Part shown: in pieces, positions 1 through 64,000 of the stretch
Position numbering within the stretch: position 1 is the stretch's first letter
Layout: the number at the start of each line of letters is the position of its first letter
From: a virus
IMG/VR virus record: IMGVR_UViG_3300024324_000425
Location: 1-64,000 of that record
DNA: 64,000 nucleotides
Direction: 5' to 3' (one strand)
The notes under the pieces: generated by a model
Database searches by the model: none
The model's input: only the letters and a program-made list of their open reading frames with translations
Told to the model about the DNA's origin: nothing
Translations under genes and position numbers: made by a program

Positions 1-2
1 CT

Positions 3-1622
3 AAGACAGATGCTTTAATAGCACAAACCGCTTCTGAAACTTCAAAGAATAATGCTGTAGCTGCACAAACTGCTGCTGAAAGTGCTGAAGGTTTATCTCA
101 ACAATGGGCAACTAAGACCGATGGTGCTGTTGATGGTGGAGAATACTCTGCTAAGTATCACGCAAGTAATGCTAGTACCGATGCAGGTACAGCGAGTACT
201 AAGGCTACTTCAGCTACTGCTTCTGCTACAACTGCCACAACTCAAGCTGGCATATCAACTACTAAAGCTGGTGAGGCTTATTATTCTTATGCAGCTGCTA
301 CAACAAAAGCTTCAGAGGCTAATACCTCTAAGTTAGCTGCGGCAACTTCTGCTACAGCAGCATCAACATCTGCTAGCGATGCCGCGGATAGTGCATCTGA
401 AGCCACTGATAAAGCTGGTAACACTGCAGCGGATGCGATGGATTCTGCTGATTCGGCGGCAGAAGCTTTAAGTTCTGCTTCGGCAGCTGCAGCATCTGCA
501 AGTGCTGCTGCTTCTACATTGGCTGATAGATACACTAAGGCTGAGACTGATGCTAAGGTTGTAGAATTAAGTCCTCCAGCTACTAAAGCTCACGTTGATT
601 CTTTAGGTATCAATGCTGCTACATTAACTGGTTCTTTGCCTGCTATCTCTGGTGCTGCTCTAACAGATATAGATGCTGCTACAGTATCTACAACAGACCC
701 TAGTAGTCCTGCTCAAGGTGATATGTGGTTTGATACTACTACTGGTGTTAACTCTATGAAAGTATGGTCAGGCTCAGGTTGGGACCAAATGAGTAATAAG
801 TTTTCAGCTACAGGTGGTACAGAGACAACATACTCATCAGGTGGTGTTACTTATAAAGTTCATACATTTACATCATCAGGTACGTTCACTGCTGAATCTT
901 CAGGCACTGTTGACTATCTTGTAGTTGCAGGCGGTGGCGCGGGTGGTAACTTCGGTGGAGGTGGTGGTGCAGGTGGTATGCGTGTTATTACCAATACATC
1001 GGTATCAGCACAAGACTATTCAATAGTAGTTGGTGCTGGTGGTTCAGGAACTAGCGGACAAGGGCTTAATGGTAATAATTCTGTAGCACTAGGTAACACT
1101 TCTGCTGGCGGCGGTGGTGGTGGTTATCGTGGCGTTGGTGGTGGCGCCGGCACGGGTTCTGTTGGCTCTTCAGGTGGCTCAGGAGGTGGCGGTGGAAACG
1201 GTAACACCACAGGTGCTGCTGGTGGTTCAGGAACTAGCGGACAAGGCTTTAGTGGTTCTGCTGGTAGGAGTGGTACAGATGGAAGCAACCCTAATCATCT
1301 AGGTGGTGCTGGTGGTGGTGCTGGTGAAGTTGGCAACCTTTGGGTTGTTGGTGTAAAGGGTGCTGATGGTGGTGATGGTCTTAATAATAACTACAAGACA
1401 GGGTCAAATATTACATACGCTGGTGGCGGTGGTGGAACGACATACAATGCAACAGGTACTCGTGGTGCTGGTGGTGCTGGTGGTGGTGGTGCTGGTGGCT
1501 ACGGTACTTCTAATGGTATTAATGGTGTAACCAACCTTGGTGGCGGCGGTGGCTCTTCAGGTCATCAAGCTGCAAGTGGTTCTGGTGGCTCTGGTATTGT
1601 AATCATTCGTTACGCAGTTTAA
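3..1622 (+). CDS. Glycine-rich tail fibre / adhesin, 5' end outside window
   Basis: The frame is open from the first bases of the window, so the true start lies upstream; 539 residues are visible. The first ~175 residues are Ala/Ser/Thr-rich low-complexity repeats of the kind found in phage fibre shafts. A short linker with a DMWFDTTT-type motif follows, and the C-terminal ~230 residues are dominated by GGGG-rich loops. Glycine-rich C-terminal domains of this type occur in phage receptor-binding tips, so I infer that this is a distal tail fibre or adhesin. The ATG at 438 is internal and not a likely start. The next gene follows 13 nt later behind an AGGAG site. Confidence 0.8.
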   Translation, partial: KTDALIAQTASETSKNNAVAAQTAAESAEGLSQQWATKTDGAVDGGEYSAKYHASNASTDAGTASTKATSATASATTATTQAGISTTKAGEAYYSYAAATTKASEANTSKLAAATSATAASTSASDAADSASEATDKAGNTAADAMDSADSAAEALSSASAAAASASAAASTLADRYTKAETDAKVVELSPPATKAHVDSLGINAATLTGSLPAISGAALTDIDAATVSTTDPSSPAQGDMWFDTTTGVNSMKVWSGSGWDQMSNKFSATGGTETTYSSGGVTYKVHTFTSSGTFTAESSGTVDYLVVAGGGAGGNFGGGGGAGGMRVITNTSVSAQDYSIVVGAGGSGTSGQGLNGNNSVALGNTSAGGGGGGYRGVGGGAGTGSVGSSGGSGGGGGNGNTTGAAGGSGTSGQGFSGSAGRSGTDGSNPNHLGGAGGGAGEVGNLWVVGVKGADGGDGLNNNYKTGSNITYAGGGGGTTYNATGTRGAGGAGGGGAGGYGTSNGINGVTNLGGGGGSSGHQAASGSGGSGIVIIRYAV

Positions 1623-1635
1623 TAGGAGAACAAAT

Positions 1636-1989
1636 ATGGCACATTATGCAAAAGTAAGTAATAGTTTAGTAACAGAAGTAATAGTTGCAGAAGCTGAGTT
1701 CTTCGATACATTCGTAGATTCAAGTCCAGGCGAGTGGGTACAAACATCATACAACACATCAGGTGGAGTTCACTCAGAAGGTAACACACCTCTAAGAAAG
1801 AACTACGCAGGAGTAGGTTATACCTATGACTCAGTTCGTGACGCTTTCATTCCACCTCAACCATTCCCTAGCTGGACTCTTAACGAAGATACTTGTCAAT
1901 ATGAAGCTCCAGTAGCATACCCAGATGATGATAAGATGTATAATTGGGATGAAGACACTACCTCTTGGGTAGAAACAACAGAAGAATAA
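1636..1989 (+). CDS. Small conserved-type phage protein next to tail fibre
   Basis: A 117-residue acidic protein that begins MAHYAKVSN and is rich in aromatic, Asp and Glu residues, with no signal peptide or membrane segment. A clear AGGAG site lies 7-10 nt before the ATG. Similar small proteins sit beside tail fibre genes in marine T4-like phages, so a fibre-associated or structural role is plausible. I recognise no catalytic motif and cannot name a function. Confidence 0.7.
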   Translation: MAHYAKVSNSLVTEVIVAEAEFFDTFVDSSPGEWVQTSYNTSGGVHSEGNTPLRKNYAGVGYTYDSVRDAFIPPQPFPSWTLNEDTCQYEAPVAYPDDDKMYNWDEDTTSWVETTEE

Positions 1990-1995
1990 AACCAT

Positions 1996-2427
1996 ATGCT
2001 AACCCTATTAACAAGTATACTACCAATTGCCTTAGGATTCTTTGCTAAGTTAACAGCATTGAATATGCAGGCAAAGCAAGAATCACAGAAGATGCAAATG
2101 GAAGTACTACTCGCAAGAGAATCTTCTATATCTGATGCTAGAGATGCAGCAAATAAAGAAAGTCCAATAGCAGCTCTTAACAGGCGCTTAATCATTTGGG
2201 TAATGTTATTCTTAATAGTAATATATGTAATGGCTCCGTTATTCATGGATATCCCTACAGCAATTCCAATTGTTCAAGAGGGCTTTAGTTTTCTTGGGTT
2301 TCAAATAACACCAGATGTTATTGAGTATGAGATGGTAAGAGGTTTAATCAAATACGATGAAGTGTTTGCATGGACTTCGCTTATTGTAGAAATGTATTTT
2401 GGTGCTTCAATAGCAAAAGGTAAGTAA
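1996..2427 (+). CDS. Putative holin (three-segment membrane protein)
   Basis: A 143-residue protein with a hydrophobic N-terminal stretch (about residues 1-22), a second strong membrane segment (about 62-82) and a weaker C-terminal one ending in FGASIAKGK. The middle carries a charged amphipathic region. This resembles phage and gene-transfer-agent holins with three transmembrane segments, which open the inner membrane at lysis. No endolysin is visible beside it. The TAA stop is followed in the same frame by another holin-like C-terminal segment (2431-2541). The function is inferred from topology only. Confidence 0.55.
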   Translation: MLTLLTSILPIALGFFAKLTALNMQAKQESQKMQMEVLLARESSISDARDAANKESPIAALNRRLIIWVMLFLIVIYVMAPLFMDIPTAIPIVQEGFSFLGFQITPDVIEYEMVRGLIKYDEVFAWTSLIVEMYFGASIAKGK

Positions 2428-2430
2428 TGT

Positions 2431-2541
2431 TTGATTACTGGATTAGATATTGTAATGCCAGTGACTGTTCAAGATTGGATGAAACATTCAGTCCTTGCAA
2501 TCATTTCATTCTACTTCGGTACAGGAGCTGCTAAAGCTTAG
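2431..2541 (+). pseudogene. In-frame holin-like C-terminal fragment after the stop codon
   Basis: Directly after the TAA at 2425-2427 the same frame stays open for 37 more codons, to TAG at 2539-2541. The translated segment contains a membrane-like stretch and ends ISFYFGTGAAKA, resembling the holin end EMYFGASIAKGK. It could be a decayed tandem copy of the third membrane segment, a readthrough extension, or a tiny separate gene using TTG at 2431. A 35-residue ORF in another frame (ATG 2427) looks random. Confidence 0.35.
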
Positions 2542-2542
2542 A

Positions 2543-2550
2543 TATAAATA
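2543..2550 (+). promoter_or_regulatory. T4-type late promoter TATAAATA, five bases before an ATG
   Basis: An exact TATAAATA with the next ATG (2556) after a five-base spacer and no Shine-Dalgarno. In T4 late promoters transcription starts about five to six bases after this box, so the mRNA would begin at the start codon. Confidence 0.75.
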
Positions 2551-2555
2551 GTAGT

Positions 2556-3290
2556 ATGATTGGAATTATTGGTTATGGAATGGTGGGAAAGGCTGTCGAA
2601 CACGGCTTTCCTAATACAACTCACATTATATCGGACCCTGCGTATAACAAGGTAAGTATAGCTGACGTTTGCAATGCAAATCCCGATGCTATCTTTGTCG
2701 CAGTACCCACGCCTGATGATAACTCAAACTACGAAATACTTAAGACAGTATTAGATGTCATATTTGACTCTGAATATACAGGATTAGTAGTTGTTAAGTC
2801 AACCATATTACCCCACCACTTAATACCATACGATGTATTATATAACCCAGAGTTCTTATCGGAAAAAACAAACCTCGAAGACTTTATTAATCCTCCAATG
2901 TTAATTATTGGCGGAGATAAAGCACAAGAATTAGCCGACATATATACTAAGTACTCTATTGTAAAAACTGATAAAGTATTCCTTACCTCTATTGAAAATG
3001 CAAGTCATATTAAATATATGATGAATACGTTTTATGCAATGAAGGTAACCTTTATGAATGAGATGTATGATGTTGTAGGTAAGGACAATTGGAAAGAAGT
3101 AACAGGGATATTAAAGCAACACCCTTGGATGGGAACACATCACTTTGATGTTCCAGGCCATGATGGTAAGAGAGGCTTTGGTGGTGCATGTTTTCCAAAG
3201 GATACTAAAGCCTTAGCAAATGAATATGATATTAAATTATTAAAGACAACGCTTGAATTAAATGAAAACTTTATTAGTCGTCCTATCTGA
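2556..3290 (+). CDS. UDP-glucose/GDP-mannose 6-dehydrogenase family, short form
   Basis: Nucleotide-sugar 6-dehydrogenases oxidise the C6 alcohol of a UDP- or GDP-sugar to a uronate using two NAD+. The sequence has an N-terminal GYGMVG Rossmann motif (residues 6-11), the family motif PEFLSE and the catalytic cysteine motif GFGGACFPKD near residue 210. At 244 residues it is well below the usual ~390-450 and lacks most of the C-terminal nucleotide-sugar-binding domain, so its substrate range is unclear or it may need a partner. Its 3' end overlaps the first radical SAM gene by 29 nt. It opens the accessory island. Confidence 0.8.
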   Translation: MIGIIGYGMVGKAVEHGFPNTTHIISDPAYNKVSIADVCNANPDAIFVAVPTPDDNSNYEILKTVLDVIFDSEYTGLVVVKSTILPHHLIPYDVLYNPEFLSEKTNLEDFINPPMLIIGGDKAQELADIYTKYSIVKTDKVFLTSIENASHIKYMMNTFYAMKVTFMNEMYDVVGKDNWKEVTGILKQHPWMGTHHFDVPGHDGKRGFGGACFPKDTKALANEYDIKLLKTTLELNENFISRPI

Positions 3291-4254
3291 ATTATGTAAC
3301 TTAGACTGCTCATATTGTGATATGGAGAAGACATCTAATAAGTCGATCGATGTTGATTTATTCTTAAAAGAGTTTGAGTTATTAAGAGAAACATATCCTG
3401 AAGAGATCATTAAAGTAGACTTCTTTGGGGGTGAGCCTCTTCTCCAATTAGACAAAGTCAAATATATTATTAATCATATCAATGATGATAATATCAAATA
3501 CTTTATGCCGACCAACGGTTTAAAGATGACTAAAAAATCCAAGCAGTATCTTCTTGATAATAATGTAGAGTTGTCATTAAGCTTTGACGGGCTATGGCAG
3601 GACCTCAATAGGAAGCAGTTAACCGGTAAAGGAACCTTACAGCATTACTTAGAAAAGAAAGACCTGTTTAAAGGCATGAAGTGCCATACAATGATTAGCA
3701 CAGGCAACTATAATTTATTAGAAAATCATCTGTTTATTCTAAATGAATTTGGTATCGTGCCAGACATGACCCTCGTTAGGGATAGAGGTATATGGGACAT
3801 AGAATCTGTAACTGCTTTGAATAAAGGAATACAAGAGTTATTCGACTGGTACAGAGAAAATCCAAGTGAACCAATGCCATTCCTAATTCTATTCTATCTT
3901 AGACATTTCTTATTATATGAAAGTAAGAAGTATGTAGTTGAATCATGCGGTGCGGGCGTAGATCTGTTCTCATTCTCTGAAGATAAGGTTGTCCCTTGTA
4001 ATAGATTTAAAGATGACTTGGTTGCCACTAACAATATAACATCATATGTACACACGAGTGCGTGTAACACATGCTCTGTAAAGAACTATTGCAAGAAGGG
4101 TTGTTTATATGAGCAGATAAAGAATGAAGGTCCAATAGTCGACATATGTACCATATATAAATATATCTATAAAGCAATAGCGATTCTCGTAAAAGACTTA
4201 CGCGACAACAAAGACTTTAAAATGATTATAATGGAAGAGTTGAATAATGAATAG
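3262..4254 (+). CDS. Radical SAM protein with C-terminal Cys-rich (SPASM-like) domain, no. 1
   Basis: A 330-residue radical SAM enzyme: the CNLDCSYC motif (Cys 12, 16, 19) binds the SAM-cleaving 4Fe-4S cluster, and GGEP at 56-59 is the SAM-binding motif. The C-terminal third has further cysteines (ESCGAG, VVPCNRF, CNTCSVKNYCKKGC) like the auxiliary-cluster SPASM domain of peptide- and sugar-modifying enzymes. The ATG lies inside the end of the dehydrogenase gene, so the two are co-transcribed. The substrate is unknown; the Cys-repeat protein at 5572 is the nearest peptide-like candidate. Confidence 0.88.
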   Translation: MKTLLVVLSELCNLDCSYCDMEKTSNKSIDVDLFLKEFELLRETYPEEIIKVDFFGGEPLLQLDKVKYIINHINDDNIKYFMPTNGLKMTKKSKQYLLDNNVELSLSFDGLWQDLNRKQLTGKGTLQHYLEKKDLFKGMKCHTMISTGNYNLLENHLFILNEFGIVPDMTLVRDRGIWDIESVTALNKGIQELFDWYRENPSEPMPFLILFYLRHFLLYESKKYVVESCGAGVDLFSFSEDKVVPCNRFKDDLVATNNITSYVHTSACNTCSVKNYCKKGCLYEQIKNEGPIVDICTIYKYIYKAIAILVKDLRDNKDFKMIIMEELNNE

Positions 4255-4465
4255 TATTGAAAATATAAATCAATCGATGTATAAGGCAAGCACTCATTTG
4301 ATTGAAGCCGCAAAGTACCTATCAGACACAGGATTCAAAGATGAAAGCATTTCTTTAATGTCTTTAGCCGATAAGCTATTAGATGTTATTGTACCTGAAC
4401 CAGAGAAGATTACTGAAGAGAAGATGAATAATATTATGGATGAGATTATAAATTATGGCAATTAA
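4247..4465 (+). CDS. Small helical hypothetical protein between radical SAM genes
   Basis: A 72-residue, mostly helical, acidic protein (MNSIENINQSMYKAS start). It overlaps the upstream radical SAM gene by 8 nt and the downstream one by 11 nt, so it is translationally linked to both. I see no catalytic motif. In modification clusters, small helical proteins in this position sometimes recognise the precursor or act as chaperones, but nothing here shows that directly. Confidence 0.6.
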   Translation: MNSIENINQSMYKASTHLIEAAKYLSDTGFKDESISLMSLADKLLDVIVPEPEKITEEKMNNIMDEIINYGN

Positions 4466-5570
4466 AAACCAGTTTACACTTGAGATAACAACTACAGCTT
4501 TATGTAACCTTGATTGCACGTATTGCTTCGAAGGATTAAAGACCGATAAACAAAAGTTAGATGAAAAGGTTGATGTACTAAAATTAAGGATTCAAGAGTT
4601 GCTTGATTCCGAATGGTTTAATGACAAATATGACGAGCTTAACTTATCATTTTGGGGTGGTGAACCTACATTAAACTTTAAACTTGTTACAGAGATTATC
4701 CAAGCATATCAAGATAATCCAAAGGTAAGTTACCATATATACACTAATGCTTATGATCGTAATAGATTAAATAAGATTATTGATAATGTCGATACATCTA
4801 ACTTGCATATTCAAGTGTCGTACGACGGCAAAGATATTAATGATGTATTCCGTGTACTTAAAACCGGTAAAACAACCTCTGATAAAGTTGTAGAGAATAT
4901 TAAATACTTAAGCGATCGAGGTATATCAACATCGATGAAAGCTACTATGCCATTAACAGCAATGGGATCTTTATATTCATCTTGGAAAGACCATGAAAGG
5001 TTATATAAAGAATTGCCTAATGTTCGTGTAGCATACGCCCCGACCATTGACTATGTATCGGATATTGATATTAATGGATTGCCAGATCTAATAGATAGCT
5101 TTAAGCATGGTATGATGAAGATTGCTAAAGAAGAGATTGAATTCCATAAAGAACACAGTCACTTCTTATGTACTTGGTTTACGGAGAACGATGCAAAGAC
5201 CCATTGCTCATCTGGTGTAAACATGCACGCTATAGACGTTGATGGTAATTCTTATGCATGTCACGGGTCATTATATTCTCCTAACAAAGATGAGATGAAA
5301 GGTGGACATATAGACGATGATAGTTTTATAAATAATATTATAAAAATGAGTGATTCTTTAAGAGAACCAATCCAAGAGGTATCAGATATATGTAATGGTT
5401 GCGTAGCAACTACATGTATGATATGTCCGGTAATTTCTCTAGATAACTCGAAGAAAGATAATTTTAACGATAAGTGGACTGATCGTTGGGTCAACAACAT
5501 GTGTGGATTCTTTAAAGCATTTGGTGAGATTGATAGATCTGTTCAGTATTATATAAACAAGAGGAATTAG
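4455..5570 (+). CDS. Radical SAM/SPASM protein no. 2
   Basis: A 371-residue radical SAM protein with CNLDCTYCFEG (Cys 17, 21, 24) and WGGEP (66-70). The C-terminal region is Cys-rich: HCSSG, ACHGS, ICNGC, TTCMICP and a final NMCGFF. This layout is typical of SPASM enzymes holding two auxiliary Fe-S clusters, which often modify ribosomally made peptides or proteins. It ends 1 nt before the gene for the Cys-repeat/S74 protein, the tightest link in the island and the main reason to suspect an enzyme-substrate pair. Confidence 0.88.
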   Translation: MAIKNQFTLEITTTALCNLDCTYCFEGLKTDKQKLDEKVDVLKLRIQELLDSEWFNDKYDELNLSFWGGEPTLNFKLVTEIIQAYQDNPKVSYHIYTNAYDRNRLNKIIDNVDTSNLHIQVSYDGKDINDVFRVLKTGKTTSDKVVENIKYLSDRGISTSMKATMPLTAMGSLYSSWKDHERLYKELPNVRVAYAPTIDYVSDIDINGLPDLIDSFKHGMMKIAKEEIEFHKEHSHFLCTWFTENDAKTHCSSGVNMHAIDVDGNSYACHGSLYSPNKDEMKGGHIDDDSFINNIIKMSDSLREPIQEVSDICNGCVATTCMICPVISLDNSKKDNFNDKWTDRWVNNMCGFFKAFGEIDRSVQYYINKRN

Positions 5571-5571
5571 T

Positions 5572-6240
5572 ATGGCCCAACCAGCAAATCATTGTTCAAA
5601 TCACGGCACCGGCACAAGCACGTGTTCTAATCATAGGTCATCATGTTCTACTAATCGAACACTATCTTTAAGTAGCGATTATGGCGTGCCTGGTCATGTC
5701 ATTAGAGCATCGGATATAGAGAACGTTAGAACTAGAATTAGAGATGAAATGTCTCGATGGAACTTACACTCAAATTACAATTATGCATTAAGATCGCCAA
5801 GCTCAATATCAAGTGGCTCATCAATCATTGATAATCACGCAGAAGACTTAGTACAAATGGTTAATGATATGAACGGCGGTGGAACATTTGGAGATCTTAA
5901 TGGTGATCTTATTGAAGATAGTCATTGGGATATTATCAGAGATCGATATAATGTAATTAGACAAAACTGTATCTGTAACTCGGATTGTGCATGTAATAAT
6001 GTTTGTGCTTGCCATAATGATTGTGCATGTAACTATTCAGATGAAAGATTGAAAAGAGATATCGAATTTATTGAAGAAAGAAATGGTCTTAACATATACA
6101 ACTTTAAATACTTATGGGATGATACTATTAAAACCGGTGTTATGGCACAAGAGATTCTTAAAAGTAAATGGAAAGATGCTGTACATCAAGATAGAAAGGG
6201 TTATTATATGGTAGACTATTCAATGCTACCTAAATTTTAA
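5572..6240 (+). CDS. Cys hexapeptide-repeat protein with C-terminal S74 chaperone-type domain
   Basis: A 222-residue protein. The N-terminus is Cys/His/Ser-rich with two CSNH motifs, and the middle (about 40-130) is an ordinary acidic region. Residues 133-153 hold four C-x-C-(N/H)-(N/S)-x units (Cys 133/135, 139/141, 145/147, 151/153). Immediately after comes SDERLKRDIEF, then GVMAQEI and VDYSML, the signature of the S74 intramolecular chaperone that ends many phage fibres and can cleave itself before the initial Ser. If it cleaves, the Cys array would become the C-terminus. It may be a modified fibre or tip protein, or a metal- or cluster-binding protein. Domain calls are by motif. Confidence 0.75.
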   Translation: MAQPANHCSNHGTGTSTCSNHRSSCSTNRTLSLSSDYGVPGHVIRASDIENVRTRIRDEMSRWNLHSNYNYALRSPSSISSGSSIIDNHAEDLVQMVNDMNGGGTFGDLNGDLIEDSHWDIIRDRYNVIRQNCICNSDCACNNVCACHNDCACNYSDERLKRDIEFIEERNGLNIYNFKYLWDDTIKTGVMAQEILKSKWKDAVHQDRKGYYMVDYSMLPKF

Positions 6241-6254
6241 AACGGAGTTATATT

Positions 6255-6860
6255 ATGATATATGAATTAGCATTAGTGATTGATAAAGGTACTTTTTGGG
6301 AAGTAACCAATGTCACAAAGAATACATTAGACAACTTAGCAAATCGAAATGAGACGATGCTCAAGTTATCTTATATAGCTTATAAACAGATCAAAGCTGG
6401 ATTAAGTGAAAATAAGATAGTACAAATCACTAAGGAAATGATGACCGATGAGGTTATGCCTGGTGAAGTACGGTATATTACTATCGGTGAAGAAGATGAT
6501 ATAGTGGATCATCGTAATGCAGCCTTGGCTAAAGTAAGAATGCTAGCAAATCCAACATTAGCTTCTATTGCCGGTTTAACTATGTACGGATTCATTGTAC
6601 TTAACAATGATTTGGTTAATGCAGGATATGCTATTACCAACGACAATAGAGAAGAGAAATACTTATCTATTTTAGAGACCGGTGATGAAGAGCTTATTAA
6701 TAAATTAGAAGATTACTTAAACTATAAAGATGAGATTGAACGTGTGGCTCAACTAGAACGCAAGTTCTCGAAGTACGTAACTGAAATAAATAATGCACCA
6801 CTTGAGGATATAGAAGGTATTCAAAATAAATTCTTAGAAGACTTCTATGCGACATATTGA
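6255..6860 (+). CDS. Hypothetical protein, accessory island
   Basis: A 201-residue soluble protein starting MIYELALVIDKGTF, predominantly helical with charged segments and no Cys clusters. A weak GGAG site precedes the ATG. Its stop overlaps the TTG start of the next gene. I do not recognise the family. Its place just after the S74 protein suggests a role in the same pathway or assembly step, without direct evidence. Confidence 0.65.
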   Translation: MIYELALVIDKGTFWEVTNVTKNTLDNLANRNETMLKLSYIAYKQIKAGLSENKIVQITKEMMTDEVMPGEVRYITIGEEDDIVDHRNAALAKVRMLANPTLASIAGLTMYGFIVLNNDLVNAGYAITNDNREEKYLSILETGDEELINKLEDYLNYKDEIERVAQLERKFSKYVTEINNAPLEDIEGIQNKFLEDFYATY

Positions 6861-7606
6861 TTGGTGTTGTCTATAAATGGCAGGTCCACAATAAACTAAA
6901 CGGATCGGTATTTTATGCATTCGAACATGCAGCATATCTAAACTGCCCTTTATACCTTGTTAATATTAATGATAAAGACTTAGCTCTTCTTAAGAGTATC
7001 TTTGACGCTAAATATAATATTCCTCTTGATATTATAACTCCTATAAGTTTAATCGATTTATATAAAATTAAACTTGATAAAACACTAATACTCGATATTA
7101 GAACTTTCACTGAGGTAAAAGAATTTCTATCTAATGATATCCATGTATTCTCAAACGAAGCACATGATATGTTCAGATATAAGAATGATCGAACAGTAAC
7201 ATACTACGGCTCATACAAATATCAGAACTATGATATATTTAACTATCTCAAATTAAACTTTAATATATTCCAAGAGTCTACTGGTGGAGAAGGTACATTC
7301 GTGTCAGGTCTAAGAGTGCCCAATTCAATGCCGAATCTTAATAAGCCATTACTTAAAAAACATGGTAGCGGGCAAGGGGATATATTTAACAAGATTGATA
7401 CTATACATTATATACATACACTACTTGATACGAACAATAGGATTATACCTGAAGCATTTTTCCACAATAAAAAAATTGTGATTGATGATCAGAACCCAAC
7501 ATTAATAGATTCAATAACATTTAGATATAATGATATAATGGAAAATGGTTTAGGTAACTATACATTAAGCAAGGAGGATAAACTTGTCAAAGCTATTACA
7601 ACTTGA
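6857..7606 (+). CDS. Hypothetical protein, possibly glycosyltransferase-related
   Basis: A 249-residue protein. The best start is TTG at 6857 overlapping the previous stop. It has alternating hydrophobic strands (IGVVYKW, LYLVNI, TLILDIR) like a Rossmann or GT-B half, and a Gly-rich motif TGGEGTFVSG. It overlaps the next gene by 23 nt. Together the two have the size of one GT-B glycosyltransferase, so a split enzyme is possible, but this is inference from fold-like patterns. Confidence 0.55.
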   Translation: MIGVVYKWQVHNKLNGSVFYAFEHAAYLNCPLYLVNINDKDLALLKSIFDAKYNIPLDIITPISLIDLYKIKLDKTLILDIRTFTEVKEFLSNDIHVFSNEAHDMFRYKNDRTVTYYGSYKYQNYDIFNYLKLNFNIFQESTGGEGTFVSGLRVPNSMPNLNKPLLKKHGSGQGDIFNKIDTIHYIHTLLDTNNRIIPEAFFHNKKIVIDDQNPTLIDSITFRYNDIMENGLGNYTLSKEDKLVKAITT

Positions 7607-8426
7607 TCCTAAGATAGACTTATGGTTGTCATATACATGGAGTAACAATGATCATGGTATTTGTGGTCATGTCTATGAGGTGATTGATTATTATATGATA
7701 CTCAAAGATCACTTCAACGTTGGTATATTATTCGCTGAGAAGTTTGAATTAGACCTATCTAAGTATGATTTTGAATTAGATGAAAGTGTTATTACGTACT
7801 GTGACAAACCTTCAGTAGTTAAAGGGACTAACATATTATTCGTTGATGGTGGTGTAAACAGTAATATGAATAAAACTCTGTTGTTTGATAATATATTCTA
7901 TTTTGCCTGTGGTAATAAAGAAGTTAAAGATAATGATAAAGATAACGTATACATATTGCAAGATGATAGGGTGTATGATCCAGTTAAAAAGAATGGTATT
8001 AACTATAAGAAAAGAATTTTGCTTGATAGACTAAATCCGGTTGTCGTACATGATGATAGACCGATGGTATATACCACCACTAACTGTAGAGAAACAGACT
8101 TAACAGGATTACCAAGTAACACATTAGTTGTATCTGATAAAGAGTATGAAGAATTCGAATGTGTTAAACCACCGGTTAAAGATATATTCGAAAAGTTTCA
8201 TACATTCATATATACACCCGTTGCGCGCAAGTGGGACTGCTCGCCAAGATTTATCGTAGAGTGCGAACACCACGGCAAAGAAGTTGAGTACCATAACATC
8301 GATTATTGGGAAGAAGATAAAGGGTTATACTGGAGAAAGTGGGATATTGATAACGATTTTGATTCGCTGTATTTAAAAGAAGATGATGAAATAATATGTA
8401 TAATCAAGCAAGTACTTTCAAATTAA
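7584..8426 (+). CDS. Putative GT-B-like glycosyltransferase
   Basis: A 280-residue protein started by TTG at 7584, chosen because a strong AAGGAGG site lies six bases upstream. The C-terminal part contains FIYTPVARKWDCSPRFIVE and then an Glu/His-rich segment, resembling the donor-binding end of GT-B glycosyltransferases, where a conserved Glu contacts the nucleotide sugar. The N-terminal half has repeated beta-alpha units. Its 3' end overlaps the next radical SAM gene by 31 nt. Acceptor and donor cannot be told. Confidence 0.5.
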   Translation: MSKLLQLDPKIDLWLSYTWSNNDHGICGHVYEVIDYYMILKDHFNVGILFAEKFELDLSKYDFELDESVITYCDKPSVVKGTNILFVDGGVNSNMNKTLLFDNIFYFACGNKEVKDNDKDNVYILQDDRVYDPVKKNGINYKKRILLDRLNPVVVHDDRPMVYTTTNCRETDLTGLPSNTLVVSDKEYEEFECVKPPVKDIFEKFHTFIYTPVARKWDCSPRFIVECEHHGKEVEYHNIDYWEEDKGLYWRKWDIDNDFDSLYLKEDDEIICIIKQVLSN

Positions 8427-9367
8427 TACCTAGAGATGCGCCTATTAATAATAGGGCTAAGTTGGACACTGGTACCCATTGCAACTATAAATGTGACTTC
8501 TGTTATTATAAGACTCAATTAGATGTAGTAACAAATTTAGATGTAATCAAAGAACGAATCGATTACTTAGTTGAATGTGGTATAACTGAAGTGGATCTTA
8601 GTGGTGGTGAATCATCTATTCATAAAGAATGGTTTGATATATTAGACTATTGTACTGATAAAGGATTGTACATATCATGTTTAAGTAATGGATTTAAGTT
8701 CGCTAAGAAGGAATTCATTCAGAAGAGCTATAACCATGGATTAAGAGAGATTCTATTCTCTGTACACGGGTATGACACCACATCTCATGACATGTTGGTG
8801 GGTCGCAAGCATGCATATAAGAATATCATTAAAGCTATTGGGAATGCACAAGAGCTTGGTATGGTTGTCCGAGTTAATTGTACAATAACAGAATCCAATT
8901 ATAAACACTTAGATGAGTTCGTTCTAATGATGAATGAGCTTAAACCATTACAAGTAAACTTTCTCCCTTTAAACTATTGGGACGATGCTAAACAACAAAG
9001 TGCATTGAACTATAAAGAGGTCTCTCCGTATATCCATAAGGCTATTGATACATTAAACATTGAAGAGATTAACGTACGGTATATTCCATTCTGTTTTATG
9101 AAGGGATATGAGAAGCATGTTGTCGGATACTTCCAACATATATATGATGTTAAAGACTGGAACATTGCAGTGTATGATCATAGTATTAATCCTGAGGAAT
9201 ATAAGAAAGATAGAGTTAAAGCGATGTTTGATGCGGCCAAAAGAAACAGAATAAATACATATATTAAAAAGAAAGAGTGCTTGCAATGTAAGTACTACTT
9301 CGTATGTGATGGTATAGAGCATGATCAAGAAGTATTTCCAGAAGATGGCGAGAAGGTGTTATTATGA
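8396..9367 (+). CDS. Radical SAM protein no. 3
   Basis: A 323-residue radical SAM enzyme with HCNYKCDFCYY (Cys 29, 33, 36) and LSGGESS (69-73) in place of canonical GGEP. The C-terminal cysteines are few (CLQCKYYFVC near the end), enough for one auxiliary cluster at most. It is tightly coupled to its neighbours (31-nt overlap upstream, 4-nt downstream). The family generates a 5'-deoxyadenosyl radical; the substrate is unknown. Confidence 0.87.
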   Translation: MYNQASTFKLIPRDAPINNRAKLDTGTHCNYKCDFCYYKTQLDVVTNLDVIKERIDYLVECGITEVDLSGGESSIHKEWFDILDYCTDKGLYISCLSNGFKFAKKEFIQKSYNHGLREILFSVHGYDTTSHDMLVGRKHAYKNIIKAIGNAQELGMVVRVNCTITESNYKHLDEFVLMMNELKPLQVNFLPLNYWDDAKQQSALNYKEVSPYIHKAIDTLNIEEINVRYIPFCFMKGYEKHVVGYFQHIYDVKDWNIAVYDHSINPEEYKKDRVKAMFDAAKRNRINTYIKKKECLQCKYYFVCDGIEHDQEVFPEDGEKVLL

Positions 9368-10371
9368 ATAACATAAAACAGGTATTGAATCCTACAGACA
9401 TTGAATCTATAGAGCTAGGTTTAATTAATAAATGTGTGTTAGACTGTAGACTATGTTTAAGACAAGAGGCTATAACAGACAATTTGGAAAAAGATGTAGC
9501 AATTGACTTAGGTACTTTATCGAAATTTATGGATCAACTGCCTAATCTCAAACAGGTAGATTTAGTAGGTTCTATATCAGAACCAACCTTGCATAAACAA
9601 TTTTATGGTATCATAAAGTATATCAAGGGACGTAACTTAAAGATTAGACTATCAACTAACGGCAATACATTTTCGTTAAATTGGTGGGCTAATCTAGGTA
9701 AGTTAATGGATGAACGTGATATAGTAAGGTTTGCTGTTGATGGATCTACACAAGAAATACATGCTAAATACAGAGTCAATGGTAAACTGTCTAAGGTGTT
9801 AGCTTGTCACACCGCGTTTAAAAGTACATCACGGAGTATTACCGTGTTACAAAATATACTATTCGCATATAATATAGATGATCAAGATAATGTGCGGGCG
9901 TTATTTATGAAAGAAAACTTTGATATATGTGAATTTACACATACAGGTGGATTTGATTTCACAGGAACACCCGCCTTGATAAAGGATAATATACTCCCGG
10001 TTAAAGACTTATTATCAAGTTATAATAAACTCACCCGAGATCATACAGTTAATATGAAATTAAACTGCGCGGCCTTTATGGGGAAGTATGTATATCTAAA
10101 TCACTTGGGTTGTGTTCTACCATGTGATGATATGGAAGAGACTACATTCATCTCGCCCAGTAATAACATAACTATATATAATAATACTATAGATGAATGC
10201 TTCGCTCATGTAAATTCCATAATATCTAAAAGGTTTTTCTGCAACACATGTTCTGAGTGTTGTGGCCAGCTCCATCATGATATACGTAAAGAATACCCAA
10301 TTATACAATATAATAGAAATGGCGATTCAGAATCTTTGTATAAATTTAGAGAAGTGATGAATATAATATGA
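9364..10371 (+). CDS. Radical SAM protein no. 4 (tandem paralogue A)
   Basis: A 335-residue radical SAM protein: CVLDCRLC (Cys 24, 28, 31). The GGEP region reads GSISEPTL. A conserved block (WWANLGKLMDERD, then FAVDGSTQEIHAKYR) is shared with the next gene, showing a tandem duplication. The C-terminal cysteines (CVLPCDD, FFCNTCSECC) could hold an auxiliary cluster. It overlaps both neighbours by 4 nt. Confidence 0.86.
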   Translation: MNNIKQVLNPTDIESIELGLINKCVLDCRLCLRQEAITDNLEKDVAIDLGTLSKFMDQLPNLKQVDLVGSISEPTLHKQFYGIIKYIKGRNLKIRLSTNGNTFSLNWWANLGKLMDERDIVRFAVDGSTQEIHAKYRVNGKLSKVLACHTAFKSTSRSITVLQNILFAYNIDDQDNVRALFMKENFDICEFTHTGGFDFTGTPALIKDNILPVKDLLSSYNKLTRDHTVNMKLNCAAFMGKYVYLNHLGCVLPCDDMEETTFISPSNNITIYNNTIDECFAHVNSIISKRFFCNTCSECCGQLHHDIRKEYPIIQYNRNGDSESLYKFREVMNII

Positions 10372-11354
10372 ATATAAATGAAATACACACATTAGAGATC
10401 GGACTAATTAATAAATGTACTTTATCGTGCCCGTTGTGTTTGCGCAATGATAAAGTGTTAATGGGTAGGTTAAAAAAGAATGAAAGCTTGGATTGGCAAG
10501 TTTTAAGAAACTTCTTAGATACTCTAGTGAACTTAGAGAGGGTAGTACTTATGGGGGCAGTATCAGAACCAACGTTATATCCTGAGTTCTTTGAGTTGAT
10601 AAAATACCTAAAATGTCGTAACTTAAAAGTCAGATTATGTACGTCTGGGTCTACACATGACGAAGCTTGGTGGGCTAAGCTTGGACCGATGCTGGATGAA
10701 AATGATATCACAAGATTCCCGGTAGATGGGTCTACACAAGAGCTTCATTCTAAATATCGGAGAGGGTCTGTATTAAATGATGTATTAAAGTACCACGCTG
10801 CATTTAAATCAGCTAGTGCTTGTACTACTATTTTACAGCATATTATATTTCAATATAACGAACATGATAAAGATAATATAAGGGACATATACTTTAAAGA
10901 AAACTTTGATCTTTTAGAGATGAGTCCATGCTATGAACCCAATCTTAATATGAAAAACGTAGAAAAAGATGGGATCATTCCAATTAAAACCCTATTCAAT
11001 TATCAGCGATTGAAAAACCAAGCTGTTAATAATAAACCAAAAATATGGAAGGGATGTCCGGAAGCTAGAGATAATGCAGCATACTTAGGTCATAGGGGAT
11101 TACTAGTCCCATGCAATGAGCAGGAAGATGCACATTTCAAGATGGATACATTTGTAAATATATATGACAATAGTATTGATGAGGTTATTGAATATCTAAA
11201 CGTTATATTAAATGGTATAAACACGGATGATACATGTTTGAGGTCATGTACTGAAATGGGACAAAGAGAATGTTTCATTTTTCCAATAACCCAATATAAT
11301 AAAGTCGGTGATAAGTATGAGTTAATAGACTTTAGAGAGTGTATGAAACGATGA
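10368..11354 (+). CDS. Radical SAM protein no. 5 (tandem paralogue B)
   Basis: A 328-residue paralogue of the preceding gene: CTLSCPLC (Cys 17, 21, 24), GAVSEPTL in the GGEP position and the same WWAKLG and VDGSTQELHSKYR blocks. C-terminal cysteines (KGCPEAR, LVPCNEQ, TCLRSCTEMGQREC) suggest an auxiliary cluster. Two diverged copies in a row imply either two different substrate positions or a heteromeric enzyme. Its stop overlaps the ATG of the amidinotransferase-like gene. Confidence 0.86.
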   Translation: MNINEIHTLEIGLINKCTLSCPLCLRNDKVLMGRLKKNESLDWQVLRNFLDTLVNLERVVLMGAVSEPTLYPEFFELIKYLKCRNLKVRLCTSGSTHDEAWWAKLGPMLDENDITRFPVDGSTQELHSKYRRGSVLNDVLKYHAAFKSASACTTILQHIIFQYNEHDKDNIRDIYFKENFDLLEMSPCYEPNLNMKNVEKDGIIPIKTLFNYQRLKNQAVNNKPKIWKGCPEARDNAAYLGHRGLLVPCNEQEDAHFKMDTFVNIYDNSIDEVIEYLNVILNGINTDDTCLRSCTEMGQRECFIFPITQYNKVGDKYELIDFRECMKR

Positions 11355-12436
11355 TACATACACACACAGAATGGGGCAAACTTAAAGAAGTAATTGTAGG
11401 TAGAGAATTGGAGTTACCTATGAGAATGATGGACATTACATTTAAAATATTTTATAACAGCAACTTACAACATACACAATTCACTGCATACAACGATTAT
11501 AGAATCTCTCCAAAACTAATACAAGAAAGAATAGATGATTTAGATGGTTTAGCCAAAGCGTTAGAGGATGAGGGGATCGTAGTTAAACGTCCTAATGTTG
11601 TAGATAAGTCAGTATTAATCAATACCCCTAACTTTAAATCTGTGTTGAGTTCTGCTTCAAATGTGAGGGATTTAACATTAACGTATAAGAATAAAATTAT
11701 TGAGACCCCACCTTTAGTTAGAGGTAGGTACTTCGAAAATAACAACTTGATTAATATATTTAAGGAACACTTCATGAGTGGTTCTGAATGGGTTCGAGCT
11801 CCTAATGTACTATTATCGGATGAAACATTCGATAGCGATGAATGGGATAATGATAGAGACTTGATTAACGTATCATCTAAATGGGATCTTGGTATTGATG
11901 CCGCTCAATATTTAAAGTTAGGTACGGATGTATTTTGCAACATATCTACATATAATCATGCGCTTGGCTCAAAATGGGTTAACCAGATGTTGGGAGAAGG
12001 CGTTACGGTTCATATGATAGATTCGATGATAGATAATCATTTAGATGGAACGATACTACCATTACGGCCAGGAGTATTTTTGGTTAATGAAAGTACATTA
12101 TCTAAACCTATTAAGGAATACCTCCCGGATAAATTTAAAGATTGGAAGTTCATTAGTGTAAACGAAGGTGTGAAGCATCAGAAAAATTACGACACATATA
12201 ATACACCATTTGTTCAATTGAGCAGTTATCGTGGTATGGATATGAATGTATTAAGTATTGACGAAAATACAGTGCTGGTTAATTCTGATGCCACGAGTAC
12301 AATTAGTTTATTAAAAGAAGAAAGTTTTAGAGTGATCCCTATACAATTAAGACATTGTGAATTGTTTGGTGGTGGCATTCATTGTAGCACATTAGATACA
12401 ATACGAGAGGATGAGTTTAAAGATTATACATTATGA
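11351..12436 (+). CDS. Arginine:X amidinotransferase-like protein
   Basis: A 361-residue member of the amidinotransferase/deiminase (GME) superfamily, which moves or removes the amidino group of arginine through a covalent Cys intermediate. Visible motifs are EWGKLKEVIVGR at the N-terminus, DAAQYLKLG, HLDGTILPLRPG with the catalytic His-Asp, and GGGIHCSTLD with the nucleophile Cys near residue 345. The start is placed at ATG 11351, which overlaps the upstream stop as ATGA; a GTG 12 nt earlier is the alternative. It is most like transferases of the glycine or inosamine amidinotransferase type and could add a guanidino group to an amine of a sugar or peptide. Confidence 0.78.
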   Translation: MIHTHTEWGKLKEVIVGRELELPMRMMDITFKIFYNSNLQHTQFTAYNDYRISPKLIQERIDDLDGLAKALEDEGIVVKRPNVVDKSVLINTPNFKSVLSSASNVRDLTLTYKNKIIETPPLVRGRYFENNNLINIFKEHFMSGSEWVRAPNVLLSDETFDSDEWDNDRDLINVSSKWDLGIDAAQYLKLGTDVFCNISTYNHALGSKWVNQMLGEGVTVHMIDSMIDNHLDGTILPLRPGVFLVNESTLSKPIKEYLPDKFKDWKFISVNEGVKHQKNYDTYNTPFVQLSSYRGMDMNVLSIDENTVLVNSDATSTISLLKEESFRVIPIQLRHCELFGGGIHCSTLDTIREDEFKDYTL

Positions 12437-12873
12437 TATATTTAATATCGCGTATCGATGAGCAAGCACATTCCCATAATATTGCTATAGCTAACATAGT
12501 ATCGGAGGTGTATAATCATAAAGTGTTCGTGCCGCATTTGCATAACCCATATAATATACCCCACAATAAGATGGAATATAAGACGTTTAAAACTGACCTC
12601 ACTAAGATGAAAGAATCATCTATGGGCGTTATAGCATTGCCTGTAGGCAACGATTGTTCCGGAGAAATTGGATGGTTCGCTGGAAATAATAAAGCGGTTA
12701 TTGCTATTATCAAGAGCACCGAGTATATGTCTAGTGCTGACCAGATAGAATCACTTTCATCTATGTGGATGATAAAGGGATTTATTGATGAGGTTGTGGT
12801 ATTTAACGAACATGACCAATTGGTATTACTCAATGATCCTATACTTAAGGATAAGGTAACATTATGGTTATAG
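12433..12873 (+). CDS. Nucleoside 2-deoxyribosyltransferase-like protein
   Basis: A 146-residue protein with the layout of the deoxyribosyltransferase-like fold: MIYLISRID start, a central GVIALPVGNDCSGEIGWFAG block matching the usual D-x-GT-x-E-G region, and a following strand KAVIAII. Family members cleave or exchange N-glycosidic bonds of nucleosides or nucleotide-like sugars. In this island it might release a base or sugar used as substrate. Fold assignment is by motif and moderately sure; the reaction is not known. Confidence 0.6.
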   Translation: MIYLISRIDEQAHSHNIAIANIVSEVYNHKVFVPHLHNPYNIPHNKMEYKTFKTDLTKMKESSMGVIALPVGNDCSGEIGWFAGNNKAVIAIIKSTEYMSSADQIESLSSMWMIKGFIDEVVVFNEHDQLVLLNDPILKDKVTLWL

Positions 12874-13571
12874 AGGTCAATGAGTATTTACTAAACCGCT
12901 TAAGCGAAGTAAACGTATTAGATATAGAAATAGAGGGGGATTTGGTTGAACCCACTTACTTTTTTTATATATCATCAACTACGTATAATAAGCTTGTTGA
13001 TGAATTCTTTCCAAGTGCTGATTTATTACAAGGCTTGGTTAAAACCTATAATGGGTGCTTATTTAAAATTGAACTAAAAGACAATAAAGTTGAAATCTTA
13101 ATTGGGTTTGAATTAGGAGATCATACTTTAACTATGGTATTTGATGATGAGTATAAATTAGTTGATATTAAATTTTATACATTGGTTGAAGAAGTGGGTA
13201 TATACAAGGTATGTTATAAGATAAAGCTTTCAAGTATTAGTTCGTTATACTACAATTATGAAGTCAATGGTATATGGACGAGTTATGCACCACCTATTAG
13301 TATGTACACCGAGGTATTTTCGGCAACAAAGTATACTATAGCCGATAAATTAAGACACCTGCGTAAAGAGTATACTAAACATAAGGACGTACCAAGTGTA
13401 CACTTTGATGATGTTATGGTTATATCAAACATTAAAGATTACCAAGATGTGTTAACATATGCTGGATCAAATTTAAACATTAAGCCAACTATAAATAAAT
13501 TACTACAGCTGTTAATTATAGAGGAGTATAATGAGTTTATCAAACAACATAGCATTAATAACAACTATTGA
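12864..13571 (+). CDS. Hypothetical protein
   Basis: A 235-residue soluble, beta-rich protein (MVIEVNEYLLNRLSEV) with no recognised motif. It overlaps the previous gene by 10 nt and the next by 41 nt. A TATAAATA box and the Shine-Dalgarno of the following glycosyltransferase are embedded in its 3' end. I cannot assign a function. Confidence 0.6.
   Translation: MVIEVNEYLLNRLSEVNVLDIEIEGDLVEPTYFFYISSTTYNKLVDEFFPSADLLQGLVKTYNGCLFKIELKDNKVEILIGFELGDHTLTMVFDDEYKLVDIKFYTLVEEVGIYKVCYKIKLSSISSLYYNYEVNGIWTSYAPPISMYTEVFSATKYTIADKLRHLRKEYTKHKDVPSVHFDDVMVISNIKDYQDVLTYAGSNLNIKPTINKLLQLLIIEEYNEFIKQHSINNNY
13490..13497 (+). promoter_or_regulatory. Possible internal late promoter TATAAATA
   Basis: An exact late-promoter box 33 nt before the ATG at 13531, inside the end of the previous gene. 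The spacing to a GAGGAG ribosome site is reasonable, but AT-rich coding sequence yields chance matches, so this is tentative. Confidence 0.4.
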
Positions 13572-14412
13572 AGGTGACCTTAAGGATATCAATACCTTAA
13601 AGCAGGGATATATTAGATGTTACGAACAAGAGGCAGTTCAGTGTTTTACTGAGTGGCGAAAGAATGCTGGCTGGTTGAAAGATGTTCCTATATATTGTAT
13701 TGCGTTAACCAAGAACACGATATCACAAGAAACAAAAGATATCTTTAAAGAACTTAATGTTAATTACATTGAAAAATTCTATCCTGAAACTGAACTTTAT
13801 CAAAACGGATATTGGAATATACCACTATCTGGTAAATATTTTGAAGAAGAACTTAAAGAAGACATCTTAATTAAAATTGATTTAGACATGTATCTTATTA
13901 AAGAACTGTCTAAAGAGATGTTTAATATTGAGAGAGGCACAACAACAGTTGGTAGGTATGACCCATTGTCGGCAAAACATAATACCAATAAGTTAACGTT
14001 TCCAGAAAGATATGGTCAACCATGGGATACTGGTTTAGTGATTACACACAGGGCCACTGGTTTTTTTGGAAAGTTTTATAACAAATTAAAACAAATTACA
14101 TCTGAATTTGAAGATGGCACCTTTGAGAGTTTATACGGATTACATATTAAAGAACATGACAACGATCATGGTGTTGATTATGGTGCTATCGAAGAGTTTG
14201 CGGTGTCTATCATGTACACGGATGAAGATGCCAAATTAATTCCACAATTTAAATACAACTTAGGCGAGTTTTACGCACCGATAGACATATACACAGATGA
14301 AGAAGTTCAAGAGATATACTTCTTCCATGAACATATACCACTTCAGGAGATTGGCTATGATAAATTCAAGACACGTATTGAATACTTCCATCGCATTAAT
14401 CACGGTAATTGA
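13531..14412 (+). CDS. GT-A-type glycosyltransferase-like protein, copy A
   Basis: A 293-residue protein with a KIDLDMYL segment: the D-x-D pair at 117/119 follows a hydrophobic strand, as in GT-A enzymes that bind metal and a nucleotide sugar. Start supported by GAGGAG upstream. Similar residues recur in the next gene (IALIT-IE-DL, FTEWRKNAG versus FSHWRNNAG, KNTIS, IDLDMYL), so the two are tandem duplicates. It could decorate a virion or host surface molecule; donor and acceptor are unknown. Confidence 0.65.
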   Translation: MSLSNNIALITTIEGDLKDINTLKQGYIRCYEQEAVQCFTEWRKNAGWLKDVPIYCIALTKNTISQETKDIFKELNVNYIEKFYPETELYQNGYWNIPLSGKYFEEELKEDILIKIDLDMYLIKELSKEMFNIERGTTTVGRYDPLSAKHNTNKLTFPERYGQPWDTGLVITHRATGFFGKFYNKLKQITSEFEDGTFESLYGLHIKEHDNDHGVDYGAIEEFAVSIMYTDEDAKLIPQFKYNLGEFYAPIDIYTDEEVQEIYFFHEHIPLQEIGYDKFKTRIEYFHRINHGN

Positions 14413-15190
14413 ATCTGATCTAATTAATATAGATTCTAATAATACACATAACACTAGGCTATTTGAAAGAGAAGCTATATTGTCGTTTAGTCATTGGCGT
14501 AACAATGCTGGAATATATAAAGATATTCCCATATATGCAGTGTGTATTACAAAAAATACTATATCAAAAGATACTAAAGATAAGTTTAAAGAATTAAATG
14601 TAACTTATATTGAAAGTTATCAAGCGGTCACAGAGTCGTTTGATTGTGGGTTTTATAATAAACCACTAGGATGTAAGGTGCTTGAAGAGACCTTAACAGA
14701 AGATATATTAATTCATATAGACTTGGACATGTATTTAATGAGAGAGCCTACCATACCTTTCAAAAATGCATGCATGGTATATGATACACACCAACTACAT
14801 AAAGAACGTATACATAAAAACGGTGAGGTGATAGACACATATAACACATGTTATATGGTTACTAAACGCAAAGATAAGATATTTTCTAAGTGGTGGGATA
14901 AACTAAAACAACTTGATGAGGATTACATATTAGATCGTAGTGAGTTTGATAAACTATATGATAACCTAGAGTATAGAAAATTAGAAGAGTTGTCGTTTGA
15001 TTTATTATCATTAGACATAGAGATTTACAATATACCAAACTCTTTGTTTGGGGAGACATATACCCCATTAGCTAGTATGAATAAATTAGAATTGAATAAT
15101 ATCACCTTTCACCACTATCACATATATACATCATTAGTTGAGTACAACTGGTTTGCTGGATATAGGGAATACACAAAATGTTTTCTTTAA
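14357..15190 (+). CDS. GT-A-type glycosyltransferase-like protein, copy B
   Basis: A 277-residue paralogue of the upstream gene with IHIDLDMYLM (D-x-D at 122/124). I place the start at ATG 14357: a CAGGAG site ends seven bases before it, and the N-terminus then aligns with copy A. This gives a 56-nt overlap with copy A. An ATG at 14297 would add 20 unrelated residues. The 3' end overlaps the next radical SAM gene by 13 nt. Confidence 0.65.
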   Translation: MINSRHVLNTSIALITVIESDLINIDSNNTHNTRLFEREAILSFSHWRNNAGIYKDIPIYAVCITKNTISKDTKDKFKELNVTYIESYQAVTESFDCGFYNKPLGCKVLEETLTEDILIHIDLDMYLMREPTIPFKNACMVYDTHQLHKERIHKNGEVIDTYNTCYMVTKRKDKIFSKWWDKLKQLDEDYILDRSEFDKLYDNLEYRKLEELSFDLLSLDIEIYNIPNSLFGETYTPLASMNKLELNNITFHHYHIYTSLVEYNWFAGYREYTKCFL

Positions 15191-15942
15191 AAATCCCTAA
15201 AATGATGTGTGTGCCAATAACAGACAAGTGTCATTTGCGATGTGGGTTCTGTTATAATAGTAATGATTATTTCAAAACAGCTAAGCACATGGATATTGAT
15301 GAGTTTAAGGATATTGTTGATTGGCTCATATCAGAAGGAATATCTTATATTGATATAACCCCTGCGGTGGGAGAAGCTTTGTTAATCCCAAACCTTCATG
15401 AATTTCTGGACTATTTAGATAACTCGAGTATTGATAAGTATTTATTAATTACATCACTGGCTGTTAAAGATATATCAGTATTAAAGGATCGTCATAAAAT
15501 AGATATAGAGGTTAGTTTATATGGGGAAAACGCAGAACAATATATAAAAACCACTGGGAGGGATGTGTTTGATTTGGTCTTACCCAACATTAAAGAATTG
15601 ACTAAAGATGGTATTACTATATTAAAACGCTTTAAAGAGCCTATAACATCAACAGATCTTCGACTAATAACGAAATTCGATAATGTGAAGTTAGTTGATT
15701 ATAGTGATGATCGCGGATTAGAGTATGCATCAAAAACTGGGGAAGTACGAGAGTGTGTGTTCATGAAAGAACCTTTGGTTACTAAGCGGGGAATTAGTTT
15801 GTGTTGTAAGGATCATAAGATTGAGGACTTGGTTATTGGTCAGGTTGGTGAAAGTCTAAAAGATATATATAATAACATATCAATAGATGATGTCAAGTGT
15901 TCTATTGAATGTGATTGGTTTATAGATGCATCCACAGATTGA
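15178..15942 (+). CDS. Radical SAM protein no. 6 (short)
   Basis: A 254-residue radical SAM protein with CHLRCGFCYN (Cys 18, 22, 25). The GGEP position reads AVGEALL, an unusual variant. C-terminal cysteines (ECVFM, SLCCKDH, KCSIEC) are followed by LVIGQVGESLKDIY, reminiscent of SPASM-type ends. It is smaller than the other five. It overlaps the next gene by 17 nt. Confidence 0.83.
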   Translation: MFSLKIPKMMCVPITDKCHLRCGFCYNSNDYFKTAKHMDIDEFKDIVDWLISEGISYIDITPAVGEALLIPNLHEFLDYLDNSSIDKYLLITSLAVKDISVLKDRHKIDIEVSLYGENAEQYIKTTGRDVFDLVLPNIKELTKDGITILKRFKEPITSTDLRLITKFDNVKLVDYSDDRGLEYASKTGEVRECVFMKEPLVTKRGISLCCKDHKIEDLVIGQVGESLKDIYNNISIDDVKCSIECDWFIDASTD

Positions 15943-16384
15943 TCCAACTGAACATGATCTTATAATAAGATTCTTTGGAATTGATCCAACCTCCAATATA
16001 CTTTCTGGAAATCTTAATCTGGGAACAAGCGATTTTAGAAATATAATAGACTTCTATAGGTTTGAATATAAAGATAGAGAAGCTGCGTTTTGGGATGTTG
16101 TATATCCAAAATCGTTGTTATATCCTAATATAGAAATACCTATTACAATGACACGTGTGGCATTAGATTGGGTTGATTATGTTACAAAGGTTGATGTATC
16201 ATATACTATTGATGATAATAAACTTATAATGAATACCTCCCCACAAGGTGATCGGTATAATAAAATGTTACAACTGATATGTTGTATGATATTTGTATCA
16301 GATTTTAATAATATGAGTGATGATAAAAAATATATAGACACGAGTGCGGCTTGGCTGATTATAATGAAGATAGCAAATGAATAA
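15926..16384 (+). CDS. Hypothetical protein
   Basis: A 152-residue protein (MHPQIDPTEHDLIIRFFG) with no motif I recognise; its C-terminal half is hydrophobic-helical with two adjacent cysteines. It overlaps radical SAM no. 6 upstream and the aminotransferase-like gene downstream, so it is co-expressed with both. Confidence 0.6.
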   Translation: MHPQIDPTEHDLIIRFFGIDPTSNILSGNLNLGTSDFRNIIDFYRFEYKDREAAFWDVVYPKSLLYPNIEIPITMTRVALDWVDYVTKVDVSYTIDDNKLIMNTSPQGDRYNKMLQLICCMIFVSDFNNMSDDKKYIDTSAAWLIIMKIANE

Positions 16385-16982
16385 CCATGAATTTATAAAG
16401 ATGTTTGAGGATGAGTTGAGTACCTACACCGGTGCACCTTATGTAGTCCTTACAGACTCATGTACTAATGCGGTGTTCTTAATGTTAAAGTATCTAGATA
16501 TACAAACCACTATTAGTATTCCAAATCATACGTACATCTCTATCCCCCAACAGATTATACATGCTGGAGGTTGCGTCGAGTGGAATACTGAAGAATGGAT
16601 AGGTTCTTATAATTTAAAGAATACTCCTATCTGGGATAGTGCTGTCGGGTTCCATAAAGATATGTACATTAAAGATCAATTCATGTGTTTATCATTTCAA
16701 CAAAAGAAAGCATTACCCATTGGAAAAGGAGGAGCTATTCTATTATCCAAAAAAGAAGATTATGAAATTCTTAAACGAATGGCATGGGATGGAAGAGACG
16801 CTTCTGTATCTGTTGAAAGGGATATAAATAATATTATACTAGGATATCATATGAACATGACCCCTAATGATGCGGTTAATGGATTATTACTACTTAATCA
16901 ATTTACCGCGGTAAAGGATAATCAGGGATGTTGGTTAGACTACCCTAACTTAGACGTAACAAAAGTAAATGGAGAAACATAA
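16377..16982 (+). CDS. Short DegT/DnrJ/EryC1/StrS-type aminotransferase-like protein
   Basis: PLP-dependent sugar aminotransferases of this family add an amine to keto-sugar nucleotides. Present here are TDSCTNAVFLML (the cofactor phosphate-binding region), IPNHTYIS and SFQQKKALPIGKGGAILL, the segment that carries the Schiff-base lysine (Lys 110 or 111). The product is only 201 residues against about 370, missing the C-terminal half, and the usual His before the lysine is absent. It may be a degenerate or single-domain relative; activity is uncertain. Confidence 0.7.
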   Translation: MNNHEFIKMFEDELSTYTGAPYVVLTDSCTNAVFLMLKYLDIQTTISIPNHTYISIPQQIIHAGGCVEWNTEEWIGSYNLKNTPIWDSAVGFHKDMYIKDQFMCLSFQQKKALPIGKGGAILLSKKEDYEILKRMAWDGRDASVSVERDINNIILGYHMNMTPNDAVNGLLLLNQFTAVKDNQGCWLDYPNLDVTKVNGET

Positions 16983-17648
16983 ATGGATAAAAATCCAAAT
17001 CGAACGTGTTGTGATGATGGCAAGTGCTATCGCCATGATGTAATTAATAAGCTGGAGAGTGAATTTAATATTATTGAAGCACTTGATGAACTAGAATGGG
17101 GATATACTCACACGTTTGTATTCATCGAAGATAAGCTATACTATTACAAACCTGAACTTATATCACAAATCGCGGCGGATGCTGCTATATGGGATGAGTC
17201 TTATACAGGAGACTTTAAAGCTTCGGTTGATGAGATATCATCATTGTTAAATCAAGAAGTAATATTGACTGATGTTTATAGTAAATTAGATGAGTATATT
17301 AGAAGTGGTATTAACGGGATGCCAACATTCATTGAAGAGACTGAGAGTTTCTTAGTATTTGCGGATCCGAAGGCTGAGGTGATGCCTGTTGATGAGTGGA
17401 AAAATAATCTATTGAATATTAAAAATAGTTTCAGTGATGATATTAATCCATTGTTAGAAGTGTTTGGTGATAATGAGCTTTATATAAAGGGTAACCAAGT
17501 ATATTGCTATGATATACTAGCCTTTGAAAATAACACTAATGGTAAGTTAGGAGTATTTAGTGAGGCTGATGATAAAATAGTGTTTAGTGCATTTGGCGAG
17601 TTAGATCCAACACAAGCTAAAGTCGTGGATCTGCTTAAAGAGTTATAA
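16983..17648 (+). CDS. Hypothetical protein with Cys-rich N-terminus
   Basis: A 221-residue acidic protein. The first 20 residues contain TCCDDGKCYRH, a compact Cys/His cluster that could bind metal or be a modification site; the rest is an ordinary acidic helical/beta protein with no known motif. A GGAGAAA site precedes the ATG. It lies between the aminotransferase-like and epimerase genes. I cannot assign a function. Confidence 0.6.
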   Translation: MDKNPNRTCCDDGKCYRHDVINKLESEFNIIEALDELEWGYTHTFVFIEDKLYYYKPELISQIAADAAIWDESYTGDFKASVDEISSLLNQEVILTDVYSKLDEYIRSGINGMPTFIEETESFLVFADPKAEVMPVDEWKNNLLNIKNSFSDDINPLLEVFGDNELYIKGNQVYCYDILAFENNTNGKLGVFSEADDKIVFSAFGELDPTQAKVVDLLKEL

Positions 17649-18533
17649 ATGAATATATTATTATTAGGCGGTGCCGGTTTTATTGGTACCCATTTAGCCA
17701 AACGGTTAAAAGGTGAAGGACATAACATAACAATCATTGATTCGTTGAGCACATCAGTATCTCCGGATTATGGTGTTAACTTTATTAAAGGCGATGTGGC
17801 TACAATGGATTTAGATATCCAATTAATGGAAGCTGACTTAGTATATTACTTGGCAGGATCTGTTGGAGTAGAATACATTGATAAGAATCCATCAAGCACT
17901 CTATTCAATAACATTGACTTAATGACTAAGTTAATCCCTGCCTTTGAAAGAGCACAAACAAAAGTAATATTCTCATCCACTTCTGAAGTATATGGTGAAG
18001 GACCTTTCAACGAAGACAACGCATTAAGTATTGGTTCCCCTAATAAATTAAGATGGGGTTATGCTTGTGCTAAGTTAATGACTGAGTTCATGATAAAGGC
18101 TTCTACATTCCCATCGGTTATTGTAAGATTCTTTAATGTAGTGGGACCTGGTCAATCCGCTGATTATGGTATGGTCCTACCTAGAATGGTAGCGGCGGCA
18201 AAGACCGGACAAAACTTAATTATATATGGCGATGGCAAACAAGTTAGATCATTCTGTCACATCAAAGATGCTATTGATGCTCTTATATTATTACAAGATG
18301 CTGAGGGTATATACAATGTTGGTAATGATACCCCCTCAACAATGAATGAGTTAGCAACGGCTGTATTAAGAGAAATAGCCACAACATCTAATATGAAGTA
18401 TCGACCTTATGAGAAAGATTTCTCTAAAGAACATGGTGATATATACTATAGGGTACCTGATATTACTAAGCTTAAAGAGCTCGGGTATGAACCTAAATAT
18501 GATTTGAAAGATATTATAAGAGATATGTTATGA
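17649..18533 (+). CDS. NAD-dependent sugar epimerase/dehydratase
   Basis: A 294-residue extended short-chain dehydrogenase. GGAGFIGTHLA (residues 7-17) binds NAD; SSTSEVYGEG and the catalytic Tyr-x-x-x-Lys (Tyr 138, Lys 142 in WGYACAK) follow, then RFFNVVGPGQ, all typical of UDP-glucose 4-epimerase or dTDP/GDP-sugar dehydratase relatives. Length is only slightly short. It probably interconverts a nucleotide sugar used by the island's transferases. It overlaps the next gene by 4 nt. Confidence 0.85.
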   Translation: MNILLLGGAGFIGTHLAKRLKGEGHNITIIDSLSTSVSPDYGVNFIKGDVATMDLDIQLMEADLVYYLAGSVGVEYIDKNPSSTLFNNIDLMTKLIPAFERAQTKVIFSSTSEVYGEGPFNEDNALSIGSPNKLRWGYACAKLMTEFMIKASTFPSVIVRFFNVVGPGQSADYGMVLPRMVAAAKTGQNLIIYGDGKQVRSFCHIKDAIDALILLQDAEGIYNVGNDTPSTMNELATAVLREIATTSNMKYRPYEKDFSKEHGDIYYRVPDITKLKELGYEPKYDLKDIIRDML

Positions 18534-19177
18534 AGATAGTTTTTATATTTGCTCATCCAGATGATGAAGCGTATGGACCTGCTGGTACTATACACAAGTT
18601 AGCTAACGCTGGCCATAGTGTATCGGTGGTTGTTATGTGTAAAGGTAATAGGCCTGGTGCTGAAGAAGTATGTGATGATAGAATGGAAGCCTTTAAAAAG
18701 AGTTGTAGTTCATTAGGGGCTACAGGAACTATGTTCTTAAACAACGATTGTAAGTTAAAGTATGGAGAAACTCTTAAACAAATAGAAGGAGTTATTAACG
18801 ATCTTCAACCAGAAGTAGTGTATACTCATAATATATCTGACATTCATAAAGATCATAGGTTAGTTGCAGAGTGTGTAATAGTAGCTACTAGGCCGAAGCC
18901 TGAGTCATCTATTAAAGAATTATATATGTGCGAGATCCCAGCATCTACTGATTGGGCATTTGGTCAATTAGGTGAGGCATTCCAACCTAATGTTTATAAA
19001 GATGTATCAATGGAAATATATAAGAAGCAACAGGTGATGGGATATTATGCAACAGAAGTATATGAATATCCAGATGCTAGATCAATTGAAAGTATGGAAA
19101 CTTTAGCGATGTATAGAGGTAAGACTGTTGGCATGCATAGAGCTGAAGCGTTTAAGCAGGTATATCGACTCGACTAG
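18530..19177 (+). CDS. LmbE/PIG-L family zinc deacetylase
   Basis: A 215-residue N-acetylglucosaminyl deacetylase-like protein. The AHPDDEAYGPAG motif near the N-terminus and HNISDIHKDHR further on supply the zinc ligands and catalytic Asp. The family removes N-acetyl groups from sugar conjugates. With the epimerase, aminotransferase-like and amidinotransferase-like genes it could prepare a free amine on a sugar. Its 3' end overlaps the convergent minus-strand deacetylase by 26 nt. Confidence 0.82.
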   Translation: MKIVFIFAHPDDEAYGPAGTIHKLANAGHSVSVVVMCKGNRPGAEEVCDDRMEAFKKSCSSLGATGTMFLNNDCKLKYGETLKQIEGVINDLQPEVVYTHNISDIHKDHRLVAECVIVATRPKPESSIKELYMCEIPASTDWAFGQLGEAFQPNVYKDVSMEIYKKQQVMGYYATEVYEYPDARSIESMETLAMYRGKTVGMHRAEAFKQVYRLD

Positions 19178-19664
19178 ATCCATAGAAGTCAGTGAAACCA
19201 TAAGGCTTTAAAAGACCTGCATATAAACCATCTAGTTCTTCGTTGTAAGGAAAACAAAATGATGTTGGTATATAATCTAATTCTTTCTTAAACCACGCTA
19301 GCATAAGTTCTGTATCTTCTTTGATATGTTTAACCTTATCAACTAACTTAGGGATTTTAGATACATCTTTATGATAATGGGAATGGCCACCTATCTCTAT
19401 ACCCATATTGATTATCTCTTTGATTTGATCAATAGTCATATAGTTTTCAGTATTACCTTTAAACGCCTTTACATGAGCACTACGACAATCAATAAACTCT
19501 TCTGATTGTTTACCCCTACATATTATATTAGACGAGATAAAGAATATCTTATCATTAGGTAAGTCTTTACCGTATAGATACTGAGAGTATAGACCATCAT
19601 CAAAGGTACACAATCCCTTTGGTATATTAGTGTCTTCTTTCATTTCGTGTATCATTAATACCAT
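19152..19664 (-). CDS. Polysaccharide deacetylase (NodB-like), the only clear minus-strand gene
   Basis: A 170-residue protein with CTFDDGLYSQYL (the metal-binding Asp pair) and GGHSHYHKDV (metal-binding His residues), the core motifs of NodB-homology carbohydrate deacetylases. It is shorter than a typical NodB domain and lacks a signal peptide, so it should act in the cytoplasm on a sugar or conjugate. It is convergent with the LmbE-type gene. Upstream on the minus strand lie a TATAAT at 19701-19706 and a GGTAGG stretch, a plausible separate promoter. Its reversed orientation suggests later acquisition. Confidence 0.78.
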   Translation of the reverse strand: MVLMIHEMKEDTNIPKGLCTFDDGLYSQYLYGKDLPNDKIFFISSNIICRGKQSEEFIDCRSAHVKAFKGNTENYMTIDQIKEIINMGIEIGGHSHYHKDVSKIPKLVDKVKHIKEDTELMLAWFKKELDYIPTSFCFPYNEELDGLYAGLLKPYGFTDFYGSSRVDIPA

Positions 19665-19729
19665 AATCTATCTATATCCTACCTTTCAGGCCATTCTTAT
19701 ATTATACACCATATATCATTTGTAATATG

Positions 19730-19737
19730 TATAAATA
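19730..19737 (+). promoter_or_regulatory. Late promoter TATAAATA before phoH-like gene
   Basis: An exact late-promoter box in the gap between the divergent deacetylase gene and the phoH-like gene, 28 nt before the TTG start. Confidence 0.7.
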
Positions 19738-19765
19738 AGTAATATAGTTTAATTTAAGGGTATCC

Positions 19766-20467
19766 TTGAGCAAAAAGAAAGTAGCCCCCAGTGCATTAGC
19801 ACTGATGAACAAGCAACACTTTGAACTACAGGATGCAGAACCACTTAACGGTAAGCAACATGAATTCTTTGCTAATTACGCCGGAGGTAAGTCCCAAGTC
19901 CTAGCAGGTTCTGCTGGTACTGGTAAAACCTTTATGACATTGTTTAAAGCATTTGAAGAGATATTAAAGGCTAAGGTTAATTACCGAAGGATAGTTATTA
20001 TTCGTTCGGCGGTTGCCACTAGAGACATTGGTCATCTCCCAGGAACCTTAGAGGAGAAGCAGGCCATTTATGAAATACCTTATGTTGGTATTTGTAATGA
20101 GTTGTTTGGACGTGGTGATGCGTATGCTTTAATGAAGAAGAATGGTATCATCGATTTTATGCTTACTTCTTATGTTCGTGGTATAACTCTTGATGAGACT
20201 ATTGTTATTGTTGATGAGTTTCAAAACTTAACAGCACACGAAGCAGATTCAATCATTACTCGTTTAGGTAAGGGTTCAAAGATTATATTTTGTGGTGATA
20301 CATGTCAAACAGACTTCACCAGAAACAACGAAAAGGATATTGATAAGTTCCTTGCTGTAGTAAATAGAATGCCACAATGGTTTGATATTAACGAATTTGA
20401 ATCAGGTGATATTGTACGAAGTGGTATTGTTAAGGAATACATTAAGACAAAGGAGAGAATGGGATGA
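19766..20467 (+). CDS. phoH: PhoH-like ATPase
   Basis: A 233-residue P-loop ATPase of the PhoH family: Walker A GSAGTGKT (48-55), then IIRSAVATRDIGHLPG, Walker B IVIVDEFQN and the downstream IIFCGDTCQTD. The start is TTG at 19766. The family is common in marine phages; its role is unsettled, with links to RNA metabolism and phosphate stress in hosts. It overlaps the next gene by 4 nt and begins the late block after the island. Confidence 0.9.
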   Translation: MSKKKVAPSALALMNKQHFELQDAEPLNGKQHEFFANYAGGKSQVLAGSAGTGKTFMTLFKAFEEILKAKVNYRRIVIIRSAVATRDIGHLPGTLEEKQAIYEIPYVGICNELFGRGDAYALMKKNGIIDFMLTSYVRGITLDETIVIVDEFQNLTAHEADSIITRLGKGSKIIFCGDTCQTDFTRNNEKDIDKFLAVVNRMPQWFDINEFESGDIVRSGIVKEYIKTKERMG

Positions 20468-20676
20468 TTAATTTTAAAGAATTAAGAGAAGCCAAAGGCA
20501 AATCTAAGAAAGAAATTAAAGAGGTCGCTCAAGACGAGTTGATGCATAGTTTAGCTAATGCATTTTATGGTGATGAGGCTAAAGATAAAGCTGTATTTGC
20601 TGAAATGGATAAACAAATGAAACGTATTGAAAAGCTATTTGGGTATAAGCCTGGGTCTTGGCGTAGAGGTGGTTAA
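20464..20676 (+). CDS. Small protein with capsid-targeting-like N-terminus
   Basis: A 70-residue basic protein starting MINFKELREA. The (L/I)-x-E before Ala at residues 7-10 fits the cleavage rule of the T4 prohead protease gp21, and the stretch has the length and placement of the T4 internal-protein targeting peptide (MKTYQEFIAEA). I infer an internal head protein packaged with DNA and trimmed during maturation. It shares this N-terminus with the genes at 21192 and 21423. Confidence 0.65.
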   Translation: MINFKELREAKGKSKKEIKEVAQDELMHSLANAFYGDEAKDKAVFAEMDKQMKRIEKLFGYKPGSWRRGG

Positions 20677-20677
20677 T

Positions 20678-20764
20678 ATGGAAGTTGTTACATTGTTACC
20701 ATATATTAATGGCGCACTAATGATGGCAACGTGTGATTGGTCTCCTTGGATGTATTGCGTTTGA
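20678..20764 (+). CDS. Possible 28-residue peptide
   Basis: A short ORF, start ATG behind AGAGGTGG, encoding a Trp-, Met- and Cys-containing peptide (MEVVTLLPYING start). It is followed by a late promoter for the next gene. Coding status rests only on the ribosome site and fit into the gap. Confidence 0.3.
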   Translation: MEVVTLLPYINGALMMATCDWSPWMYCV

Positions 20765-20780
20765 TCCAAAACATAAAAGA

Positions 20781-20788
20781 TATAAATA
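20781..20788 (+). promoter_or_regulatory. Late promoter TATAAATA
   Basis: An exact box 26 nt before the ATG at 20815, in a gap between genes. An AAAGGG ribosome site lies between box and start. Confidence 0.7.
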
Positions 20789-20814
20789 ACTATAACATAT
20801 AAAGGGATTGCCCT

Positions 20815-21195
20815 ATGAAAGAGAAGGTAGCATCACTAGAGACTAAAATGGCTCTATTACAAAGTGATATAAATACTATTAAGAACAGGGAACCTCAATT
20901 ACCAGAGTGGCTTAGAAATTCTGCAATTATAGTTCTTATGGCTATGTTTGGTCAGATTGTTACTGCGGTTTGGTGGGCGTCAAGTATGACCGCTAATTTA
21001 GAGCACATTAACAATGATGTGGGAATGAACACCGAGTTTAGAATATCATATCCAAAGATGCATGCAGAAACTATGGTAAGTTTACACGGGCTAAAGAAGG
21101 ACGCAGAGCATACCGGGGCTATGGTTAAAGACATTAAAAGCAAGTTAAAATTTATTGATATAAAGGATCAAAGGGATCAAAGGAACACAAAATGA
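20815..21195 (+). CDS. Membrane-anchored coiled-coil protein
   Basis: A 126-residue protein: an N-terminal heptad-like stretch (residues 1-25), one transmembrane segment (about 36-58, AIIVLMAMFGQIV core) and a long charged helical C-terminus. The layout resembles phage lysis accessory or membrane-tethered proteins, and also the protein at 35789. A perfect extended late-promoter sequence lies in its coding region at 20868. Function unknown. Confidence 0.6.
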   Translation: MKEKVASLETKMALLQSDINTIKNREPQLPEWLRNSAIIVLMAMFGQIVTAVWWASSMTANLEHINNDVGMNTEFRISYPKMHAETMVSLHGLKKDAEHTGAMVKDIKSKLKFIDIKDQRDQRNTK

Positions 21196-21419
21196 AAACA
21201 CTACAACAAATAAGAGAAGCATCAGGCGACAAAGAAGCATACCAAAAGTTCTTTCAAGGGTTATTAAAGAAGTTCGGCGTTAAATCACCTGCAGAATTAG
21301 ATGATGCAAAGAAGAAGGAATTCTTTAATGCTATTGAAAAGGGTTGGGAAGGTAAATCTGAAGAGCTTGAAACATATAAGAAAACTTTAGAGGCTTGTGA
21401 TCACGAGGAAGAGGAGTAA
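21192..21419 (+). CDS. Small protein with capsid-targeting-like N-terminus
   Basis: A 75-residue charged helical protein starting MKTLQQIREA, close to the T4 internal-protein targeting peptide (MKT..., then (L/I)-x-E before Ala). Predicted cleavage after Glu 9. It overlaps the upstream gene by 4 nt; the next follows after 3 nt. Likely a packaged internal head protein, by analogy. Confidence 0.65.
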   Translation: MKTLQQIREASGDKEAYQKFFQGLLKKFGVKSPAELDDAKKKEFFNAIEKGWEGKSEELETYKKTLEACDHEEEE

Positions 21420-21422
21420 GTA

Positions 21423-23189
21423 ATGATTAATTTTAGTGCGTTAAGAGAGGCATTTAATGCTTCTTTAATAAAAAAAGCTTGTGCCATTGCTAACTCAAAG
21501 AAGTTTAAAGATGGTGATTATGACCATGCTTATGCTGCTATTGAGAAGTTAAAGAAAGGTTTAGCTGATGAGCCTAAAGTTGCAGCATGTTTAAAGAAAG
21601 CTAATGAATCAATAGCCTTAGCAGAAGATGACCTTGAGGAAGGTGTAGCAGTTGATATGCGAACTAAAGGTTATAAAGAAGCTATCGCAAGAGGCCTAAG
21701 TAAAGAAGCTAAAAAGAAATTAAAAGCTGAGAATTCTAAGACTTTACAAGATGCTAATAACGCTTTACTAGGTAAGAACGAAAATATGACTGCTGGTGGG
21801 AATGATTCAACTGGTCCTATCGCAGGCCATGATAAACCATTAAGTAAGAAAAAGAAAATCATGAAGCGCAAAGGATTTAAAGAATCCATTGAACTTGAAG
21901 AAGTGTTCAACCAAGCTCAAATGAAAAAAGCTATTGGTATTGCACGCAAATCAAGAGGTAACTATGACAAAGCCTATGCTGAAATCGAAAAGATTAAGAA
22001 AGGTTTAGGTGATGAAGATATTATTGCTCATGTATTAAAGAAAGCCAATGAGTCAGTTGAAATTGAAGAAGGTTCAAATGGACTTGAAATTCAAGAAAGT
22101 GTAAACTTTAAGGCAATGTCTGATAAAAAATTATTAGACTGGATTAAAAAGAATGATACTGAAGACAGAGTAACACCTGTATTTGCTCGAATGATTTTAA
22201 CTGCTTATAAAGAAAAGAGACGCAGAAAACTGAAGACTGAAGAAGCATACGACAGAGGTTCTATTCGTGATTTTAAAGTTGGTGATAAAGTAAAATTCGT
22301 AGATGATAAATCTAGTCACCATGGGCAAACGGGAAAAATAACTAAATTGATTGGTGGTATTGGCGCAAGACAAAAAGCTCATGTTAAATTAGATAAAACA
22401 AAGAAAACAGTAATTGATATTTTAACATCAACTGATTTAATTAAAGAATCAGTTGAAGAAGCAGTTTCAATGAAAAATGCAAAAGGTATTGGTTTTGGTA
22501 AGAAAGGTGGATACGATAAGTATGTAACACTTGCTAAGAAGAAAAATGCTAAATCATATAAAGATGTATTGAAAGTATTATCACGTGAAGGTTTAGGTAA
22601 AGAAGAACTTGACAATGTTGCCGATTATGTAATGAATGCTTTAGGTGAGTCTGTTGACTTCTCATTAGAAGATGATTCTGGTTTACGAGATATGATTACA
22701 TATACACAATTAATGGAAGGCGCTAATGTTAAATCAACTATGTCTGATTTAAACAAAAAGATGTCTTTACTAAAGACCGATGTTAAGGGTGGAAACATTA
22801 ACGATATTATCACAAGATTGACGTCAATTGAAATCTTCATGGGCAAGGCAATAAAAGATTTAAACAAACTTGTTAAAGAATCAGTTGAACTTGAAGAAGC
22901 AAAAGGCAGTGATTGTACTATTCAGAATGATGGTAGAAATAACATCGCTGTATGTATTGATGGTCTTTCATTTGCTGATGCTCGTAAGGGTACACGTGGC
23001 GCTATGATGAATATTGATGGCTTTAAAAAGAAAGCTAAAGTTGCTTATGCAGATTCTAAAGGTAAACCTACTATCCCAGCTGTTAAGAAAGAAATCAAAG
23101 CATTAGGGGCTAAGAACTTCTATGCTAAATGGCAAGCGGATTCATCATCTTATAAAGACGATTCGGTAAAGATCTGGTTCACTAAGTAA
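21423..23189 (+). CDS. Large internal head protein candidate with repeats and a KOW-like segment
   Basis: A 588-residue Lys/Glu-rich protein starting MINFSALREA. Two related helical repeats sit at about residues 14-63 and 165-211, each ending LKKANES. Residues 284-345 contain FKVGDKVKFVDD and a GQTGKI turn like a KOW/SH3 nucleic-acid-binding domain. Six internal sites fit the prohead protease rule: LEE/G 73, IEE/G 216, IQE/S 225, IKE/S 342, LME/G 432 and LEE/A 492, mostly at domain junctions. I infer a packaged precursor cut into pieces during head maturation. The last base overlaps gp13. Confidence 0.6.
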   Translation: MINFSALREAFNASLIKKACAIANSKKFKDGDYDHAYAAIEKLKKGLADEPKVAACLKKANESIALAEDDLEEGVAVDMRTKGYKEAIARGLSKEAKKKLKAENSKTLQDANNALLGKNENMTAGGNDSTGPIAGHDKPLSKKKKIMKRKGFKESIELEEVFNQAQMKKAIGIARKSRGNYDKAYAEIEKIKKGLGDEDIIAHVLKKANESVEIEEGSNGLEIQESVNFKAMSDKKLLDWIKKNDTEDRVTPVFARMILTAYKEKRRRKLKTEEAYDRGSIRDFKVGDKVKFVDDKSSHHGQTGKITKLIGGIGARQKAHVKLDKTKKTVIDILTSTDLIKESVEEAVSMKNAKGIGFGKKGGYDKYVTLAKKKNAKSYKDVLKVLSREGLGKEELDNVADYVMNALGESVDFSLEDDSGLRDMITYTQLMEGANVKSTMSDLNKKMSLLKTDVKGGNINDIITRLTSIEIFMGKAIKDLNKLVKESVELEEAKGSDCTIQNDGRNNIAVCIDGLSFADARKGTRGAMMNIDGFKKKAKVAYADSKGKPTIPAVKKEIKALGAKNFYAKWQADSSSYKDDSVKIWFTK

Positions 23190-23998
23190 TGGCAAAGGTA
23201 ACCAGCAGGCCTGAATTAATCGATCATTGCATGAGGGCATTAGGTGCCCCTGTGCTTGAGATTAATGTTGACGAGGATCAAGTAGAAGATAGAATTGATG
23301 ATGCCTTACAGTATTATCAAGAGTATCATTCTGATGCTGTTGTTCGCGCTTACTTTAAACACCAGTTAACTGCTGATGATATAACTAATAGCTATATTGC
23401 TATACCTGATTCTATCACTTCAGTCACTAAGATATTAGATATGAAGAGTGGTGAGTCTGAAGCTATGTTTAACGCTGAATATCAAATGCGTTTAGCCGAT
23501 ATGAATACTTGGGGAATGCAAAGTTCTATCCAAGTGTTTGGCCAGAAGATGCAACACCTTGCTTTATTAGATCATCAACTGAATAGCTCTGAGCTACTTA
23601 GATTCAATCGTCATATGAATAGACTATATGTTGATGAAGGCTTTGGTAGTCTTCAAGCGGGTAGTTGTTCTATTATTGCTCATACCACTAAAACTGCTTG
23701 TGAAGCGGCAAGTGGTATATGGACAGAAGCGGGTTTCATAATCATTGAAGGTTTTGAAATTGTTGATCCACAAACATACTCCGATGTATATAACGATATG
23801 TTCTTAAAGAAATATTGTACAGCTCTTATTAAAAGACAATGGGGTGCTAACATGAGTAAGTTCGAAGGTATGCAATTACCTGGTGGAGTTACTATGAATG
23901 GTCTTCAAATCTTTCAAGATGCTGTTGAAGAAATTAATAAATTAGAAGAAGAAATGGCTTTGGCTTGGCAGATGCCGGACGACTTTATTATGGGTTAA
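23189..23998 (+). CDS. 13: Neck protein gp13-like
   Basis: A 269-residue protein resembling T4-type gp13. The N-terminal block RPELIDHCMRALGAPV, then INVDEDQVEDRIDDALQYY and the C-terminal TALIKRQWGANMSKFEG are family features. gp13 and gp14 form the head completion/neck that closes the portal after packaging. The ATG overlaps the upstream stop. Confidence 0.88.
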   Translation: MAKVTSRPELIDHCMRALGAPVLEINVDEDQVEDRIDDALQYYQEYHSDAVVRAYFKHQLTADDITNSYIAIPDSITSVTKILDMKSGESEAMFNAEYQMRLADMNTWGMQSSIQVFGQKMQHLALLDHQLNSSELLRFNRHMNRLYVDEGFGSLQAGSCSIIAHTTKTACEAASGIWTEAGFIIIEGFEIVDPQTYSDVYNDMFLKKYCTALIKRQWGANMSKFEGMQLPGGVTMNGLQIFQDAVEEINKLEEEMALAWQMPDDFIMG

Positions 23999-24003
23999 AC
24001 ACT

Positions 24004-24933
24004 ATGGCAACTTCAGTATATTTTTCAGGCTCGGTAAAAACTGAACAAGAACTCTATGAGGATTTGATCACCGAGTCTATGCAGATTTATGGACAAGATA
24101 TTGTTTATATACCCCGCCAAGAAATTAGTAAGGACGAGATCCTTAATGAATCCTATTCAAGATTTACAGACTCTTATGTAGTTGAAATGTACATAGAGAA
24201 TGCTGATGGATTTGAAGGTGATGGAGATCTATTAGCTAAGTTTGGTTTAGAGATTAGAGATCAAGCAACATTTATTGTTGCTAAACGCAGATGGCAAAAG
24301 CAGGTTGGCAAATGGTTATCAACAGCTCAAGGTGAATCGGATTCATTTAGACCTATGGAAGGAGATTTGTTATATCTTCCAATGTCTAAGAGTATCTTTG
24401 AAATCAAGTTTGTTGAACATGAAATGCCTTTCTATCAATTACAGAACTTACCTGTATATAAATTACAAGCTGAATTGTTCGAGTACTCAGATGAAGAGTT
24501 TGATACTGATATAGATACTATTGATCAAATAGAAACCCTTAATGCTACTTCATATACATACACACTAACTACTGGTACAGGTACATATAAGATTGGTGAA
24601 ACTGTTACACAATGGACCGGTGTTAATGATGCTGGTGGTTTACCTATTAATATCGAAGGTGAAGTTGCTGCTTGGGAAGATTTAGGTTTGTCTACCGGTA
24701 ACCTAACCGTGGTATCACTTAGCACTACCGATGGCGCCTTTAGACAATTATATGTTGATGCTGATATAACTAAACAGGTTATTGGTACAGAATCAGGAGC
24801 TACATACAATGTGTTAATTGCTGATACTGCCACTAATTACAACAGAGACGAATATGCTGCTAATGATATATTCGAAACAGAAGCTGATGGTATTATAGAC
24901 TTCTCTGAAACTAACCCATTTGGAATGCCATAA
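24004..24933 (+). CDS. 14: Neck protein gp14-like
   Basis: A 309-residue homologue of T4-type gp14, partner of gp13 in the neck. Recognisable are TEQELYEDLITES near the N-terminus, IYGQDIVYIPR and FGLEIRDQATFIV. The start is set at ATG 24004, 5 nt after the gp13 stop, where the family N-terminus begins; an in-frame start 39 nt upstream would overlap gp13. Confidence 0.88.
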   Translation: MATSVYFSGSVKTEQELYEDLITESMQIYGQDIVYIPRQEISKDEILNESYSRFTDSYVVEMYIENADGFEGDGDLLAKFGLEIRDQATFIVAKRRWQKQVGKWLSTAQGESDSFRPMEGDLLYLPMSKSIFEIKFVEHEMPFYQLQNLPVYKLQAELFEYSDEEFDTDIDTIDQIETLNATSYTYTLTTGTGTYKIGETVTQWTGVNDAGGLPINIEGEVAAWEDLGLSTGNLTVVSLSTTDGAFRQLYVDADITKQVIGTESGATYNVLIADTATNYNRDEYAANDIFETEADGIIDFSETNPFGMP

Positions 24934-25661
24934 TGTTTTCTGATCATTTCTACAATTCAAGCACAAGACGGATGGTATCCGTGTTCGGATCAATGTTCAA
25001 TAACATATCTGTTGAAAAGACTGATAGTGCTGGTAAAGTGTTACAACATATTAAAGTACCATTAGCCTATGGCCCGAGACAGAAGTTCTTATCAAGAGCT
25101 AAAGACTTAGATGACACTAAGATTGCTATTAAGTTACCACGTCTTTCATTTGAAATAACTGATATGACATATGATGGTCAATCAAGAATTAATAAGAGTA
25201 ATAAATATGTTAAGGTTGATCCATTAGATAAGAAGAACGTTACTGCATTGGGTGCACCCGCTGTATATAAAGTGGGGTTTGAGTTAAACATTATGACTAA
25301 GACTCAAGATGAAGCATTACAAATCTTAGAGCAAATCTTACCTATGTTCCAACCAGACTATACTGTTACGATTACAGATATACCTGCGATGGAAATCAAG
25401 TCAGACGTTCCTATTGTATTAACTGGTGTAGGGCTTAATGATGAATATGAAGGTGACTTCTTAAGCAGAAGAACTATTGTATATACTTTGTCATTTGAAA
25501 CACGTATACGTTACTATAAAGGTATTCAGAAACGCGGTATTATTGATAAGACAGAAGTATACTATAAAGATACAGATTCAAGAGAGAACATGGAAGTACA
25601 AAAGGTTGATGGAACAACCCTACCATATACGGAGACAATCGACTTTTTTAATGAACCGTAG
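24933..25661 (+). CDS. 15: Tail completion and sheath stabiliser gp15-like
   Basis: A 242-residue protein of the gp15 family (HFYNSSTRRMVSVFGSMFN start, then VPLAYGPRQKFLSR and RLSFEITDMTYD). gp15 caps the finished tail and joins it to the head neck. It overlaps gp14 by one base and precedes the terminase genes in standard T4 order. Confidence 0.9.
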   Translation: MFSDHFYNSSTRRMVSVFGSMFNNISVEKTDSAGKVLQHIKVPLAYGPRQKFLSRAKDLDDTKIAIKLPRLSFEITDMTYDGQSRINKSNKYVKVDPLDKKNVTALGAPAVYKVGFELNIMTKTQDEALQILEQILPMFQPDYTVTITDIPAMEIKSDVPIVLTGVGLNDEYEGDFLSRRTIVYTLSFETRIRYYKGIQKRGIIDKTEVYYKDTDSRENMEVQKVDGTTLPYTETIDFFNEP

Positions 25662-25673
25662 GACATATATTAT

Positions 25674-26018
25674 ATGAGTGATAAAGATTTAAATAATGAT
25701 TATGAAAAGATAAGAAAGTCTCTTTATGATTTAACCGATCAAGGTGATGAAGCTATTGAGCTCATGATGGAGCTTGCTAGGGAATCTGAACATCCACGCG
25801 CATTTGAAGTGCTCGGCCAACTAATCAAACAAAATGCAGAGATCAGTGAAAAGATCTTAAAGATGCATAAGACCAAAAAAGAAGTAGAGAAGGTAGATAC
25901 TCCAGCCTTAGATGCTGCCGGGTCAATAACTAATAACAATGTGTTTATTGGATCTACTGCTGACCTACAGAAAATGCTACATGATGAGAAAGTGATTGAT
26001 GTCGAACCAAGCCAGTAA
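25674..26018 (+). CDS. 16: Terminase small subunit gp16-like
   Basis: A 114-residue mainly helical protein with a coiled-coil-like centre, as in T4-type small terminase, which stimulates the large subunit and helps select DNA for packaging. The assignment rests on size, helical content and its position between gp15 and gp17, with 20 nt overlap into gp17. Confidence 0.82.
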   Translation: MSDKDLNNDYEKIRKSLYDLTDQGDEAIELMMELARESEHPRAFEVLGQLIKQNAEISEKILKMHKTKKEVEKVDTPALDAAGSITNNNVFIGSTADLQKMLHDEKVIDVEPSQ

Positions 26019-27567
26019 TACTTATTTAGGTAACCCGCGGGTACGTGGGGCTGATACTGCGCACCCCTGGACCAAAGAAGAACTGGTCGAATATGCACGT
26101 TGTGCAAAAGATCCTGTGTACTTCGCTAAAAAGTATTGTAAGGTAATTCATGTTGACCACGGGCTAGTACCATTTGAGTTGTATGATTATCAAGAGAAGA
26201 TGTTTGAGCACTTTAATAGTAATCGATTCTCTATCGTATTAGCATGTAGACAATCAGGTAAATCAATATCAACTGTTGCTTATCTATTATGGTATATCCT
26301 ATTTAAAGGAGAACAGGTTGTAGGTATCCTTGCTAACAAAGGTGCTACGGCTCGTGAAATGCTGGGTCGTATTACGTTGATGCTTGAAAATGTCCCATTC
26401 TTTCTCCAACCTGGGTGTAAAGCTTTAAACAAAGGTTCAATTGAATTTTCAAATAACTCTAGAATCATAGCCGCGGCTACTTCATCAAGTTCAGTTCGTG
26501 GTATGTCTATGAACCTAGTGTATCTTGATGAGTTTGCATTCGTTGAAAGAGATGTTGAGTTCTATACATCAACCTATCCTGTTATCTCCTCTGGTACTTC
26601 AACCAAAATTATTATTACATCGACACGTAATGGTGTTAATAACATGTTTAATAAGATATATGAAGGAGCCGTCCAAGGTACTAATGAATTCAAATCATTT
26701 AGAGTAGACTGGTGGGACGTACCTGGTAGAGATGAAGCGTGGAAGCAGATGACTATTGCTAATACGTCAGAGCTTCAATTCAAACAAGAATTTGGTAACG
26801 AAGTCATTGGGGCAGGTAATACTCTAATCAATGCTGAAACCCTAATATCAATGCAATCAATAGATCCTATTGCTATTAAAGAATCTGGCTCCCTTAACAT
26901 GTACAAGGAACCTATCTTAGGGCATAACTATATCATGGCAGTTGACGTAGCACGCGGTAGAGGTATGGACTATTCAACCTTTAATATCATTGATGTATCA
27001 TCAAGCCCTATGGAACAAGTGTGTGCGTATAGGGATAATATGATCTCCCCGCTACTATTACCTGACGTTATATATAAGTATGCTAATCACTACAATGAAG
27101 CCTATGTTATTGTTGAAAGTAATGACCAAGGAGCGGTGGTATGTAATGGATTATATTACGACTTAGAATATGAATTTGTCCATGTAGAATCATTAGTTAA
27201 AGCTAATTCTATTGGTGTTACTATGAATAAAAAGATTAAACGAATTGGTTGCTCTAACATTAAAGACATCATCGAACAAGGTAAATTAAAAATTAATGAT
27301 AATGAAACCATTATTGAAGCATCATCATTTGTATCTAAAGGGTCATCTTATGAAGCAGATAAAAATGGTCATGATGACCTAATGATGAACCTAGTTATGT
27401 TCGGCTGGTTCTCAACAACCCCATTCTTTCAAGAGGCAACAGACATCGATATGAAAGCTATGTTGTATCATGAAAAGACCAAACAGATTGAAGATGATTT
27501 AATACCAGTAGGAATATTTAGCGAGCAAGAAGAGATCGATAATCCATGGGTAATATGGAAAGGCTAG
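25999..27567 (+). CDS. 17: Terminase large subunit gp17
   Basis: A 522-residue packaging motor and nuclease. The ATPase part has Walker A ACRQSGKS (82-89) and Walker B LVYLDEFAF; the RNase-H-like nuclease part has MAVDVARGRG, VIVESNDQG and NGHDDLMMN acidic residues. The ATG at 25999 is preferred over TTG 25996. There is no intein or interruption. It powers DNA translocation through the portal and cuts concatemers. Confidence 0.95.
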   Translation: MSNQASNTYLGNPRVRGADTAHPWTKEELVEYARCAKDPVYFAKKYCKVIHVDHGLVPFELYDYQEKMFEHFNSNRFSIVLACRQSGKSISTVAYLLWYILFKGEQVVGILANKGATAREMLGRITLMLENVPFFLQPGCKALNKGSIEFSNNSRIIAAATSSSSVRGMSMNLVYLDEFAFVERDVEFYTSTYPVISSGTSTKIIITSTRNGVNNMFNKIYEGAVQGTNEFKSFRVDWWDVPGRDEAWKQMTIANTSELQFKQEFGNEVIGAGNTLINAETLISMQSIDPIAIKESGSLNMYKEPILGHNYIMAVDVARGRGMDYSTFNIIDVSSSPMEQVCAYRDNMISPLLLPDVIYKYANHYNEAYVIVESNDQGAVVCNGLYYDLEYEFVHVESLVKANSIGVTMNKKIKRIGCSNIKDIIEQGKLKINDNETIIEASSFVSKGSSYEADKNGHDDLMMNLVMFGWFSTTPFFQEATDIDMKAMLYHEKTKQIEDDLIPVGIFSEQEEIDNPWVIWKG

Positions 27568-27571
27568 GTAT

Positions 27572-27579
27572 TATAAATA
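27572..27579 (+). promoter_or_regulatory. Late promoter TATAAATA before tail sheath gene
   Basis: An exact late box just after the gp17 stop, 64 nt before the sheath ATG, with a TTAGGAGAAG ribosome site downstream. Ordinary leader spacing. Confidence 0.8.
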
Positions 27580-27643
27580 ACTATATTGAATATAAACGTA
27601 TTATGAATAAACTTATTACATCTTTGATTAGGAGAAGAAAACA

Positions 27644-29329
27644 ATGGCATTTCTAGTATCACCTGGAGTACAGGTAAAAGAAATCGATTTGACTAATGTT
27701 ATCCCTGCAACGTCTGCATCAATTGGAGCAATCGCTGGTTCATTCCAGTGGGGCCCAGCCGATACGATTATTACAGTAGGATCAGAAAAACAATTAGTAC
27801 AAATCTTTGGTCAACCGAATAATGACACATATAATACTGTGTTATCGGCTGCTCAATTTTTAAGCTACGCAAACTCATTAAGAGTAGTGCGAGCAGTAGG
27901 CGCAACAGCGTTAAACGCAACATCATCAGGCACAGGTACACTACTGAAGAATGCTGATGCGGTAGAATCATACAGCGGTTCAGAAGAATTTGCCGCTAAA
28001 TACCCAGGTGTTATTGGTAACAATATTGGTATTCATATATGTACAGATTCAGTCGGCTTTAATACATGGATATATAAAGATGCATTCAATTCAGCTCCAG
28101 GAACTTCAGCAGGAACTCTTGCTTTAGGCGGATCTAATGACGAAATACATATTGCAATTATTGATACTACAGGCGCTATTACAGGCACCGCAAATAGTGT
28201 ATTAGAAACATATTCATATGTTTCACAGGCTTCTAATGCTAAATCTGCTGATGGTACATCAAACTACTGGGTGGATGTTATTAATAGTCAATCGGCTTGG
28301 TTAAATGTATTAAATGCTCCTATTGAATTAGCAGATTCAGGTGCAGTTATGGCTGGAACAACTTTTGATACAACAATTGATGGTGCAGCAGATAATATTT
28401 TTCATGAAACATTATCCGGTGCAGCCGATGATAATACATTAACAACTGGTGAGCTTATTGCTGGTTACGATATGTTTGCAGATGCTGAAACTGTTGAAGT
28501 TTCATTAATCATGAATGGTGATGTTAAAGCTGGTGCTGATGCAACAACTGTTGCTAATCATATTATTGCTTTAGCTGAATCACGTAAAGATTGTGTTGCG
28601 TTTGTTTCGCCTCCAATTGCTGCTTCTGTTAATAATACAACTCCTGTTACAGATATTAAGACTTGGAGAGATTCACTTACTTCATCATCTTATGCGTTTG
28701 CTGACTCAGGTGCTTTATATGTGTACGACAAGTACAATGATAAGTATCGTTGGTTAGCTGCTTCTGGTTCTATGGCTGGTTTATCTGCTAATGCTGATAT
28801 GGTTGCTGATGCTTGGTTTAGTCCTGCTGGTTTCACACGTGGTAACCTACGTAATGTAACTAAGCTTGCATTCAATCCTAAGCAAGTACAAAGAGATGAT
28901 TTATACAAAGTAGGTATTAACCCTATCGTTGCATTCCCTGGTGCTGGTACATTGTTATACGGTGATAAGACATTACAGTATAAAGCTTCTGCATTTGATA
29001 GAATCAACGTACGTAGATTATTCATTACTCTTGAAAAGGCTATTTCAAAAGCTTCTAAAGCGTCTTTATTCGAATTCAATGATGAATTCACTAGAGCTCA
29101 ATTTAGAAACATGACTGAACCATTCTTAAGGGATATCAAGGGACGTAGAGGAATTACAGACTTTAAAGTAGTTTGTGATGATACTAATAATACTGGTAAC
29201 GTAATCGATACTAATCGATTTGTTGCAGATATTTATATCAAACCTGCACGTTCAATTAATTTTATTACATTAAACTTCATCGCTACAAGAACTGGTGTTG
29301 AATTTAGTGAAATCGCTGGAGGTAATTAA
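27644..29329 (+). CDS. 18: Tail sheath protein gp18
   Basis: A 561-residue contractile sheath subunit. Family features are SPGVQVKEIDLTN at the N-terminus, SIGAIAGSFQWGP, and the C-terminal INFITLNFIATRTGVEF. Numerous copies form the sheath that contracts on infection. A late promoter and strong ribosome site precede it; the tube gene follows after 2 nt. Confidence 0.95.
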   Translation: MAFLVSPGVQVKEIDLTNVIPATSASIGAIAGSFQWGPADTIITVGSEKQLVQIFGQPNNDTYNTVLSAAQFLSYANSLRVVRAVGATALNATSSGTGTLLKNADAVESYSGSEEFAAKYPGVIGNNIGIHICTDSVGFNTWIYKDAFNSAPGTSAGTLALGGSNDEIHIAIIDTTGAITGTANSVLETYSYVSQASNAKSADGTSNYWVDVINSQSAWLNVLNAPIELADSGAVMAGTTFDTTIDGAADNIFHETLSGAADDNTLTTGELIAGYDMFADAETVEVSLIMNGDVKAGADATTVANHIIALAESRKDCVAFVSPPIAASVNNTTPVTDIKTWRDSLTSSSYAFADSGALYVYDKYNDKYRWLAASGSMAGLSANADMVADAWFSPAGFTRGNLRNVTKLAFNPKQVQRDDLYKVGINPIVAFPGAGTLLYGDKTLQYKASAFDRINVRRLFITLEKAISKASKASLFEFNDEFTRAQFRNMTEPFLRDIKGRRGITDFKVVCDDTNNTGNVIDTNRFVADIYIKPARSINFITLNFIATRTGVEFSEIAGGN

Positions 29330-29331
29330 TC

Positions 29332-29859
29332 ATGGCTATTTTAGGTGTAGACGATTTTAAAGCAAAATTAACCGGTGGTGGCGCAAGAGCTAATTTATTC
29401 AAGGCAACTTTAGGTTTCCCTGCATATGTTACTTCTGATGTATCGCTAGCATCATTTATGGTTAAAGCAGCTCAACTTCCATCATCAGTAATTAGTCCAA
29501 TCATGGTTCCTTTCCGTGGTAGACAATTACAGATTGCTGGTGACAGAACTTTTGAACCTTGGACAATTACTATCATTAATGATACAAACTTCTCGGTTCG
29601 TGATTCTTTTGAACAATGGATGAATGGTATTAACCAACATAACAATAACACTGGTTTAACTAACCCTAATGATTACATGTCTGACATGATCATTGATCAG
29701 TTAGATAAAGATGGTACTGTTGTTAAAGGTTATAACATCAGAGGTTGTTTTCCAACTAATCTTGGAGCAATTGAAGTATCTTACGATACTGAAAATACGA
29801 TTGAAGAGTTCACTGTTGAACTACAAGTACAATATTGGGAAAGCAATAAAACTACTTAA
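29332..29859 (+). CDS. 19: Tail tube protein gp19
   Basis: A 175-residue tube subunit forming the inner channel of the tail. It has the family pattern: FKATLGFPAYV, PFRGRQLQIAGDR, then FSVRDSFEQWMN and FPTNLGAIEVSYD. It sits directly after the sheath and is followed by a strong terminator. Confidence 0.93.
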   Translation: MAILGVDDFKAKLTGGGARANLFKATLGFPAYVTSDVSLASFMVKAAQLPSSVISPIMVPFRGRQLQIAGDRTFEPWTITIINDTNFSVRDSFEQWMNGINQHNNNTGLTNPNDYMSDMIIDQLDKDGTVVKGYNIRGCFPTNLGAIEVSYDTENTIEEFTVELQVQYWESNKTT

Positions 29860-29869
29860 TCAATAAACT

Positions 29870-29898
29870 AAAGGGGTCTTCTTCGGAAGGCTCTTTTA
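29870..29898 (+). terminator. Rho-independent terminator after gp19
   Basis: A ~12-bp stem (three G-T wobbles) capped by a C(TTCG)G tetraloop at 29881-29886 and running into TTTT. It separates sheath/tube transcription from the portal unit. Confidence 0.85.
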
Positions 29899-29905
29899 TA
29901 AAGGT

Positions 29906-29913
29906 TATAAATA
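29906..29913 (+). promoter_or_regulatory. Late promoter TATAAATA before portal gene
   Basis: An exact late box just after the gp19 terminator and 36 nt before the portal ATG. Confidence 0.8.
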
Positions 29914-29949
29914 ATTATAGTCTTTATAAAAGAGCACAACAATATAATT

Positions 29950-31440
29950 ATGGCAGAAGAGAACAAATTATTCGGATTTTCTTTCAAAAGAAAGAAATCA
30001 GTAGAAAAAGTTAAAGCAAAATCATTCGTTCAAGATAACGAGGATGGTGCGTATCAAATATCTCCATCAGGTGGTTACTTTGGTCAGTACATTGATATTT
30101 CAGGTGATCAATTCCAGAATGATGCAGATCTTATATACAAGTATAGACAGATCTCGGTTTACCCTGAGATTGATGCTGCTGTTGAAGATATTACTAATGA
30201 AGCTATTACGGTATCGGATGATAACAAAATAGTATCATTAAACCTTGATGACTTAGAACAACCAGATAACATTAAGAAATTAATACATGAAGAGTTTGAA
30301 GCGGTTCTTAGAATCCTTGATTTTTCATCTAATGGTTATGACTTATTCAGGCGTTGGTATATTGATGGTCGTTTATTCTATCATGTGGTGATTGGTGATA
30401 AAGAAGGTACTGGTATTGTAGACCTTAAGCTCATTGACCCTACTAAAATCCGCAAGATTAAAGAGATTGAAAAGGTTATTGATCCTCAAACTAAAGCAGA
30501 ATTAGTTAGAGAGGTTGGTGAATACTACCTATACCAAGAGCAAGAACATGTTACAAACTCTGAAGGTCTTAAAATATCAACAGATGCTATCATTCAAATC
30601 AACTCAGGTTTATTAAATGATACACGTGATAAGGTAATTGGTTACCTCCACAAAGCTTTAAAGCCAATGAATCAGTTATCTATGATGGAAGATTCATTAG
30701 TTATTTACAGAGTAAGTAGAGCACCTGAACGCCGTATATTCTATATTGATGTTGGTAATTTACCTAAGGGTAAAGCCGAAGAGTACTTGAATAATACAAT
30801 GAATAAGTATCGTAATAAAGTTGTATACGATGCGGAGACTGGTGCTATTAAAGATGAGAAGGCTCATCGTTCAGTCATGGAAGACTTTTGGTTACCTCGT
30901 CGTGAAGGCGGTAGAGGTACAGAGATTGATACTCTTCCTGGTGGTCAAAACCTAGGTGAGATTGATGATATTATGTACTTCCAAAAGAAATTATATAAAG
31001 CATTAAATGTACCGGCCTCTAGATTAGAAGCTGACACTACATTTAATATTGGTAGATCATCTGAAGTTACTAGAGACGAGCTTAAGTTCCAGAAGTTTAT
31101 TGATCGTGTTCGTACTAGATTTGCTGGCTTATTCTTAGAGGTTCTTAAGAGACAATTGATTCTTAAGAAGATTATTGTACCAAGCGATTGGAGAACTATT
31201 AAGCATGAGATAGCCGTTGAATATGAACGTGATAACTATTATGCTGAACTTAAAGAATCAGAGATACTTAAAGAAAGATTAGATAGTCTATCAATGATGG
31301 ACGAATATGTCGGTGTTTACTTCTCCCAAGAATGGGTTAAGAAGAAGATTCTTAATATGAATGATAAAGACATTGAAGAGATGCAGAAGCAAATGGATTC
31401 AGAAGGCGATCAAGATATTGATGCCGATTTAATGGATTAG
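29950..31440 (+). CDS. 20: Portal protein gp20
   Basis: A 496-residue portal vertex protein; its ring initiates head assembly and conducts DNA. Family blocks include YRQISVYPEIDAAVEDI, RRWYIDGRLFYH, IYRVSRAPERRIFYIDVG and NVPASRLEADTTFNIGR. It has its own late promoter and begins the T4-like series portal, core proteins, protease, scaffold and capsid. Confidence 0.95.
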   Translation: MAEENKLFGFSFKRKKSVEKVKAKSFVQDNEDGAYQISPSGGYFGQYIDISGDQFQNDADLIYKYRQISVYPEIDAAVEDITNEAITVSDDNKIVSLNLDDLEQPDNIKKLIHEEFEAVLRILDFSSNGYDLFRRWYIDGRLFYHVVIGDKEGTGIVDLKLIDPTKIRKIKEIEKVIDPQTKAELVREVGEYYLYQEQEHVTNSEGLKISTDAIIQINSGLLNDTRDKVIGYLHKALKPMNQLSMMEDSLVIYRVSRAPERRIFYIDVGNLPKGKAEEYLNNTMNKYRNKVVYDAETGAIKDEKAHRSVMEDFWLPRREGGRGTEIDTLPGGQNLGEIDDIMYFQKKLYKALNVPASRLEADTTFNIGRSSEVTRDELKFQKFIDRVRTRFAGLFLEVLKRQLILKKIIVPSDWRTIKHEIAVEYERDNYYAELKESEILKERLDSLSMMDEYVGVYFSQEWVKKKILNMNDKDIEEMQKQMDSEGDQDIDADLMD

Positions 31441-31453
31441 AAACATAAATTTA

Positions 31454-31461
31454 TATAAATA
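31454..31461 (+). promoter_or_regulatory. Late promoter TATAAATA before prohead core genes
   Basis: An exact box 22 nt before ATG 31484, with an AAGAGGAA ribosome site downstream. Confidence 0.75.
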
Positions 31462-31483
31462 TATTATACAAGAGGAATAAATA

Positions 31484-31675
31484 ATGGATATTAAAGATTT
31501 AATTGATGACATTGGTAAAGGTGATGCCCAAGCATCTAATAACACATTTAATAGTATTGTGTTAAGCAAGATGAATGTGGCTTTAGATGCTCGTAAAGAG
31601 GTAATCGCTAATGACATGTATGGTTCTAATGAGCCAATTAACACAGAGGAACCTAAGGCAGATGCTAACATTTAA
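31484..31675 (+). CDS. Prohead core protein, gp67-like by position
   Basis: A 63-residue protein (MDIKDLIDDIGKGDAQ start) with NTFNSIVLSKMNVALDARK, a pattern found in small core proteins of marine T4-like phages. It lies between portal and protease, where T4 has gp67 and gp68. It overlaps the next gene by 14 nt. Confidence 0.65.
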   Translation: MDIKDLIDDIGKGDAQASNNTFNSIVLSKMNVALDARKEVIANDMYGSNEPINTEEPKADANI

Positions 31676-31901
31676 ACAATCATTTAATACTTTATTAGAA
31701 AGTAAAATGAAATTGCCTAAGGGCGAGACTATAGTAAAGGAGATTAGCAAGCTTGGCAAGAGCAAAGATGTTAATGCTCTTATTACTGGTAAGGCCAACA
31801 AGTTTATTCTATACGTAGATGAAACTAAACTAGATACTTTTAAATCAGTTAAAGATGCTGAAAAAGGTCTTAAAGAATTTTTAAAGGTAATGGGAGTATA
31901 A
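31662..31901 (+). CDS. Small prohead core protein candidate
   Basis: A 79-residue basic protein starting MLTFKQSFNTLLES; LLE/S at 11-14 fits the prohead protease cleavage rule. I set the start at ATG 31662 (GAGGA upstream); an ATG at 31611 lies deep in the previous gene. Position suggests a gp68-like core role. Confidence 0.6.
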   Translation: MLTFKQSFNTLLESKMKLPKGETIVKEISKLGKSKDVNALITGKANKFILYVDETKLDTFKSVKDAEKGLKEFLKVMGV

Positions 31902-31902
31902 C

Positions 31903-32121
31903 ATGAATTTACATGAAGCTAGTATAGATCTATTAGAAGGTAAAGCAGAAGGTCAAATAATTAGTAAAATGCTTACTATGACTAAGGCTTTAATGAAAGA
32001 AGTAGATAAGTTATCTAAAATTGATAATGGTGATTTGCATGATCAAATTACTAATATGGATCATTTTACTACAAAATTACGTGATACAATTTTAAGAGCA
32101 AATAAGGTAAACCCTAAGTAA
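31903..32121 (+). CDS. Small prohead core protein candidate
   Basis: A 72-residue helical protein starting MNLHEASIDLLEGK, with two sites (LHE/A at 5, LLE/G at 12) matching the prohead protease rule. GGGAG precedes the ATG. It overlaps the next gene by one base. Role inferred from context. Confidence 0.6.
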   Translation: MNLHEASIDLLEGKAEGQIISKMLTMTKALMKEVDKLSKIDNGDLHDQITNMDHFTTKLRDTILRANKVNPK

Positions 32122-32357
32122 TGAATATTAACGAAGCATACACCAGTATTAATGCTGTTGTGTTAAACGAGAAGTTTGACGAGAGGAAAGCTGAGGTAAC
32201 ACTTAAAGACTTGAAAATGGTATATGGTCAAGCTAAAATGATTGGTGCTAGTAAGGCTGCACAAGACGAATTAAAGAGAGTTTACTCAAGATTAGTGAGT
32301 GATTGGTTTGGTCATAATGAAGCTGGGAAACGTAAAATACCAACGGAGTTAAAATAA
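32121..32357 (+). CDS. Small prohead core protein candidate
   Basis: A 78-residue protein starting MNINEAYTSINAVVLNEK, with INE/A at residue 5 as a possible protease site. Basic C-terminus. It sits one base before the protease gene and is the last of four small genes between portal and protease. Function inferred from position only. Confidence 0.58.
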   Translation: MNINEAYTSINAVVLNEKFDERKAEVTLKDLKMVYGQAKMIGASKAAQDELKRVYSRLVSDWFGHNEAGKRKIPTELK

Positions 32358-32358
32358 T

Positions 32359-33015
32359 ATGAAGTTAATAGCAGAATATACAAATGAAGGTTTAGGTTAC
32401 TCGATTACTGAAGGAAAGAATGGTAAGAAAGAAACTTATATCGAAGGAATTTTTATGCAAGCGGAAGGCAAGAATAGAAATGGACGAGTTTATACTCGCG
32501 AAGTCCTTACTGCTGCAGTGGATAGATACAACAATGAACAAGTAATGACCGGTAGAGCCGTAGGTGAATTAAATCACCCAGAAGGCCCTTCGATCAACTT
32601 AGATAAAGTTAGTCACAGAATTACAGAACTTAAATGGAACGGTAATAATGTGATTGGTAAAGCACTAGTGTTAGATACTCCAATGGGTCAGATCGTAAAA
32701 GGTTTGGTCGAAGGTGGTGTTCAACTTGGTGTTTCAAGTCGTGGTATGGGAAGTTTGGAAAATAGAAATGGTGTTAGCTATGTGAAAGATGATTTTATGC
32801 TTTCAACTGTTGACATCGTGCAGGATCCATCAGCACCTAATGCATTTGTAAATGGCATTATGGAAGGTGTTGATTGGAAAATGGATGGCACAGGTCATTA
32901 TATCCAAACAATTGAAGAAGGTGAGACTGAAATGATGGAAACAGTAACAGAAGAAGTGGTGGATAACACTGCATCTGAAGTTACTGGATTTGAGCATTTC
33001 CTCTCTAAACTATAA
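32359..33015 (+). CDS. 21: Prohead maturation protease gp21
   Basis: A 218-residue serine protease that trims scaffold, core and capsid proteins at (L/I)-x-E. Likely catalytic residues are His 74 (GELNHPE), Ser 127 or 128 (GVSSRGMGS) and Asp 157 (DIVQDPSAPNAF). Its own N-terminus has ITE/G at 16-19, a possible self-cleavage site. It precedes the scaffold gene as in T4. Confidence 0.92.
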   Translation: MKLIAEYTNEGLGYSITEGKNGKKETYIEGIFMQAEGKNRNGRVYTREVLTAAVDRYNNEQVMTGRAVGELNHPEGPSINLDKVSHRITELKWNGNNVIGKALVLDTPMGQIVKGLVEGGVQLGVSSRGMGSLENRNGVSYVKDDFMLSTVDIVQDPSAPNAFVNGIMEGVDWKMDGTGHYIQTIEEGETEMMETVTEEVVDNTASEVTGFEHFLSKL

Positions 33016-33035
33016 CTCTAACAGGAGTAAATAAT

Positions 33036-34055
33036 ATGTCAGAAGAAATTAAAGACATCGCTGAAGAGGTTATTGTTGAGGAAACTAATACAGAAGTAGA
33101 AGCTCCCTTAACAGAAGCTCGTACGATATCTGCAATTAATGCATCTTTACAAGAAATGAATAAAGATGAATTGGATGCAATCTTTGAAGCTGCTGAGAAA
33201 GCTAAAGCGAAAGCTAAAGTTGAATCGGAAGATGAAGATGAAGATGAAGATGAAGACGGTGATGACGAAGAAGGTGAAGTAGAAAACGAGAAGAAAGAAG
33301 CTAAAGCTAAAACTAAGAAGGAGTCTAAAAAGGACAAATTCAAAGAAGATATTGATGCACTTGCCAATGGCGAAGATTCATTATCAGAAGGTTTTAAGGA
33401 TAAAGCATCTATAATCTTTGAAGCTGCGTTACAATCAAAAGTGGCTACGACAGTTGTTGAATTAGAAGAGCGTTATGCATCTGATTTAACTGAAGAAGTA
33501 GAAGCTATTAAAGAAGACTTAGTTGATAAGGTAGATGGTTACCTTAACTACGTTGTTGAGAATTGGATGACCGAGAATGAAGTTGCTATTGAGCACTCTC
33601 TTAAGTCTGAAATCACAGAGTCATTTATCAACGCATTACATGGCGTGTTTGTTGAACACCACATCAATGTACCAGAAGATAAGGTTGAAATTGTTGATGC
33701 CTTAACTGAAGAAGTAACTGATGCTAAAGATCAATTGAATGCAAGTCAAGAAGCTAACATGGAATTATCAGAGAAAGTTAAAGCTTTCGAACGTAAGTCT
33801 ATCGTTGCTGAAGCATGCGAGGGTTTAGCTGCTACTGAAGCTGCAAAATTAACTGAATTATCAGAAGCTATTGAAGCTGAAGACAATTCTGATTTTGCTT
33901 CTAAAGTCGCGACAATCAAAGAGTCTTACCTTAACAAAGACGAAACACAAGTTGATGTATCGGAAATCGATGCAATCAGCGAAGAAAGTGAAAAAGCAAC
34001 GGTATTAAGTGATTCAATGCAATCATACTTATCAGCTATTTCATCTACTAAATAA
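33036..34055 (+). CDS. 22: Prohead scaffold protein gp22-like
   Basis: A 339-residue very acidic, helical protein with a long Glu/Asp run (residues 66-78) and coiled-coil segments, as expected for the main scaffold core. LTE/A at 25-28 fits the protease rule, consistent with gp22 being degraded during maturation. An AGGAG site precedes the start. Confidence 0.85.
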   Translation: MSEEIKDIAEEVIVEETNTEVEAPLTEARTISAINASLQEMNKDELDAIFEAAEKAKAKAKVESEDEDEDEDEDGDDEEGEVENEKKEAKAKTKKESKKDKFKEDIDALANGEDSLSEGFKDKASIIFEAALQSKVATTVVELEERYASDLTEEVEAIKEDLVDKVDGYLNYVVENWMTENEVAIEHSLKSEITESFINALHGVFVEHHINVPEDKVEIVDALTEEVTDAKDQLNASQEANMELSEKVKAFERKSIVAEACEGLAATEAAKLTELSEAIEAEDNSDFASKVATIKESYLNKDETQVDVSEIDAISEESEKATVLSDSMQSYLSAISSTK

Positions 34056-34074
34056 TTCTAATAGGAGAAAACAC

Positions 34075-35259
34075 ATGGAATTAAACGCAACACAACTACA
34101 AGAAAAATGGAACCCAGTATTAGAAGCTTCTGATGCAGGTACTATTACAGACGCATACAAACGTTCAGTAACAGCAATCGTTCTTGAAAACCAAGAGAAA
34201 GCCCTTAACGAAACTCGTATGGCTGCTGGCGGTACTGACGCAACTGGCGCGATTAACAACTGGGATCCAGTAATGATCTCACTAGTTCGTCGTTCTACAC
34301 CTAACTTACTAGCATTTGATATTGCTGGTGTTCAACCAATGACTGGTCCTACTGGCTTGATCTTCGCTATGAAGTCAAACTACTCAGACGGTACTGCTGG
34401 AGCAGACGGTATTTCAGGTAATGCTGATGACGTTGCACCTACAGAAGCACTATTTAACGAACCTAATACTTCGTTCTCTGGTAAAGCTGGTGGCGCAAGA
34501 ATGACTACGCTAGAAGCTGAAGGTAACAACTACAACGAAATGGGTTTCTCTATCGAGAAGCAAGTTGTTGAAGCTGAATCTCGTCAATTACGTGCTCAGT
34601 ACACAATGGAATTAGCTCAAGACCTTAAAGCTGTACACGGTCTTAATGCTGAAACTGAATTGGCTAACATCCTTTCTTCTGAAATCTTAGGTGAAATTAA
34701 CCGTGAGATGATTAAGAAAATCAATGCACAAGCTGTTGCATTTACTGCATTTGATGCTACTCCAGTTACTGGTACTTCTAAAGGTCGTTGGGAAGTTGAA
34801 GTATTCAAATCACTTATTACACATTTTGAAAAGGCTGCAAACGCAATTGCAATCGCTACAAGACGTGGTAAGGGTAACTTTGCTATCATCTCTTCTGGTG
34901 TAGCTGCTGCATTAAATGCAACAGGTTCAGTTCAGTATGGTAACGTTGCAACAACTGGTCTTGCTGATGTAAATGGTAACTTATTTATTGGTACACTTAA
35001 CGGTGGCATCAAGTTATATGTTGATCCATTTGCTGCAACTGACTATGTAACTGTTGGTTATAAAGGTACTAACGCTTATGATGCTGGTATGTTCTACTGC
35101 CCATACGTTCCTTTATCAATGATGAAGACAATTGGTGAGAATGACTTCCAACCTAAGATTGGTTTCAAGACTCGTTACGGCGTAACTCATAACCCATTTA
35201 CTTCGGGTGTTGACGGTGCTAACACGTACTACCAAACGTTTGCTGTAACTAACCTATAA
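34075..35259 (+). CDS. 23: Major capsid protein gp23
   Basis: A 394-residue T4-type capsid subunit. ATLQ-type N-terminus (ATQLQEKWNPVLEAS), then NNWDPVMISLVRRSTPNLLAFDI read in overlapping blocks and GVQPMTGPTGLIFAMK are diagnostic. The start is ATG 34075 with TAGGAGAA upstream, not the in-frame ATG 66 nt earlier inside the scaffold gene. LNE/T near residue 46 is a possible but weak maturation site. A strong terminator follows. Confidence 0.95.
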   Translation: MELNATQLQEKWNPVLEASDAGTITDAYKRSVTAIVLENQEKALNETRMAAGGTDATGAINNWDPVMISLVRRSTPNLLAFDIAGVQPMTGPTGLIFAMKSNYSDGTAGADGISGNADDVAPTEALFNEPNTSFSGKAGGARMTTLEAEGNNYNEMGFSIEKQVVEAESRQLRAQYTMELAQDLKAVHGLNAETELANILSSEILGEINREMIKKINAQAVAFTAFDATPVTGTSKGRWEVEVFKSLITHFEKAANAIAIATRRGKGNFAIISSGVAAALNATGSVQYGNVATTGLADVNGNLFIGTLNGGIKLYVDPFAATDYVTVGYKGTNAYDAGMFYCPYVPLSMMKTIGENDFQPKIGFKTRYGVTHNPFTSGVDGANTYYQTFAVTNL

Positions 35260-35284
35260 TAGGTAAGTAACAACTTAACGTGAG

Positions 35285-35307
35285 AGCCCCTTAATTGGGG
35301 CTTTTTT
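35285..35307 (+). terminator. Rho-independent terminator after gp23
   Basis: AGCCCC and GGGGCT arms around a six-base loop, followed by a run of T. It ends the highly expressed capsid transcript. Confidence 0.9.
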
Positions 35308-35321
35308 GTGCCTGAAATACG

Positions 35322-35329
35322 TATAAATA
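35322..35329 (+). promoter_or_regulatory. Late promoter TATAAATA, five bases before ATG
   Basis: An exact box with ATG 35335 after a five-base spacer and no Shine-Dalgarno, so the mRNA is predicted to start at the initiation codon. It also shows that the in-frame GTG at 35308 is not the start. Confidence 0.75.
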
Positions 35330-35334
35330 ATAAC

Positions 35335-35787
35335 ATGCCAAATTACTTAAATCCAACCTCATTCGTATTACAGTTAGATACTGTAGTTTACCCAACAGCT
35401 GAATTTACTGTTCAAACTATGATTCTCCCAGACGTTACAGTCGACGGAGCACAATATCATACTCCATCTAGGTCTATTGCAATTGCAGCAGATAAGATAA
35501 CGTATGGTGCTTTTGAATGTTCATTCTTAGTTGATGAGAACCTAATCAATTATAAAGAGATTTATGATTGGTTATATAATCAAGTGAATAACAATAACAG
35601 CGCTGCTAACGTAAGAGACTTAACTCTTAATATTCTATCGAGCTCCAATCTCCTAACTAAACAGATTAGATTTATTGATGCTTACCCTACAAACCTTTCA
35701 TCATTACCTTTTGATATAACAACAACAGACGTGGAATACTTAACTGCGGTTGTTTCATTTAATTACTCATATTTCGAAATAGTATAA
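35335..35787 (+). CDS. Tail-tube-fold-like structural protein
   Basis: A 150-residue protein with features of the phage tail-tube fold and gp19 relatives: an early beta segment, LINYKEIYDWLYNQV, a DLTLNIL strand, and FIDAYPTNLSSLPFDI near the end, parallel to FPTNLGAIEVS in gp19. It may be a tail terminator or baseplate-tube junction component. The start is chosen to follow the late promoter, giving a leaderless message. Confidence 0.6.
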   Translation: MPNYLNPTSFVLQLDTVVYPTAEFTVQTMILPDVTVDGAQYHTPSRSIAIAADKITYGAFECSFLVDENLINYKEIYDWLYNQVNNNNSAANVRDLTLNILSSSNLLTKQIRFIDAYPTNLSSLPFDITTTDVEYLTAVVSFNYSYFEIV

Positions 35788-35788
35788 C

Positions 35789-36160
35789 ATGTCATGTCAC
35801 TCTAAGTGGTGTTTATGGATAACAGCTATGTCTCAACTAACAGTGGCTTCTGTTATTGTATATGCAGGTCTTGTAGTTGGTTCTCACATGGAATCTTGGA
35901 CCAAATCATTTAAACAAGGCTCTGACGATTTACATTCAATTAGAATTAATATGAATTCAATGACTTATTCAATGGAGTCTATCAATACAGATATGACAAC
36001 GATGAATAATACAACTCTAGCAATGGAGAAACATATCCACGAGTTAAATGATAACATCACGGTGATCAACAAACAAATGTATTTAATGAATGGATCGGTT
36101 AGCAACATGGCCAACAAATTCTCACCGAGAGGTATGGCAAGAAGTTTTATGCCTTTTTAA
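35789..36160 (+). CDS. Membrane-anchored coiled-coil protein
   Basis: A 123-residue protein with one N-terminal transmembrane segment (about residues 9-31) and a long Asn/Met-rich helical region of heptad character (45-110). It starts one base after the previous stop. The layout is like the protein at 20815 but with its membrane segment closer to the N-terminus. Function unknown; a lysis or envelope role is possible. Confidence 0.6.
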   Translation: MSCHSKWCLWITAMSQLTVASVIVYAGLVVGSHMESWTKSFKQGSDDLHSIRINMNSMTYSMESINTDMTTMNNTTLAMEKHIHELNDNITVINKQMYLMNGSVSNMANKFSPRGMARSFMPF

Positions 36161-36164
36161 GTGA

Positions 36165-36172
36165 TATAAATA
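36165..36172 (+). promoter_or_regulatory. Late promoter TATAAATA before uvsY
   Basis: An exact box 24 nt before the uvsY ATG, with GAAGG as a modest ribosome site. Normal leader spacing. Confidence 0.7.
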
Positions 36173-36196
36173 AAACTATATTATGAAGGTTATATT

Positions 36197-36643
36197 ATGG
36201 ACATACAAGAAATACTTGACATGTGGGAAAAAGATGGAGTCATCGACCAGTTTAAATTAGACGACACAACAATCAAAAACGCTACATTGCACTCAAAATA
36301 CTTGAGTCTTATTACCGTAGCCAAACTCAAAAAGAAAACAATACAGCAATCATATGATAACCTACTTAAAGATAAGTGGTTGTATTATAATGGGAAGATG
36401 TCGCAATCTGAAATGGATATTAGAAAATGGGATTACGACCCGTTCAATGGACTTAACAAACCACTCAAAGGTGATCTAAATCATTGGTATAATTCAGATA
36501 AGGATATACAAAAGAGCCAGGCTGAACTAGAGTACTATAAAGTTATTATAGAAACACTAAAAGAGATATTAGATGCTATAAAATGGAGACATTCTCAAAT
36601 AAAGAATATCATTGAATGGCGGAAGTTTGAGGCGGGCGTGTGA
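36197..36643 (+). CDS. uvsY: Recombination mediator UvsY
   Basis: A 148-residue protein resembling T4 UvsY, which loads UvsX on SSB-coated single strands. The N-terminal LHSKYLSLI block, the YYNGKMSQ segment and the C-terminal helical part match the family and its size. Its end overlaps the uvsW start. Confidence 0.85.
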   Translation: MDIQEILDMWEKDGVIDQFKLDDTTIKNATLHSKYLSLITVAKLKKKTIQQSYDNLLKDKWLYYNGKMSQSEMDIRKWDYDPFNGLNKPLKGDLNHWYNSDKDIQKSQAELEYYKVIIETLKEILDAIKWRHSQIKNIIEWRKFEAGV

Positions 36644-38106
36644 TTGATATAAAGTTAGAAAAGATTGACGAAGCATATTTAAGAGTTATCTCTGATGATA
36701 GGGGTATCATGATGGAGCTGTCTGAGTTCTTTACCTTCTTCGTTCCCGGTTACAAACATATGCCGGCATTTAAGAATAAGATGTGGGACGGCAAGTTACG
36801 CTTACTTGATTTAAGAACTAATAAGATATACAGCGGACTACAAAAGTATATAGAACAATTCTGTATTGAACGTAACTATTCAATTGAAGTACCGTACCAA
36901 GAACCATTTGATGATAATATAGATTGGGTGGATCTATTACCGCTAGGTAATATTAAACCTAGAGATTACCAGAAAGATGCAGTCAAATATGGATTGAGTA
37001 ATCGTAAAGGACTGTTGGTAAGTCCTACAGCTTCAGGCAAATCTTTAATCATATACCTGTTAATTCGATACTTCATGGAATATAATAAGAGTAAGAAGAT
37101 ATTGCTTATTGTACCTACAACATCACTTGTTAAACAAATGTATGGTGACTTTGCTGATTATTCCAAGGATGACGAAACGTTTAATCCTAATGTATGTCAC
37201 CAAATCATGGCTGGTATTGACAAGAATGCAGATACACAAATCTATATCAGTACGTGGCAATCCATATACAAGATGCCTAAAGAATATTTTCAACAATTTG
37301 GTATGGTGATAGGAGATGAAGCACATAACTTTAAAGCTAAATCACTAACATCTATTCTTACGAAGTGTTCTAATGCTGAGTATAGATTCGGTTTAACCGG
37401 TACACTTGATGGTACACAAACGCATAAGCTAGTATTAGAAGGTTTGTTCGGGCCTGTATATAATGTTACAAGTACCAAAGCATTGATTGATGACAATCAC
37501 TTATCAGATTTAGATATTGAAGTGGTGCTCTTGAAGCATCCTGAGGAAATGTGTAAGGTAATATCCAAGTTAAAATATCCTGATGAAATCTCGCACATTG
37601 TCTCTTATGATCCTCGCAATAAATTTATTAAGAATCTAGCATTAGATCAGAAGGGTAATACATTAGTTCTATTTCAATTTGTAGAGAAGCATGGCATACC
37701 ATTACATAAGATGATTGCTGATGCAGCACATAAAGATAGAAGAATATTCTTTGTAGCAGGCATGACAGACGCAGACACACGCGAGGATATAAGAGCTATT
37801 ACAGAAACTCAGAATGATGCTATTATCGTAGCAAGTTTAGGCACATTCTCCACAGGTATTAACATTAAGAATCTCCATAACATTATCTTTGCATCTCCAA
37901 GTAAGTCTCAGATCAAAGTATTACAGAGTATTGGACGTGTTCTTCGTAAATCTGCTACAGGCCAACCAGCAAAAGTATATGATATTGCTGATGATCTCCA
38001 TTGGAAAAGCCGTAAAAATTATACTCTTAACCATAGTGCTGAACGGATTAAGATATATGCTAAACAGAAATTTAGATTTAAAATACACGAGGTGGAGCTA
38101 TTATAA
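36640..38106 (+). CDS. uvsW: DNA helicase UvsW
   Basis: A 488-residue superfamily 2 helicase that unwinds recombination intermediates and R-loops. Motif I SPTASGKS at about residue 128, DEAH at about 226-229, FGLTGT (motif III) and QSIGRVLRKS (motif VI) are present, with an N-terminal substrate-binding domain. It starts with GTG 36640 overlapping the uvsY stop. Confidence 0.93.
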   Translation: MIDIKLEKIDEAYLRVISDDRGIMMELSEFFTFFVPGYKHMPAFKNKMWDGKLRLLDLRTNKIYSGLQKYIEQFCIERNYSIEVPYQEPFDDNIDWVDLLPLGNIKPRDYQKDAVKYGLSNRKGLLVSPTASGKSLIIYLLIRYFMEYNKSKKILLIVPTTSLVKQMYGDFADYSKDDETFNPNVCHQIMAGIDKNADTQIYISTWQSIYKMPKEYFQQFGMVIGDEAHNFKAKSLTSILTKCSNAEYRFGLTGTLDGTQTHKLVLEGLFGPVYNVTSTKALIDDNHLSDLDIEVVLLKHPEEMCKVISKLKYPDEISHIVSYDPRNKFIKNLALDQKGNTLVLFQFVEKHGIPLHKMIADAAHKDRRIFFVAGMTDADTREDIRAITETQNDAIIVASLGTFSTGINIKNLHNIIFASPSKSQIKVLQSIGRVLRKSATGQPAKVYDIADDLHWKSRKNYTLNHSAERIKIYAKQKFRFKIHEVELL

Positions 38107-38109
38107 ATA
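38102..38109 (+). promoter_or_regulatory. Late promoter TATAAATA, five bases before ATG
   Basis: An exact box overlapping the uvsW stop codon, with ATG 38115 after a five-base spacer. No Shine-Dalgarno at normal distance, predicting a leaderless mRNA. Confidence 0.7.
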
Positions 38110-38114
38110 CATAT

Positions 38115-38453
38115 ATGGAAGAAGATAATAAACTACCAACCACATTAGAAGAACTACCAATCAAGTTCTTTAAATTAATGAGTGGTGAATCAATTATATC
38201 ATACACACATGATGTTGATAATGAGTATTGTATCGGGTTAGAAGAACCTATGACAGTATCTACTAATACAGAACATGACTATGTTTTAACTCCTTGGATA
38301 CCATTTGCCGATGGTAGAGTACATATATTAGAAGCTATGAATGTTGTTATTGAATCTCCTGTAGATACTCATATGAAGGCTCAGTATATGAAAATAGTAC
38401 TTAATACTATAATAGAAGATAATATCAAACCTGAATCTAAAGTACTTCATTAA
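38115..38453 (+). CDS. Lsm/Sm-like small protein A
   Basis: A 112-residue protein with KFFKLMSGESIISY followed by an IGLEEPM strand and LTPWIPFAD, then a VVIESPVDTHM end. The layout resembles an Sm-like beta barrel, and the protein at 49788 has the same order of motifs (RLVTGEELLC, IENPLII, FLPYMAYADF). Possible RNA-binding role by analogy with Hfq/Lsm proteins, not shown by the sequence. Confidence 0.6.
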   Translation: MEEDNKLPTTLEELPIKFFKLMSGESIISYTHDVDNEYCIGLEEPMTVSTNTEHDYVLTPWIPFADGRVHILEAMNVVIESPVDTHMKAQYMKIVLNTIIEDNIKPESKVLH

Positions 38454-38481
38454 ATATATAGTACTATCCTGGCTCGACTAC

Positions 38482-38517
38482 TTAGTCTATTATATCACAC
38501 TTTACGGTAAATGTACA
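38482..38517 (-). promoter_or_regulatory. Minus-strand early-type promoter, antisense to late genes
   Basis: Read on the minus strand: TGTACA (38517-38512), 17 nt, TATAAT (38494-38489) then AGA, with TG near the -10 and GGTGTACATTTACCG exactly as at 58145. Transcription would start near 38482 and run leftwards over the Lsm-like gene and uvsW. No minus-strand gene follows. Confidence 0.7.
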
Positions 38518-38563
38518 CCCTTTTATCACTTATTTTTAAAATAAAAAATAAACAGCTATTTAG

Positions 38564-38592
38564 TGTACTTTTAGTAAGAAATATGTTATAAT
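38564..38592 (+). promoter_or_regulatory. Early-type promoter for gp55 operon
   Basis: TGTACT, 17 nt, TATAAT preceded by TGT (extended -10) and followed by AGA. It is one of a repeated set and is aimed at the late sigma factor, starting near 38599. Confidence 0.85.
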
Positions 38593-38628
38593 AGATCTAT
38601 AAACTTTATAATTAATGAGACTTATATC

Positions 38629-39207
38629 ATGACTGAAAAGATCAAACCAAGAGACAAACCCCATTACGTAAACAACAGAGACTTCTCTTATGCAGTAGTT
38701 GATTACGTCACCGCTTATAAGAAAGCTCAAGAAGACACTCCCGATAAACTCCCACAAGTAACAGATTATATTGCTACATGTTTTATGAAAATATGTGAAG
38801 GATTAAGTCATAAACCTAACTTTGTAAGATACACTTATAGAGATGAAATGGTAATGGACGGGGTAGAGAATTGTCTTAAAGCAGTATACAACTATAATAT
38901 TGAAGCTGCTACAAGAACTGGTAAGCCCAATGCATTCTCTTACTTCACTCAAATCGCTTACTTTGCATTTGTTAGACGTATCATTAAAGAAAAGAAACAA
39001 GCCGACATTAAGTATAGATTCATGGAACAAGCAGATGTAGAACAATTCATGGTTGGCATTGATGTTAATAACCCTGTTGATAGCGCATTCATTAATACAT
39101 TAAGAGAGAAGATATCTAAGATCCGTATTAAGGATGAGGCTATCAAAGAGTTTGCTAAAGAAGAAAAGGAAGTTAAGAAAAAGGGTTTGGAGTTGTTTAC
39201 AGTATGA
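38629..39207 (+). CDS. 55: Late sigma factor gp55
   Basis: A 192-residue sigma-like protein that directs host RNA polymerase to TATAAATA late promoters. The block YRDEMVMDGVENCLKAVYNYN then AFSYFTQIAYFAFVRRIIKE is the sigma region 2-like core typical of gp55. It is expressed from an early-type promoter, so late genes would follow early ones. It overlaps gp47 by 4 nt. Confidence 0.92.
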   Translation: MTEKIKPRDKPHYVNNRDFSYAVVDYVTAYKKAQEDTPDKLPQVTDYIATCFMKICEGLSHKPNFVRYTYRDEMVMDGVENCLKAVYNYNIEAATRTGKPNAFSYFTQIAYFAFVRRIIKEKKQADIKYRFMEQADVEQFMVGIDVNNPVDSAFINTLREKISKIRIKDEAIKEFAKEEKEVKKKGLELFTV

Positions 39208-40256
39208 AAATTGCTGTAATATCGGATACACATTGTGGTGTAAGAAACTCATCAGAAATCTTTATGCAATACCAAGAGGAATTTTATAGAGATATATTCT
39301 TCCCATATTTAAAAGAACATGATATTACTAACATCTTTCATTTAGGTGATTACTATGATCATCGTAAGAATATTAACTTTAAAGCACTTAATCATAATAG
39401 AAAAGTATTCCTTGAACCTTTAAAGGATAATGGTATTCATATGGATATCATTCCAGGTAATCATGATGTCTTCCATAAGAATACAAACGATCTCACCTCT
39501 TTAAAAGAGTTGTTAGGTTACTATACTGCTAATGTAAGTATTATACAAAATCCCACTGAATTACATGGCGTACATCTTATACCGTGGATCAACCAAGAGA
39601 ACTACGTTGAGTTTGTTGATTATATTAAAAAGAATAGTGGTATACTCATGGGTCATCTAGAACTTAAAGGATTCGATGTTCTTAAAGGATTTGCTGCACC
39701 ACATGGCATGGATGGGACATTATTTAAACATTACGACAGTGTCTATTCAGGTCATTATCATACACAATCTGAACACGGTAATATTAAATACCTTGGTGCT
39801 CAAATGGAGTTTACTTGGAATGATGCACATGATCCTAAATACTTTCATGTATATGATACTGAAACACATGAGATGACAGCAGTTCTTAACCCTATCACAA
39901 TGTTTGAGAAGGTTTATTATGATGATACAGATATGTTCTATACCAACGGTGGATATGATGTATCATCGTTAAAGGACAAGTTTGTTAAAGTTATTGTTGA
40001 GAACAAGTGTAACCCGTATGAGTTTGACAAATTCATTGATGAGCTAGCTACAATTAATACTCATGAGTTAAAGATCATTGAAAATTTTAAAGAGTTCCTT
40101 GGTGATAACGTTGAAACATCTCTTGAAGATGTAGAGAACACACAAGAATTAATGGAAGACTATATCCAATCAGTTAATACAGATTTAGATAAAGGTAAAC
40201 TAAAATCACTCATGAATAGCCTATATTCCGAAGCTGTAGATATGGAGATCCAATGA
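39204..40256 (+). CDS. 47: Recombination nuclease subunit gp47 (Mre11/SbcD-like)
   Basis: A 350-residue calcineurin-like metallophosphoesterase. Motifs: SDTHCG (7-12), LGDYYDHR, PGNHDVF, then MGHLELKG and SGHYHT supplying metal ligands. With gp46 it resects DNA ends for recombination and helps degrade host DNA. It overlaps gp46 by 4 nt. Confidence 0.94.
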   Translation: MKIAVISDTHCGVRNSSEIFMQYQEEFYRDIFFPYLKEHDITNIFHLGDYYDHRKNINFKALNHNRKVFLEPLKDNGIHMDIIPGNHDVFHKNTNDLTSLKELLGYYTANVSIIQNPTELHGVHLIPWINQENYVEFVDYIKKNSGILMGHLELKGFDVLKGFAAPHGMDGTLFKHYDSVYSGHYHTQSEHGNIKYLGAQMEFTWNDAHDPKYFHVYDTETHEMTAVLNPITMFEKVYYDDTDMFYTNGGYDVSSLKDKFVKVIVENKCNPYEFDKFIDELATINTHELKIIENFKEFLGDNVETSLEDVENTQELMEDYIQSVNTDLDKGKLKSLMNSLYSEAVDMEIQ

Positions 40257-41962
40257 TAGCATTTAAGAATATTACATGGAAGAATTTTTTATCAACAGGT
40301 GCTAATGAGATATCAATTGATTTGAATAGACATAAATCTACGTTAATCGTAGGACATAACGGTGCTGGTAAATCTACTATGTTAGATGCATTATCATTTG
40401 CTTTGTTTGGTAAACCCCATAGGAATGTTAAGAAGAACCAATTGATTAACTCGGTTAACGGTAAAGGTGCTTTGGTTGAGGTAGAGTTTGAAACATCTGG
40501 TCACAAGTTTAAAATCGCAAGAGGTATTAAACCAAACATCTTTGAGATATATCAAAACGATAAGATCATAGACCAGAGTGCTAACACTAGAGATTATCAG
40601 AAGTTCTTAGAACAAAATATCTTAAAGCTTAATCATAAGTCATTCCATCAGATTGTTGTTCTTGGGTCAAGTTCATTTGTGCCATTCATGCAATTACCAC
40701 AACACCATAGGCGTGAAGTCATCGAGGACTTACTTGACGTTAATATTTTTTCTAAGATGAAGAGCATCTTAAAGGATCGTGCAACAGATACGAAAAGTCA
40801 TTTTAAAGACACTAAGCTGCTATTAGATGCTGAAAAGAGTAAGATAATATATCAGCAGAATCATGTTAATAAATTAGATAGTTTGAATAAAGCAGCTATG
40901 GCATCTAAGGCTGATGATCTATTAGATCTTGAGAAAGACTTAAAGGATTGTGCGAATGACTTGCAGGCGAAGACAGAAGAGATGTTAGCCTTTGGTGATC
41001 TAGCAAAGATACAAAGTGACTTAAATACAAGCAATTCTGAAAAGACTAGTTTAACCCTGAACATGGGCGAGATCAAAAGTGGCATAAAGGCCTTAGTTAC
41101 GAAGAGCAGGTTCTTTGAGGCAAATAATGAGTGTCCAACGTGCAAACAAAAGATCACAAAAGATCTTAAAATGCAACAAATGGAAGGCGTAAAGGATGCT
41201 GCAAAGGCTCTAGAAGACAGTCGTGTCCTGTGTTCACATAATATTGGCGATGTGGATAGTAACATTAGTGAGTTACACAGGTGCATCCAGGAGATCACTA
41301 GTGTAGGGTCAGAGATCAAGACTATCCAGATTAATATGCAAATGATTAATAACATGATAACAGAACATAACAATAAGAGTTATGAGATCACTGATGTTGC
41401 TGATGATCTTGCTGAGTTAAATAGATTAAAGAAGAGTGCTGATGAGTTACGAGATACCTTCGATGAGTTATCAGATAAGATGTTATATAATGATATAGCC
41501 AGTGAGATGCTTAAAGATACTGGTATTCGTACTAAGGTTATTAAAGAGTACTTACCTGCAATGAATATGTTAATCAATCAATATTTGCAAACACTAGACT
41601 TCTTTGTATCATTTAACTTAGATGAGAATTTCTCTGAAACTATTAAGAGTCGTCATCGAGATTCATTTGTATATGCTAACTTCTCTGAAGGTGAGAAGCA
41701 GCGTATAGATTTAGCATTATTATTTGCATGGCGTAAGATAGCTCAAATGAAGAATTCAACTAACACCAATTTATTAATACTTGATGAAACATTTGACTCA
41801 AGCCTAGATACAGATGGTGTCGACAATCTCATGAAAATTCTATATTCTTTAGATGAGAATACTAATACGTTTGTTATATCTCACAAGCCAGACTTATTAG
41901 AGTCTAAGCTTAAGTCAAAGATTGAGTTTAAAAAGCTTAATAACTTCTCTGCACTAGTGTAA
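40253..41962 (+). CDS. 46: Recombination nuclease subunit gp46 (Rad50/SbcC-like)
   Basis: A 569-residue SMC-like ATPase. Walker A GHNGAGKS (34-41), long coiled-coil arms, a CPTC zinc hook at about residue 293 that links two molecules, the ABC signature FSEGEKQR and Walker B NLLILDETFD. It partners gp47 and ends just before the hairpin region upstream of the VWA gene. Confidence 0.94.
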   Translation: MIAFKNITWKNFLSTGANEISIDLNRHKSTLIVGHNGAGKSTMLDALSFALFGKPHRNVKKNQLINSVNGKGALVEVEFETSGHKFKIARGIKPNIFEIYQNDKIIDQSANTRDYQKFLEQNILKLNHKSFHQIVVLGSSSFVPFMQLPQHHRREVIEDLLDVNIFSKMKSILKDRATDTKSHFKDTKLLLDAEKSKIIYQQNHVNKLDSLNKAAMASKADDLLDLEKDLKDCANDLQAKTEEMLAFGDLAKIQSDLNTSNSEKTSLTLNMGEIKSGIKALVTKSRFFEANNECPTCKQKITKDLKMQQMEGVKDAAKALEDSRVLCSHNIGDVDSNISELHRCIQEITSVGSEIKTIQINMQMINNMITEHNNKSYEITDVADDLAELNRLKKSADELRDTFDELSDKMLYNDIASEMLKDTGIRTKVIKEYLPAMNMLINQYLQTLDFFVSFNLDENFSETIKSRHRDSFVYANFSEGEKQRIDLALLFAWRKIAQMKNSTNTNLLILDETFDSSLDTDGVDNLMKILYSLDENTNTFVISHKPDLLESKLKSKIEFKKLNNFSALV

Positions 41963-41966
41963 TTCC

Positions 41967-42008
41967 ATATCTCTTTGGAGATATAGATGTATATCTCTTT
42001 GGAGATAT
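41967..42008 (+). repeat. Two identical 18-nt hairpins
   Basis: ATATCTC-TTTG-GAGATAT occurs at 41967-41984 and 41991-42008. Each is a perfect 7-bp stem with a four-base loop. The second copy's right arm can instead pair with 42015-42021 to form the following terminator-like hairpin. Confidence 0.85.
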
Positions 42009-42026
42009 AAAACCATATCCCTTTTT
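42002..42026 (+). terminator. Terminator-like hairpin upstream of VWA gene
   Basis: GAGATAT and ATATCCC around AAAACC, with one mismatch, followed by five T. It shares its left arm with the preceding hairpin, so the two folds exclude each other. Confidence 0.55.
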
Positions 42027-42040
42027 ATTTCGCATTTAGT

Positions 42041-42069
42041 CAACATATTTTCTCCAGCTATGGTATAAT
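42041..42069 (+). promoter_or_regulatory. Promoter for VWA gene
   Basis: TATAAT at 42064-42069 with extended TGG, followed by AGAAC; the -35 position (CAACAT) lacks the usual TGTAC. The block from CTATGG through AAAAAAGGAAG is identical at 44353 onward. Confidence 0.7.
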
Positions 42070-42100
42070 AGAACTATAAACAATAAAAAAGGAAGTAGTT

Positions 42101-44239
42101 ATGAATTTACAATCACAGGATTATTTAGCTAAGTTACTCGCTAAAGAAAATCTCACAGTTCAACATGGTAACTATCAGACAGCATCGTTCGATGTAATTA
42201 ATCGTGTATTAAATCTTCCACTTTGGGCAGACAAAGGTAAAGCAGTTCATGACTTACTTGTAGGACATGAAGTAGGACACGCCTTATATACACCTTCAGA
42301 CGGGTGGCATGACTCTGAAAAAGAGATTCCGGGTGTACCAAGAGATATGATTAATATCATTGAAGATATTAGAATTGAAAAGAAAATACAAGAGACTTAT
42401 CCTGGTATCACTAGAGCATTCAGGCAAGGTTATAAAGTTTTGTTTGATGATAACTTATTTGGCACTGTTGGTAAAGATCTTACATCATATAACTTTATGG
42501 ATAAATTAAATATTCATTCAAAGGGTAGAGGATATCACACAGTTAAATTTAATGAAACTGAACAGATGTTTGTTGATTTAGCTATGTCAGTTGATACTTG
42601 GGAAGACGTTTTAAATGCTTGTCAAGAGATTAATGATTGGTTAGCTAATAGAGAAGATTATGCTGAAGATGAAGAACAACCAACTACAGTAGTTGCACAA
42701 GATACAAATGAACAAAGTAACTCTACTGCGGGTAGTGATAGCGAAGATCAAACTGAAGAAGACGATGAGGACAGCACAAGTCAAAGTGGCAACAAGGAAA
42801 AAAGTGTAACAGATCAAACTGAAGAAGACGATGAGGACAGCACAAGTCAAAGTGGCAACAAGGAAAAAAGTGGCAACAAGGAAAAAAGTGTAACAGATCA
42901 AGCCCAAAGAGACAATGAAAGCGAATTGCTTGATACGAACGAAGATGGTAAACAACCTTTATATTCTTCTGGCATCTCTTATGACAATATTAAAAGATTA
43001 GTTGTTTCTTACCCACAGTTAAGAAAAGCCCGTAATGAATATGCTCCTAATTATGGTGTTTCATCATATACATGTAATGAGCTTGAACCAGAATTTGAAA
43101 AATTTCTAAAGGGTGGAATTAACAAGACTGTTAATTTGATGGCTAAAGAGTTTGAACGCAAGAAGGCTGCTTGGGAATACTCAAGAAGTACTGAAGCTAA
43201 GAAAGGTTCATTGAATATGAATAAGCTTCACCAATATCAATACTCAGAAGATATCTTTCTTACTGTTGATAGATTAGCACAAGCTAAATCACATGGCATT
43301 TTTATGTTACTTGATTTTTCAGGTTCTATGAATGGCATTTTAAGTGATGTTATTTCACAGACAATTACTATTGCTTTGTTTTGTAAAAAGGTTAATATTC
43401 CCTTTGAAGCTTATTCATTCACAACAGGTTATAATGATAGCATTACTGATGACCATATAGGTGATAATGATATTGAAAATATTCAAGGATTGAAGTTAGT
43501 TCAAATACTTTCATCATCATTAAATAGAGTTCAATTCAAAGAGAGTATTAAACATCTCTTTGCGGTTAAATTGGCGAGATCACATGGATACTCCACCCAA
43601 TCATCAACATGTCCATTAGATAGCATGGGTGGTACTCCTCTTATTCAAAGTCTTATTGCATGTGAACCATTAATCAACGAGCTAAAAGCTAAGACTGGAA
43701 TTCAGAACATGAATGTAATGATCTTAACTGACGGCATTGCAGATAGACTTAGAGTAGCTAATCAATATCATATTGATTCTAATGATATTGATATTGATGA
43801 TGTAAGAATTAAATTTGGATCTAAAATTATTTCTGGCAAGTCTCGTGCAGAGCTTACTGCAAGCACTATTAAGATTCTTGGTGAGCTCACTAAATCAACT
43901 ATGATTGGATTCTTCTTAGCCACAAATAGACACGATTTTTATTATGGTTATAATACTCTTAGTGATGATCCTAGAGCTTTCCATCCTGATGGATTTAATG
44001 GACTAGTTAAAGAATTTAATAGTGTTGGTGTTATGAACTTTAAAAAGTGTGGTGGTTATGATGATTATTTCATTGTTAAAGTTGGTAAAAAGGCTGATGA
44101 TGAATTTGAAGTTAAACCTAATAAAAATGGTAATGATATTAAGATTAACGATGTTAAACGACAGTTCAGAAGTTTTTCAAAGTCTAACAAACAATCTAAG
44201 CAATTAGTTAATAAAATCACTGATGCTGTGGCTGCATAG
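42101..44239 (+). CDS. VWA-domain protein with HExxH metallopeptidase-like N-terminus
   Basis: A 712-residue protein. N-terminal GHEVGHALY (HExxH at 56-60) with IIEDIRIEKK downstream looks like a zinc peptidase-type site. Residues 190-285 are an acidic, low-complexity linker containing two tandem copies of a 22-residue unit. The C-terminal VWA domain has MIDAS motif DFSGS (405-409) and ILTDG. Such proteins pair with MoxR/CobS ATPases, as with the next gene, and resemble the CobT-like proteins of marine phages. The pair may be a metal-insertion or protein-remodelling machine. Confidence 0.8.
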   Translation: MNLQSQDYLAKLLAKENLTVQHGNYQTASFDVINRVLNLPLWADKGKAVHDLLVGHEVGHALYTPSDGWHDSEKEIPGVPRDMINIIEDIRIEKKIQETYPGITRAFRQGYKVLFDDNLFGTVGKDLTSYNFMDKLNIHSKGRGYHTVKFNETEQMFVDLAMSVDTWEDVLNACQEINDWLANREDYAEDEEQPTTVVAQDTNEQSNSTAGSDSEDQTEEDDEDSTSQSGNKEKSVTDQTEEDDEDSTSQSGNKEKSGNKEKSVTDQAQRDNESELLDTNEDGKQPLYSSGISYDNIKRLVVSYPQLRKARNEYAPNYGVSSYTCNELEPEFEKFLKGGINKTVNLMAKEFERKKAAWEYSRSTEAKKGSLNMNKLHQYQYSEDIFLTVDRLAQAKSHGIFMLLDFSGSMNGILSDVISQTITIALFCKKVNIPFEAYSFTTGYNDSITDDHIGDNDIENIQGLKLVQILSSSLNRVQFKESIKHLFAVKLARSHGYSTQSSTCPLDSMGGTPLIQSLIACEPLINELKAKTGIQNMNVMILTDGIADRLRVANQYHIDSNDIDIDDVRIKFGSKIISGKSRAELTASTIKILGELTKSTMIGFFLATNRHDFYYGYNTLSDDPRAFHPDGFNGLVKEFNSVGVMNFKKCGGYDDYFIVKVGKKADDEFEVKPNKNGNDIKINDVKRQFRSFSKSNKQSKQLVNKITDAVAA
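42746..42895 (+). repeat. In-frame 66-bp tandem repeat in VWA linker
   Basis: The unit at 42746-42811 (22 codons) repeats at 42812-42895, the second copy carrying an extra internal 18-bp duplication. The copies are identical at DNA level apart from this insertion, which points to recent slippage. Confidence 0.92.
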
Positions 44240-44296
44240 TGTGTATAACCACCAACATCAATATATTATGTGTACACAGGACACGCTATCTCCAAA

Positions 44297-44321
44297 GGGA
44301 TATAAAACCATATCTCTTTTT
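44297..44321 (+). terminator. Terminator-like hairpin upstream of CobS-like gene
   Basis: GGGATAT and ATATCTC around AAAACC with a following run of five T. GGGATA can alternatively pair with TATCTC just upstream (44287-44292). It is nearly the same sequence as at 42002. Confidence 0.6.
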
Positions 44322-44335
44322 ATTTCGCATTTAGT

Positions 44336-44364
44336 CTGACATCACTGTGAAACTATGGTATAAT
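44336..44364 (+). promoter_or_regulatory. Promoter for CobS-like gene
   Basis: CTGACA, 17 nt, TATAAT with extended TGG and AGAAC downstream. The -10 region and leader repeat those of the VWA gene, so both genes should be controlled together. Confidence 0.75.
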
Positions 44365-44396
44365 AGAACTATAAACAATAAAAAAGGAAGCAAAAA

Positions 44397-45539
44397 ATGA
44401 ATAAAAAATTAATAGAAAAACTACAAGAGAACTTCGCTGATCAGACTGAATTATCTCCTAAGCAAGTGATTGCTGCTGGTGCTGATGTTGGTATGACTCC
44501 AGGTGAAGTGTATAAAGAACTTAACGAATTTCCAAAGATTAGACGTGGTATATACGACATGGCTGGTGTAATGGTACCTTTCAAGACATCACAAAAGACT
44601 GCACCGGTTAAGAACATTGGTGTTTCATCAGTAAGCAACAATGAAGTATTTGTTCCAGAACGAGATAAAACCTTCGTTCAATGGGGTAACTTTTCAGATG
44701 TATTTAAAATTATTAAATCACAAATGTTCTATCCAACATTCATTACTGGTTTGTCTGGTAATGGTAAAACCTTCATGGTTGAACAAGCATGTGCTAAAGC
44801 TAACAGAGAATATGTAAGGGTTCAGATATCACCTGAGACTGATGAAGACGATTTGATTGGTGGCTTCAGATTGCTTAACGGTGAGACGGTGTTCCAAAAA
44901 GGTCCAGTGTTAAAAGCTATGGAAGCAGGTGCAATCCTTCTTATAGACGAGATTGATCGAGGTACTAACAAGATCATGTGCTTACAAGGTGTGTTAGAAG
45001 GCAAACCAATTCTTGTTAAAAAGACCGGTGAGGTTGTAACACCTAAAGAAGGATTCAATGTATTAGCTACGGCAAACACTAAAGGTAAAGGTTCTGATGA
45101 TGGAAGATTCACAGCAGCTACAATTCTGGATGAAGCATTCTTAGAACGATTCACTATCACTGTTGAACAGAGTTACCCAGCTCCTGCAGTTGAAAAGAAA
45201 ATCATTGCAAAACACATGGAAAAATTCGAAAAGATTGATAATGAATTCAATGATTTACTTGTAGGTTGGGCAGACACGATCAGAAAGACTTTCGAAGATG
45301 GCGGTGTTGATGAGATTATCTCTACTCGCAGACTATGTCACATTGTTCAGACATTTTCAATCTTCGGAAAAAGAGACAAGGCAATTGCTTTATGTGTTAA
45401 TCGATTTGATAATGATACTAAAGAAGCTTTCCTTGATCTTTACACAAAGGTTGATGCTACTGTGTCTGGTGTTGGTGAATATCCAAATGATACTTCAACC
45501 AGTGAGTTTGATGTTCCTTATGCTGAGTACAAAATTTAA
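44397..45539 (+). CDS. cobS: MoxR/CobS-type AAA+ ATPase
   Basis: A 380-residue AAA+ protein. Walker A TGLSGNGKT at about residues 118-126, QISPETDEDDLIGGF, Walker B AILLIDEIDRG, then FNVLATANTKGKG and a sensor/Arg-finger region FLERF. It resembles the CobS subunit of cobaltochelatase and the MoxR ATPases that act with VWA partners. cobS-like genes are common in marine T4-like phages, but vitamin B12 synthesis need not be its job here. AGGAAG precedes the ATG. Confidence 0.85.
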   Translation: MNKKLIEKLQENFADQTELSPKQVIAAGADVGMTPGEVYKELNEFPKIRRGIYDMAGVMVPFKTSQKTAPVKNIGVSSVSNNEVFVPERDKTFVQWGNFSDVFKIIKSQMFYPTFITGLSGNGKTFMVEQACAKANREYVRVQISPETDEDDLIGGFRLLNGETVFQKGPVLKAMEAGAILLIDEIDRGTNKIMCLQGVLEGKPILVKKTGEVVTPKEGFNVLATANTKGKGSDDGRFTAATILDEAFLERFTITVEQSYPAPAVEKKIIAKHMEKFEKIDNEFNDLLVGWADTIRKTFEDGGVDEIISTRRLCHIVQTFSIFGKRDKAIALCVNRFDNDTKEAFLDLYTKVDATVSGVGEYPNDTSTSEFDVPYAEYKI

Positions 45540-45561
45540 TTAAAAATAAACAGCAAAACGG

Positions 45562-45590
45562 TGTACTTTTGCAGCGTTTTGTGTTATAAT
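45562..45590 (+). promoter_or_regulatory. Early-type promoter, start codon at predicted transcript start
   Basis: TGTACT, 17 nt, TATAAT with TGT before it and AGA after. The ATG of the next gene begins seven bases after the -10, so the mRNA would have little or no leader. Confidence 0.8.
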
Positions 45591-45597
45591 AGAATCT

Positions 45598-45885
45598 ATG
45601 GAAAATAAAATAAACTACAAATATCATGAAGATAAACTTTTAAACGAGTTTATTCTTTATATAAATAAAACGTATGATCAACACTATTCTAGTGACGATG
45701 GTACACAGTCAATGGATCTTATATCTGCGACTGGAAAAGGCCTAGACTTTTGTTTAGGTAACGTTATTAAATATGCTGCAAGGTATGGTAAAAAGGCTGG
45801 AGCTAATCGAGCTGACCTTATCAAGATCATGCATTATAGTTTATTAGCATTGAATGAGCACGATTTAAATAATGAAAAGGAGTAA
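45598..45885 (+). CDS. DUF3310-like small protein
   Basis: A 95-residue protein with DFCLGNVIKYAARYGKKAG and a following LIKIMHYSLLAL, the core of the DUF3310 family found in many phages, function unknown. No Shine-Dalgarno lies before the ATG; the promoter is immediately upstream, suggesting a leaderless mRNA. Confidence 0.75.
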   Translation: MENKINYKYHEDKLLNEFILYINKTYDQHYSSDDGTQSMDLISATGKGLDFCLGNVIKYAARYGKKAGANRADLIKIMHYSLLALNEHDLNNEKE

Positions 45886-45888
45886 GAA

Positions 45889-46065
45889 ATGAAAAAAGAA
45901 ACATATACAACAACAACCGGCCTCACTGGGGTTTTAATTAGAAATAGAGATGCATTCGTTAATGGTTATGCCGTAAAGAGATTTGGTGAAAACTGGAAAA
46001 ATGCTATCTTAAATTCAGCTAGCGATATTAAAACATATACAACAGAACAGTTGGAGACACTATGA
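45889..46065 (+). CDS. Small hypothetical protein before sliding clamp
   Basis: A 58-residue protein starting MKKETYTTTTGLTG, with AAAAGGAG a few bases upstream. Its TGA overlaps the clamp ATG, so the two should be translationally linked. It contains a NRDAFVNGYAVKRFG segment but no motif I can name. Confidence 0.65.
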   Translation: MKKETYTTTTGLTGVLIRNRDAFVNGYAVKRFGENWKNAILNSASDIKTYTTEQLETL

Positions 46066-46748
46066 AATTAAATAATAGCACGGTCGAAGTCTTAAAGAAC
46101 TTCGCCGCAATCAATAGCAATATTGTTATTGGCACAGAAGGATTTGTTAGAAGTGTTGCGATCGCTAAGAACGTAATGGCTAAAGCAAATATCACAGATG
46201 CATTCCCGTATAAGTTTGGTGTATATGATTTGCCAGAATTTTTAAGCTGTTATAGCTTATTCGATGATGCTGAATTGACATTCTCTGATACTCAGAAGTT
46301 TGTGACATTCTCAGATGGTATTCAATCAATTAAATACTTCTTCTCTGATGTAGAGAATTTAGTTACATCAGACAAAGATATTACTATGCCTGAGAGTGCA
46401 CTCACTTTCACCATTACAGATAGCCAACTTGCTTCTATACGTAAAGCATCTGGTGCACTGAAAGCTAATGACATGGTAATCACCAAGAATACTGAAGGTG
46501 GTTTATGGACAAAGTTAACTGTAACTGATCGTGATAATCCAACTTCAAACGAATTTAGTATCAATATTGCCAATTGCTCTATTGATACTGAAGAGAACTT
46601 TGAGTTTGTTTTTAATATAAACAACTTTAAGTTTAATCAAGCCGATGAATATAAATTCGAAGTAGCTTCGAAAATGATATCAAAGGTAACTACAGACAAT
46701 GTTGACTATTGGTTAGCATTAGAAAAATCATCTAAAATCGGAGTATAA
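46062..46748 (+). CDS. 45: Sliding clamp gp45
   Basis: A 228-residue DNA polymerase processivity clamp. Length and two-domain pattern (FGVYDLPEFLSCYSLFDDAEL early; FKFNQADEYKFEV late) match T4 gp45, which forms a trimeric ring. In T4 gp45 also activates late transcription with gp55, which is encoded in this window. It precedes the clamp loader genes. Confidence 0.92.
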   Translation: MKLNNSTVEVLKNFAAINSNIVIGTEGFVRSVAIAKNVMAKANITDAFPYKFGVYDLPEFLSCYSLFDDAELTFSDTQKFVTFSDGIQSIKYFFSDVENLVTSDKDITMPESALTFTITDSQLASIRKASGALKANDMVITKNTEGGLWTKLTVTDRDNPTSNEFSINIANCSIDTEENFEFVFNINNFKFNQADEYKFEVASKMISKVTTDNVDYWLALEKSSKIGV

Positions 46749-46749
46749 T

Positions 46750-46980
46750 ATGACAGATAAAGTAGAAGAAGCACAAGTAGAGGCAGAAGCACCAGGTATT
46801 GGTTTACAAGATATCGCGGCATGCGTACAAATCATTGATATTGTGACTAAACGAGGTGCCTTTGAAGGTGCTGAATTAGCCGATGTTGGTACTGTACGTA
46901 ATCGTTTAACAGCATTCCTTGATGCTAATAAGCCAGCAGAACCAGATGCTGATGAAGATGCTGATAAAGAAGGCATGTAG
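46750..46980 (+). CDS. Small acidic hypothetical protein after clamp
   Basis: A 76-residue acidic protein (MTDKVEEAQVEAEAPG) with a central AACVQIIDIVTKRGAFEGAEL helix and acidic tail. Genes of this type follow gp45 in marine T4-like phages. It may take part in the replication complex, but nothing in the sequence proves a role. Confidence 0.65.
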   Translation: MTDKVEEAQVEAEAPGIGLQDIAACVQIIDIVTKRGAFEGAELADVGTVRNRLTAFLDANKPAEPDADEDADKEGM

Positions 46981-46988
46981 TAAGACCC

Positions 46989-47065
46989 GCCCCTTTAGCT
47001 TAGTTGGTTAGAGCGTCCGACTCATAATCGGCAGGTCCACTGTTCAAGTCAGTGAAGGGGCACCA
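46989..47065 (+). tRNA. tRNA with CAT anticodon, likely tRNA-Ile2
   Basis: A complete cloverleaf: 7-bp acceptor GCCCCTT/AAGGGGC, D arm, anticodon stem CCGAC/ around CTCATAA with CAT at 47023-47025, T arm CACTG-TTCAAGT-CAGTG, and encoded CCA. G1-C72 pairing excludes an initiator. The anticodon arm (CGACTCATAATCG) and TTCAAGT loop match E. coli tRNA-Ile2, whose C34 is changed to lysidine to read AUA. Elongator Met is the alternative. Reading AUA would suit this AT-rich genome. Confidence 0.9.
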
Positions 47066-47088
47066 AATTATATTATAGGAATTATATT

Positions 47089-47328
47089 ATGTTAGAGAGT
47101 GATAAGCAAGACGTGAAGAAAGTGATGGGTGATGTTATTGACTCAATGATTCGTATTGATAGTGAACGTGAATTCATTAAAGAGACAGTGAACGTACTAT
47201 CTGAGAAACATGACATCAATAAAGCAGTACTTAAAAAAGTTGCTAATATTATGCATAAAGCCAATATGGCAGAAGTGCAAGCAACTAACAATGACATTGA
47301 AGATTTGTTCGAAGATTTGTCCAAATAA
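47089..47328 (+). CDS. Small helical protein, possibly DsbA-like
   Basis: A 79-residue helical protein with SEREFIKETVNVLSEKHD and a VLKKVANIMHKAN segment, then an acidic end. T4 dsbA, a small double-strand DNA-binding protein affecting late transcription, has comparable size and helix pattern. The identification is tentative. It lies between the tRNA and clamp loader. Confidence 0.5.
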   Translation: MLESDKQDVKKVMGDVIDSMIRIDSEREFIKETVNVLSEKHDINKAVLKKVANIMHKANMAEVQATNNDIEDLFEDLSK

Positions 47329-47331
47329 CGG

Positions 47332-47360
47332 TGTACTTTTAGTACGCATTATGTTATAAT
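47332..47360 (+). promoter_or_regulatory. Early-type promoter for clamp loader genes
   Basis: TGTACT, 17 nt, TATAAT with TGT before and AGA after. Unlike its relatives it is followed by a ~100-nt leader before gp44. Confidence 0.85.
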
Positions 47361-47405
47361 AGATATAAGTTAACGCAAAGGTTTAAAGCTTAATAGCTCC
47401 TTTCC

Positions 47406-47440
47406 TTGTTTCCATTTTGGTTGTAATGGGCGTGAAACAA
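47406..47440 (+). promoter_or_regulatory. Structured leader of clamp loader mRNA
   Basis: TTGTTTC pairs with GAAACAA (7 bp) and, inside it, CCATT pairs with AATGG (5 bp). GGTTGT and ACAACC nearby can pair instead. The hairpin lies about 27 nt before the gp44 ATG and could control translation. Confidence 0.6.
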
Positions 47441-47467
47441 CCACCTAATTATACTATGGAGATGTGA

Positions 47468-48400
47468 ATGAGAAATGATTTTTTATGGGTTGAGAAATAT
47501 CGCCCAGCCACTGTTGATGAATGTATTTTAGATAAGTCTTTAAAGACTACATTTAAACAAATAATCAAGAGTGGTGAGCTTCCAAACATGATGTTTACTG
47601 GTTCAGCTGGTATTGGTAAGACCACTGTAGCCAGAGCGCTTTGTAATGAAATGGGGCTTGATCATATAATCATTAACGGTTCGGAAGATGGAAACATCGA
47701 TACTCTTCGTGGTAAAATCAAACAGTTCGCTTCAACTGTTTCATTACAGGGAGGATATAAAGTAGTCATTTTAGATGAGGCTGATTACCTAAACCCCCAA
47801 TCTACTCAACCGGCTCTTCGTGGATTCATTGAAGAGTTCTCTAACAACTGTCGATTCATTCTAACTTGTAACTTCAAGAATAGAATTATTGAACCATTGC
47901 ACTCACGGTGTTCTGTGTATGAATTCAATACTGGTTCAAAGGCTATCATGGCCGGTCAATTCATGGAACGTCTTAAGACTATCTTAACAACTGAACATAT
48001 CAAGTTTGAAGATAGAGTTGTTGCTGAACTAATCATGAAACATATGCCTGACTGGAGGCGTGTCCTGAATGAATGTCAACGGTACAGTGTTGGTGGTACT
48101 ATTGATGCAGGCATTCTAGTGACATTATCAGAAACGTCTATTAAAGAACTTATGGTTGACCTTAAGAAAAAGAACTTTAAAGGTATGCGTAAATGGGTTG
48201 TGGATAACATTGATATGGAGAGTGCTAAGTTATTCAGAATGATATATGATAACATGCTAGAGTATGTTGATCCTTCTTATATACCTCAATTGGTTATGAC
48301 ACTTGCCGACTACTCATATAAAGATGCATTCGTTGCAGATCATGAATTGAATACTGTTGCTTGTCTCACCGAGATCATGTCACAAGGTCAATTTAAATGA
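47468..48400 (+). CDS. 44: Clamp loader large subunit gp44
   Basis: A 310-residue AAA+ ATPase. VEKYRPATVDE, Walker A GSAGIGKT (45-52), Walker B VVILDEADYL and LHSRCSVYEF (sensor/Arg finger SRC) are typical of T4 gp44/RFC small subunits. With gp62 it opens and loads gp45. It overlaps gp62 by 4 nt. Confidence 0.94.
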   Translation: MRNDFLWVEKYRPATVDECILDKSLKTTFKQIIKSGELPNMMFTGSAGIGKTTVARALCNEMGLDHIIINGSEDGNIDTLRGKIKQFASTVSLQGGYKVVILDEADYLNPQSTQPALRGFIEEFSNNCRFILTCNFKNRIIEPLHSRCSVYEFNTGSKAIMAGQFMERLKTILTTEHIKFEDRVVAELIMKHMPDWRRVLNECQRYSVGGTIDAGILVTLSETSIKELMVDLKKKNFKGMRKWVVDNIDMESAKLFRMIYDNMLEYVDPSYIPQLVMTLADYSYKDAFVADHELNTVACLTEIMSQGQFK

Positions 48401-48810
48401 CACTAAATCATAACACCAATGCCTTAGATAAGAATCCGTTCTCTTATTTAAATGCTATTAATAAAAATGTATGGTATCATTTTAAAGATACTGTAATAGA
48501 TAACAAAGACTATCCGGCCTTTATGGTTAACCGCGGTCTTTCTTATTTTCCTGACACTGTGTTATACGCTAATGAGATGAATATGAAAGCACATGTCGAT
48601 GGACAATTGCAATTCGCGTTTTATATAAATATTATCAGGAAACGCAAACGTTTCTCGAAGTGGAATAAAGCTTCTGAGTCTGATGATATAAAATGTATTA
48701 AAGAATACTACGGGTATTCGAATGAAAAGGCCAGAGACGTTCTTCCGCTTTTAACTAATAATCAGTTGAAAATTATAAAGGAACGTATAGATCATGGTGG
48801 AACTAAATGA
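48397..48810 (+). CDS. 62: Clamp loader small subunit gp62
   Basis: A 137-residue protein matching T4 gp62 in position, size and features (NPFSYLNAINKNV start, then helical C-terminus ending LKIIKERIDHGG). It completes the clamp loader. It overlaps regA by 17 nt. Confidence 0.85.
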   Translation: MTLNHNTNALDKNPFSYLNAINKNVWYHFKDTVIDNKDYPAFMVNRGLSYFPDTVLYANEMNMKAHVDGQLQFAFYINIIRKRKRFSKWNKASESDDIKCIKEYYGYSNEKARDVLPLLTNNQLKIIKERIDHGGTK

Positions 48811-49204
48811 TGAGATAGCAAATTGGAATCCCGATATGATGTTGGAAGTGACACTAGCACAACCAGATGACTTCTTAAAAATAAGAGAGACCCTAACTAG
48901 AATGGGAGTTGCTTCAAAGAAGGACTCAAAATTATATCAGTCATGTCACATCCTTCATAAGCAAGGACGATATTTCATTACCCACTTTAAAGAGTTATTC
49001 TTACTAGATGGTAAGCCATCTAACCTAACAGAAAATGACATTGGTCGACGTAATACCATTGTTACCTTAATGTCTGATTGGGGTTTATTAGAAACAGTAG
49101 AGGTTATTGGTGCCACCGCCCCTCTTAACCAAATTAAAATTATTTCCCATAAGGATAAGTCCGAATGGGAATTATGCCCTAAGTACAACATAGGCATAAA
49201 ATAG
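48794..49204 (+). CDS. regA: Translational repressor RegA
   Basis: A 136-residue protein homologous to T4 RegA, which binds start regions of early mRNAs and shuts down their translation. KIRETLTRMGVASKKDSKLY, QSCHILHKQGRY, HFKELFLLDG and WELCPKYNIG match. The N-terminus extends ~13 residues beyond T4 RegA. Two hairpins follow. Confidence 0.93.
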   Translation: MVELNDEIANWNPDMMLEVTLAQPDDFLKIRETLTRMGVASKKDSKLYQSCHILHKQGRYFITHFKELFLLDGKPSNLTENDIGRRNTIVTLMSDWGLLETVEVIGATAPLNQIKIISHKDKSEWELCPKYNIGIK

Positions 49205-49207
49205 AAT

Positions 49208-49232
49208 TTAAGGCATGCTTCGGGTGCCTTAA
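49208..49232 (+). terminator. Stem-loop after regA
   Basis: TTAAGGCA pairs with TGCCTTAA (8 bp), with a CTTCGG core in the loop. No T-run follows, so it may be a processing or stability element rather than a full terminator. Confidence 0.6.
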
Positions 49233-49238
49233 TGTAGC

Positions 49239-49258
49239 AGTGATCCAAGAGGGTCACT
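49239..49258 (+). other. Second stem-loop between regA and hsp20
   Basis: AGTGATCC and GGGTCACT form an 8-bp stem with one T-G wobble around an AAGA loop. A TATAAT overlaps its end at 49258-49263 but has no good -35. Confidence 0.55.
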
Positions 49259-49289
49259 ATAATTAAAACTCGCTTAACAGGAGAAATGT

Positions 49290-49721
49290 ATGACAAACTA
49301 TCAAAGAGATCTATTCTTTGGATTCGACGACTTATTCAATTCGTTGAACAACCCTAAACAACAACAATCGTACCCGCCATATAATGTGGTAAAGAAAGAT
49401 GATAATCATTACTTGATTGAAATCGCAGTGGCTGGATTCAAATTAAATGAAATCGATGTGGTCTTAAAGAAGGGAATCTTAACCGTTACAGGTACTAAAG
49501 ATAAATTCGCAAATGGCGATGAATATATCCATAAGGGTATTTCAACGAGAGACTTTACAAGATCATTTACTTTAGCTGAGACTATTAAAGTGGTTGGTGC
49601 TGATATTGTTGATGGGGTGTTACTAATTGGATTAGAGAACACAACCCCAGAGGAAGACAAACCCCAAACTATTAAGTTAGGTGAATTCACCGCTAAAGCT
49701 AAAGAATTGCTTTTAGGCTAA
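49290..49721 (+). CDS. hsp20: Hsp20 small heat-shock protein
   Basis: A 143-residue small heat-shock protein of the IbpA type. YNVVKKDDNHYLIEIAVAGF and KKGILTVTGTK, then the C-terminal domain ending, form the alpha-crystallin fold. hsp20 genes are frequent in marine T4-like phages and may help protein folding during infection. AGGAG precedes the ATG. Confidence 0.9.
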   Translation: MTNYQRDLFFGFDDLFNSLNNPKQQQSYPPYNVVKKDDNHYLIEIAVAGFKLNEIDVVLKKGILTVTGTKDKFANGDEYIHKGISTRDFTRSFTLAETIKVVGADIVDGVLLIGLENTTPEEDKPQTIKLGEFTAKAKELLLG

Positions 49722-49729
49722 TAGTACAT

Positions 49730-49757
49730 TACAGTATACATTAAGCTGTATACTGTA
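49730..49757 (+). promoter_or_regulatory. 10-bp inverted repeat before Lsm-like gene B
   Basis: TACAGTATAC (49730-49739) and GTATACTGTA (49748-49757) are perfect inverted arms around eight bases; a third GTATAC follows at 49755-49760. It may be an operator or RNA hairpin near a TATATTAT box before ATG 49788. Confidence 0.7.
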
Positions 49758-49787
49758 TACTATATTATACATAATGGAGAAACACTA

Positions 49788-50072
49788 ATGAGTGACCCAA
49801 AAATCGTAAGACTAGTAACAGGCGAAGAGCTTTTATGCAAGATAACAGACTCTAACGAAAACCATGTAACTATCGAAAACCCTCTAATTATTATCCCTAC
49901 AGCCGATGCCAAGATTCAGTTCTTGCCTTATATGGCCTATGCGGATTTTAAAACTCTGCCACTGAGAACACAGGATATCATGTTTGTGGTTAATCCTTCA
50001 TCTCGAATGGCTGATAAATTCTTAGAAGCTACTTCAGGTATTATAACAAATGATACAAAAATAGTTACATAA
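49788..50072 (+). CDS. Lsm/Sm-like small protein B
   Basis: A 94-residue protein sharing with the 38115 gene the motif order K-(L/F)-(V/M)-(T/S)-GE-(E/S), E(N/E)P, (L/W)P-(Y/F)-AD and a closing VV-x-(N/S)P. The layout suggests an Sm-like barrel, perhaps binding RNA. A GGAGAAA site precedes it, unlike the leaderless paralogue. It sits between Hsp20 and DNA polymerase. Confidence 0.6.
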   Translation: MSDPKIVRLVTGEELLCKITDSNENHVTIENPLIIIPTADAKIQFLPYMAYADFKTLPLRTQDIMFVVNPSSRMADKFLEATSGIITNDTKIVT

Positions 50073-50076
50073 AAGG

Positions 50077-50105
50077 TGTACATTTGCTGTTAATTGTGTT
50101 ATAAT
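50077..50105 (+). promoter_or_regulatory. Early-type promoter ending at DNA polymerase start codon
   Basis: TGTACA, 17 nt, TATAAT with TGT before it. Six bases later is ATG 50112, exactly where transcription should start. No Shine-Dalgarno is present. Confidence 0.85.
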
Positions 50106-50111
50106 AGATAC

Positions 50112-52619
50112 ATGATTAACAAAAAACTATATACTAACGCATATCGATATGGCAGTAAAATTCGCTATATCGGCTATGAAGACGGAAAGCGTGTCCAACG
50201 CGCTGTCCCTTTCAAACCTACTCTTTACGTAACATCACAAGATACTTCTTCTAAATGGAAATCTCTTGACGGGAGTAACATTGAACCTATCAACTTTAGT
50301 TCAATGAGAGAAGCTTCAGACTTTGTCAAGCAATATTCTGGAGTCGACAAGTTTAACATATATGGTAATACCAATTATGCTATTCAATATCTGAATCAAG
50401 AATTCCCTGGCCAGATCGAATGGGATCCTAAACATATCAACATAACCTCTATCGATATTGAAACAAAATTCGAAGACGGTTTCCCTCACCCTGATATAGC
50501 AGATCAAGAAGTGACTGCAATCACATGCAAGAATAACATTGATGATATCTATTATGTCTTTGGTTGTGGTGAATATGATGTTGAGAAGTCATATATGCAA
50601 ACCAACCAAGTGATATACACTAAATGTAATGATGAGAAAGAATTGCTTATGCGATATGTTATTCATATGCAAGATGTAGATATCATCACCGGTTGGAATG
50701 TACGTTTCTTTGATATACCATATCTTGTAAATAGAATTGCATCGGTATGTGGTGAAACTATAATGAAGAAGTTATCGCCTTGGGGTGATATTGCAGAACG
50801 AAAGATTGAAACCTTTGGTCATGCACGACAAACCTTTGAGTTAAAGGGTGTAACTATTCTTGACTATCTTGAAATATATAAGAAGTTTACGCATGTACCA
50901 AGAGAATCGTATAAACTAGATCATATTGCTCATGTTGAATTAGGTGAGAAGAAGTTATCCTATGAAGAGTTCGGTGATCTTAACATACTATATGCAAAGA
51001 ACTATCAAAAGTTTATTGACTATAATATTAAAGACGTTGAGTTGATCGATCGCCTTGAGGATAAGCTAGGTCTTATTACGCTTGCAATGACAATGGCATA
51101 CAAAGGTGGTGTTAACTATAACGATGTTATGGGTACTGTTGCTATTTGGGATTCAATTATTTATCGTGATCTAGACATGATCGGTATAGCTATTCCTCAA
51201 CCAAAATCTCATAAGAAAGAATCTTATCCGGGTGGATATGTTAAAGATCCTATAGTTGGCAAGCATGACTGGGTTGTATCGTTTGACTTGAACTCACTTT
51301 ATCCTTCGATCATTATGCAGTATAACATGAGTCCTGAAACTATCATTGTGGGTAAAGACTTGCAAGTGACAGTGGATAGTATATTAGATAATAAAGTTAA
51401 GAACTCAAGGCCTGATACGGCACTAGCCGCTAATGGTGTACGATTCGATACTTCTAAGCAAGGTGTACTCCCTCGTATTATTGAAGAGATGTACGAAGAG
51501 CGTGTATTAATTAAACAAAAAATGTTAAAAGCACAACAGGATTTAGAGAATTGTGATAAGTCAAATAAGACTGCAATTTATGAAGCTGAGAAAAGAATTG
51601 CTATTGCTAAGAATAATCAGTTAGCGATCAAGCTTCTTTTAAACTCGTTGTATGGTGCTATGGGTAATATATGGTTCAGATACTTTGATATACGTATTGC
51701 TACTGCCGTAACATTATCTGGACAAGCCACGATCAAATGGGCAGAGAAACATCTTAATGAATATTTAAACAAACTAATGGAGACAAATGGAAACACTGAT
51801 TATGTTATTGCTATTGACACTGATAGTGTTTACGTCAACCTGGGTCCTCTTGTACATAAGCTTAACCCTCCTAACCCTGTTGACTTCCTTGATCAAGTTT
51901 GTGGCGGTAAATTGGAGAATGTCCTTGTTAACGCTTATAATGATTTATACTCTAGGTTGGGTGGTATCACTAATAAAATGGTCATGGGTCGAGAAGTTAT
52001 TGCTGATCGAGGTATTTGGACAGCTAAGAAACGTTACATCTTAAATGTACATGATAACGAAGGTGTTCGATATACTAAGCCCAAGTTAAAGATTATGGGT
52101 ATTGAAGCTATTAAGAGTTCTACCCCTGAGATATGTCGTGATGAATTAAAGAGTTTATTCACGACGATTATGACTAAGGACGAAGAAAGTGTTCAAAAAC
52201 AAATTGCAGACTTTAAACAAGTATTCGTGTCAGCATCACCAGAGCAAGTAGCATTCCCTCGTGGTGTTAACGAGCTTGATAAATGGAAGGATAGCGAAAC
52301 TGTATATTCGAAAGGTACACCTATTCATGTTCGTGGTGCACTCCTTCATAACAATTTTATTACAGAGAATAGACTTAAACGTCGTGTGAATCTAATTACA
52401 CCAGGCGACAAGATTAAATTCACATATCTTAAGAAGCCTAATCCAATAAAGGAGAATGTAATCTCTTTCATTGATTATCTACCAAAGCAACTTAAGTTAG
52501 AATCATATATAGATTATGATATGCAATTTGATAAGACATATATGAGTGTGATAACACCGATTTTAGATTCGATCGGATGGAAAGCAGAACCAGAATTCAC
52601 TTTAGAAAACTTTTTTTAA
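50112..52619 (+). CDS. 43: DNA polymerase gp43 (family B)
   Basis: An 835-residue family B polymerase. Exonuclease motifs: SIDIETKFEDG and later YNIKDVELIDRL. Polymerase motifs: FDLNSLYPSIIM (motif A, from about residue 390), KLLLNSLYGA (motif B) and DTDSVY at about residue 569 (motif C). Start is ATG 50112; a TTG at 50094 overlaps the -10 box and cannot be on this promoter's transcript. Predicted to be translated from a leaderless mRNA. Confidence 0.95.
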   Translation: MINKKLYTNAYRYGSKIRYIGYEDGKRVQRAVPFKPTLYVTSQDTSSKWKSLDGSNIEPINFSSMREASDFVKQYSGVDKFNIYGNTNYAIQYLNQEFPGQIEWDPKHINITSIDIETKFEDGFPHPDIADQEVTAITCKNNIDDIYYVFGCGEYDVEKSYMQTNQVIYTKCNDEKELLMRYVIHMQDVDIITGWNVRFFDIPYLVNRIASVCGETIMKKLSPWGDIAERKIETFGHARQTFELKGVTILDYLEIYKKFTHVPRESYKLDHIAHVELGEKKLSYEEFGDLNILYAKNYQKFIDYNIKDVELIDRLEDKLGLITLAMTMAYKGGVNYNDVMGTVAIWDSIIYRDLDMIGIAIPQPKSHKKESYPGGYVKDPIVGKHDWVVSFDLNSLYPSIIMQYNMSPETIIVGKDLQVTVDSILDNKVKNSRPDTALAANGVRFDTSKQGVLPRIIEEMYEERVLIKQKMLKAQQDLENCDKSNKTAIYEAEKRIAIAKNNQLAIKLLLNSLYGAMGNIWFRYFDIRIATAVTLSGQATIKWAEKHLNEYLNKLMETNGNTDYVIAIDTDSVYVNLGPLVHKLNPPNPVDFLDQVCGGKLENVLVNAYNDLYSRLGGITNKMVMGREVIADRGIWTAKKRYILNVHDNEGVRYTKPKLKIMGIEAIKSSTPEICRDELKSLFTTIMTKDEESVQKQIADFKQVFVSASPEQVAFPRGVNELDKWKDSETVYSKGTPIHVRGALLHNNFITENRLKRRVNLITPGDKIKFTYLKKPNPIKENVISFIDYLPKQLKLESYIDYDMQFDKTYMSVITPILDSIGWKAEPEFTLENFF

Positions 52620-52622
52620 GGG

Positions 52623-52651
52623 TGTACTTTTACTGAGAACTATGGTATAAT
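52623..52651 (+). promoter_or_regulatory. Early-type promoter for NTP-PPase/primase unit
   Basis: TGTACT, 17 nt, TATAAT with TGG before and AGA after, followed by a short leader with CGGAGAA. Confidence 0.88.
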
Positions 52652-52674
52652 AGATATATAACGGAGAAAATATA

Positions 52675-53082
52675 ATGAGTATAAATTGGCCACTAGACAT
52701 GCACAAGATGCATGACAAATATGGAATTAACACACTAGTAAAGGGGATGGATGTAAGTACACTATCATCGTTTATTAGATTTAGAGCTGAATGCGTCCAA
52801 GAAGAAGTGGATGAGTTTAAAGATGCTATTAAAGCAAATGATGCTGAGGAGATGGTAGATGCACTAATCGATATGTGTGTATTTGCTATTGGAACATTAG
52901 ACTTAATGGAAGTTGATGCTAACGAAGCATGGAATAAAGTTCTTAAAGCTAACATGGATAAGAGCGTTGGTATTAAAGAAGGAAGACCCAATCCTTTAGG
53001 ACTACCAGATCTTATTAAACCTGAAGACTGGACAGCGCCGGATCATTTAGGCAATCATGGTGGATTCATTTACGTAGTATAA
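52675..53082 (+). CDS. MazG-like / all-alpha NTP pyrophosphohydrolase
   Basis: A 135-residue protein of the all-alpha NTP-PPase superfamily (MazG/HisE/dCTPase-like): E-x-x-E-E-x-(x)-E-F motif in ECVQEEVDEFKDAI and EEMVDALIDMCVFA supply metal-binding acids. It could hydrolyse unwanted nucleotides such as dCTP, which would favour modified cytosine in phage DNA. The substrate is inferred. Its last base overlaps the primase ATG. Confidence 0.8.
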   Translation: MSINWPLDMHKMHDKYGINTLVKGMDVSTLSSFIRFRAECVQEEVDEFKDAIKANDAEEMVDALIDMCVFAIGTLDLMEVDANEAWNKVLKANMDKSVGIKEGRPNPLGLPDLIKPEDWTAPDHLGNHGGFIYVV

Positions 53083-54011
53083 TGACCGAGTTAACTCTTT
53101 ACAAATCGATATACGATAATAAAACCCATAAGCGAATGAGCTTCGATTCATTTGCAAAGTTTGAAGACATGTTATATACACTGTCTAAGAAACCATTGCC
53201 CGACAAGCAATCAGCAATGTTAATGACACCTGCTATCTATTTACCTGACACGACCAGAGCAAATGATAACGTTGTATCGTGGGCTGGTTGGGCCGCGGTA
53301 GATGTTGATGTTGATGCTGAACAGATTTTAAAGGAGTTAACTAAAGAGTATTATTATGTATGTTATTCGACGGCATCGTCTACTAAAGAGAAACCTAAGT
53401 TTAGATTGGTATTCCCCTTAAGTAATGATGTTCCAGCTGATAAGATCAAACACTTTTGGTATGCTCTCAATAAAGAATTAAATGATATTGGTGATCCCCA
53501 AACAAAGGATCTATCGCGCATGTACTACATACCCGCTACGTACGCAGGCGCAGACAACTTCATCTTTACAAATAAAGGTGATGTAATGAACCCTAATGCT
53601 ATTATGCTAAAGCACGATTATGTAGAGAAGACCGGTGGCAGCTTCATAGATAAGTTACCACCTGCGATCAGGGAACAAATGTTAGCACATCGTAGGAGCG
53701 TACTAACAAACACAAACATACACTGGACAAGTTATCATGATTGCCCATTTGTAAATAAAAAACTGGTAAATGAATATAGACTTATCAGTGAAACTGGATG
53801 GTATTCTAAGATGTATGGCATTATGCTAAACATTGCCGGGAATGCACTTCGCAAAAAATATCCAATAACGGCGTTGGAGATAACAACACTATGTAAGGAG
53901 ATCGACAATGAGACAGGACAATGGTACAAAAATCGAGCATTTGTCAAAGAAGCTGAACGGGCTATTGAGTATGCCACAGCAGACAGTCCCGCTAGCGTTT
54001 ATTCATTTTAG
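53082..54011 (+). CDS. Archaeo-eukaryotic-type primase
   Basis: A 309-residue protein with VDVDVD in a strand (catalytic metal-binding Asp), CYSTASSTKEKPKFRLVFPL and DLSRMYYIPATYAG (later catalytic region), the order seen in AEP-superfamily primases of replicons. The C-terminal IEYATAD region with preceding helices resembles a PriCT segment. It lies between polymerase and the other replication genes, where it could replace T4 gp61, which I do not see in this window. Confidence 0.65.
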   Translation: MTELTLYKSIYDNKTHKRMSFDSFAKFEDMLYTLSKKPLPDKQSAMLMTPAIYLPDTTRANDNVVSWAGWAAVDVDVDAEQILKELTKEYYYVCYSTASSTKEKPKFRLVFPLSNDVPADKIKHFWYALNKELNDIGDPQTKDLSRMYYIPATYAGADNFIFTNKGDVMNPNAIMLKHDYVEKTGGSFIDKLPPAIREQMLAHRRSVLTNTNIHWTSYHDCPFVNKKLVNEYRLISETGWYSKMYGIMLNIAGNALRKKYPITALEITTLCKEIDNETGQWYKNRAFVKEAERAIEYATADSPASVYSF

Positions 54012-54450
54012 AAATAGAGAATGGGCAAAGGGAACATATAAGAATGAACTGGGAATGGATTCACTATTCCTTGAATGGTTATTACTTAAGCATGACCAGA
54101 TTGAAGATGCTACAAGCTTAGGTCAAGGCTGGGAAAGTGATGGGATATTAGATGGATTTAAATTAGATTTTAAAGAAATTCAAAATCAGCATAGAACCTT
54201 TGGCATTCATACAAAAGAGAAATTTGATCAATACAAAAACAATTATGATAATGAATTGCTAGACCTCGTAGTGTTTTACTCAACACGCCGTAATTATAAA
54301 AATCCTAGATTATTAAAGGCTGGTGATAACGTTAAATTTTATTACCGAGGTCTTATTGATGTACAGGATATGCTTAATGAATCTAAGCCTAGTCAATACC
54401 CTAGGGGTTATAAATTCATTTCTTTAAACAATCAATTAATCACTAAATAG
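53908..54450 (+). CDS. Hypothetical protein overlapping the primase gene
   Basis: A 180-residue protein. The ATG at 53908 has AAGGAG seven bases upstream, giving a 104-nt overlap with the primase in another frame; a later ATG at 53968 has no ribosome site. It has FLEWLLLKHDQIEDATSLG and LDGFKLDFKEIQNQ, in which D and D-x-K could hint at a PD-(D/E)xK nuclease, but this is weak. Function otherwise unknown. Confidence 0.65.
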   Translation: MRQDNGTKIEHLSKKLNGLLSMPQQTVPLAFIHFRNREWAKGTYKNELGMDSLFLEWLLLKHDQIEDATSLGQGWESDGILDGFKLDFKEIQNQHRTFGIHTKEKFDQYKNNYDNELLDLVVFYSTRRNYKNPRLLKAGDNVKFYYRGLIDVQDMLNESKPSQYPRGYKFISLNNQLITK

Positions 54451-54453
54451 CTA

Positions 54454-54482
54454 TGTACTTTTACCGAGAACTATGGTATAAT
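54454..54482 (+). promoter_or_regulatory. Early-type promoter
   Basis: TGTACT, 17 nt, TATAAT with TGG before and AGA after. A short leader with ACAGGAG leads to ATG 54505. Confidence 0.88.
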
Positions 54483-54504
54483 AGATCTATAGACAGGAGT
54501 AAAA

Positions 54505-54813
54505 ATGAAATTAGATAATGGTAAACCAAACATAGCACTTATCCCGCCAGAAGTGTTATTACAAATGGCTGAAGTCTTTGGCTTTGGTGCAGAGAAATAT
54601 GGTATGAACGATTGGCGGAAAGATTATAGTGAATGGTCAAGAACATATTCATCTATTCAACGACACCTCAATGCATTTTGGATGGGAGAAGATCTTGATC
54701 CTGAATCAGGCAAACCCCACTTAACACATGCATTAACACAAATGGCAATACTATTAATGTATTACCATGAACATAAAGATATGGATGACAGATATAAAGG
54801 AGAAGAAAAATAA
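54505..54813 (+). CDS. dATP/dGTP diphosphohydrolase-like (DUF5664) protein
   Basis: A 102-residue protein with LIPPEVLLQMAEVFGFGAEKYG, NDWRKDYSEWSR, IQRHLNAFWMGEDLDPESGK and HALTQMAILLMYY, the conserved order of the DUF5664 family, annotated as dATP/dGTP diphosphohydrolase in related phages. It may shape the nucleotide pool during replication. It overlaps the next gene by one base. Confidence 0.75.
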   Translation: MKLDNGKPNIALIPPEVLLQMAEVFGFGAEKYGMNDWRKDYSEWSRTYSSIQRHLNAFWMGEDLDPESGKPHLTHALTQMAILLMYYHEHKDMDDRYKGEEK

Positions 54814-55097
54814 TGTTTGTAGTACAAAATATAAAGTTTCCAACAGTCTATACACATGTAGACAGCACACAAAAGATTGCTATTTATCATAATAATAAAG
54901 ATGGCAAATACACCACCCGGTTTTATGTTAACAATTATCAACCTAAAGATAAGCGATATCCACAACGAAGCTTCGGCAAGTCTTTCAAAACAATGGGTGA
55001 ATCTTTAGATTTTGGTGAAAAGATATGTAGTCACTTATCTAAATTTGACGCGAATGATGAACGTGCACTTAAACGAATTTATGAGGAAACAAAATGA
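54813..55097 (+). CDS. Small hypothetical protein
   Basis: A 94-residue basic, probably DNA- or RNA-associated protein (beta strands followed by an ERALKRIYEET helix). KTMGESLDFGEKICSHL is helical. It overlaps the neighbour genes by one and four bases. I recognise no family. Confidence 0.6.
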   Translation: MFVVQNIKFPTVYTHVDSTQKIAIYHNNKDGKYTTRFYVNNYQPKDKRYPQRSFGKSFKTMGESLDFGEKICSHLSKFDANDERALKRIYEETK

Positions 55098-55780
55098 AGA
55101 AAATGAACGTAAGTGATATAAGAGAACATTTCAAACAGGCCTTAGCTAAAGAGGAATTCACCATTGATAAGACTGGAGCTAAGACTATTGAATTAATCGG
55201 AGCTTCTTTTATTGCTGATGAGAATGCTATCTTCGGCAAACCAGTTGATGGTTATATTGCTAAAGAGATTGAATGGTATGAGAGTATGTCAACTAATATC
55301 AATGACATTTATGGTGACGAACGTGATGCTCCTGCAGCTTGGAAATATGCTGCGGATAAGCATGGCAATATCAATTCAAACTATGGTAAGTTAATATTCT
55401 CTAAAGAATATCATAACCAATATTTTAATGTTAGAAATGAATTAGTTAACAACCCTGATGGACGAAGAGCTGAAATGGTTTACAATCGCCCATCGGTTTG
55501 GACCGAATTTGATAAAGGTGGTATGTCAGACTTCATCTGTACTAATGCAGTTACATATTATATCAGAAACAAGCAAATCCACTGTGTTGTTCAAATGAGA
55601 TCTAATGATGTAGTCTTTGGATATAAGAATGATTACGCTTGGCAAAAGTATGTATTAGACTCTTTAGTTAAATACATTAACTTACATGAAGATCATCCGG
55701 ACGAGTTATCAACTGGTGATATCCATTGGCAAGTACAGAATCTCCACGTATATGAAAAACATTTTGATTTGGTGGTATAA
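55094..55780 (+). CDS. 42: dCMP hydroxymethylase (T4 gp42-like)
   Basis: A 228-residue thymidylate-synthase-fold enzyme. Cys 149 (DFICTNAV) is the nucleophile; QMRSNDVVFG is the substrate-binding block; GYKNDYAWQ puts Asp 180 where thymidylate synthase has Asn, the change that selects dCMP in T4 gp42 (Cys 148, Asp 179). NSNYGKLIFS and HVYEKHFDLV complete the fold. It should make 5-hydroxymethyl-dCMP. It overlaps the next gene by one base. Confidence 0.85.
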   Translation: MKKMNVSDIREHFKQALAKEEFTIDKTGAKTIELIGASFIADENAIFGKPVDGYIAKEIEWYESMSTNINDIYGDERDAPAAWKYAADKHGNINSNYGKLIFSKEYHNQYFNVRNELVNNPDGRRAEMVYNRPSVWTEFDKGGMSDFICTNAVTYYIRNKQIHCVVQMRSNDVVFGYKNDYAWQKYVLDSLVKYINLHEDHPDELSTGDIHWQVQNLHVYEKHFDLVV

Positions 55781-56952
55781 TGAAAAAGATAATACATTTA
55801 ATGGGAAGAGGTATTGAAGGATGTGGTGTAACAAAGTTCACGATTGAATTTGATAATTGGTTAAACAATAATGGGTATGATTCACAGATCATAGCACTCA
55901 CCGACAAAAAGTGGAGTCGCAACAAGTCACATGTATTCAATGTTTCTGAAGTTAAATTCAAAAAGGATGATGAAGCTGCAGTAGTACTGAATCGTTGCAA
56001 TGATGCCGATCTTGTTATTATTGAATCACTTCCATCTATAGCACATGATGAAAATGCAATCCTGAACTTTAAACGAGTTATTAATAGTACTACCACTGAT
56101 ATTATGTTAATACAACATGATCATTCAGCATTGTCTATTAGACGTAACGCTTGTCAGGAAGATGCTATCGACGCTTCTAAATATATTTACGCTCATGCAT
56201 TAAGCAATGACTTTGCTAAGATCGTAGATGAATATACTAATACGTTGTGGAGTGACTCTAAAGAAGTAAGAACATTCCAACCTGCGATGGACTTTGATTT
56301 GGTGCGTGCTAAGTATTGGAAAGATATTGAAGAACAAGATCCACTTCACCATAAATGGATTGGTAGAACTACATCTTGGAAAGGATACAAAGAGATGTTT
56401 AAGTTTACAGAGTTACTTAAGAAAGAAGGTCATTTAGTTACTATGGAAGGCATTGAAAGATCACCTGCATTTATTGACTTTAAGAATTTAGGTGAGTTTC
56501 ATTCACATGTAGCAGAAAATATTGAAGACATTGATTTAAAATATGGCTCAGATGCTTATGTATTTGGTCCTTATATCAATGATGACTTGTTACATCGTAT
56601 GTCAAGAGTAGGTTTTGGTTATCAATTGTCTAGAATGAAAGAGAAATATATCTATCGTTCTATTGAATATACACATTGTGAGGTTGTATGTACCGGAACT
56701 ATTCCAGTGTTTAACGCTGAGTACGGTAGATTAGTCACCCATAGATCTACTGATAACCGCATGATTAATGACAAGAACACCGGAACAATCTGGTTTGATC
56801 AACATAATATGGATGAATCACTAGCGTTAATAAATAAACTAGCCAGTGATAATGTAATGAGAAATGAGTGGAGAGAAATGGCCTTTGAATATTACAAAGA
56901 TCACCAAGACTCAAATAATGTATTTAAGGAGATTATGAATGAAGTATGCTAG
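55780..56952 (+). CDS. agt: DNA alpha-glucosyltransferase (T4 AGT homologue)
   Basis: A 390-residue GT-B enzyme closely resembling T4 AGT, which transfers glucose from UDP-glucose to 5-hydroxymethylcytosine in DNA. Recalled T4 blocks are clearly matched: RGIEGCGVTKF, QHDHSALSIRRN, WIGRTTSWKGY, ERSPAFI, GFGYQLS and CGTIPVF-like GTIPVFN. It directly follows the dCMP hydroxymethylase gene, indicating a hydroxymethylation-plus-glucosylation pathway. It overlaps the next gene by 14 nt. Confidence 0.9.
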   Translation: MKKIIHLMGRGIEGCGVTKFTIEFDNWLNNNGYDSQIIALTDKKWSRNKSHVFNVSEVKFKKDDEAAVVLNRCNDADLVIIESLPSIAHDENAILNFKRVINSTTTDIMLIQHDHSALSIRRNACQEDAIDASKYIYAHALSNDFAKIVDEYTNTLWSDSKEVRTFQPAMDFDLVRAKYWKDIEEQDPLHHKWIGRTTSWKGYKEMFKFTELLKKEGHLVTMEGIERSPAFIDFKNLGEFHSHVAENIEDIDLKYGSDAYVFGPYINDDLLHRMSRVGFGYQLSRMKEKYIYRSIEYTHCEVVCTGTIPVFNAEYGRLVTHRSTDNRMINDKNTGTIWFDQHNMDESLALINKLASDNVMRNEWREMAFEYYKDHQDSNNVFKEIMNEVC

Positions 56953-58141
56953 TATTGTCCCATTGATCGGCGGTGAAACTCTCGGAATGGAAAGCGCTTT
57001 TGGTAAACGACCAGAGTATATTTTATCTTATGATGTGTTTGCTAGTAACGATAAACACTTATTAGAATATTATAATTATGAAGTACCGTATCATGTTTTA
57101 GATAAAGATGATATGTCAAAGGTTAACCTTGAACAGGTGGACGTAGTTAATACTGTATGTCCTTGTGCTGGGTTAAGTTCGTTGAGTGTTTCTGCTAGTG
57201 CTGACTCATCTGTTAATGATTGGATGATTAATACTACTAAACATGTATTAGAGAATATGCAACCAAAGGTTTTTTGGGGTGAGAATGCGCCACGTCTTGC
57301 AACTAAATTGGGTTCACCGGTTGTCGAGAAGATACGTAAGATTGGAAAGGAGTATGGTTATACCTTTTCGATATACAAAACAAAGAGTCTATTGCATGGC
57401 TTAAGTCAGGTAAGAGATAGAACTTTCTACTTCTTTTGGAAAGGTGATGAAATCCCATTGTTTGAATATTATAATAGACCTAATCAAAACATGTGTGAAA
57501 TGATTAGGTCAGTGCCGAGTGATCCAGCTGATCCAATGAATGTTCTTACATCTAATAAAGTTCCTTCACAAGATGATCATTACTATAAATTTATTCTTGA
57601 AGAGATTTGTGGTGGTATTACCCATAAAGAATTTGTGGCCAGTCTTGAGCCAGGTCGAAGTGTTAATGCCCAATGGTATATAGAGAAACACAGTGATTAT
57701 ACTAAAGTTGCTGATTGGTTAAGGAAGAATGGTAATCCAAAGGCTGCAGATAAAGCATTGAGAAATGCAGAGAAAATTGCTGGTGGTGGTAACCTTATGA
57801 GACGTACTAGTGAAATCCCATCTGATTATACAGGTGCCTTTGTTGGACATCTTCCTATGAACGTAACACACCCTGATGAAGATCGATACTTAACATATCG
57901 TGAAGCTATGGAGTTTATGAAGTTGCCTAGAGACTTTAATATTATTAGCCCTAAAAAGAACCTTAATCATATCTGTCAGAATGTACCTCTCACGACAGCA
58001 GCTGATATGGCAACTAATATTAAACGGTATTTAGAAGGGACATGTGAAATGATTAGAGATGATTATCTTATTCAAGACAATAAATCTAAGAAGCTAGTTA
58101 TGACAAATAGGTCAAGTTCTTTAGAAGAATTTTTAAAATAA
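56939..58141 (+). CDS. DNA cytosine-C5 methyltransferase homologue, possibly altered
   Basis: A 400-residue protein with C5-MTase order: GGETLGMESAF (motif I), VCPCAGLSS at about residue 74 (motif IV; the usual PCQ is PCA), WGENAPRL (motif VI, ENA instead of ENV) and QVRDRTFYF (motif VIII). The nucleophile Cys is kept. It sits directly after the hydroxymethylase and glucosyltransferase. It may methylate or otherwise act on cytosine in DNA, perhaps to protect unmodified sites. Confidence 0.75.
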   Translation: MKYASIVPLIGGETLGMESAFGKRPEYILSYDVFASNDKHLLEYYNYEVPYHVLDKDDMSKVNLEQVDVVNTVCPCAGLSSLSVSASADSSVNDWMINTTKHVLENMQPKVFWGENAPRLATKLGSPVVEKIRKIGKEYGYTFSIYKTKSLLHGLSQVRDRTFYFFWKGDEIPLFEYYNRPNQNMCEMIRSVPSDPADPMNVLTSNKVPSQDDHYYKFILEEICGGITHKEFVASLEPGRSVNAQWYIEKHSDYTKVADWLRKNGNPKAADKALRNAEKIAGGGNLMRRTSEIPSDYTGAFVGHLPMNVTHPDEDRYLTYREAMEFMKLPRDFNIISPKKNLNHICQNVPLTTAADMATNIKRYLEGTCEMIRDDYLIQDNKSKKLVMTNRSSSLEEFLK

Positions 58142-58144
58142 CGG

Positions 58145-58173
58145 TGTACATTTACCGCGTTTTGTGTTATAAT
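58145..58173 (+). promoter_or_regulatory. Early-type promoter for uvsX operon
   Basis: TGTACA, 17 nt, TATAAT with TGT before and AGA after, followed by AAAAGGAG. Confidence 0.88.
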
Positions 58174-58204
58174 AGATCTATCAAGTAGAAAAAAGGAGAA
58201 ATAT

Positions 58205-59242
58205 ATGAGTATAATGGATAAACTCAAGAAGAATAGTAGAATTAAGGAATCGGCAATCCTTAACAAATCTAAGCTATTCACTAATCAGGATATGGTACCT
58301 ACATCAGTTCCGATGATTAACGTAGCATTGTCTGGTGATCCCGATGGTGGATTAACATCAGGCCTAACTGTACTTGCCGGACCATCGAAGCACTTCAAAA
58401 CTTCGTTTGGTTTGTTAATGGCTGCAGCTTATCTTAAGAAACATGATGATGCTATTATGTTATTCTATGATTCAGAGTTCGGCTCACCACAATCATACTT
58501 TGAAAGTTTCGGTATTGACACTAGTAGAGTATTACATACACCAATCACTGACGTTGAAGAGCTAAAGTTTGATGTGGTAAATCAGTTAGAAGCTATCGAG
58601 AAAGAAGATAAAGTTATTATTGTTATTGACTCTATTGGTAACCTTGCATCTAAGAAAGAAATGGAAGATGCTAAGAATGAGAAGAGTGTTGCTGACATGT
58701 CACGTGCTAAAGCCTTGAAAGGTTTGTTTAGAATGTGTACACCATATCTTTCAATGAGAGATATTCCAATGCTTGCAATCAATCATACCTACCAAACAAT
58801 GGAGATGTTCTCTAAAGCTGTTGTGTCTGGTGGAACTGGAATTTACTATAGTGCTGATAACATTTGGATCATTGGTAGACAACAAGAGAAAGAAGGTAAG
58901 GACATTAAAGGTTATAACTTTATTGTTAATATTGAAAAGTCTCGTTTCGTTAAAGAGAAGAGCAAGATTCCTATTGGTGTAACTTGGGAAGGTGGTATTG
59001 ATCGATACACTGGTTTATTAGATGCTGCTATTGAAGGTGGATTTGTTGTTAAGCCTACGATGGGTTGGTATTCAAAAGTGAACACCGCAACCGGTGAAGT
59101 CTCCGAAGATAAGTTAAGAGCTAAAGCATTAGATGGCGAGTTCTGGGAACCTATCCTTAAAGATCAAGCCTTCAAAGACTTCTTAAAGAATAAGTATGAA
59201 ATCGGTCATGCCACTATGATTAAAGGTGATATCTCTGAATGA
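58205..59242 (+). CDS. uvsX: Recombinase UvsX (RecA-like)
   Basis: A 345-residue RecA-family recombinase. Walker A GPSKHFKT (59-66), Walker B-type VIIVIDSIGNLAS, and L1/L2 loop regions after it (LAINHTYQTM). It forms filaments with UvsY help for strand exchange and replication restart. It overlaps gp41 by 4 nt. Confidence 0.93.
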   Translation: MSIMDKLKKNSRIKESAILNKSKLFTNQDMVPTSVPMINVALSGDPDGGLTSGLTVLAGPSKHFKTSFGLLMAAAYLKKHDDAIMLFYDSEFGSPQSYFESFGIDTSRVLHTPITDVEELKFDVVNQLEAIEKEDKVIIVIDSIGNLASKKEMEDAKNEKSVADMSRAKALKGLFRMCTPYLSMRDIPMLAINHTYQTMEMFSKAVVSGGTGIYYSADNIWIIGRQQEKEGKDIKGYNFIVNIEKSRFVKEKSKIPIGVTWEGGIDRYTGLLDAAIEGGFVVKPTMGWYSKVNTATGEVSEDKLRAKALDGEFWEPILKDQAFKDFLKNKYEIGHATMIKGDISE

Positions 59243-60594
59243 ATTTAGAAACATTAATATTACGTAACTTAATTCAAGATGAAAATTATACTAGAACAGT
59301 AATACCTCATATCAAGCCAAAATACTTTAATGGTCCTCATAAGATTTTATTCAATGAGATTGTTAAGTTTGTTACTGAATATGGTAAAATGCCTAACGTT
59401 GAAGCACTTAATGTTGAGCTTCAGAAGAATGGTAATATCCATCAAGATGAAATCGGTGAAGTGTTTGCTATCGCTAATGATTTGGATAAAGTGATTGAAG
59501 ATACTAATGCAGAATGGTTAACGAAACAAACTGAGAAGTGGTGTCAAGATAGATCTATTTACCTTGCCATTATGGAATCTATTGATATTATTGATGGTAA
59601 GCATGACACACTTCAAAACAATGCATTGCCTGAATTATTAAGTGATGCATTAGGTGTTTCATTTGATACTAACATTGGCCATGACTATATTGATAACTCC
59701 GATGATCGCTATGAGTTTTATCATAGAGAGGAAGAACATTTACCGTTTGACTTAGAGATGTTTAACAAGATCACTAAAGGTGGACTTGTTAACAAGAGTT
59801 TGAATATTGCCCTTGCAGGCACAGGTGTAGGTAAGTCTTTGTTTATGTGTCATGTAGCTGCAGGTGCTTTAACACAGATGAAAAATGTGTTATACATATC
59901 TATGGAAATGTCCGAAGAAAGAGTTGCTGAACGTATTGATGCTAATCTGATGAATGTACCTATTGACCAGTTAGAGAACTTAAGTAAAGATATGTTCGAT
60001 AAGAAGTTACATAAGATTGCTAACGGTGGTATTGGTAAGTTGATTGTTAAAGAATATCCTACAGGTGCTGCTAATGCTTCTCACTTCAGAGCCTTACTTA
60101 ATGAGTTGAAGTTAAAGAAGGACTTCATACCAGATTTGATTTGTGTTGATTATCTAAACATTTGTTCTAGTAGTAGAATGAAAGCTGACGGTGCTGGTGG
60201 GTCATATCAATATGTTAAAGCCATTGCTGAAGAGCTACGTGGCTTGGCTATTGAGAATAACCTACCTATACTATCCGCGACTCAAACAACACGCGGTGGT
60301 TATGGTAATTCAGATGTAGGACTTGAAGATACTTCGGAATCATTTGGTCTACCAGCAACGGCAGATCTAATGTTTGCTTTAATCTCTACTGAAGAGTTGG
60401 AGAATCTAAATCAAATAATGGTGAAGCAATTAAAGAATAGATATAACGATCCAACAGGAGCTACAAAGAAATTTGTCGTTGGAATTGATCGAGCTAAGAT
60501 GAGATTGTATGATGTCGAAGACTCTGCACAATCGTTAAATTTGGGTACTGTTCAAGCAAGTACCACTAACAACTTTGAAGGATTTACAGTATAA
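59239..60594 (+). CDS. 41: Replicative helicase gp41 (DnaB-like)
   Basis: A 451-residue hexameric helicase: N-terminal helical domain, Walker A AGTGVGKS (193-200), SMEMSEERVAERID, DLICVDYLNICSS (Walker B) and a QTTRGG region. It unwinds DNA ahead of gp43. Its last base overlaps the thyX start. The missing T4-type primase partner is presumably replaced by the gene at 53082. Confidence 0.93.
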   Translation: MNLETLILRNLIQDENYTRTVIPHIKPKYFNGPHKILFNEIVKFVTEYGKMPNVEALNVELQKNGNIHQDEIGEVFAIANDLDKVIEDTNAEWLTKQTEKWCQDRSIYLAIMESIDIIDGKHDTLQNNALPELLSDALGVSFDTNIGHDYIDNSDDRYEFYHREEEHLPFDLEMFNKITKGGLVNKSLNIALAGTGVGKSLFMCHVAAGALTQMKNVLYISMEMSEERVAERIDANLMNVPIDQLENLSKDMFDKKLHKIANGGIGKLIVKEYPTGAANASHFRALLNELKLKKDFIPDLICVDYLNICSSSRMKADGAGGSYQYVKAIAEELRGLAIENNLPILSATQTTRGGYGNSDVGLEDTSESFGLPATADLMFALISTEELENLNQIMVKQLKNRYNDPTGATKKFVVGIDRAKMRLYDVEDSAQSLNLGTVQASTTNNFEGFTV

Positions 60595-61307
60595 TGAAAA
60601 GAACAAATAATATAAAAACAGTAGATAAGGTAGCAACACCAGTAACACACACCACAAGAACAAAAGCAACGTTAGTGAGTTATTCAACACCGTCAGAAGA
60701 GTTTAAAGAAGAAGGTTTGGATGATGTAAAAGACTTAGTTGCATACTGTGCTAGAGTAAGTAATCCATCCAACCAGCTTAATAAAGAGACCGCTGATAAG
60801 TTAATTGGGTACTTGATTAAACACCAACATTGGTCTCCATTAGAGATGGTAAGTGCTTGTATTGAAATTGAAACTACAAGAGATATTGCACGTCAAATCC
60901 TAAGACATAGATCATTTTCTTTCCAAGAGTTCTCTCAACGATATGCCGATCCTACTAAAGACCTATCATTTATGTTAAGAGAAGCTAGGTTACAAGATAC
61001 TAAGAATAGACAGAACTCTATTGAAAATAACAATGAAGTATTAAGTGCTATGTGGAGAATCAAACAAGAGAACGTTATTAAAAATGCACTTAGCGCTTAT
61101 AATTGGGCTATTGAGAATGGTATTGCTAAAGAACAAGCCAGAGCAGTATTGCCTGAAGGTAACACTATGAGTAGGATGTATATGAATGGAACTATTAGAA
61201 GTTGGATTCATTACATCGACCTACGATCTAAGAATGGAACTCAAAAAGAACATATTGAAGTTGCATTAGCGTGTGCTCAAGCTATTGATAAAATCTTTAA
61301 ATTATGA
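60594..61307 (+). CDS. thyX: Flavin-dependent thymidylate synthase ThyX
   Basis: A 237-residue ThyX with the diagnostic RHRSFSFQEFSQRY (104-117). It converts dUMP to dTMP with FAD and NADPH. Residue pattern RSWIHYIDLRSKNGTQKEH near the C-terminus completes the active site. It overlaps the dCMP deaminase, which supplies its dUMP. Confidence 0.94.
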   Translation: MKRTNNIKTVDKVATPVTHTTRTKATLVSYSTPSEEFKEEGLDDVKDLVAYCARVSNPSNQLNKETADKLIGYLIKHQHWSPLEMVSACIEIETTRDIARQILRHRSFSFQEFSQRYADPTKDLSFMLREARLQDTKNRQNSIENNNEVLSAMWRIKQENVIKNALSAYNWAIENGIAKEQARAVLPEGNTMSRMYMNGTIRSWIHYIDLRSKNGTQKEHIEVALACAQAIDKIFKL

Positions 61308-61756
61308 TACATACTAAGAAATGGGCTGATCGATACTTAAGCATTTGTAATGAAGTTGCTAGTTGGAGTAGAGACCCATCAACTCAGGTCGGTGCGGTAG
61401 TTGTAGGTGATAAAGGACAAATATTATCACAAGGTTATAACGGCTTTCCGCGAAACATCAGAGATAACGCTAATAGATATAATGATAAAAAGCGTAAGTA
61501 TGAGTTAATAGTTCATGCTGAAATGAATGCTATTTACAATGCTACATTAAATGGCCAATCATTGCAAGGATCTACAATGTATATATCTGGTTTAGGTGTA
61601 TGTCATGAATGTGCTAAAGCAATTATTCAAGTTGGTATTACACAAGTGGTTGCCCAATGTAAAGAGATAAAACCAGGTTGGGAAGATAGTTGTAATTTAA
61701 CTAAAAAATTATTTGAAGAAGCTGGTATTGATTATTTATTAGAGGAGAAAAAATGA
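61304..61756 (+). CDS. dCMP deaminase
   Basis: A 150-residue zinc-dependent deaminase converting dCMP to dUMP. VHAEMNAI provides the zinc His and catalytic Glu; GLGVCHECAKAI provides the Cys zinc ligands. It feeds ThyX and competes with the hydroxymethylase for dCMP. The stop overlaps the next ATG. Confidence 0.92.
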   Translation: MIHTKKWADRYLSICNEVASWSRDPSTQVGAVVVGDKGQILSQGYNGFPRNIRDNANRYNDKKRKYELIVHAEMNAIYNATLNGQSLQGSTMYISGLGVCHECAKAIIQVGITQVVAQCKEIKPGWEDSCNLTKKLFEEAGIDYLLEEKK

Positions 61757-61914
61757 TAGCAAATTATAAAGAAAGGGTAAAGAACTTATTTACTAAAAAG
61801 CCTAACTACAAAGAGCTGTATGAAGAAGAAAGAAAAACGGCAGAAGTCTTTGAATTTAAATACAATAAGTTAAGAAGACAGTTAAAGTCTATTATAAAAG
61901 AGTGTGATCAATAA
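61753..61914 (+). CDS. Small hypothetical protein
   Basis: A 53-residue charged coiled-coil-like protein starting MIANYKERVKNLF, behind AGAGGAGA. It overlaps both neighbours (4 nt upstream, 1 nt downstream). Function unknown. Confidence 0.6.
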   Translation: MIANYKERVKNLFTKKPNYKELYEEERKTAEVFEFKYNKLRRQLKSIIKECDQ

Positions 61915-62066
61915 TGCCTGTAATGACAAAATGGGCGGTGATATTCCATAATGGTGTTCATAAATCATTATTGGGATTTGACAAAGCCCATATTAGACAA
62001 AAATACCCTAATGTAAAATCAGTATTTAAAATGGGAATTAAACACAACACAGGAGAAATAAAATGA
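61914..62066 (+). CDS. Small hypothetical protein
   Basis: A 50-residue protein (MPVMTKWAVIFHNGVHKS) with alternating strand/helix pattern; its ATG overlaps the previous stop and its end overlaps the next start by 4 nt. No known motif. Confidence 0.55.
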   Translation: MPVMTKWAVIFHNGVHKSLLGFDKAHIRQKYPNVKSVFKMGIKHNTGEIK

Positions 62067-62194
62067 GTAAGACAGCAATTGATGGCGTAAAGATACGCAA
62101 AGATAACAACGGCAATAGACTAAGTAAGAAGACTTATAGCCACGGCAGCTATAGATGCAAACGTAAGCCACAGTCAAAGAGATGCAAGAAGTAG
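62063..62194 (+). CDS. Small basic protein
   Basis: A 43-residue strongly basic protein (MSKTAIDGVKIRKDN; RCKRKPQSKRCKK end) with ACAGGAGA upstream. The basic tail could bind nucleic acid. It overlaps its neighbours by 4 and 13 nt. Function unknown. Confidence 0.55.
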   Translation: MSKTAIDGVKIRKDNNGNRLSKKTYSHGSYRCKRKPQSKRCKK

Positions 62195-62337
62195 TTGATT
62201 GGTTGAACATAGCGATAATCCTAATATTAGCTGGTATAGTAATGGGGATTGCGTTAATATCAGCATTGATATGGACACCGTTTTTATTATTAGGGATAGC
62301 ATTAGATTATTATGAAAGCAGAAAAAGATTACGATAA
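62182..62337 (+). CDS. Small two-segment membrane protein
   Basis: A 51-residue protein with a nearly continuous hydrophobic stretch (residues 9-41: IAIILILAGIVMGIALIS core, then WTPFLLLGIAL), likely two short or one long membrane segment and a basic end. It overlaps its neighbours by 13 and 26 nt. Possibly an inner-membrane effector; function unknown. Confidence 0.5.
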   Translation: MQEVVDWLNIAIILILAGIVMGIALISALIWTPFLLLGIALDYYESRKRLR

Positions 62338-62629
62338 GTGGTCCTTCGTTGAGAAGGATTTAGATCAAGAGCAATGGTTTATTAAGTTAGAAGGTGGGTT
62401 ATATCATGGTGTTGTATATAGTTACGATGCTATTAAGTTGAATGAAGATGATGAATCCATTTCATTTGATTATGAGGTGGTTGATTATTTAGATGAAGAT
62501 CCTCATGGCACTCCAAGATTCAACGAATGTGTTGGTGAAATTCTAAAGCTTGTGTTAGATGATGCTATGAAAGCAGGTGATTATGTTATAGGTAAGAAAG
62601 ATGAACGAAGCCCTAATAATCCTAGCTGA
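62312..62629 (+). CDS. Hypothetical acidic protein
   Basis: A 105-residue acidic protein (MKAEKDYDKWSFVEKDLD) with no recognised motif. It overlaps the upstream membrane protein gene by 26 nt and the next gene by 29 nt. Confidence 0.6.
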   Translation: MKAEKDYDKWSFVEKDLDQEQWFIKLEGGLYHGVVYSYDAIKLNEDDESISFDYEVVDYLDEDPHGTPRFNECVGEILKLVLDDAMKAGDYVIGKKDERSPNNPS

Positions 62630-62864
62630 AGAATGTGCCGAGGTCCAAGTTGAGGTGTCCAAGATACTTCGTTTTGGTGCTGAAGAAGGTAATTTAAAGA
62701 ACCTTGAAAAAGAGATAGGTGATGTTATTGCAATGATGGCTATCTTAGCACATCAAGGTATTATTAATGAAGACGTGATAATGCGTAGAGTCCCATCTAA
62801 ACTACGAAAGTTAAAGAAGTATAGCGATATTAAAGATTTAGATATTATTATTAAAAGTTTATAA
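62601..62864 (+). CDS. Short MazG-like NTP pyrophosphohydrolase
   Basis: An 87-residue all-alpha NTP-PPase-type protein: ILAEECAEVQVEVSK and LEKEIGDVIAMMAIL carry the E-x-x-E and E-x-x-D metal-binding residues. It is about the size of a single MazG domain. It may sanitise nucleotides or alter signalling nucleotides. Its stop codon overlaps the following late promoter. Confidence 0.75.
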   Translation: MNEALIILAEECAEVQVEVSKILRFGAEEGNLKNLEKEIGDVIAMMAILAHQGIINEDVIMRRVPSKLRKLKKYSDIKDLDIIIKSL

Positions 62865-62867
62865 ATA
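62860..62867 (+). promoter_or_regulatory. Late promoter TATAAATA, five bases before ATG
   Basis: An exact box overlapping the previous stop, with ATG 62873 after a five-base spacer and no Shine-Dalgarno: a predicted leaderless late transcript. Confidence 0.72.
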
Positions 62868-62872
62868 GACTT

Positions 62873-64000
62873 ATGAAACTAGTAATACTAACCAAAGACG
62901 TTAAGTCTGAAACTGTTGAGCGTCTATCCGCTGAAATGACTAAAACCGGTGGTGAAGTTTATGCGGTAAACCTTGAAGGTGCCTACCTTAAAGACAATAA
63001 GATATTCAACATCGATGATAAGAAGGGATTTGAAATATCCCCTCAAGATACAGTCGTTGCTGTTCGCGGGTCAATCACCCTTAAAGACTCTTATTTAGAC
63101 CTACTATCTCAAATAGAAAAACGAAAAATCATGACGGTCAACAACCGCTTGTGTAATGAGATATGTGCTGATAAATTCAGAACTTCAATTATCCTCGATG
63201 AGGCTGGTATAGCTCAACCTAAGACCGCCTTAATTGCTATTGGTGATAATATCAAAACCAATTACCCTGAGCAAGCATTTAACAAACTAGATACTAAATT
63301 CCCAGTTATTCTTAAAACCCTACGTGGTGCTAAAGGTGTCGGTGTATTGCTTATTGAGAGTATGCAAGCTTTAGAATCTATTACCCAATTATTATATAAG
63401 CTTGATGAAAGCTCTGATTTGTTATTACAAGAATATATTAAATCAGACTTTGATATTAGAGTGCATGTATTAAATGGTGAAATCATTGGGGTTATGCAAC
63501 GCAACGTGCCAGATGATGATTTTAGATCAAATTACGCGCAAGGTGCAACCACTGAAAAATATAAGCTATCTAAGAAAGAAGAGGAAGTTGCACTAGCAGC
63601 TGCTAACGCCGTTAGTGGTTATTGGGTTGGGGTAGATTTTATTCCTAATAAGGGTAATCCATTAGTACTTGAAGTGAATTCATCAGCAGGCACTGAGGGC
63701 ATCGAGCAGACTATTGGATCATCTATTAATAGAAAAGTAATTAAAACCATAACTAACTCAGATAATTGGATTAAAGCTAAAACTGCGATTGGTGTTAGAG
63801 AAATATTTGAATTTGATTTGTTTGGTAAGATGAAGGCCAAATTAGATACTGGCAATTCTGTTAAGACTCTTGTTATGCATGCCGACGATCTTGTAGTTAA
63901 AAATGATAAAGTAACCTTTACATCCCACGGCCGTGAATATACAATGAAGCTGTATGGTATTAAAAAGATTAGATTAAATGGCGACAATGGATTAGAAGAG
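62873..64000 (+). CDS. RimK-like ATP-grasp ligase with RimB/retropepsin-like domain, 3' end outside window
   Basis: The frame is open to the window end; 376 residues are visible. Residues ~1-300 are an ATP-grasp fold like RimK: PVILKTLRGAKGVGV (ATP lid), LLLQEYIKSDFDIRVHV and LVLEVNSSAGTEG (metal-binding Glu/Asn). RimK adds glutamates to protein C-termini such as ribosomal S6. From ~305, VREIFEFDLFGKMKAKLDTGN begins a segment like the aspartyl-protease-type domain of RimB. The fusion could both attach and trim residues on a protein. It is predicted to be translated from a leaderless late mRNA. Confidence 0.82.
   Translation, partial: MKLVILTKDVKSETVERLSAEMTKTGGEVYAVNLEGAYLKDNKIFNIDDKKGFEISPQDTVVAVRGSITLKDSYLDLLSQIEKRKIMTVNNRLCNEICADKFRTSIILDEAGIAQPKTALIAIGDNIKTNYPEQAFNKLDTKFPVILKTLRGAKGVGVLLIESMQALESITQLLYKLDESSDLLLQEYIKSDFDIRVHVLNGEIIGVMQRNVPDDDFRSNYAQGATTEKYKLSKKEEEVALAAANAVSGYWVGVDFIPNKGNPLVLEVNSSAGTEGIEQTIGSSINRKVIKTITNSDNWIKAKTAIGVREIFEFDLFGKMKAKLDTGNSVKTLVMHADDLVVKNDKVTFTSHGREYTMKLYGIKKIRLNGDNGLEE

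Follow-up and report, generated by a model that had tools for sequence, protein, structure and literature searches.

Radical SAM/SPASM enzymes encoded beside a Cys-repeat substrate are best represented by the PapB/PapA (freyrasin) and CteB/SCIFF ranthipeptide systems, in which a seven-Cys SPASM enzyme acts on a short leader-core peptide. QhpD, of quinohemoprotein amine dehydrogenase, is a radical SAM/SPASM thioether enzyme whose substrate is instead a functional protein and not a secreted peptide (PMC5682303). For phages, the 2010 publication on the Campylobacter viruses CP220 and CPt10 (Firehammervirus) described 11-12 radical SAM genes, left them unexplained and drew no connection between them and the Cys-repeat protein (PMC2853527).

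The locus analysed here, from a virus of bacteria, resembles the PapB/PapA and CteB/SCIFF systems in its arrangement and in the top family and PDB matches of its SPASM enzymes. It differs from them in being phage-borne, in having two SPASM enzymes without a fused RRE, and in its proposed substrate, a 222-aa fibre-like protein with a Cys tail near the C-terminus that lacks the CX3D motifs of PapA. Since both a fused RRE and a short precursor peptide are absent, this is not a textbook RiPP system. QhpD is similar in that the target of its thioether chemistry is a functional protein, whereas substrate, repeat and gene neighbourhood differ, and the setting is a phage and not host metabolism. We are aware of no phage in which one of its structural proteins is modified by radical SAM chemistry of its own, and a search of openly licensed papers found none. 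Nonetheless, we consider it reasonably likely, from sequence comparison, that a RiPP-like maturation operates here, in which two PapB/CteB-like SPASM enzymes would modify the Cys tail carried by a trimeric fibre-like protein, and further radical SAM and sugar enzymes would contribute tailoring.

Organization of the island

A six-frame scan of open stretches longer than 60 aa across the window (the whole 64-kb stretch of viral DNA analysed) found CxxxCxxC exactly six times, once in each of the radical SAM genes rS3262, rS4455, rS8396, rS9364, rS10368 and rS15178, all present on the + strand (Table 1). Five of the six exceed the Pfam cut-off for PF04055, and rS9364 is assigned through NCBIfam and PHROG radical SAM families. 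The initial annotation had described these six genes as interlocked by short overlaps with a Cys-repeat/S74 protein, putative glycosyltransferases, an amidinotransferase-like and a short DegT-like enzyme, and this description holds: neighbouring genes do overlap by short stretches, the Cys-repeat protein has a Pfam S74 domain, and the DegT-like enzyme matches PF01041. The amidinotransferase-like product is 57% identical to CP220 gp086, annotated as a possible glycine amidinotransferase (pentein superfamily), and the genes at 13531 and 14297 are taken as glycosyltransferases because they are homologous to CP220 gp088 and gp089, annotated with a nucleotide-diphospho-sugar transferase fold. The SPASM-like Cys clusters it had noticed in several of the enzymes are borne out for rS3262 and rS4455, with seven invariant Cys each, whereas rS8396 conserves only four Cys in its C-terminal half.

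Table 1. Features of the island, with positions in the window.
Feature	Position	Strand	Basis or remark
UDP-glucose/GDP-mannose dehydrogenase	2556..3290	+	PF00984, PF03721; conserved block starts here in most close relatives
rS3262, radical SAM/SPASM, PapB/CteB-like	3262..4254	+	PF04055, NCBIfam, PDB, SPASM Cys
s4247, small Cys-free protein	4247..4465	+	close relatives keep it between the two SPASM genes (28-54% identity)
rS4455, radical SAM/SPASM, PapB/CteB/QhpD-like	4455..5570	+	PF04055, NCBIfam, PDB, adjoining Cys-tail gene
Cys-tail/S74 protein, proposed substrate	5572..6240	+	Pfam S74, Cys pattern
Cys tail CICNSDCACNNVCACHNDCACNY, residues 133-155	5968..6036	+	near-invariant among relatives
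S74 (endosialidase-type) chaperone/self-cleavage domain	6037..6240	+	PF13884 from residue 156; S156/K161 dyad
g6255, conserved, after Cys-tail gene	6255..6860	+	36 loci matches; Campylobacter phage homologue
g6857, conserved, glycosyltransferase-like by eye	6857..7606	+	conservation
g7584, putative GT-B-like glycosyltransferase	7584..8426	+	AlphaFold2 model, weak PDB fold matches
rS8396, radical SAM, last gene of conserved core	8396..9367	+	PF04055 9.4e-18; 49% identity to CP220 gp163
rS9364, radical SAM, variable tailoring part	9364..10371	+	PHROG 21308 5e-84; CP220 homologues
rS10368, radical SAM, variable tailoring part	10368..11354	+	PF04055; 50% identity to CP220 gp084
Amidinotransferase-like (pentein) protein	11339..12436	+	57% identity to CP220 gp086
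Nucleoside 2-deoxyribosyltransferase-like, weak	12433..12873	+	PF05014 below cut-off
Protein without family match above cut-off	12864..13571	+	Pfam search
Putative glycosyltransferase	13531..14412	+	homologue of CP220 gp088
Putative glycosyltransferase, 13531 paralogue	14297..15190	+	homologue of CP220 gp089
rS15178, radical SAM	15178..15942	+	PF04055; homologue of CP220 gp087
g15926, conserved protein	15926..16384	+	homologue of CP220 gp090
Short DegT-like aminotransferase	16377..16982	+	PF01041 4.7e-15
Protein without family match above cut-off	16983..17648	+	Pfam search
NAD-dependent sugar epimerase/dehydratase (SDR)	17649..18533	+	PF01370 3.3e-45
PIG-L family deacetylase	18530..19177	+	PF02585 7e-21
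Polysaccharide deacetylase-like, convergent, island end	19152..19664	-	PF01522 1.9e-05

SPASM enzymes and partner genes

Both rS3262 and rS4455 couple the CxxxCxxC radical SAM core to SPASM Cys that are invariant in 9/9 and 12/12 aligned rows of their respective families. PapB is the top NCBIfam match of each (84.9 and 92.5 bits, far from the equivalog cut-off of 340), with QhpD second for rS4455 (75.4 bits), and profile searches of the PDB place 5wgg first for both (9.6e-22 and 2.2e-20). By these matches, their nearest known enzymes are peptide/protein thioether maturases. Neither carries an N-terminal or fused RRE domain, because CxxxCxxC starts at residue 12 or 17 and leaves no space for one. 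We regard rS4455 as the probable maturase of the Cys tail and s4247 as a possible accessory or recognition subunit.

The other four radical SAM proteins give no clear pointer to peptide maturases in NCBIfam, and the island also encodes UDP-glucose dehydrogenase, DegT, SDR, PIG-L, polysaccharide deacetylase and glycosyltransferase-like proteins. These features would agree with radical SAM enzymes that mainly modify sugars, yielding a nucleotide sugar or glycan of an unusual kind to decorate the virion or host surface, with the Cys-tail protein as glycan carrier or mere neighbour. Such an account is quite unlikely in view of the affinity of rS3262 and rS4455 to thioether enzymes, and of the fact that rS4455 accompanies the Cys-tail gene even in loci without sugar genes (e.g. 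L161, L175 and L179). Sugar modification by the variable part of the island may well proceed alongside Cys-tail maturation. Within the core, g7584 is a putative GT-B-like glycosyltransferase: the top PDB matches of its AlphaFold2 model (pLDDT 90.6) are nearly all GT-B enzymes, but weak (best E 0.015, TM <= 0.51). Profile searches of the PDB gave no significant match for the g6255, g6857 and g7584 families; g6255, which has a homologue in Campylobacter phages, had no Foldseek fold match in the PDB, and g6857 had no database match. We infer a glycosyltransferase role in the pathway.

The Cys-tail protein and its S74 domain

The proposed substrate comprises, in order, an N-terminal Cys motif (CSNH..CSTNR), fibre-like repeats, the Cys tail and S74. 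The tail, of the form (CxCNxx)4, occupies the final 23 residues ahead of S74 and holds eight Cys (CxCxxxCxCxxxCxCxxxCxC, residues 133-153). Relatives are proteins of 150-300 aa with fibre-like repeats and a Cys tail that is C-terminal or precedes S74; at this size they are not the short leader-core peptides expected of RiPP precursors. Profile searches of the PDB gave no significant match for the family, and BLAST against phages returned S74 relatives only, perhaps because low-complexity filtering masks the repeats. A bare CxC-repeat DNA pattern run over viral contigs yielded low-complexity noise.

PF13884 matches from residue 156 (25.7 bits, cut-off 22), so that S74 begins at its own Ser-Lys dyad (SDERLK) exactly where the Cys tail ends. 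The dyad S156/K161, at +5 spacing, together with D157 and G189, comprises residues reported as essential (PMC3742443), and the SDxRLK spacing, the Asp after Ser and a GVMAQE motif with the essential Gly are those of endosialidase-type S74/ICA chaperones. The domain departs from these in lying directly behind a Cys tail and, among relatives, in being divided between two genes in six loci and missing in others. The predicted cut site is Y155/S156; an unmodified protein cut there would have a mass of about 16.96 kDa, or 17.09 kDa if the initiator Met is retained. Most S74-less relatives terminate within a few residues of the corresponding point, a coincidence by which the Cys tail probably forms the end of the mature protein, and which lends only indirect support to trimerisation and self-cleavage through S74. 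PHROG matches of S74 are virion/tail fibre families, and tail-fibre-like proteins are encoded upstream both in the window and in relatives; with the fibre-like repeats, this points to a protein that is probably on the virion and looks like a fibre tip.

A sequencing frameshift was rejected as the source of the split S74: the six loci share a common break point, a separate start codon is present for each second half, the second half in L169 is in frame after the stop, and 6/6 second halves match S74 from profile position 15-20 onward.

Conservation of the core in other phages

Relatives of rS4455 among viral contigs could be found only with two-row and 12-row alignment profiles, a single-sequence search of these contigs giving no match. 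The order rS3262 - (s4247) - rS4455 - Cys-tail protein - g6255 - g6857 - g7584 - rS8396 recurs in ~35 viral contigs, with core partners and order kept down to 30-40% identity. In 27 of 31 dereplicated loci the Cys-tail gene is directly downstream of rS4455, and in all 31 it is within 2.4 kb and thus, like a RiPP precursor, encoded beside the putative maturase; the background for such adjacency is 12 of 696 other genes of the same loci, and in seven of the 12 the Cys-tail gene is the same one or a second one. The initial annotation had called for a search for this gene order in other phages, and the outcome, a neighbourhood conserved in many divergent contigs, is the opposite of unrelated single acquisitions and strongly supports its proposal of a pathway in the phage that targets the Cys-repeat/S74 protein. 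On the enzyme tree, tails switch between the hexad and heptad types just twice (0/1000 shuffles had as few), an agreement that could stem from co-inheritance of neighbours alone. A gut contig (L141) with a SCIFF-like peptide and a CteB-like enzyme was left out as probably bacterial.

This adjacency also bears on the idea that the tail serves, free of covalent modification, as a tip that binds metal or Fe-S in the manner of metallothionein or is rich in disulfides, the radical SAM enzymes acting on other substrates. The tails are indeed very Cys-rich and share a CxC-dense spacing with metallothioneins, but we deem the idea unlikely: an enzyme resembling SPASM peptide maturases is almost always adjacent, heptad-type tails keep Asn and Tyr in each repeat, and a host protein of 150-300 residues is unlike metallothionein.

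Proposed pathway

In the maturation pathway that we favour, rS3262 and rS4455 would modify the (CxCNxx)4 tail of the trimeric fibre-like protein, perhaps guided by the small partners s4247 and g6255, most likely through Cys-S to carbon thioether cross-links. S74 would trimerise the protein and release itself by a cut between Tyr155 and Ser156, so that the modified tail becomes the free C-terminus. The products of g6857, g7584 and rS8396 would add or vary a decoration, probably sugar-based, as would those of the exchangeable radical SAM, amidinotransferase, aminotransferase, epimerase and deacetylase genes, and the finished product would probably reside on the virion.

The recurrence of this enzyme set in dozens of phages around a fibre-tip-like protein suggests that phages probably use radical chemistry to complete some part of the virion. 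More tentatively, the pathway may be a widespread one, combining SPASM cross-linking with partner glycosylation of trimeric fibre-tip Cys tails, exposed by S74 acting either in cis or, where two genes encode the split chaperone, in trans, and may account for the radical SAM genes of Campylobacter phages. If so, it would give a single function to genes unexplained since 2010, and would add naturally cross-linked protein tips, as a class in which enzymes and substrates are paired in a defined way, together with a split self-cleaving chaperone. The substrates of many phage radical SAM genes thereby become a directly testable question.

Relation to Campylobacter phages

The initial annotation knew of no described phage system with this gene set; in fact CP220 and CPt10, reported in 2010 (PMC2853527), hold nearly all of it, dispersed over ~150 kb. 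Homologues of most island genes are present, and the Cys-repeat protein gp140, of the form (CDCNYCT)n, ends ~2.2 kb upstream of gp136, the rS4455 homologue. It differs from the protein described here in its length (534 aa), internal repeat and lack of S74, and is not among the bands identified in the published CP220 virion gel.

For CP220, Timms et al. proposed a metabolic gene cargo that improves the infected cell, and the island might likewise be an exchangeable cargo unrelated to the virion. A central module with the amidinotransferase has been swapped between CP220 and CPt10 (PMC2853527), and the tail part of the island differs from locus to locus. We find this very unlikely, as the core is not exchangeable but conserved in order and partners, and is centred on a protein with the S74 domain of phage fibres. 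The module rS9364-rS10368-amidinotransferase-rS15178-GT-GT-g15926 is colinear with CP220, where the SDR, PIG-L and deacetylase genes are also kept together.

Genomic context and conserved neighbourhood

The six radical SAM ORFs that the initial annotation had placed at 3262, 4455, 8396, 9364, 10368 and 15178 (rS3262 to rS15178) are real, and all belong to the superfamily (Pfam, NCBIfam, PHROGs). The 64-kb window holds six CxxxCxxC motifs (six frames, open stretches >60 aa), one per gene, and hence their clustering is not due to chance. The proposed interlocking of the island is likewise borne out, its genes sharing one direction and, mostly, a few bases with the next gene. The window is a fragment of a T4-like myovirus (terminase, tail sheath, portal, major head protein, DNA polymerase; PHROGs) within a viral record of 79,560 bases, and the island is flanked by tail-fibre-related genes at 438-1622 and, at 19766, by what we take from its sequence to be a phoH-like gene. 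At 55780-58141 an alpha-glucosyltransferase-like gene adjoins a DNA-methyltransferase-like phage gene (PHROG 2888 and 116), a pair that, judging from sequence, suggests DNA modification.

A search of viral contigs with a two-row alignment of the proposed substrate (the Cys-tail protein, 5572-6240 (+), with fibre-like repeats, a Cys tail and an S74 domain) revealed relatives in 11 contigs, most with the order UDP-glucose dehydrogenase, rS3262, small gene, rS4455, Cys-tail/S74, g6255, g6857, g7584, (rS15178-like), rS8396; beyond these lie additional radical SAM genes, a set that varies. Scanning with an rS4455 alignment yielded 53 loci, including Campylobacter phages CP220, CPt10 and CP21, and the same order, sought in other phages, proved to be largely kept at its core in about 35 distinct contigs, with rS4455 identity down to 30-40%. 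The Cys-tail gene lies within 2.4 kb of rS4455 in all 31 dereplicated loci and directly downstream in 27; the same Cys-tail rule picks out 12 of their 696 other genes, seven being either that Cys-tail gene itself or a further one.

Viral contig L214 presents a tailoring order near-identical to that of the window (rS9364, rS9364, rS10368, amidinotransferase, the putative glycosyltransferase GT13531, DegT, SDR, PIG-L, deacetylase). Three short tandem CxxxCxxC ORFs (190-211 aa, without a SPASM region) occur at L001:15451-17260, and similar ones in other loci. The core set also appears on a 52-kb contig of a Bdellovibrionales MAG (L135, MEQL01000015.1); this contig could belong to a phage and hint at the host, and its Cys-tail protein lacks S74 and ends in CNYG.

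The Cys tail and the S74 boundary

The tail in the window, CICNSDCACNNVCACHNDCACNY, is directly followed by SDERLK, at which the Pfam S74 domain starts (residue 156). In S74/ICA domains the self-cleavage dyad consists of the equivalent Ser and Lys (MYRF S578 and K583, spacing +5); a Gly and the residue after the Ser are indispensable, and the N-terminal fragment set free ends just before the dyad Ser (PMC3742443). The window protein possesses all the counterparts (S156, D157, K161, G189). S74 has been lost at several separate places on the rS4455 tree, and relatives without it end in CNYA, CNYTA, CNYTQ, CNYS, CNYG, CNYSGTK or CNYL, or in a few cases other short sequences. Genetic or proteolytic removal of S74 would thus presumably make the Cys tail the end of the protein.

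In six loci S74 is divided over two genes. The first stops after an SDxRLKxxIxY-type sequence (SDERLKRNIRSI in L159), so that the Ser-Lys dyad sits at the end of the Cys-tail gene, just upstream of the remainder, a separate ORF with its own start.

ORFs encoding the second half of the divided S74 domain
Locus	Coordinates
L157	9717-9977
L159	11787-12062
L164	11829-12104
L169	11741-12052
L172	11717-11998
L174	9700-9954

Enzymes and presumptive substrate

The top NCBIfam match of rS3262 and rS4455 is PapB, well under its cut-off, followed for rS4455 by QhpD; their top PDB sequence match is 5wgg ('Radical SAM domain protein'), known as CteB, the SCIFF thioether enzyme. Their seven SPASM cysteines are invariant, and neither protein leaves space for an RRE at its N-terminus. 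PapB joins Cys to Asp or Glu by thioethers and accepts varied spacings (PMC9413430), and QhpD performs similar chemistry inside a protein (PMC5682303). The predicted fold of g7584 is confident and weakly resembles GT-B glycosyltransferases; structure search matched g6255 to no known fold.

Tails are either hexad (type 1, (CxCNxx)n) or heptad (type 2, (CTCDCNY)n) repeats. On the maximum-likelihood tree of rS4455 the type switches only twice, as opposed to 3-8 times in 1000 shuffles, which shows that enzyme and tail are co-inherited, as expected of partners and equally of mere neighbours. The sequences themselves show the genes, their order, the tail/S74 boundary and its recurrence along with the set in other phages. 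We consider it probable that rS3262 and rS4455 act on the Cys tail, and somewhat likely that the protein is located in the virion; the chances that it is also a target of the glycosyltransferase-like proteins appear even, and thioether cross-links in the tail are tentatively put forward at slightly less than that.

Campylobacter, Erwinia and Cronobacter phages

CP220 falls within the type-2 clade, next to L164 (support 95/91). It encodes homologues of g6255, UDP-glucose dehydrogenase, rS3262, g7584, rS8396, SDR-PIG-L-deacetylase and rS4455, as well as a colinear module (rS9364-...-rS10368-amidinotransferase-rS15178-GT-GT-g15926), but, as opposed to the window, scattered across ~150 kb. Among 50,697 phage records, at the thresholds used, homologues of g6255, g7584 and rS8396 are confined to Campylobacter phages, in 15 records of which some are duplicates. 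CP220 gp140 (CPT_0180; 534 aa) carries (CDCNYCT)n and ends ~2.2 kb upstream of the rS4455 homologue. Timms et al. 2010 described the radical SAM genes as well as the 21-bp repeat of CPT_0180, drawing no link between them (PMC2853527). Hence, the initial remark that no described phage system with such a set was known needs correction: the genes overlap a known, unexplained Campylobacter phage set. The open-licence papers searched yielded no precedent for the enzyme-substrate reading, for the S74 boundary or for a split S74. Two further small proteins of CP220, one of 123 aa (L136:24206-24577) and one of 141 aa (L138:38106-38531), contain 27 Cys apiece.

Erwinia phage phiEaH2 (L139:6099-6892) and Cronobacter phage CR5 (L140:6142-6947) each carry two tandem ORFs with 20-21 Cys apiece, almost all within C-terminal repeat tails. 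Two radical SAM genes follow ~1-2 kb downstream and virion structural genes lie nearby; in the annotation of both phages the tandem ORFs are missing or called differently.

What the first reader, a model, noticed from the sequence alone, without database searches (positions are those of the whole stretch)
20464..23189. Packaged internal proteins with T4-like capsid-targeting peptides
Three genes begin MINFKELREA, MKTLQQIREA and MINFSALREA. Length, MKT- or MIN- start and (L/I)RE before Ala match the T4 internal-protein targeting peptide and the gp21 cleavage rule. Genes at 31662, 31903 and 32121 have related sites. In T4 such proteins are injected with DNA and counter host defences, so these may be effectors.
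Basis: partly seen in the sequence, partly recalled or inferred. Interest (0 to 1): 0.72.

Follow-up and report, generated by a model that had tools for sequence, protein, structure and literature searches.

The report
Shuffled phage polyprotein of packaged proteins
A marine T4-like phage appears to load its head with a train of about eight small proteins made as one chain, which its head protease should cut apart, and related phages carry the same units in different orders.

Summary
The three genes exist and begin as quoted, each with a T4-like capsid-targeting peptide ending in (L/I)RE-A. The third (21423-23189, 588 aa) is more than one internal protein: it reads as a polyprotein of eight modules of 56-96 residues separated by gp21-type sites (ESVELEE-A and variants). 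L/I/V-x-E-A/G/S occurs 10 times against 2.0 expected (0 of 20,000 shuffles). Of 65 ORFs of 150 aa or more in this contig it ranks first for that motif, followed by gp22 and gp21; the same test in T4 ranks gp22, gp21, gp23 and gp67 first. Related phages carry the same modules, up to 100% identical in DNA, in other orders, while their portal and tail genes share 38-56% of residues. Block boundaries fall on the sites (39 of 47 starts, 46 of 53 ends within 3 residues; background 13%). More targeted genes lie just past the window (64183-69184). In a cyanophage, a published virion proteome contains a homologue of one of these, bearing the same kind of targeting peptide. Cleavage, packaging and injection of this polyprotein are inferred; effector function is plausible but untested.

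The parts
20464..20676 (+). 70-aa cargo gene; CTS MINFKELRE, predicted cut after Glu 9; mature part basic (pI 9.5)
   Evidence: no convincing family match
20815..21195 (+). 126-aa predicted membrane protein in the cargo locus, no CTS; relatives also lie near polyproteins in L010 and L110
   Evidence: (phrog_26926, E 2e-26)
21192..21419 (+). 75-aa cargo gene; CTS MKTLQQIRE; same module is fused to an M1 module in L011 and sits inside a longer chain in L048
   Evidence: (phrog_28651, E 3e-9)
21423..23189 (+). 588-aa polyprotein gene (64.9 kDa, pI 9.4)
21423..21449 (+). CTS MINFSALRE, predicted cut after Glu 9
21450..21641 (+). module M1 (residues 10-73), ends LEE-G; folds in the AF2 model
21642..21902 (+). 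module M2 (74-160), basic, ends ESIELEE-V; found in 15 loci, often near a C-terminus
21903..22070 (+). module M3 (161-216), second copy of the M1 family, ends ESVEIEE-G; folds in the AF2 model
22071..22244 (+). module M4 (217-274), ends KTEE-A (does not fit L/I-x-E)
22245..22460 (+). module M5 (275-346), ends ESVEE-A; 100% DNA identity with L011 over 207 nt
22461..22718 (+). module M6 (347-432) with a buried MITYTQLME-G at its end (former gene start); 100% DNA identity with L011 over 198 nt
22719..22901 (+). module M7 (433-492), ends ESVELEE-A; first module of the L011 polyprotein
22902..23189 (+). module M8 (493-588), alpha/beta in the AF2 model, no convincing known fold
31484..31675 (+). 63-aa acidic ORF between gp20 and gp21, gp67-like by position and charge only
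31662..31901 (+). 79-aa ORF, LLE-S near the N-terminus; core protein or cargo
31903..32121 (+). 72-aa ORF, LHE-A and LLE-G near the N-terminus; core protein or cargo
32121..32357 (+). 78-aa ORF, INE-A near the N-terminus; a similar 75-aa ORF is seen in L010 6213-6440
32359..33015 (+). gp21-type prohead protease, the predicted cutter
   Evidence: PF03420, E 5.1e-43
33036..34055 (+). gp22-type scaffold, known kind of gp21 substrate; second in the motif ranking

Best explanation
The three genes encode cargo of the phage head. Each is drawn into the prohead core by a short N-terminal capsid-targeting sequence, which gp21 then removes. The 588-aa gene is a polyprotein: one targeting sequence brings in a chain of eight small modules, and gp21 cuts the chain at the L/I/V-x-E linkers into about eight separate 6-11 kDa proteins, in equal numbers, small enough to leave with the DNA through the portal. 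Modules are exchanged between phages as cassettes by recombination at or next to the linkers, so the cargo set changes quickly, as expected for proteins that meet variable host targets or defences. Shown here: sequence anatomy, site enrichment, module shuffling, coincidence of block boundaries with sites, and a gp21-family protease in the same contig. Inferred: packaging, cleavage, injection and effector role.
For: N-terminal CTS and site. Motif 10 times against 1.99, 0 of 20,000 shuffles. First of 65 ORFs for motif excess, then gp22 and gp21; the same statistic in T4 puts gp22, gp21, gp23, gp67 first of 23. Boundaries of 39 shared blocks lie on sites: 39 of 47 distinct starts and 46 of 53 distinct ends within 3 residues, background 13.3%. 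M1-family module preceded by a site in 47 of 67 contexts, background 10%: 14 of 16 after an N-terminal start, 33 of 51 inside a chain. Modules up to 100% identical in DNA in different order while gp19, gp20 and gp21 are 38, 46 and 56% identical in protein. Buried former gene starts. Separate CTS genes in the same record. CTS-bearing cytidylyltransferase T4-GC190 in S-SM1 virions. L/I-X-E rule and CTS of 10-19 residues from a review (passages).
Against: No virion or cleavage data for this protein. The M4-M5 junction (KTEE-A) and the ESVDFSLED stretch in M6 do not fit L/I-x-E. 20 of 67 M1 contexts have no site at the module start. The Melnitz ranking is mixed: an annotated tail fiber ties with gp21, and the CTS-cytidylyltransferase gene is third of 50. 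AF2 of the chain is poor (mean pLDDT 43) and supports only three of eight modules as compact units. T4-GC190 was not detected in S-PM2 virions. No module has a known function. The boundary counts come from related pairs and are not independent.
Confidence: 0.72

Rival explanations
1. The polyprotein is a prohead core protein like gp22, gp67 and gp68: an assembly filler that gp21 chops so that its pieces leave the head before DNA packaging. The modules then have no role in the host.
For: In L011 the gene lies between gp20 and gp21, where T4 keeps 67 and 68. Many sites per chain is a property of gp22, gp67 and gp68 (passages).
Against: In the window it lies between phoH and gp13, and gp22 plus small ORFs are present in the usual place. 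gp22 is strongly acidic (pI 4.2), the chain basic (pI 9.4). Modules are discrete, reused and partly folded. The N-terminus is a CTS shared with single-enzyme cargo genes.
Confidence: 0.13
2. It is an uncut multi-domain packaged protein, like the polyvalent proteins of Iyer et al. 2017; the acidic ESVELEE stretches are flexible linkers only.
For: Multi-domain phage and plasmid proteins with 2 to 15 domains are described (abstract and passages). Repeated acidic linkers occur in other modular proteins (recalled).
Against: The linkers repeat the same L/I/V-x-E-A/G pattern as the N-terminal CTS site, and the same module start follows a CTS in some phages and an internal linker in others. The chain ranks with gp22 and gp21 for the motif.
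Confidence: 0.1
3. The shuffled orders are an artefact of metagenome assembly across short near-identical repeats.
For: All close polyprotein relatives are uncultured contigs; shared modules are about 200 nt and up to 100% identical in DNA, a size at which assemblers can switch.
Against: Frames stay open for 509-779 aa in the complete chains. The window arrangement recurs in L002 and, at 98.7% DNA identity, in L003 beside a gp13 only 80% identical in DNA. The L011 arrangement recurs over the stretch held in L014, which has its own substitutions. More distant phages show the same design with divergent modules.
Confidence: 0.05

Closest known systems
Phage T4 internal proteins IPI, IPII, IPIII and Alt
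   Same: Short N-terminal capsid-targeting sequence ending in L/I-X-E, gp21-family protease in the genome, small mostly basic products, variable between relatives (review passages)
   Different: T4 makes each as its own gene with its own CTS; here one CTS heads a chain of about eight modules with internal sites. No family match to known internal proteins was returned
T4 core proteins gp22, gp67, gp68
   Same: Many gp21 sites along the chain; in L011 the same gene position
   Different: gp22 here is acidic, the polyprotein basic; its modules are reused in other orders in other phages and some fold
Polyvalent proteins of phages and conjugative elements (Iyer et al. 2017, PMC5512222)
   Same: Several domains in one chain, thought to be delivered with the DNA; release of domains by proteolysis is compared to viral polyproteins (passages)
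   Different: There the peptidase is embedded in the chain and domains are known enzymes; here no embedded peptidase or known domain was found and the predicted cutter is the separate prohead protease
Ejection proteins of giant phages SPN3US and phiKZ
   Same: Packaged proteins cut after Glu at X-x-E motifs by the prohead protease, some at several sites (passages)
   Different: There the extra cuts reported lie in propeptides that are removed; here they lie between modules
T4-like cyanophage cytidylyltransferase T4-GC190 (S-SM1)
   Same: CTS-like start MKKFSAFLNE-A; reported in virions (passages); homologue at 68363 of this record
   Different: Neither polyprotein nor shuffled modules described there

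Membership tests
T4-type CTS-targeted internal proteins | N-terminal targeting peptide of about 10-19 residues ending in L/I-X-E before a small residue | tested here: met
   MINFKELRE-A, MKTLQQIRE-A, MINFSALRE-A
T4-type CTS-targeted internal proteins | gp21-family prohead protease in the same phage | tested here: met
   Peptidase_S77 at 32359-33015
T4-type CTS-targeted internal proteins | Presence in the mature head and cleavage after the CTS | not testable with these tools
   Only indirect: T4-GC190 in S-SM1 virions
T4-type CTS-targeted internal proteins | Injection and action in the host | not testable with these tools
   none
T4-type CTS-targeted internal proteins | Sequence homology to IPI, IPII, IPIII or Alt | tested here: inconclusive
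   No match in PHROGs or Pfam; no direct comparison with the T4 proteins was made
T4 core proteins (gp67, gp68, gp22 kind) | Gene between gp20 and gp21 or next to gp21 | tested here: not met
   Window gene lies between phoH and gp13; met only in L011
T4 core proteins (gp67, gp68, gp22 kind) | Many gp21 sites per chain | tested here: met
   10 sites against 1.99, first of 65 ORFs
Polyvalent proteins | Recognisable enzymatic domains in one chain | tested here: not met
   No Pfam domain above its cut-off in the 588-aa chain
Polyvalent proteins | Several distinct modules in one chain | tested here: met
   Eight modules, reused in other orders

The most novel reading that the evidence does not exclude
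Marine T4-like phages keep a cassette array inside one reading frame: the linker is at once the cleavage site of the head protease and the joint at which modules are exchanged. A single CTS then packages an interchangeable set of mini-effectors, delivered in equal amounts with the DNA, and phages that differ widely in their core genes draw on a common pool of modules.
Probability: 0.45. Interest if true: 0.86.

Novelty: new variant of a known kind. Interest (0 to 1): 0.72.

Why it matters
If true, one short N-terminal rule plus a linker rule predicts many injected proteins of marine T4-like phages that are now 'hypothetical'. It gives a natural design for packing many small proteins into one capsid with one targeting signal, a pool of candidate host-takeover or anti-defence proteins already divided into modules, and a case where protease sites and recombination joints coincide. 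A cultured relative (Melnitz on OM43) makes packaging and cutting testable.

Tried and rejected
Close relatives among phage records: none by megablast of 18001-26000. tblastn of the whole chain hit only the four Melnitz records, through M1-type sequence; M5 found nothing. Pfam, PHROGs and PADLOC gave no module function (the Cas10 match of the 70-aa protein, E 0.001 at 15.5 bits, was taken as chance). Fold searches with the M8 model found nothing convincing (best Foldseek E 0.75 in PDB and 0.24 in BFVD; VIA-align best Z 2.8). That model had pLDDT 81.5, but the other four models had 46-48, so the fold is tentative. Sequence search of solved structures gave one hit at E 0.44 for M8 and only weak ones for M1. 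A first alignment of 63 rows for AF2 (A3) misplaced fragments and was dropped; A4 had a misplaced row; A6 (19 rows) was used. Automatic splitting of eight polyproteins merged M5 and M6 because L004 was not split between them, so I use it only as a rough map. The genome-contig scan found two relatives of 306 pattern matches, both apparently phage contigs in MAGs. Linker codons are biased (Val GTT 26 of 27 against 101 of 180 elsewhere, Ser TCA 19 of 27 against 71 of 169), which fits shared linker DNA, but the counts are not independent and I do not lean on them.
Full report
OBSERVATION. The window is bases 1-64000 of a 79,560-base virus record. It is T4-like: gp13, gp21 and gp22 by PHROGs, gp22 and gp23 by Pfam, Peptidase_S77 prohead protease and PhoH. 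gp14 to gp20 are named here by order and by resemblance between loci only. The three ORFs exist with the quoted starts. A 126-aa protein without a CTS lies between the first and second cargo genes. The sites at 31662-32357 exist but are weaker.

ANATOMY OF THE 588-AA PROTEIN. After the CTS the chain shows DDLEE-G, ESIELEE-V, ESVEIEE-G, KTEE-A, ESVEE-A, LME-G and ESVELEE-A. Cutting after these Glu residues gives eight modules of 56-96 aa. M1 and M3 are two copies of one family. L/I/V-x-E-A/G/S occurs 10 times against a shuffled mean of 1.99, and none of 20,000 shuffles reaches 10. Four of the ten are Glu-Ser sites (IQES, IKES, LGES, VKES), three of them at the head of an ESV linker that closes with a further site, so some linkers carry two possible cuts. 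At the end of M6 a buried MITYTQLME-G equals the N-terminus of the L011 polyprotein, and L120 holds an internal MKTFESLRGELTE-A before its M8. These look like former gene starts, as expected if separate CTS genes were fused.

CONTROL FOR THE MOTIF. Among 65 ORFs of 150 aa or more in the own record, the 588-aa chain ranks first for excess of the motif, then gp22, then gp21. In 23 annotated genes of the T4 head region the order is gp22, gp21, gp23, gp67. Published passages name gp22, gp23 and gp67 as gp21 substrates, and gp21 as cutting itself. In Melnitz (50 genes of 150 aa or more in the two stretches read) the result is mixed: an annotated tail fiber and the gp21 gene tie at 0.008, the CTS-cytidylyltransferase gene is third, gp22 fifth.

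SHUFFLING. Sixteen IMG/VR loci carry relatives of the chain; further scans added L023, L110 and L120 among others. Orders differ. The window has M1-M2-M3-M4-M5-M6-M7-M8. L004 lacks M4 and has a distant M7-like unit (40% identity) before M8. L011 has M7, M6, M3 and M5 in that order with other units between and after them. L023 has a unit of its own, M6, two other units, M3, two other units, M5, another unit, and an M8 relative. Window and L011 share M5 and M6 at 100% DNA identity (207 and 198 nt), M3 at 99.4% and M7 at 99.0%, while gp18 (46% over the full length in L014, 56% over a part in L011), gp19 (38%), gp20 (46%) and gp21 (56%) differ widely in protein. In L003 the cargo stretch is 95.5% identical in DNA up to window position 23658, inside gp13, and the following stretch 72.6%. 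Over seven polyproteins, 39 shared blocks give 47 distinct starts and 53 distinct ends; 39 and 46 of these lie within three residues of a site, against 13.3% of all residues. The pairs are related, so this is an effect size and not a p-value.

BREADTH. In 67 distinct contexts from the loci then held, a site lies at the module start in 47 (background 10%), whether after an N-terminal start (14 of 16) or inside a chain (33 of 51). Twenty-seven distinct ORFs in those loci have two or more ES[VIL]-type linkers; some are partial copies of each other. L044, L048, L064, L038 and L091 show the same design with divergent modules. In the phage records the M1 module is seen in the four Melnitz records and in one other phage, C48C1.

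CARGO AROUND IT. Just past the window the same record has CTS-like genes at 64183 (Zeta_toxin match, MHNFKSFLGE-G), 65096 (MKSFKSFDLVE-A), 66488 (MKNLNE-A), 66806 (DUF6267, MIKFKSHLTE-A) and 68363 (CTP_transf_like, MIHGFKEHYLTE-K). Relatives of the L010 DUF6267 protein occur in 409 phage records, mostly cyanophages. In S-SM1 the cytidylyltransferase of T4-GC190 begins MKKFSAFLNE-A. Sullivan et al. 2010 (PMC3037559, passages) count T4-GC190 among the proteins detected in S-SM1 virions and not in S-PM2 virions. This is the only experimental support; it concerns a neighbouring kind of cargo, not the polyprotein.

STRUCTURE. AF2 on the whole chain (19 rows) is poor overall (mean pLDDT 43.2). M1 (about 10-62), M3 (163-209) and M6 (363-408) reach 62-84 in ten-residue blocks, while the predicted cut sites lie in blocks of 26-50. 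M8 alone gives an alpha/beta model of pLDDT 81.5 in one of five models, without a convincing known fold.

MECHANISM. Most likely the CTS draws the chain into the core, gp21 cuts it at each linker, and the free modules stay with the DNA and are injected. The charge (pI 9.4 for the chain, six of eight modules above pI 8) fits retention with DNA. The host role of any module is unknown; rapid exchange suggests variable host targets such as defence systems, as for T4 IPI (passages). That last step is inference. The rival that these are core fillers is weighed in its own section.

NOVELTY. CTS cargo, multi-site prohead-protease substrates and multi-domain phage effectors are each in print. A multi-cargo polyprotein cut by the head protease, with shuffled modules, was not found in my searches of the open PMC library (listings only apart from the six papers of which I read passages). 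Subscription papers and preprints were not searched, so it may be described there.

Noticed in passing
64183-69184 of the same record (L132 1183-6184, beyond the window): Second cluster of CTS-like genes: Zeta_toxin match, DUF6267, CTP_transf_like and two without a family.
   Followed up: partly
window 20815-21195; L010 13650-14024; L110 5097-5468: Predicted membrane protein with a WWAS stretch that recurs near cargo genes of different phages (phrog_26926).
   Followed up: no
window 2556-19177: A long run of genes with CxxxCxxC starts (radical-SAM-like, by eye), an epimerase-like and a deacetylase-like ORF, unusual between tail and neck genes of a T4-like phage (no family search made).
   Followed up: no
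window 21192-21419; L105 2977-3162; L106 1153-3963: The 75-aa module resembles stretches in Vibrio and Tenacibaculum phage proteins annotated DNA ligase and in Erwinia and Pseudomonas putida phages: 63 records at E 0.01.
   Followed up: partly
L018 5993-7945 and 8210-9598 (Melnitz genes 18 and 20): A cultured OM43 phage has CTS-like starts on multi-domain genes, one with cytidylyltransferase and DUF5824 matches, so the idea can be tested on an isolate.
   Followed up: partly
L129 (106-kb contig in a Gammaproteobacteria MAG): A T4-like phage contig with a related polyprotein upstream of a gp13-like gene sits in a bacterial MAG: probably a binned phage, and perhaps a hint at the host.
   Followed up: no
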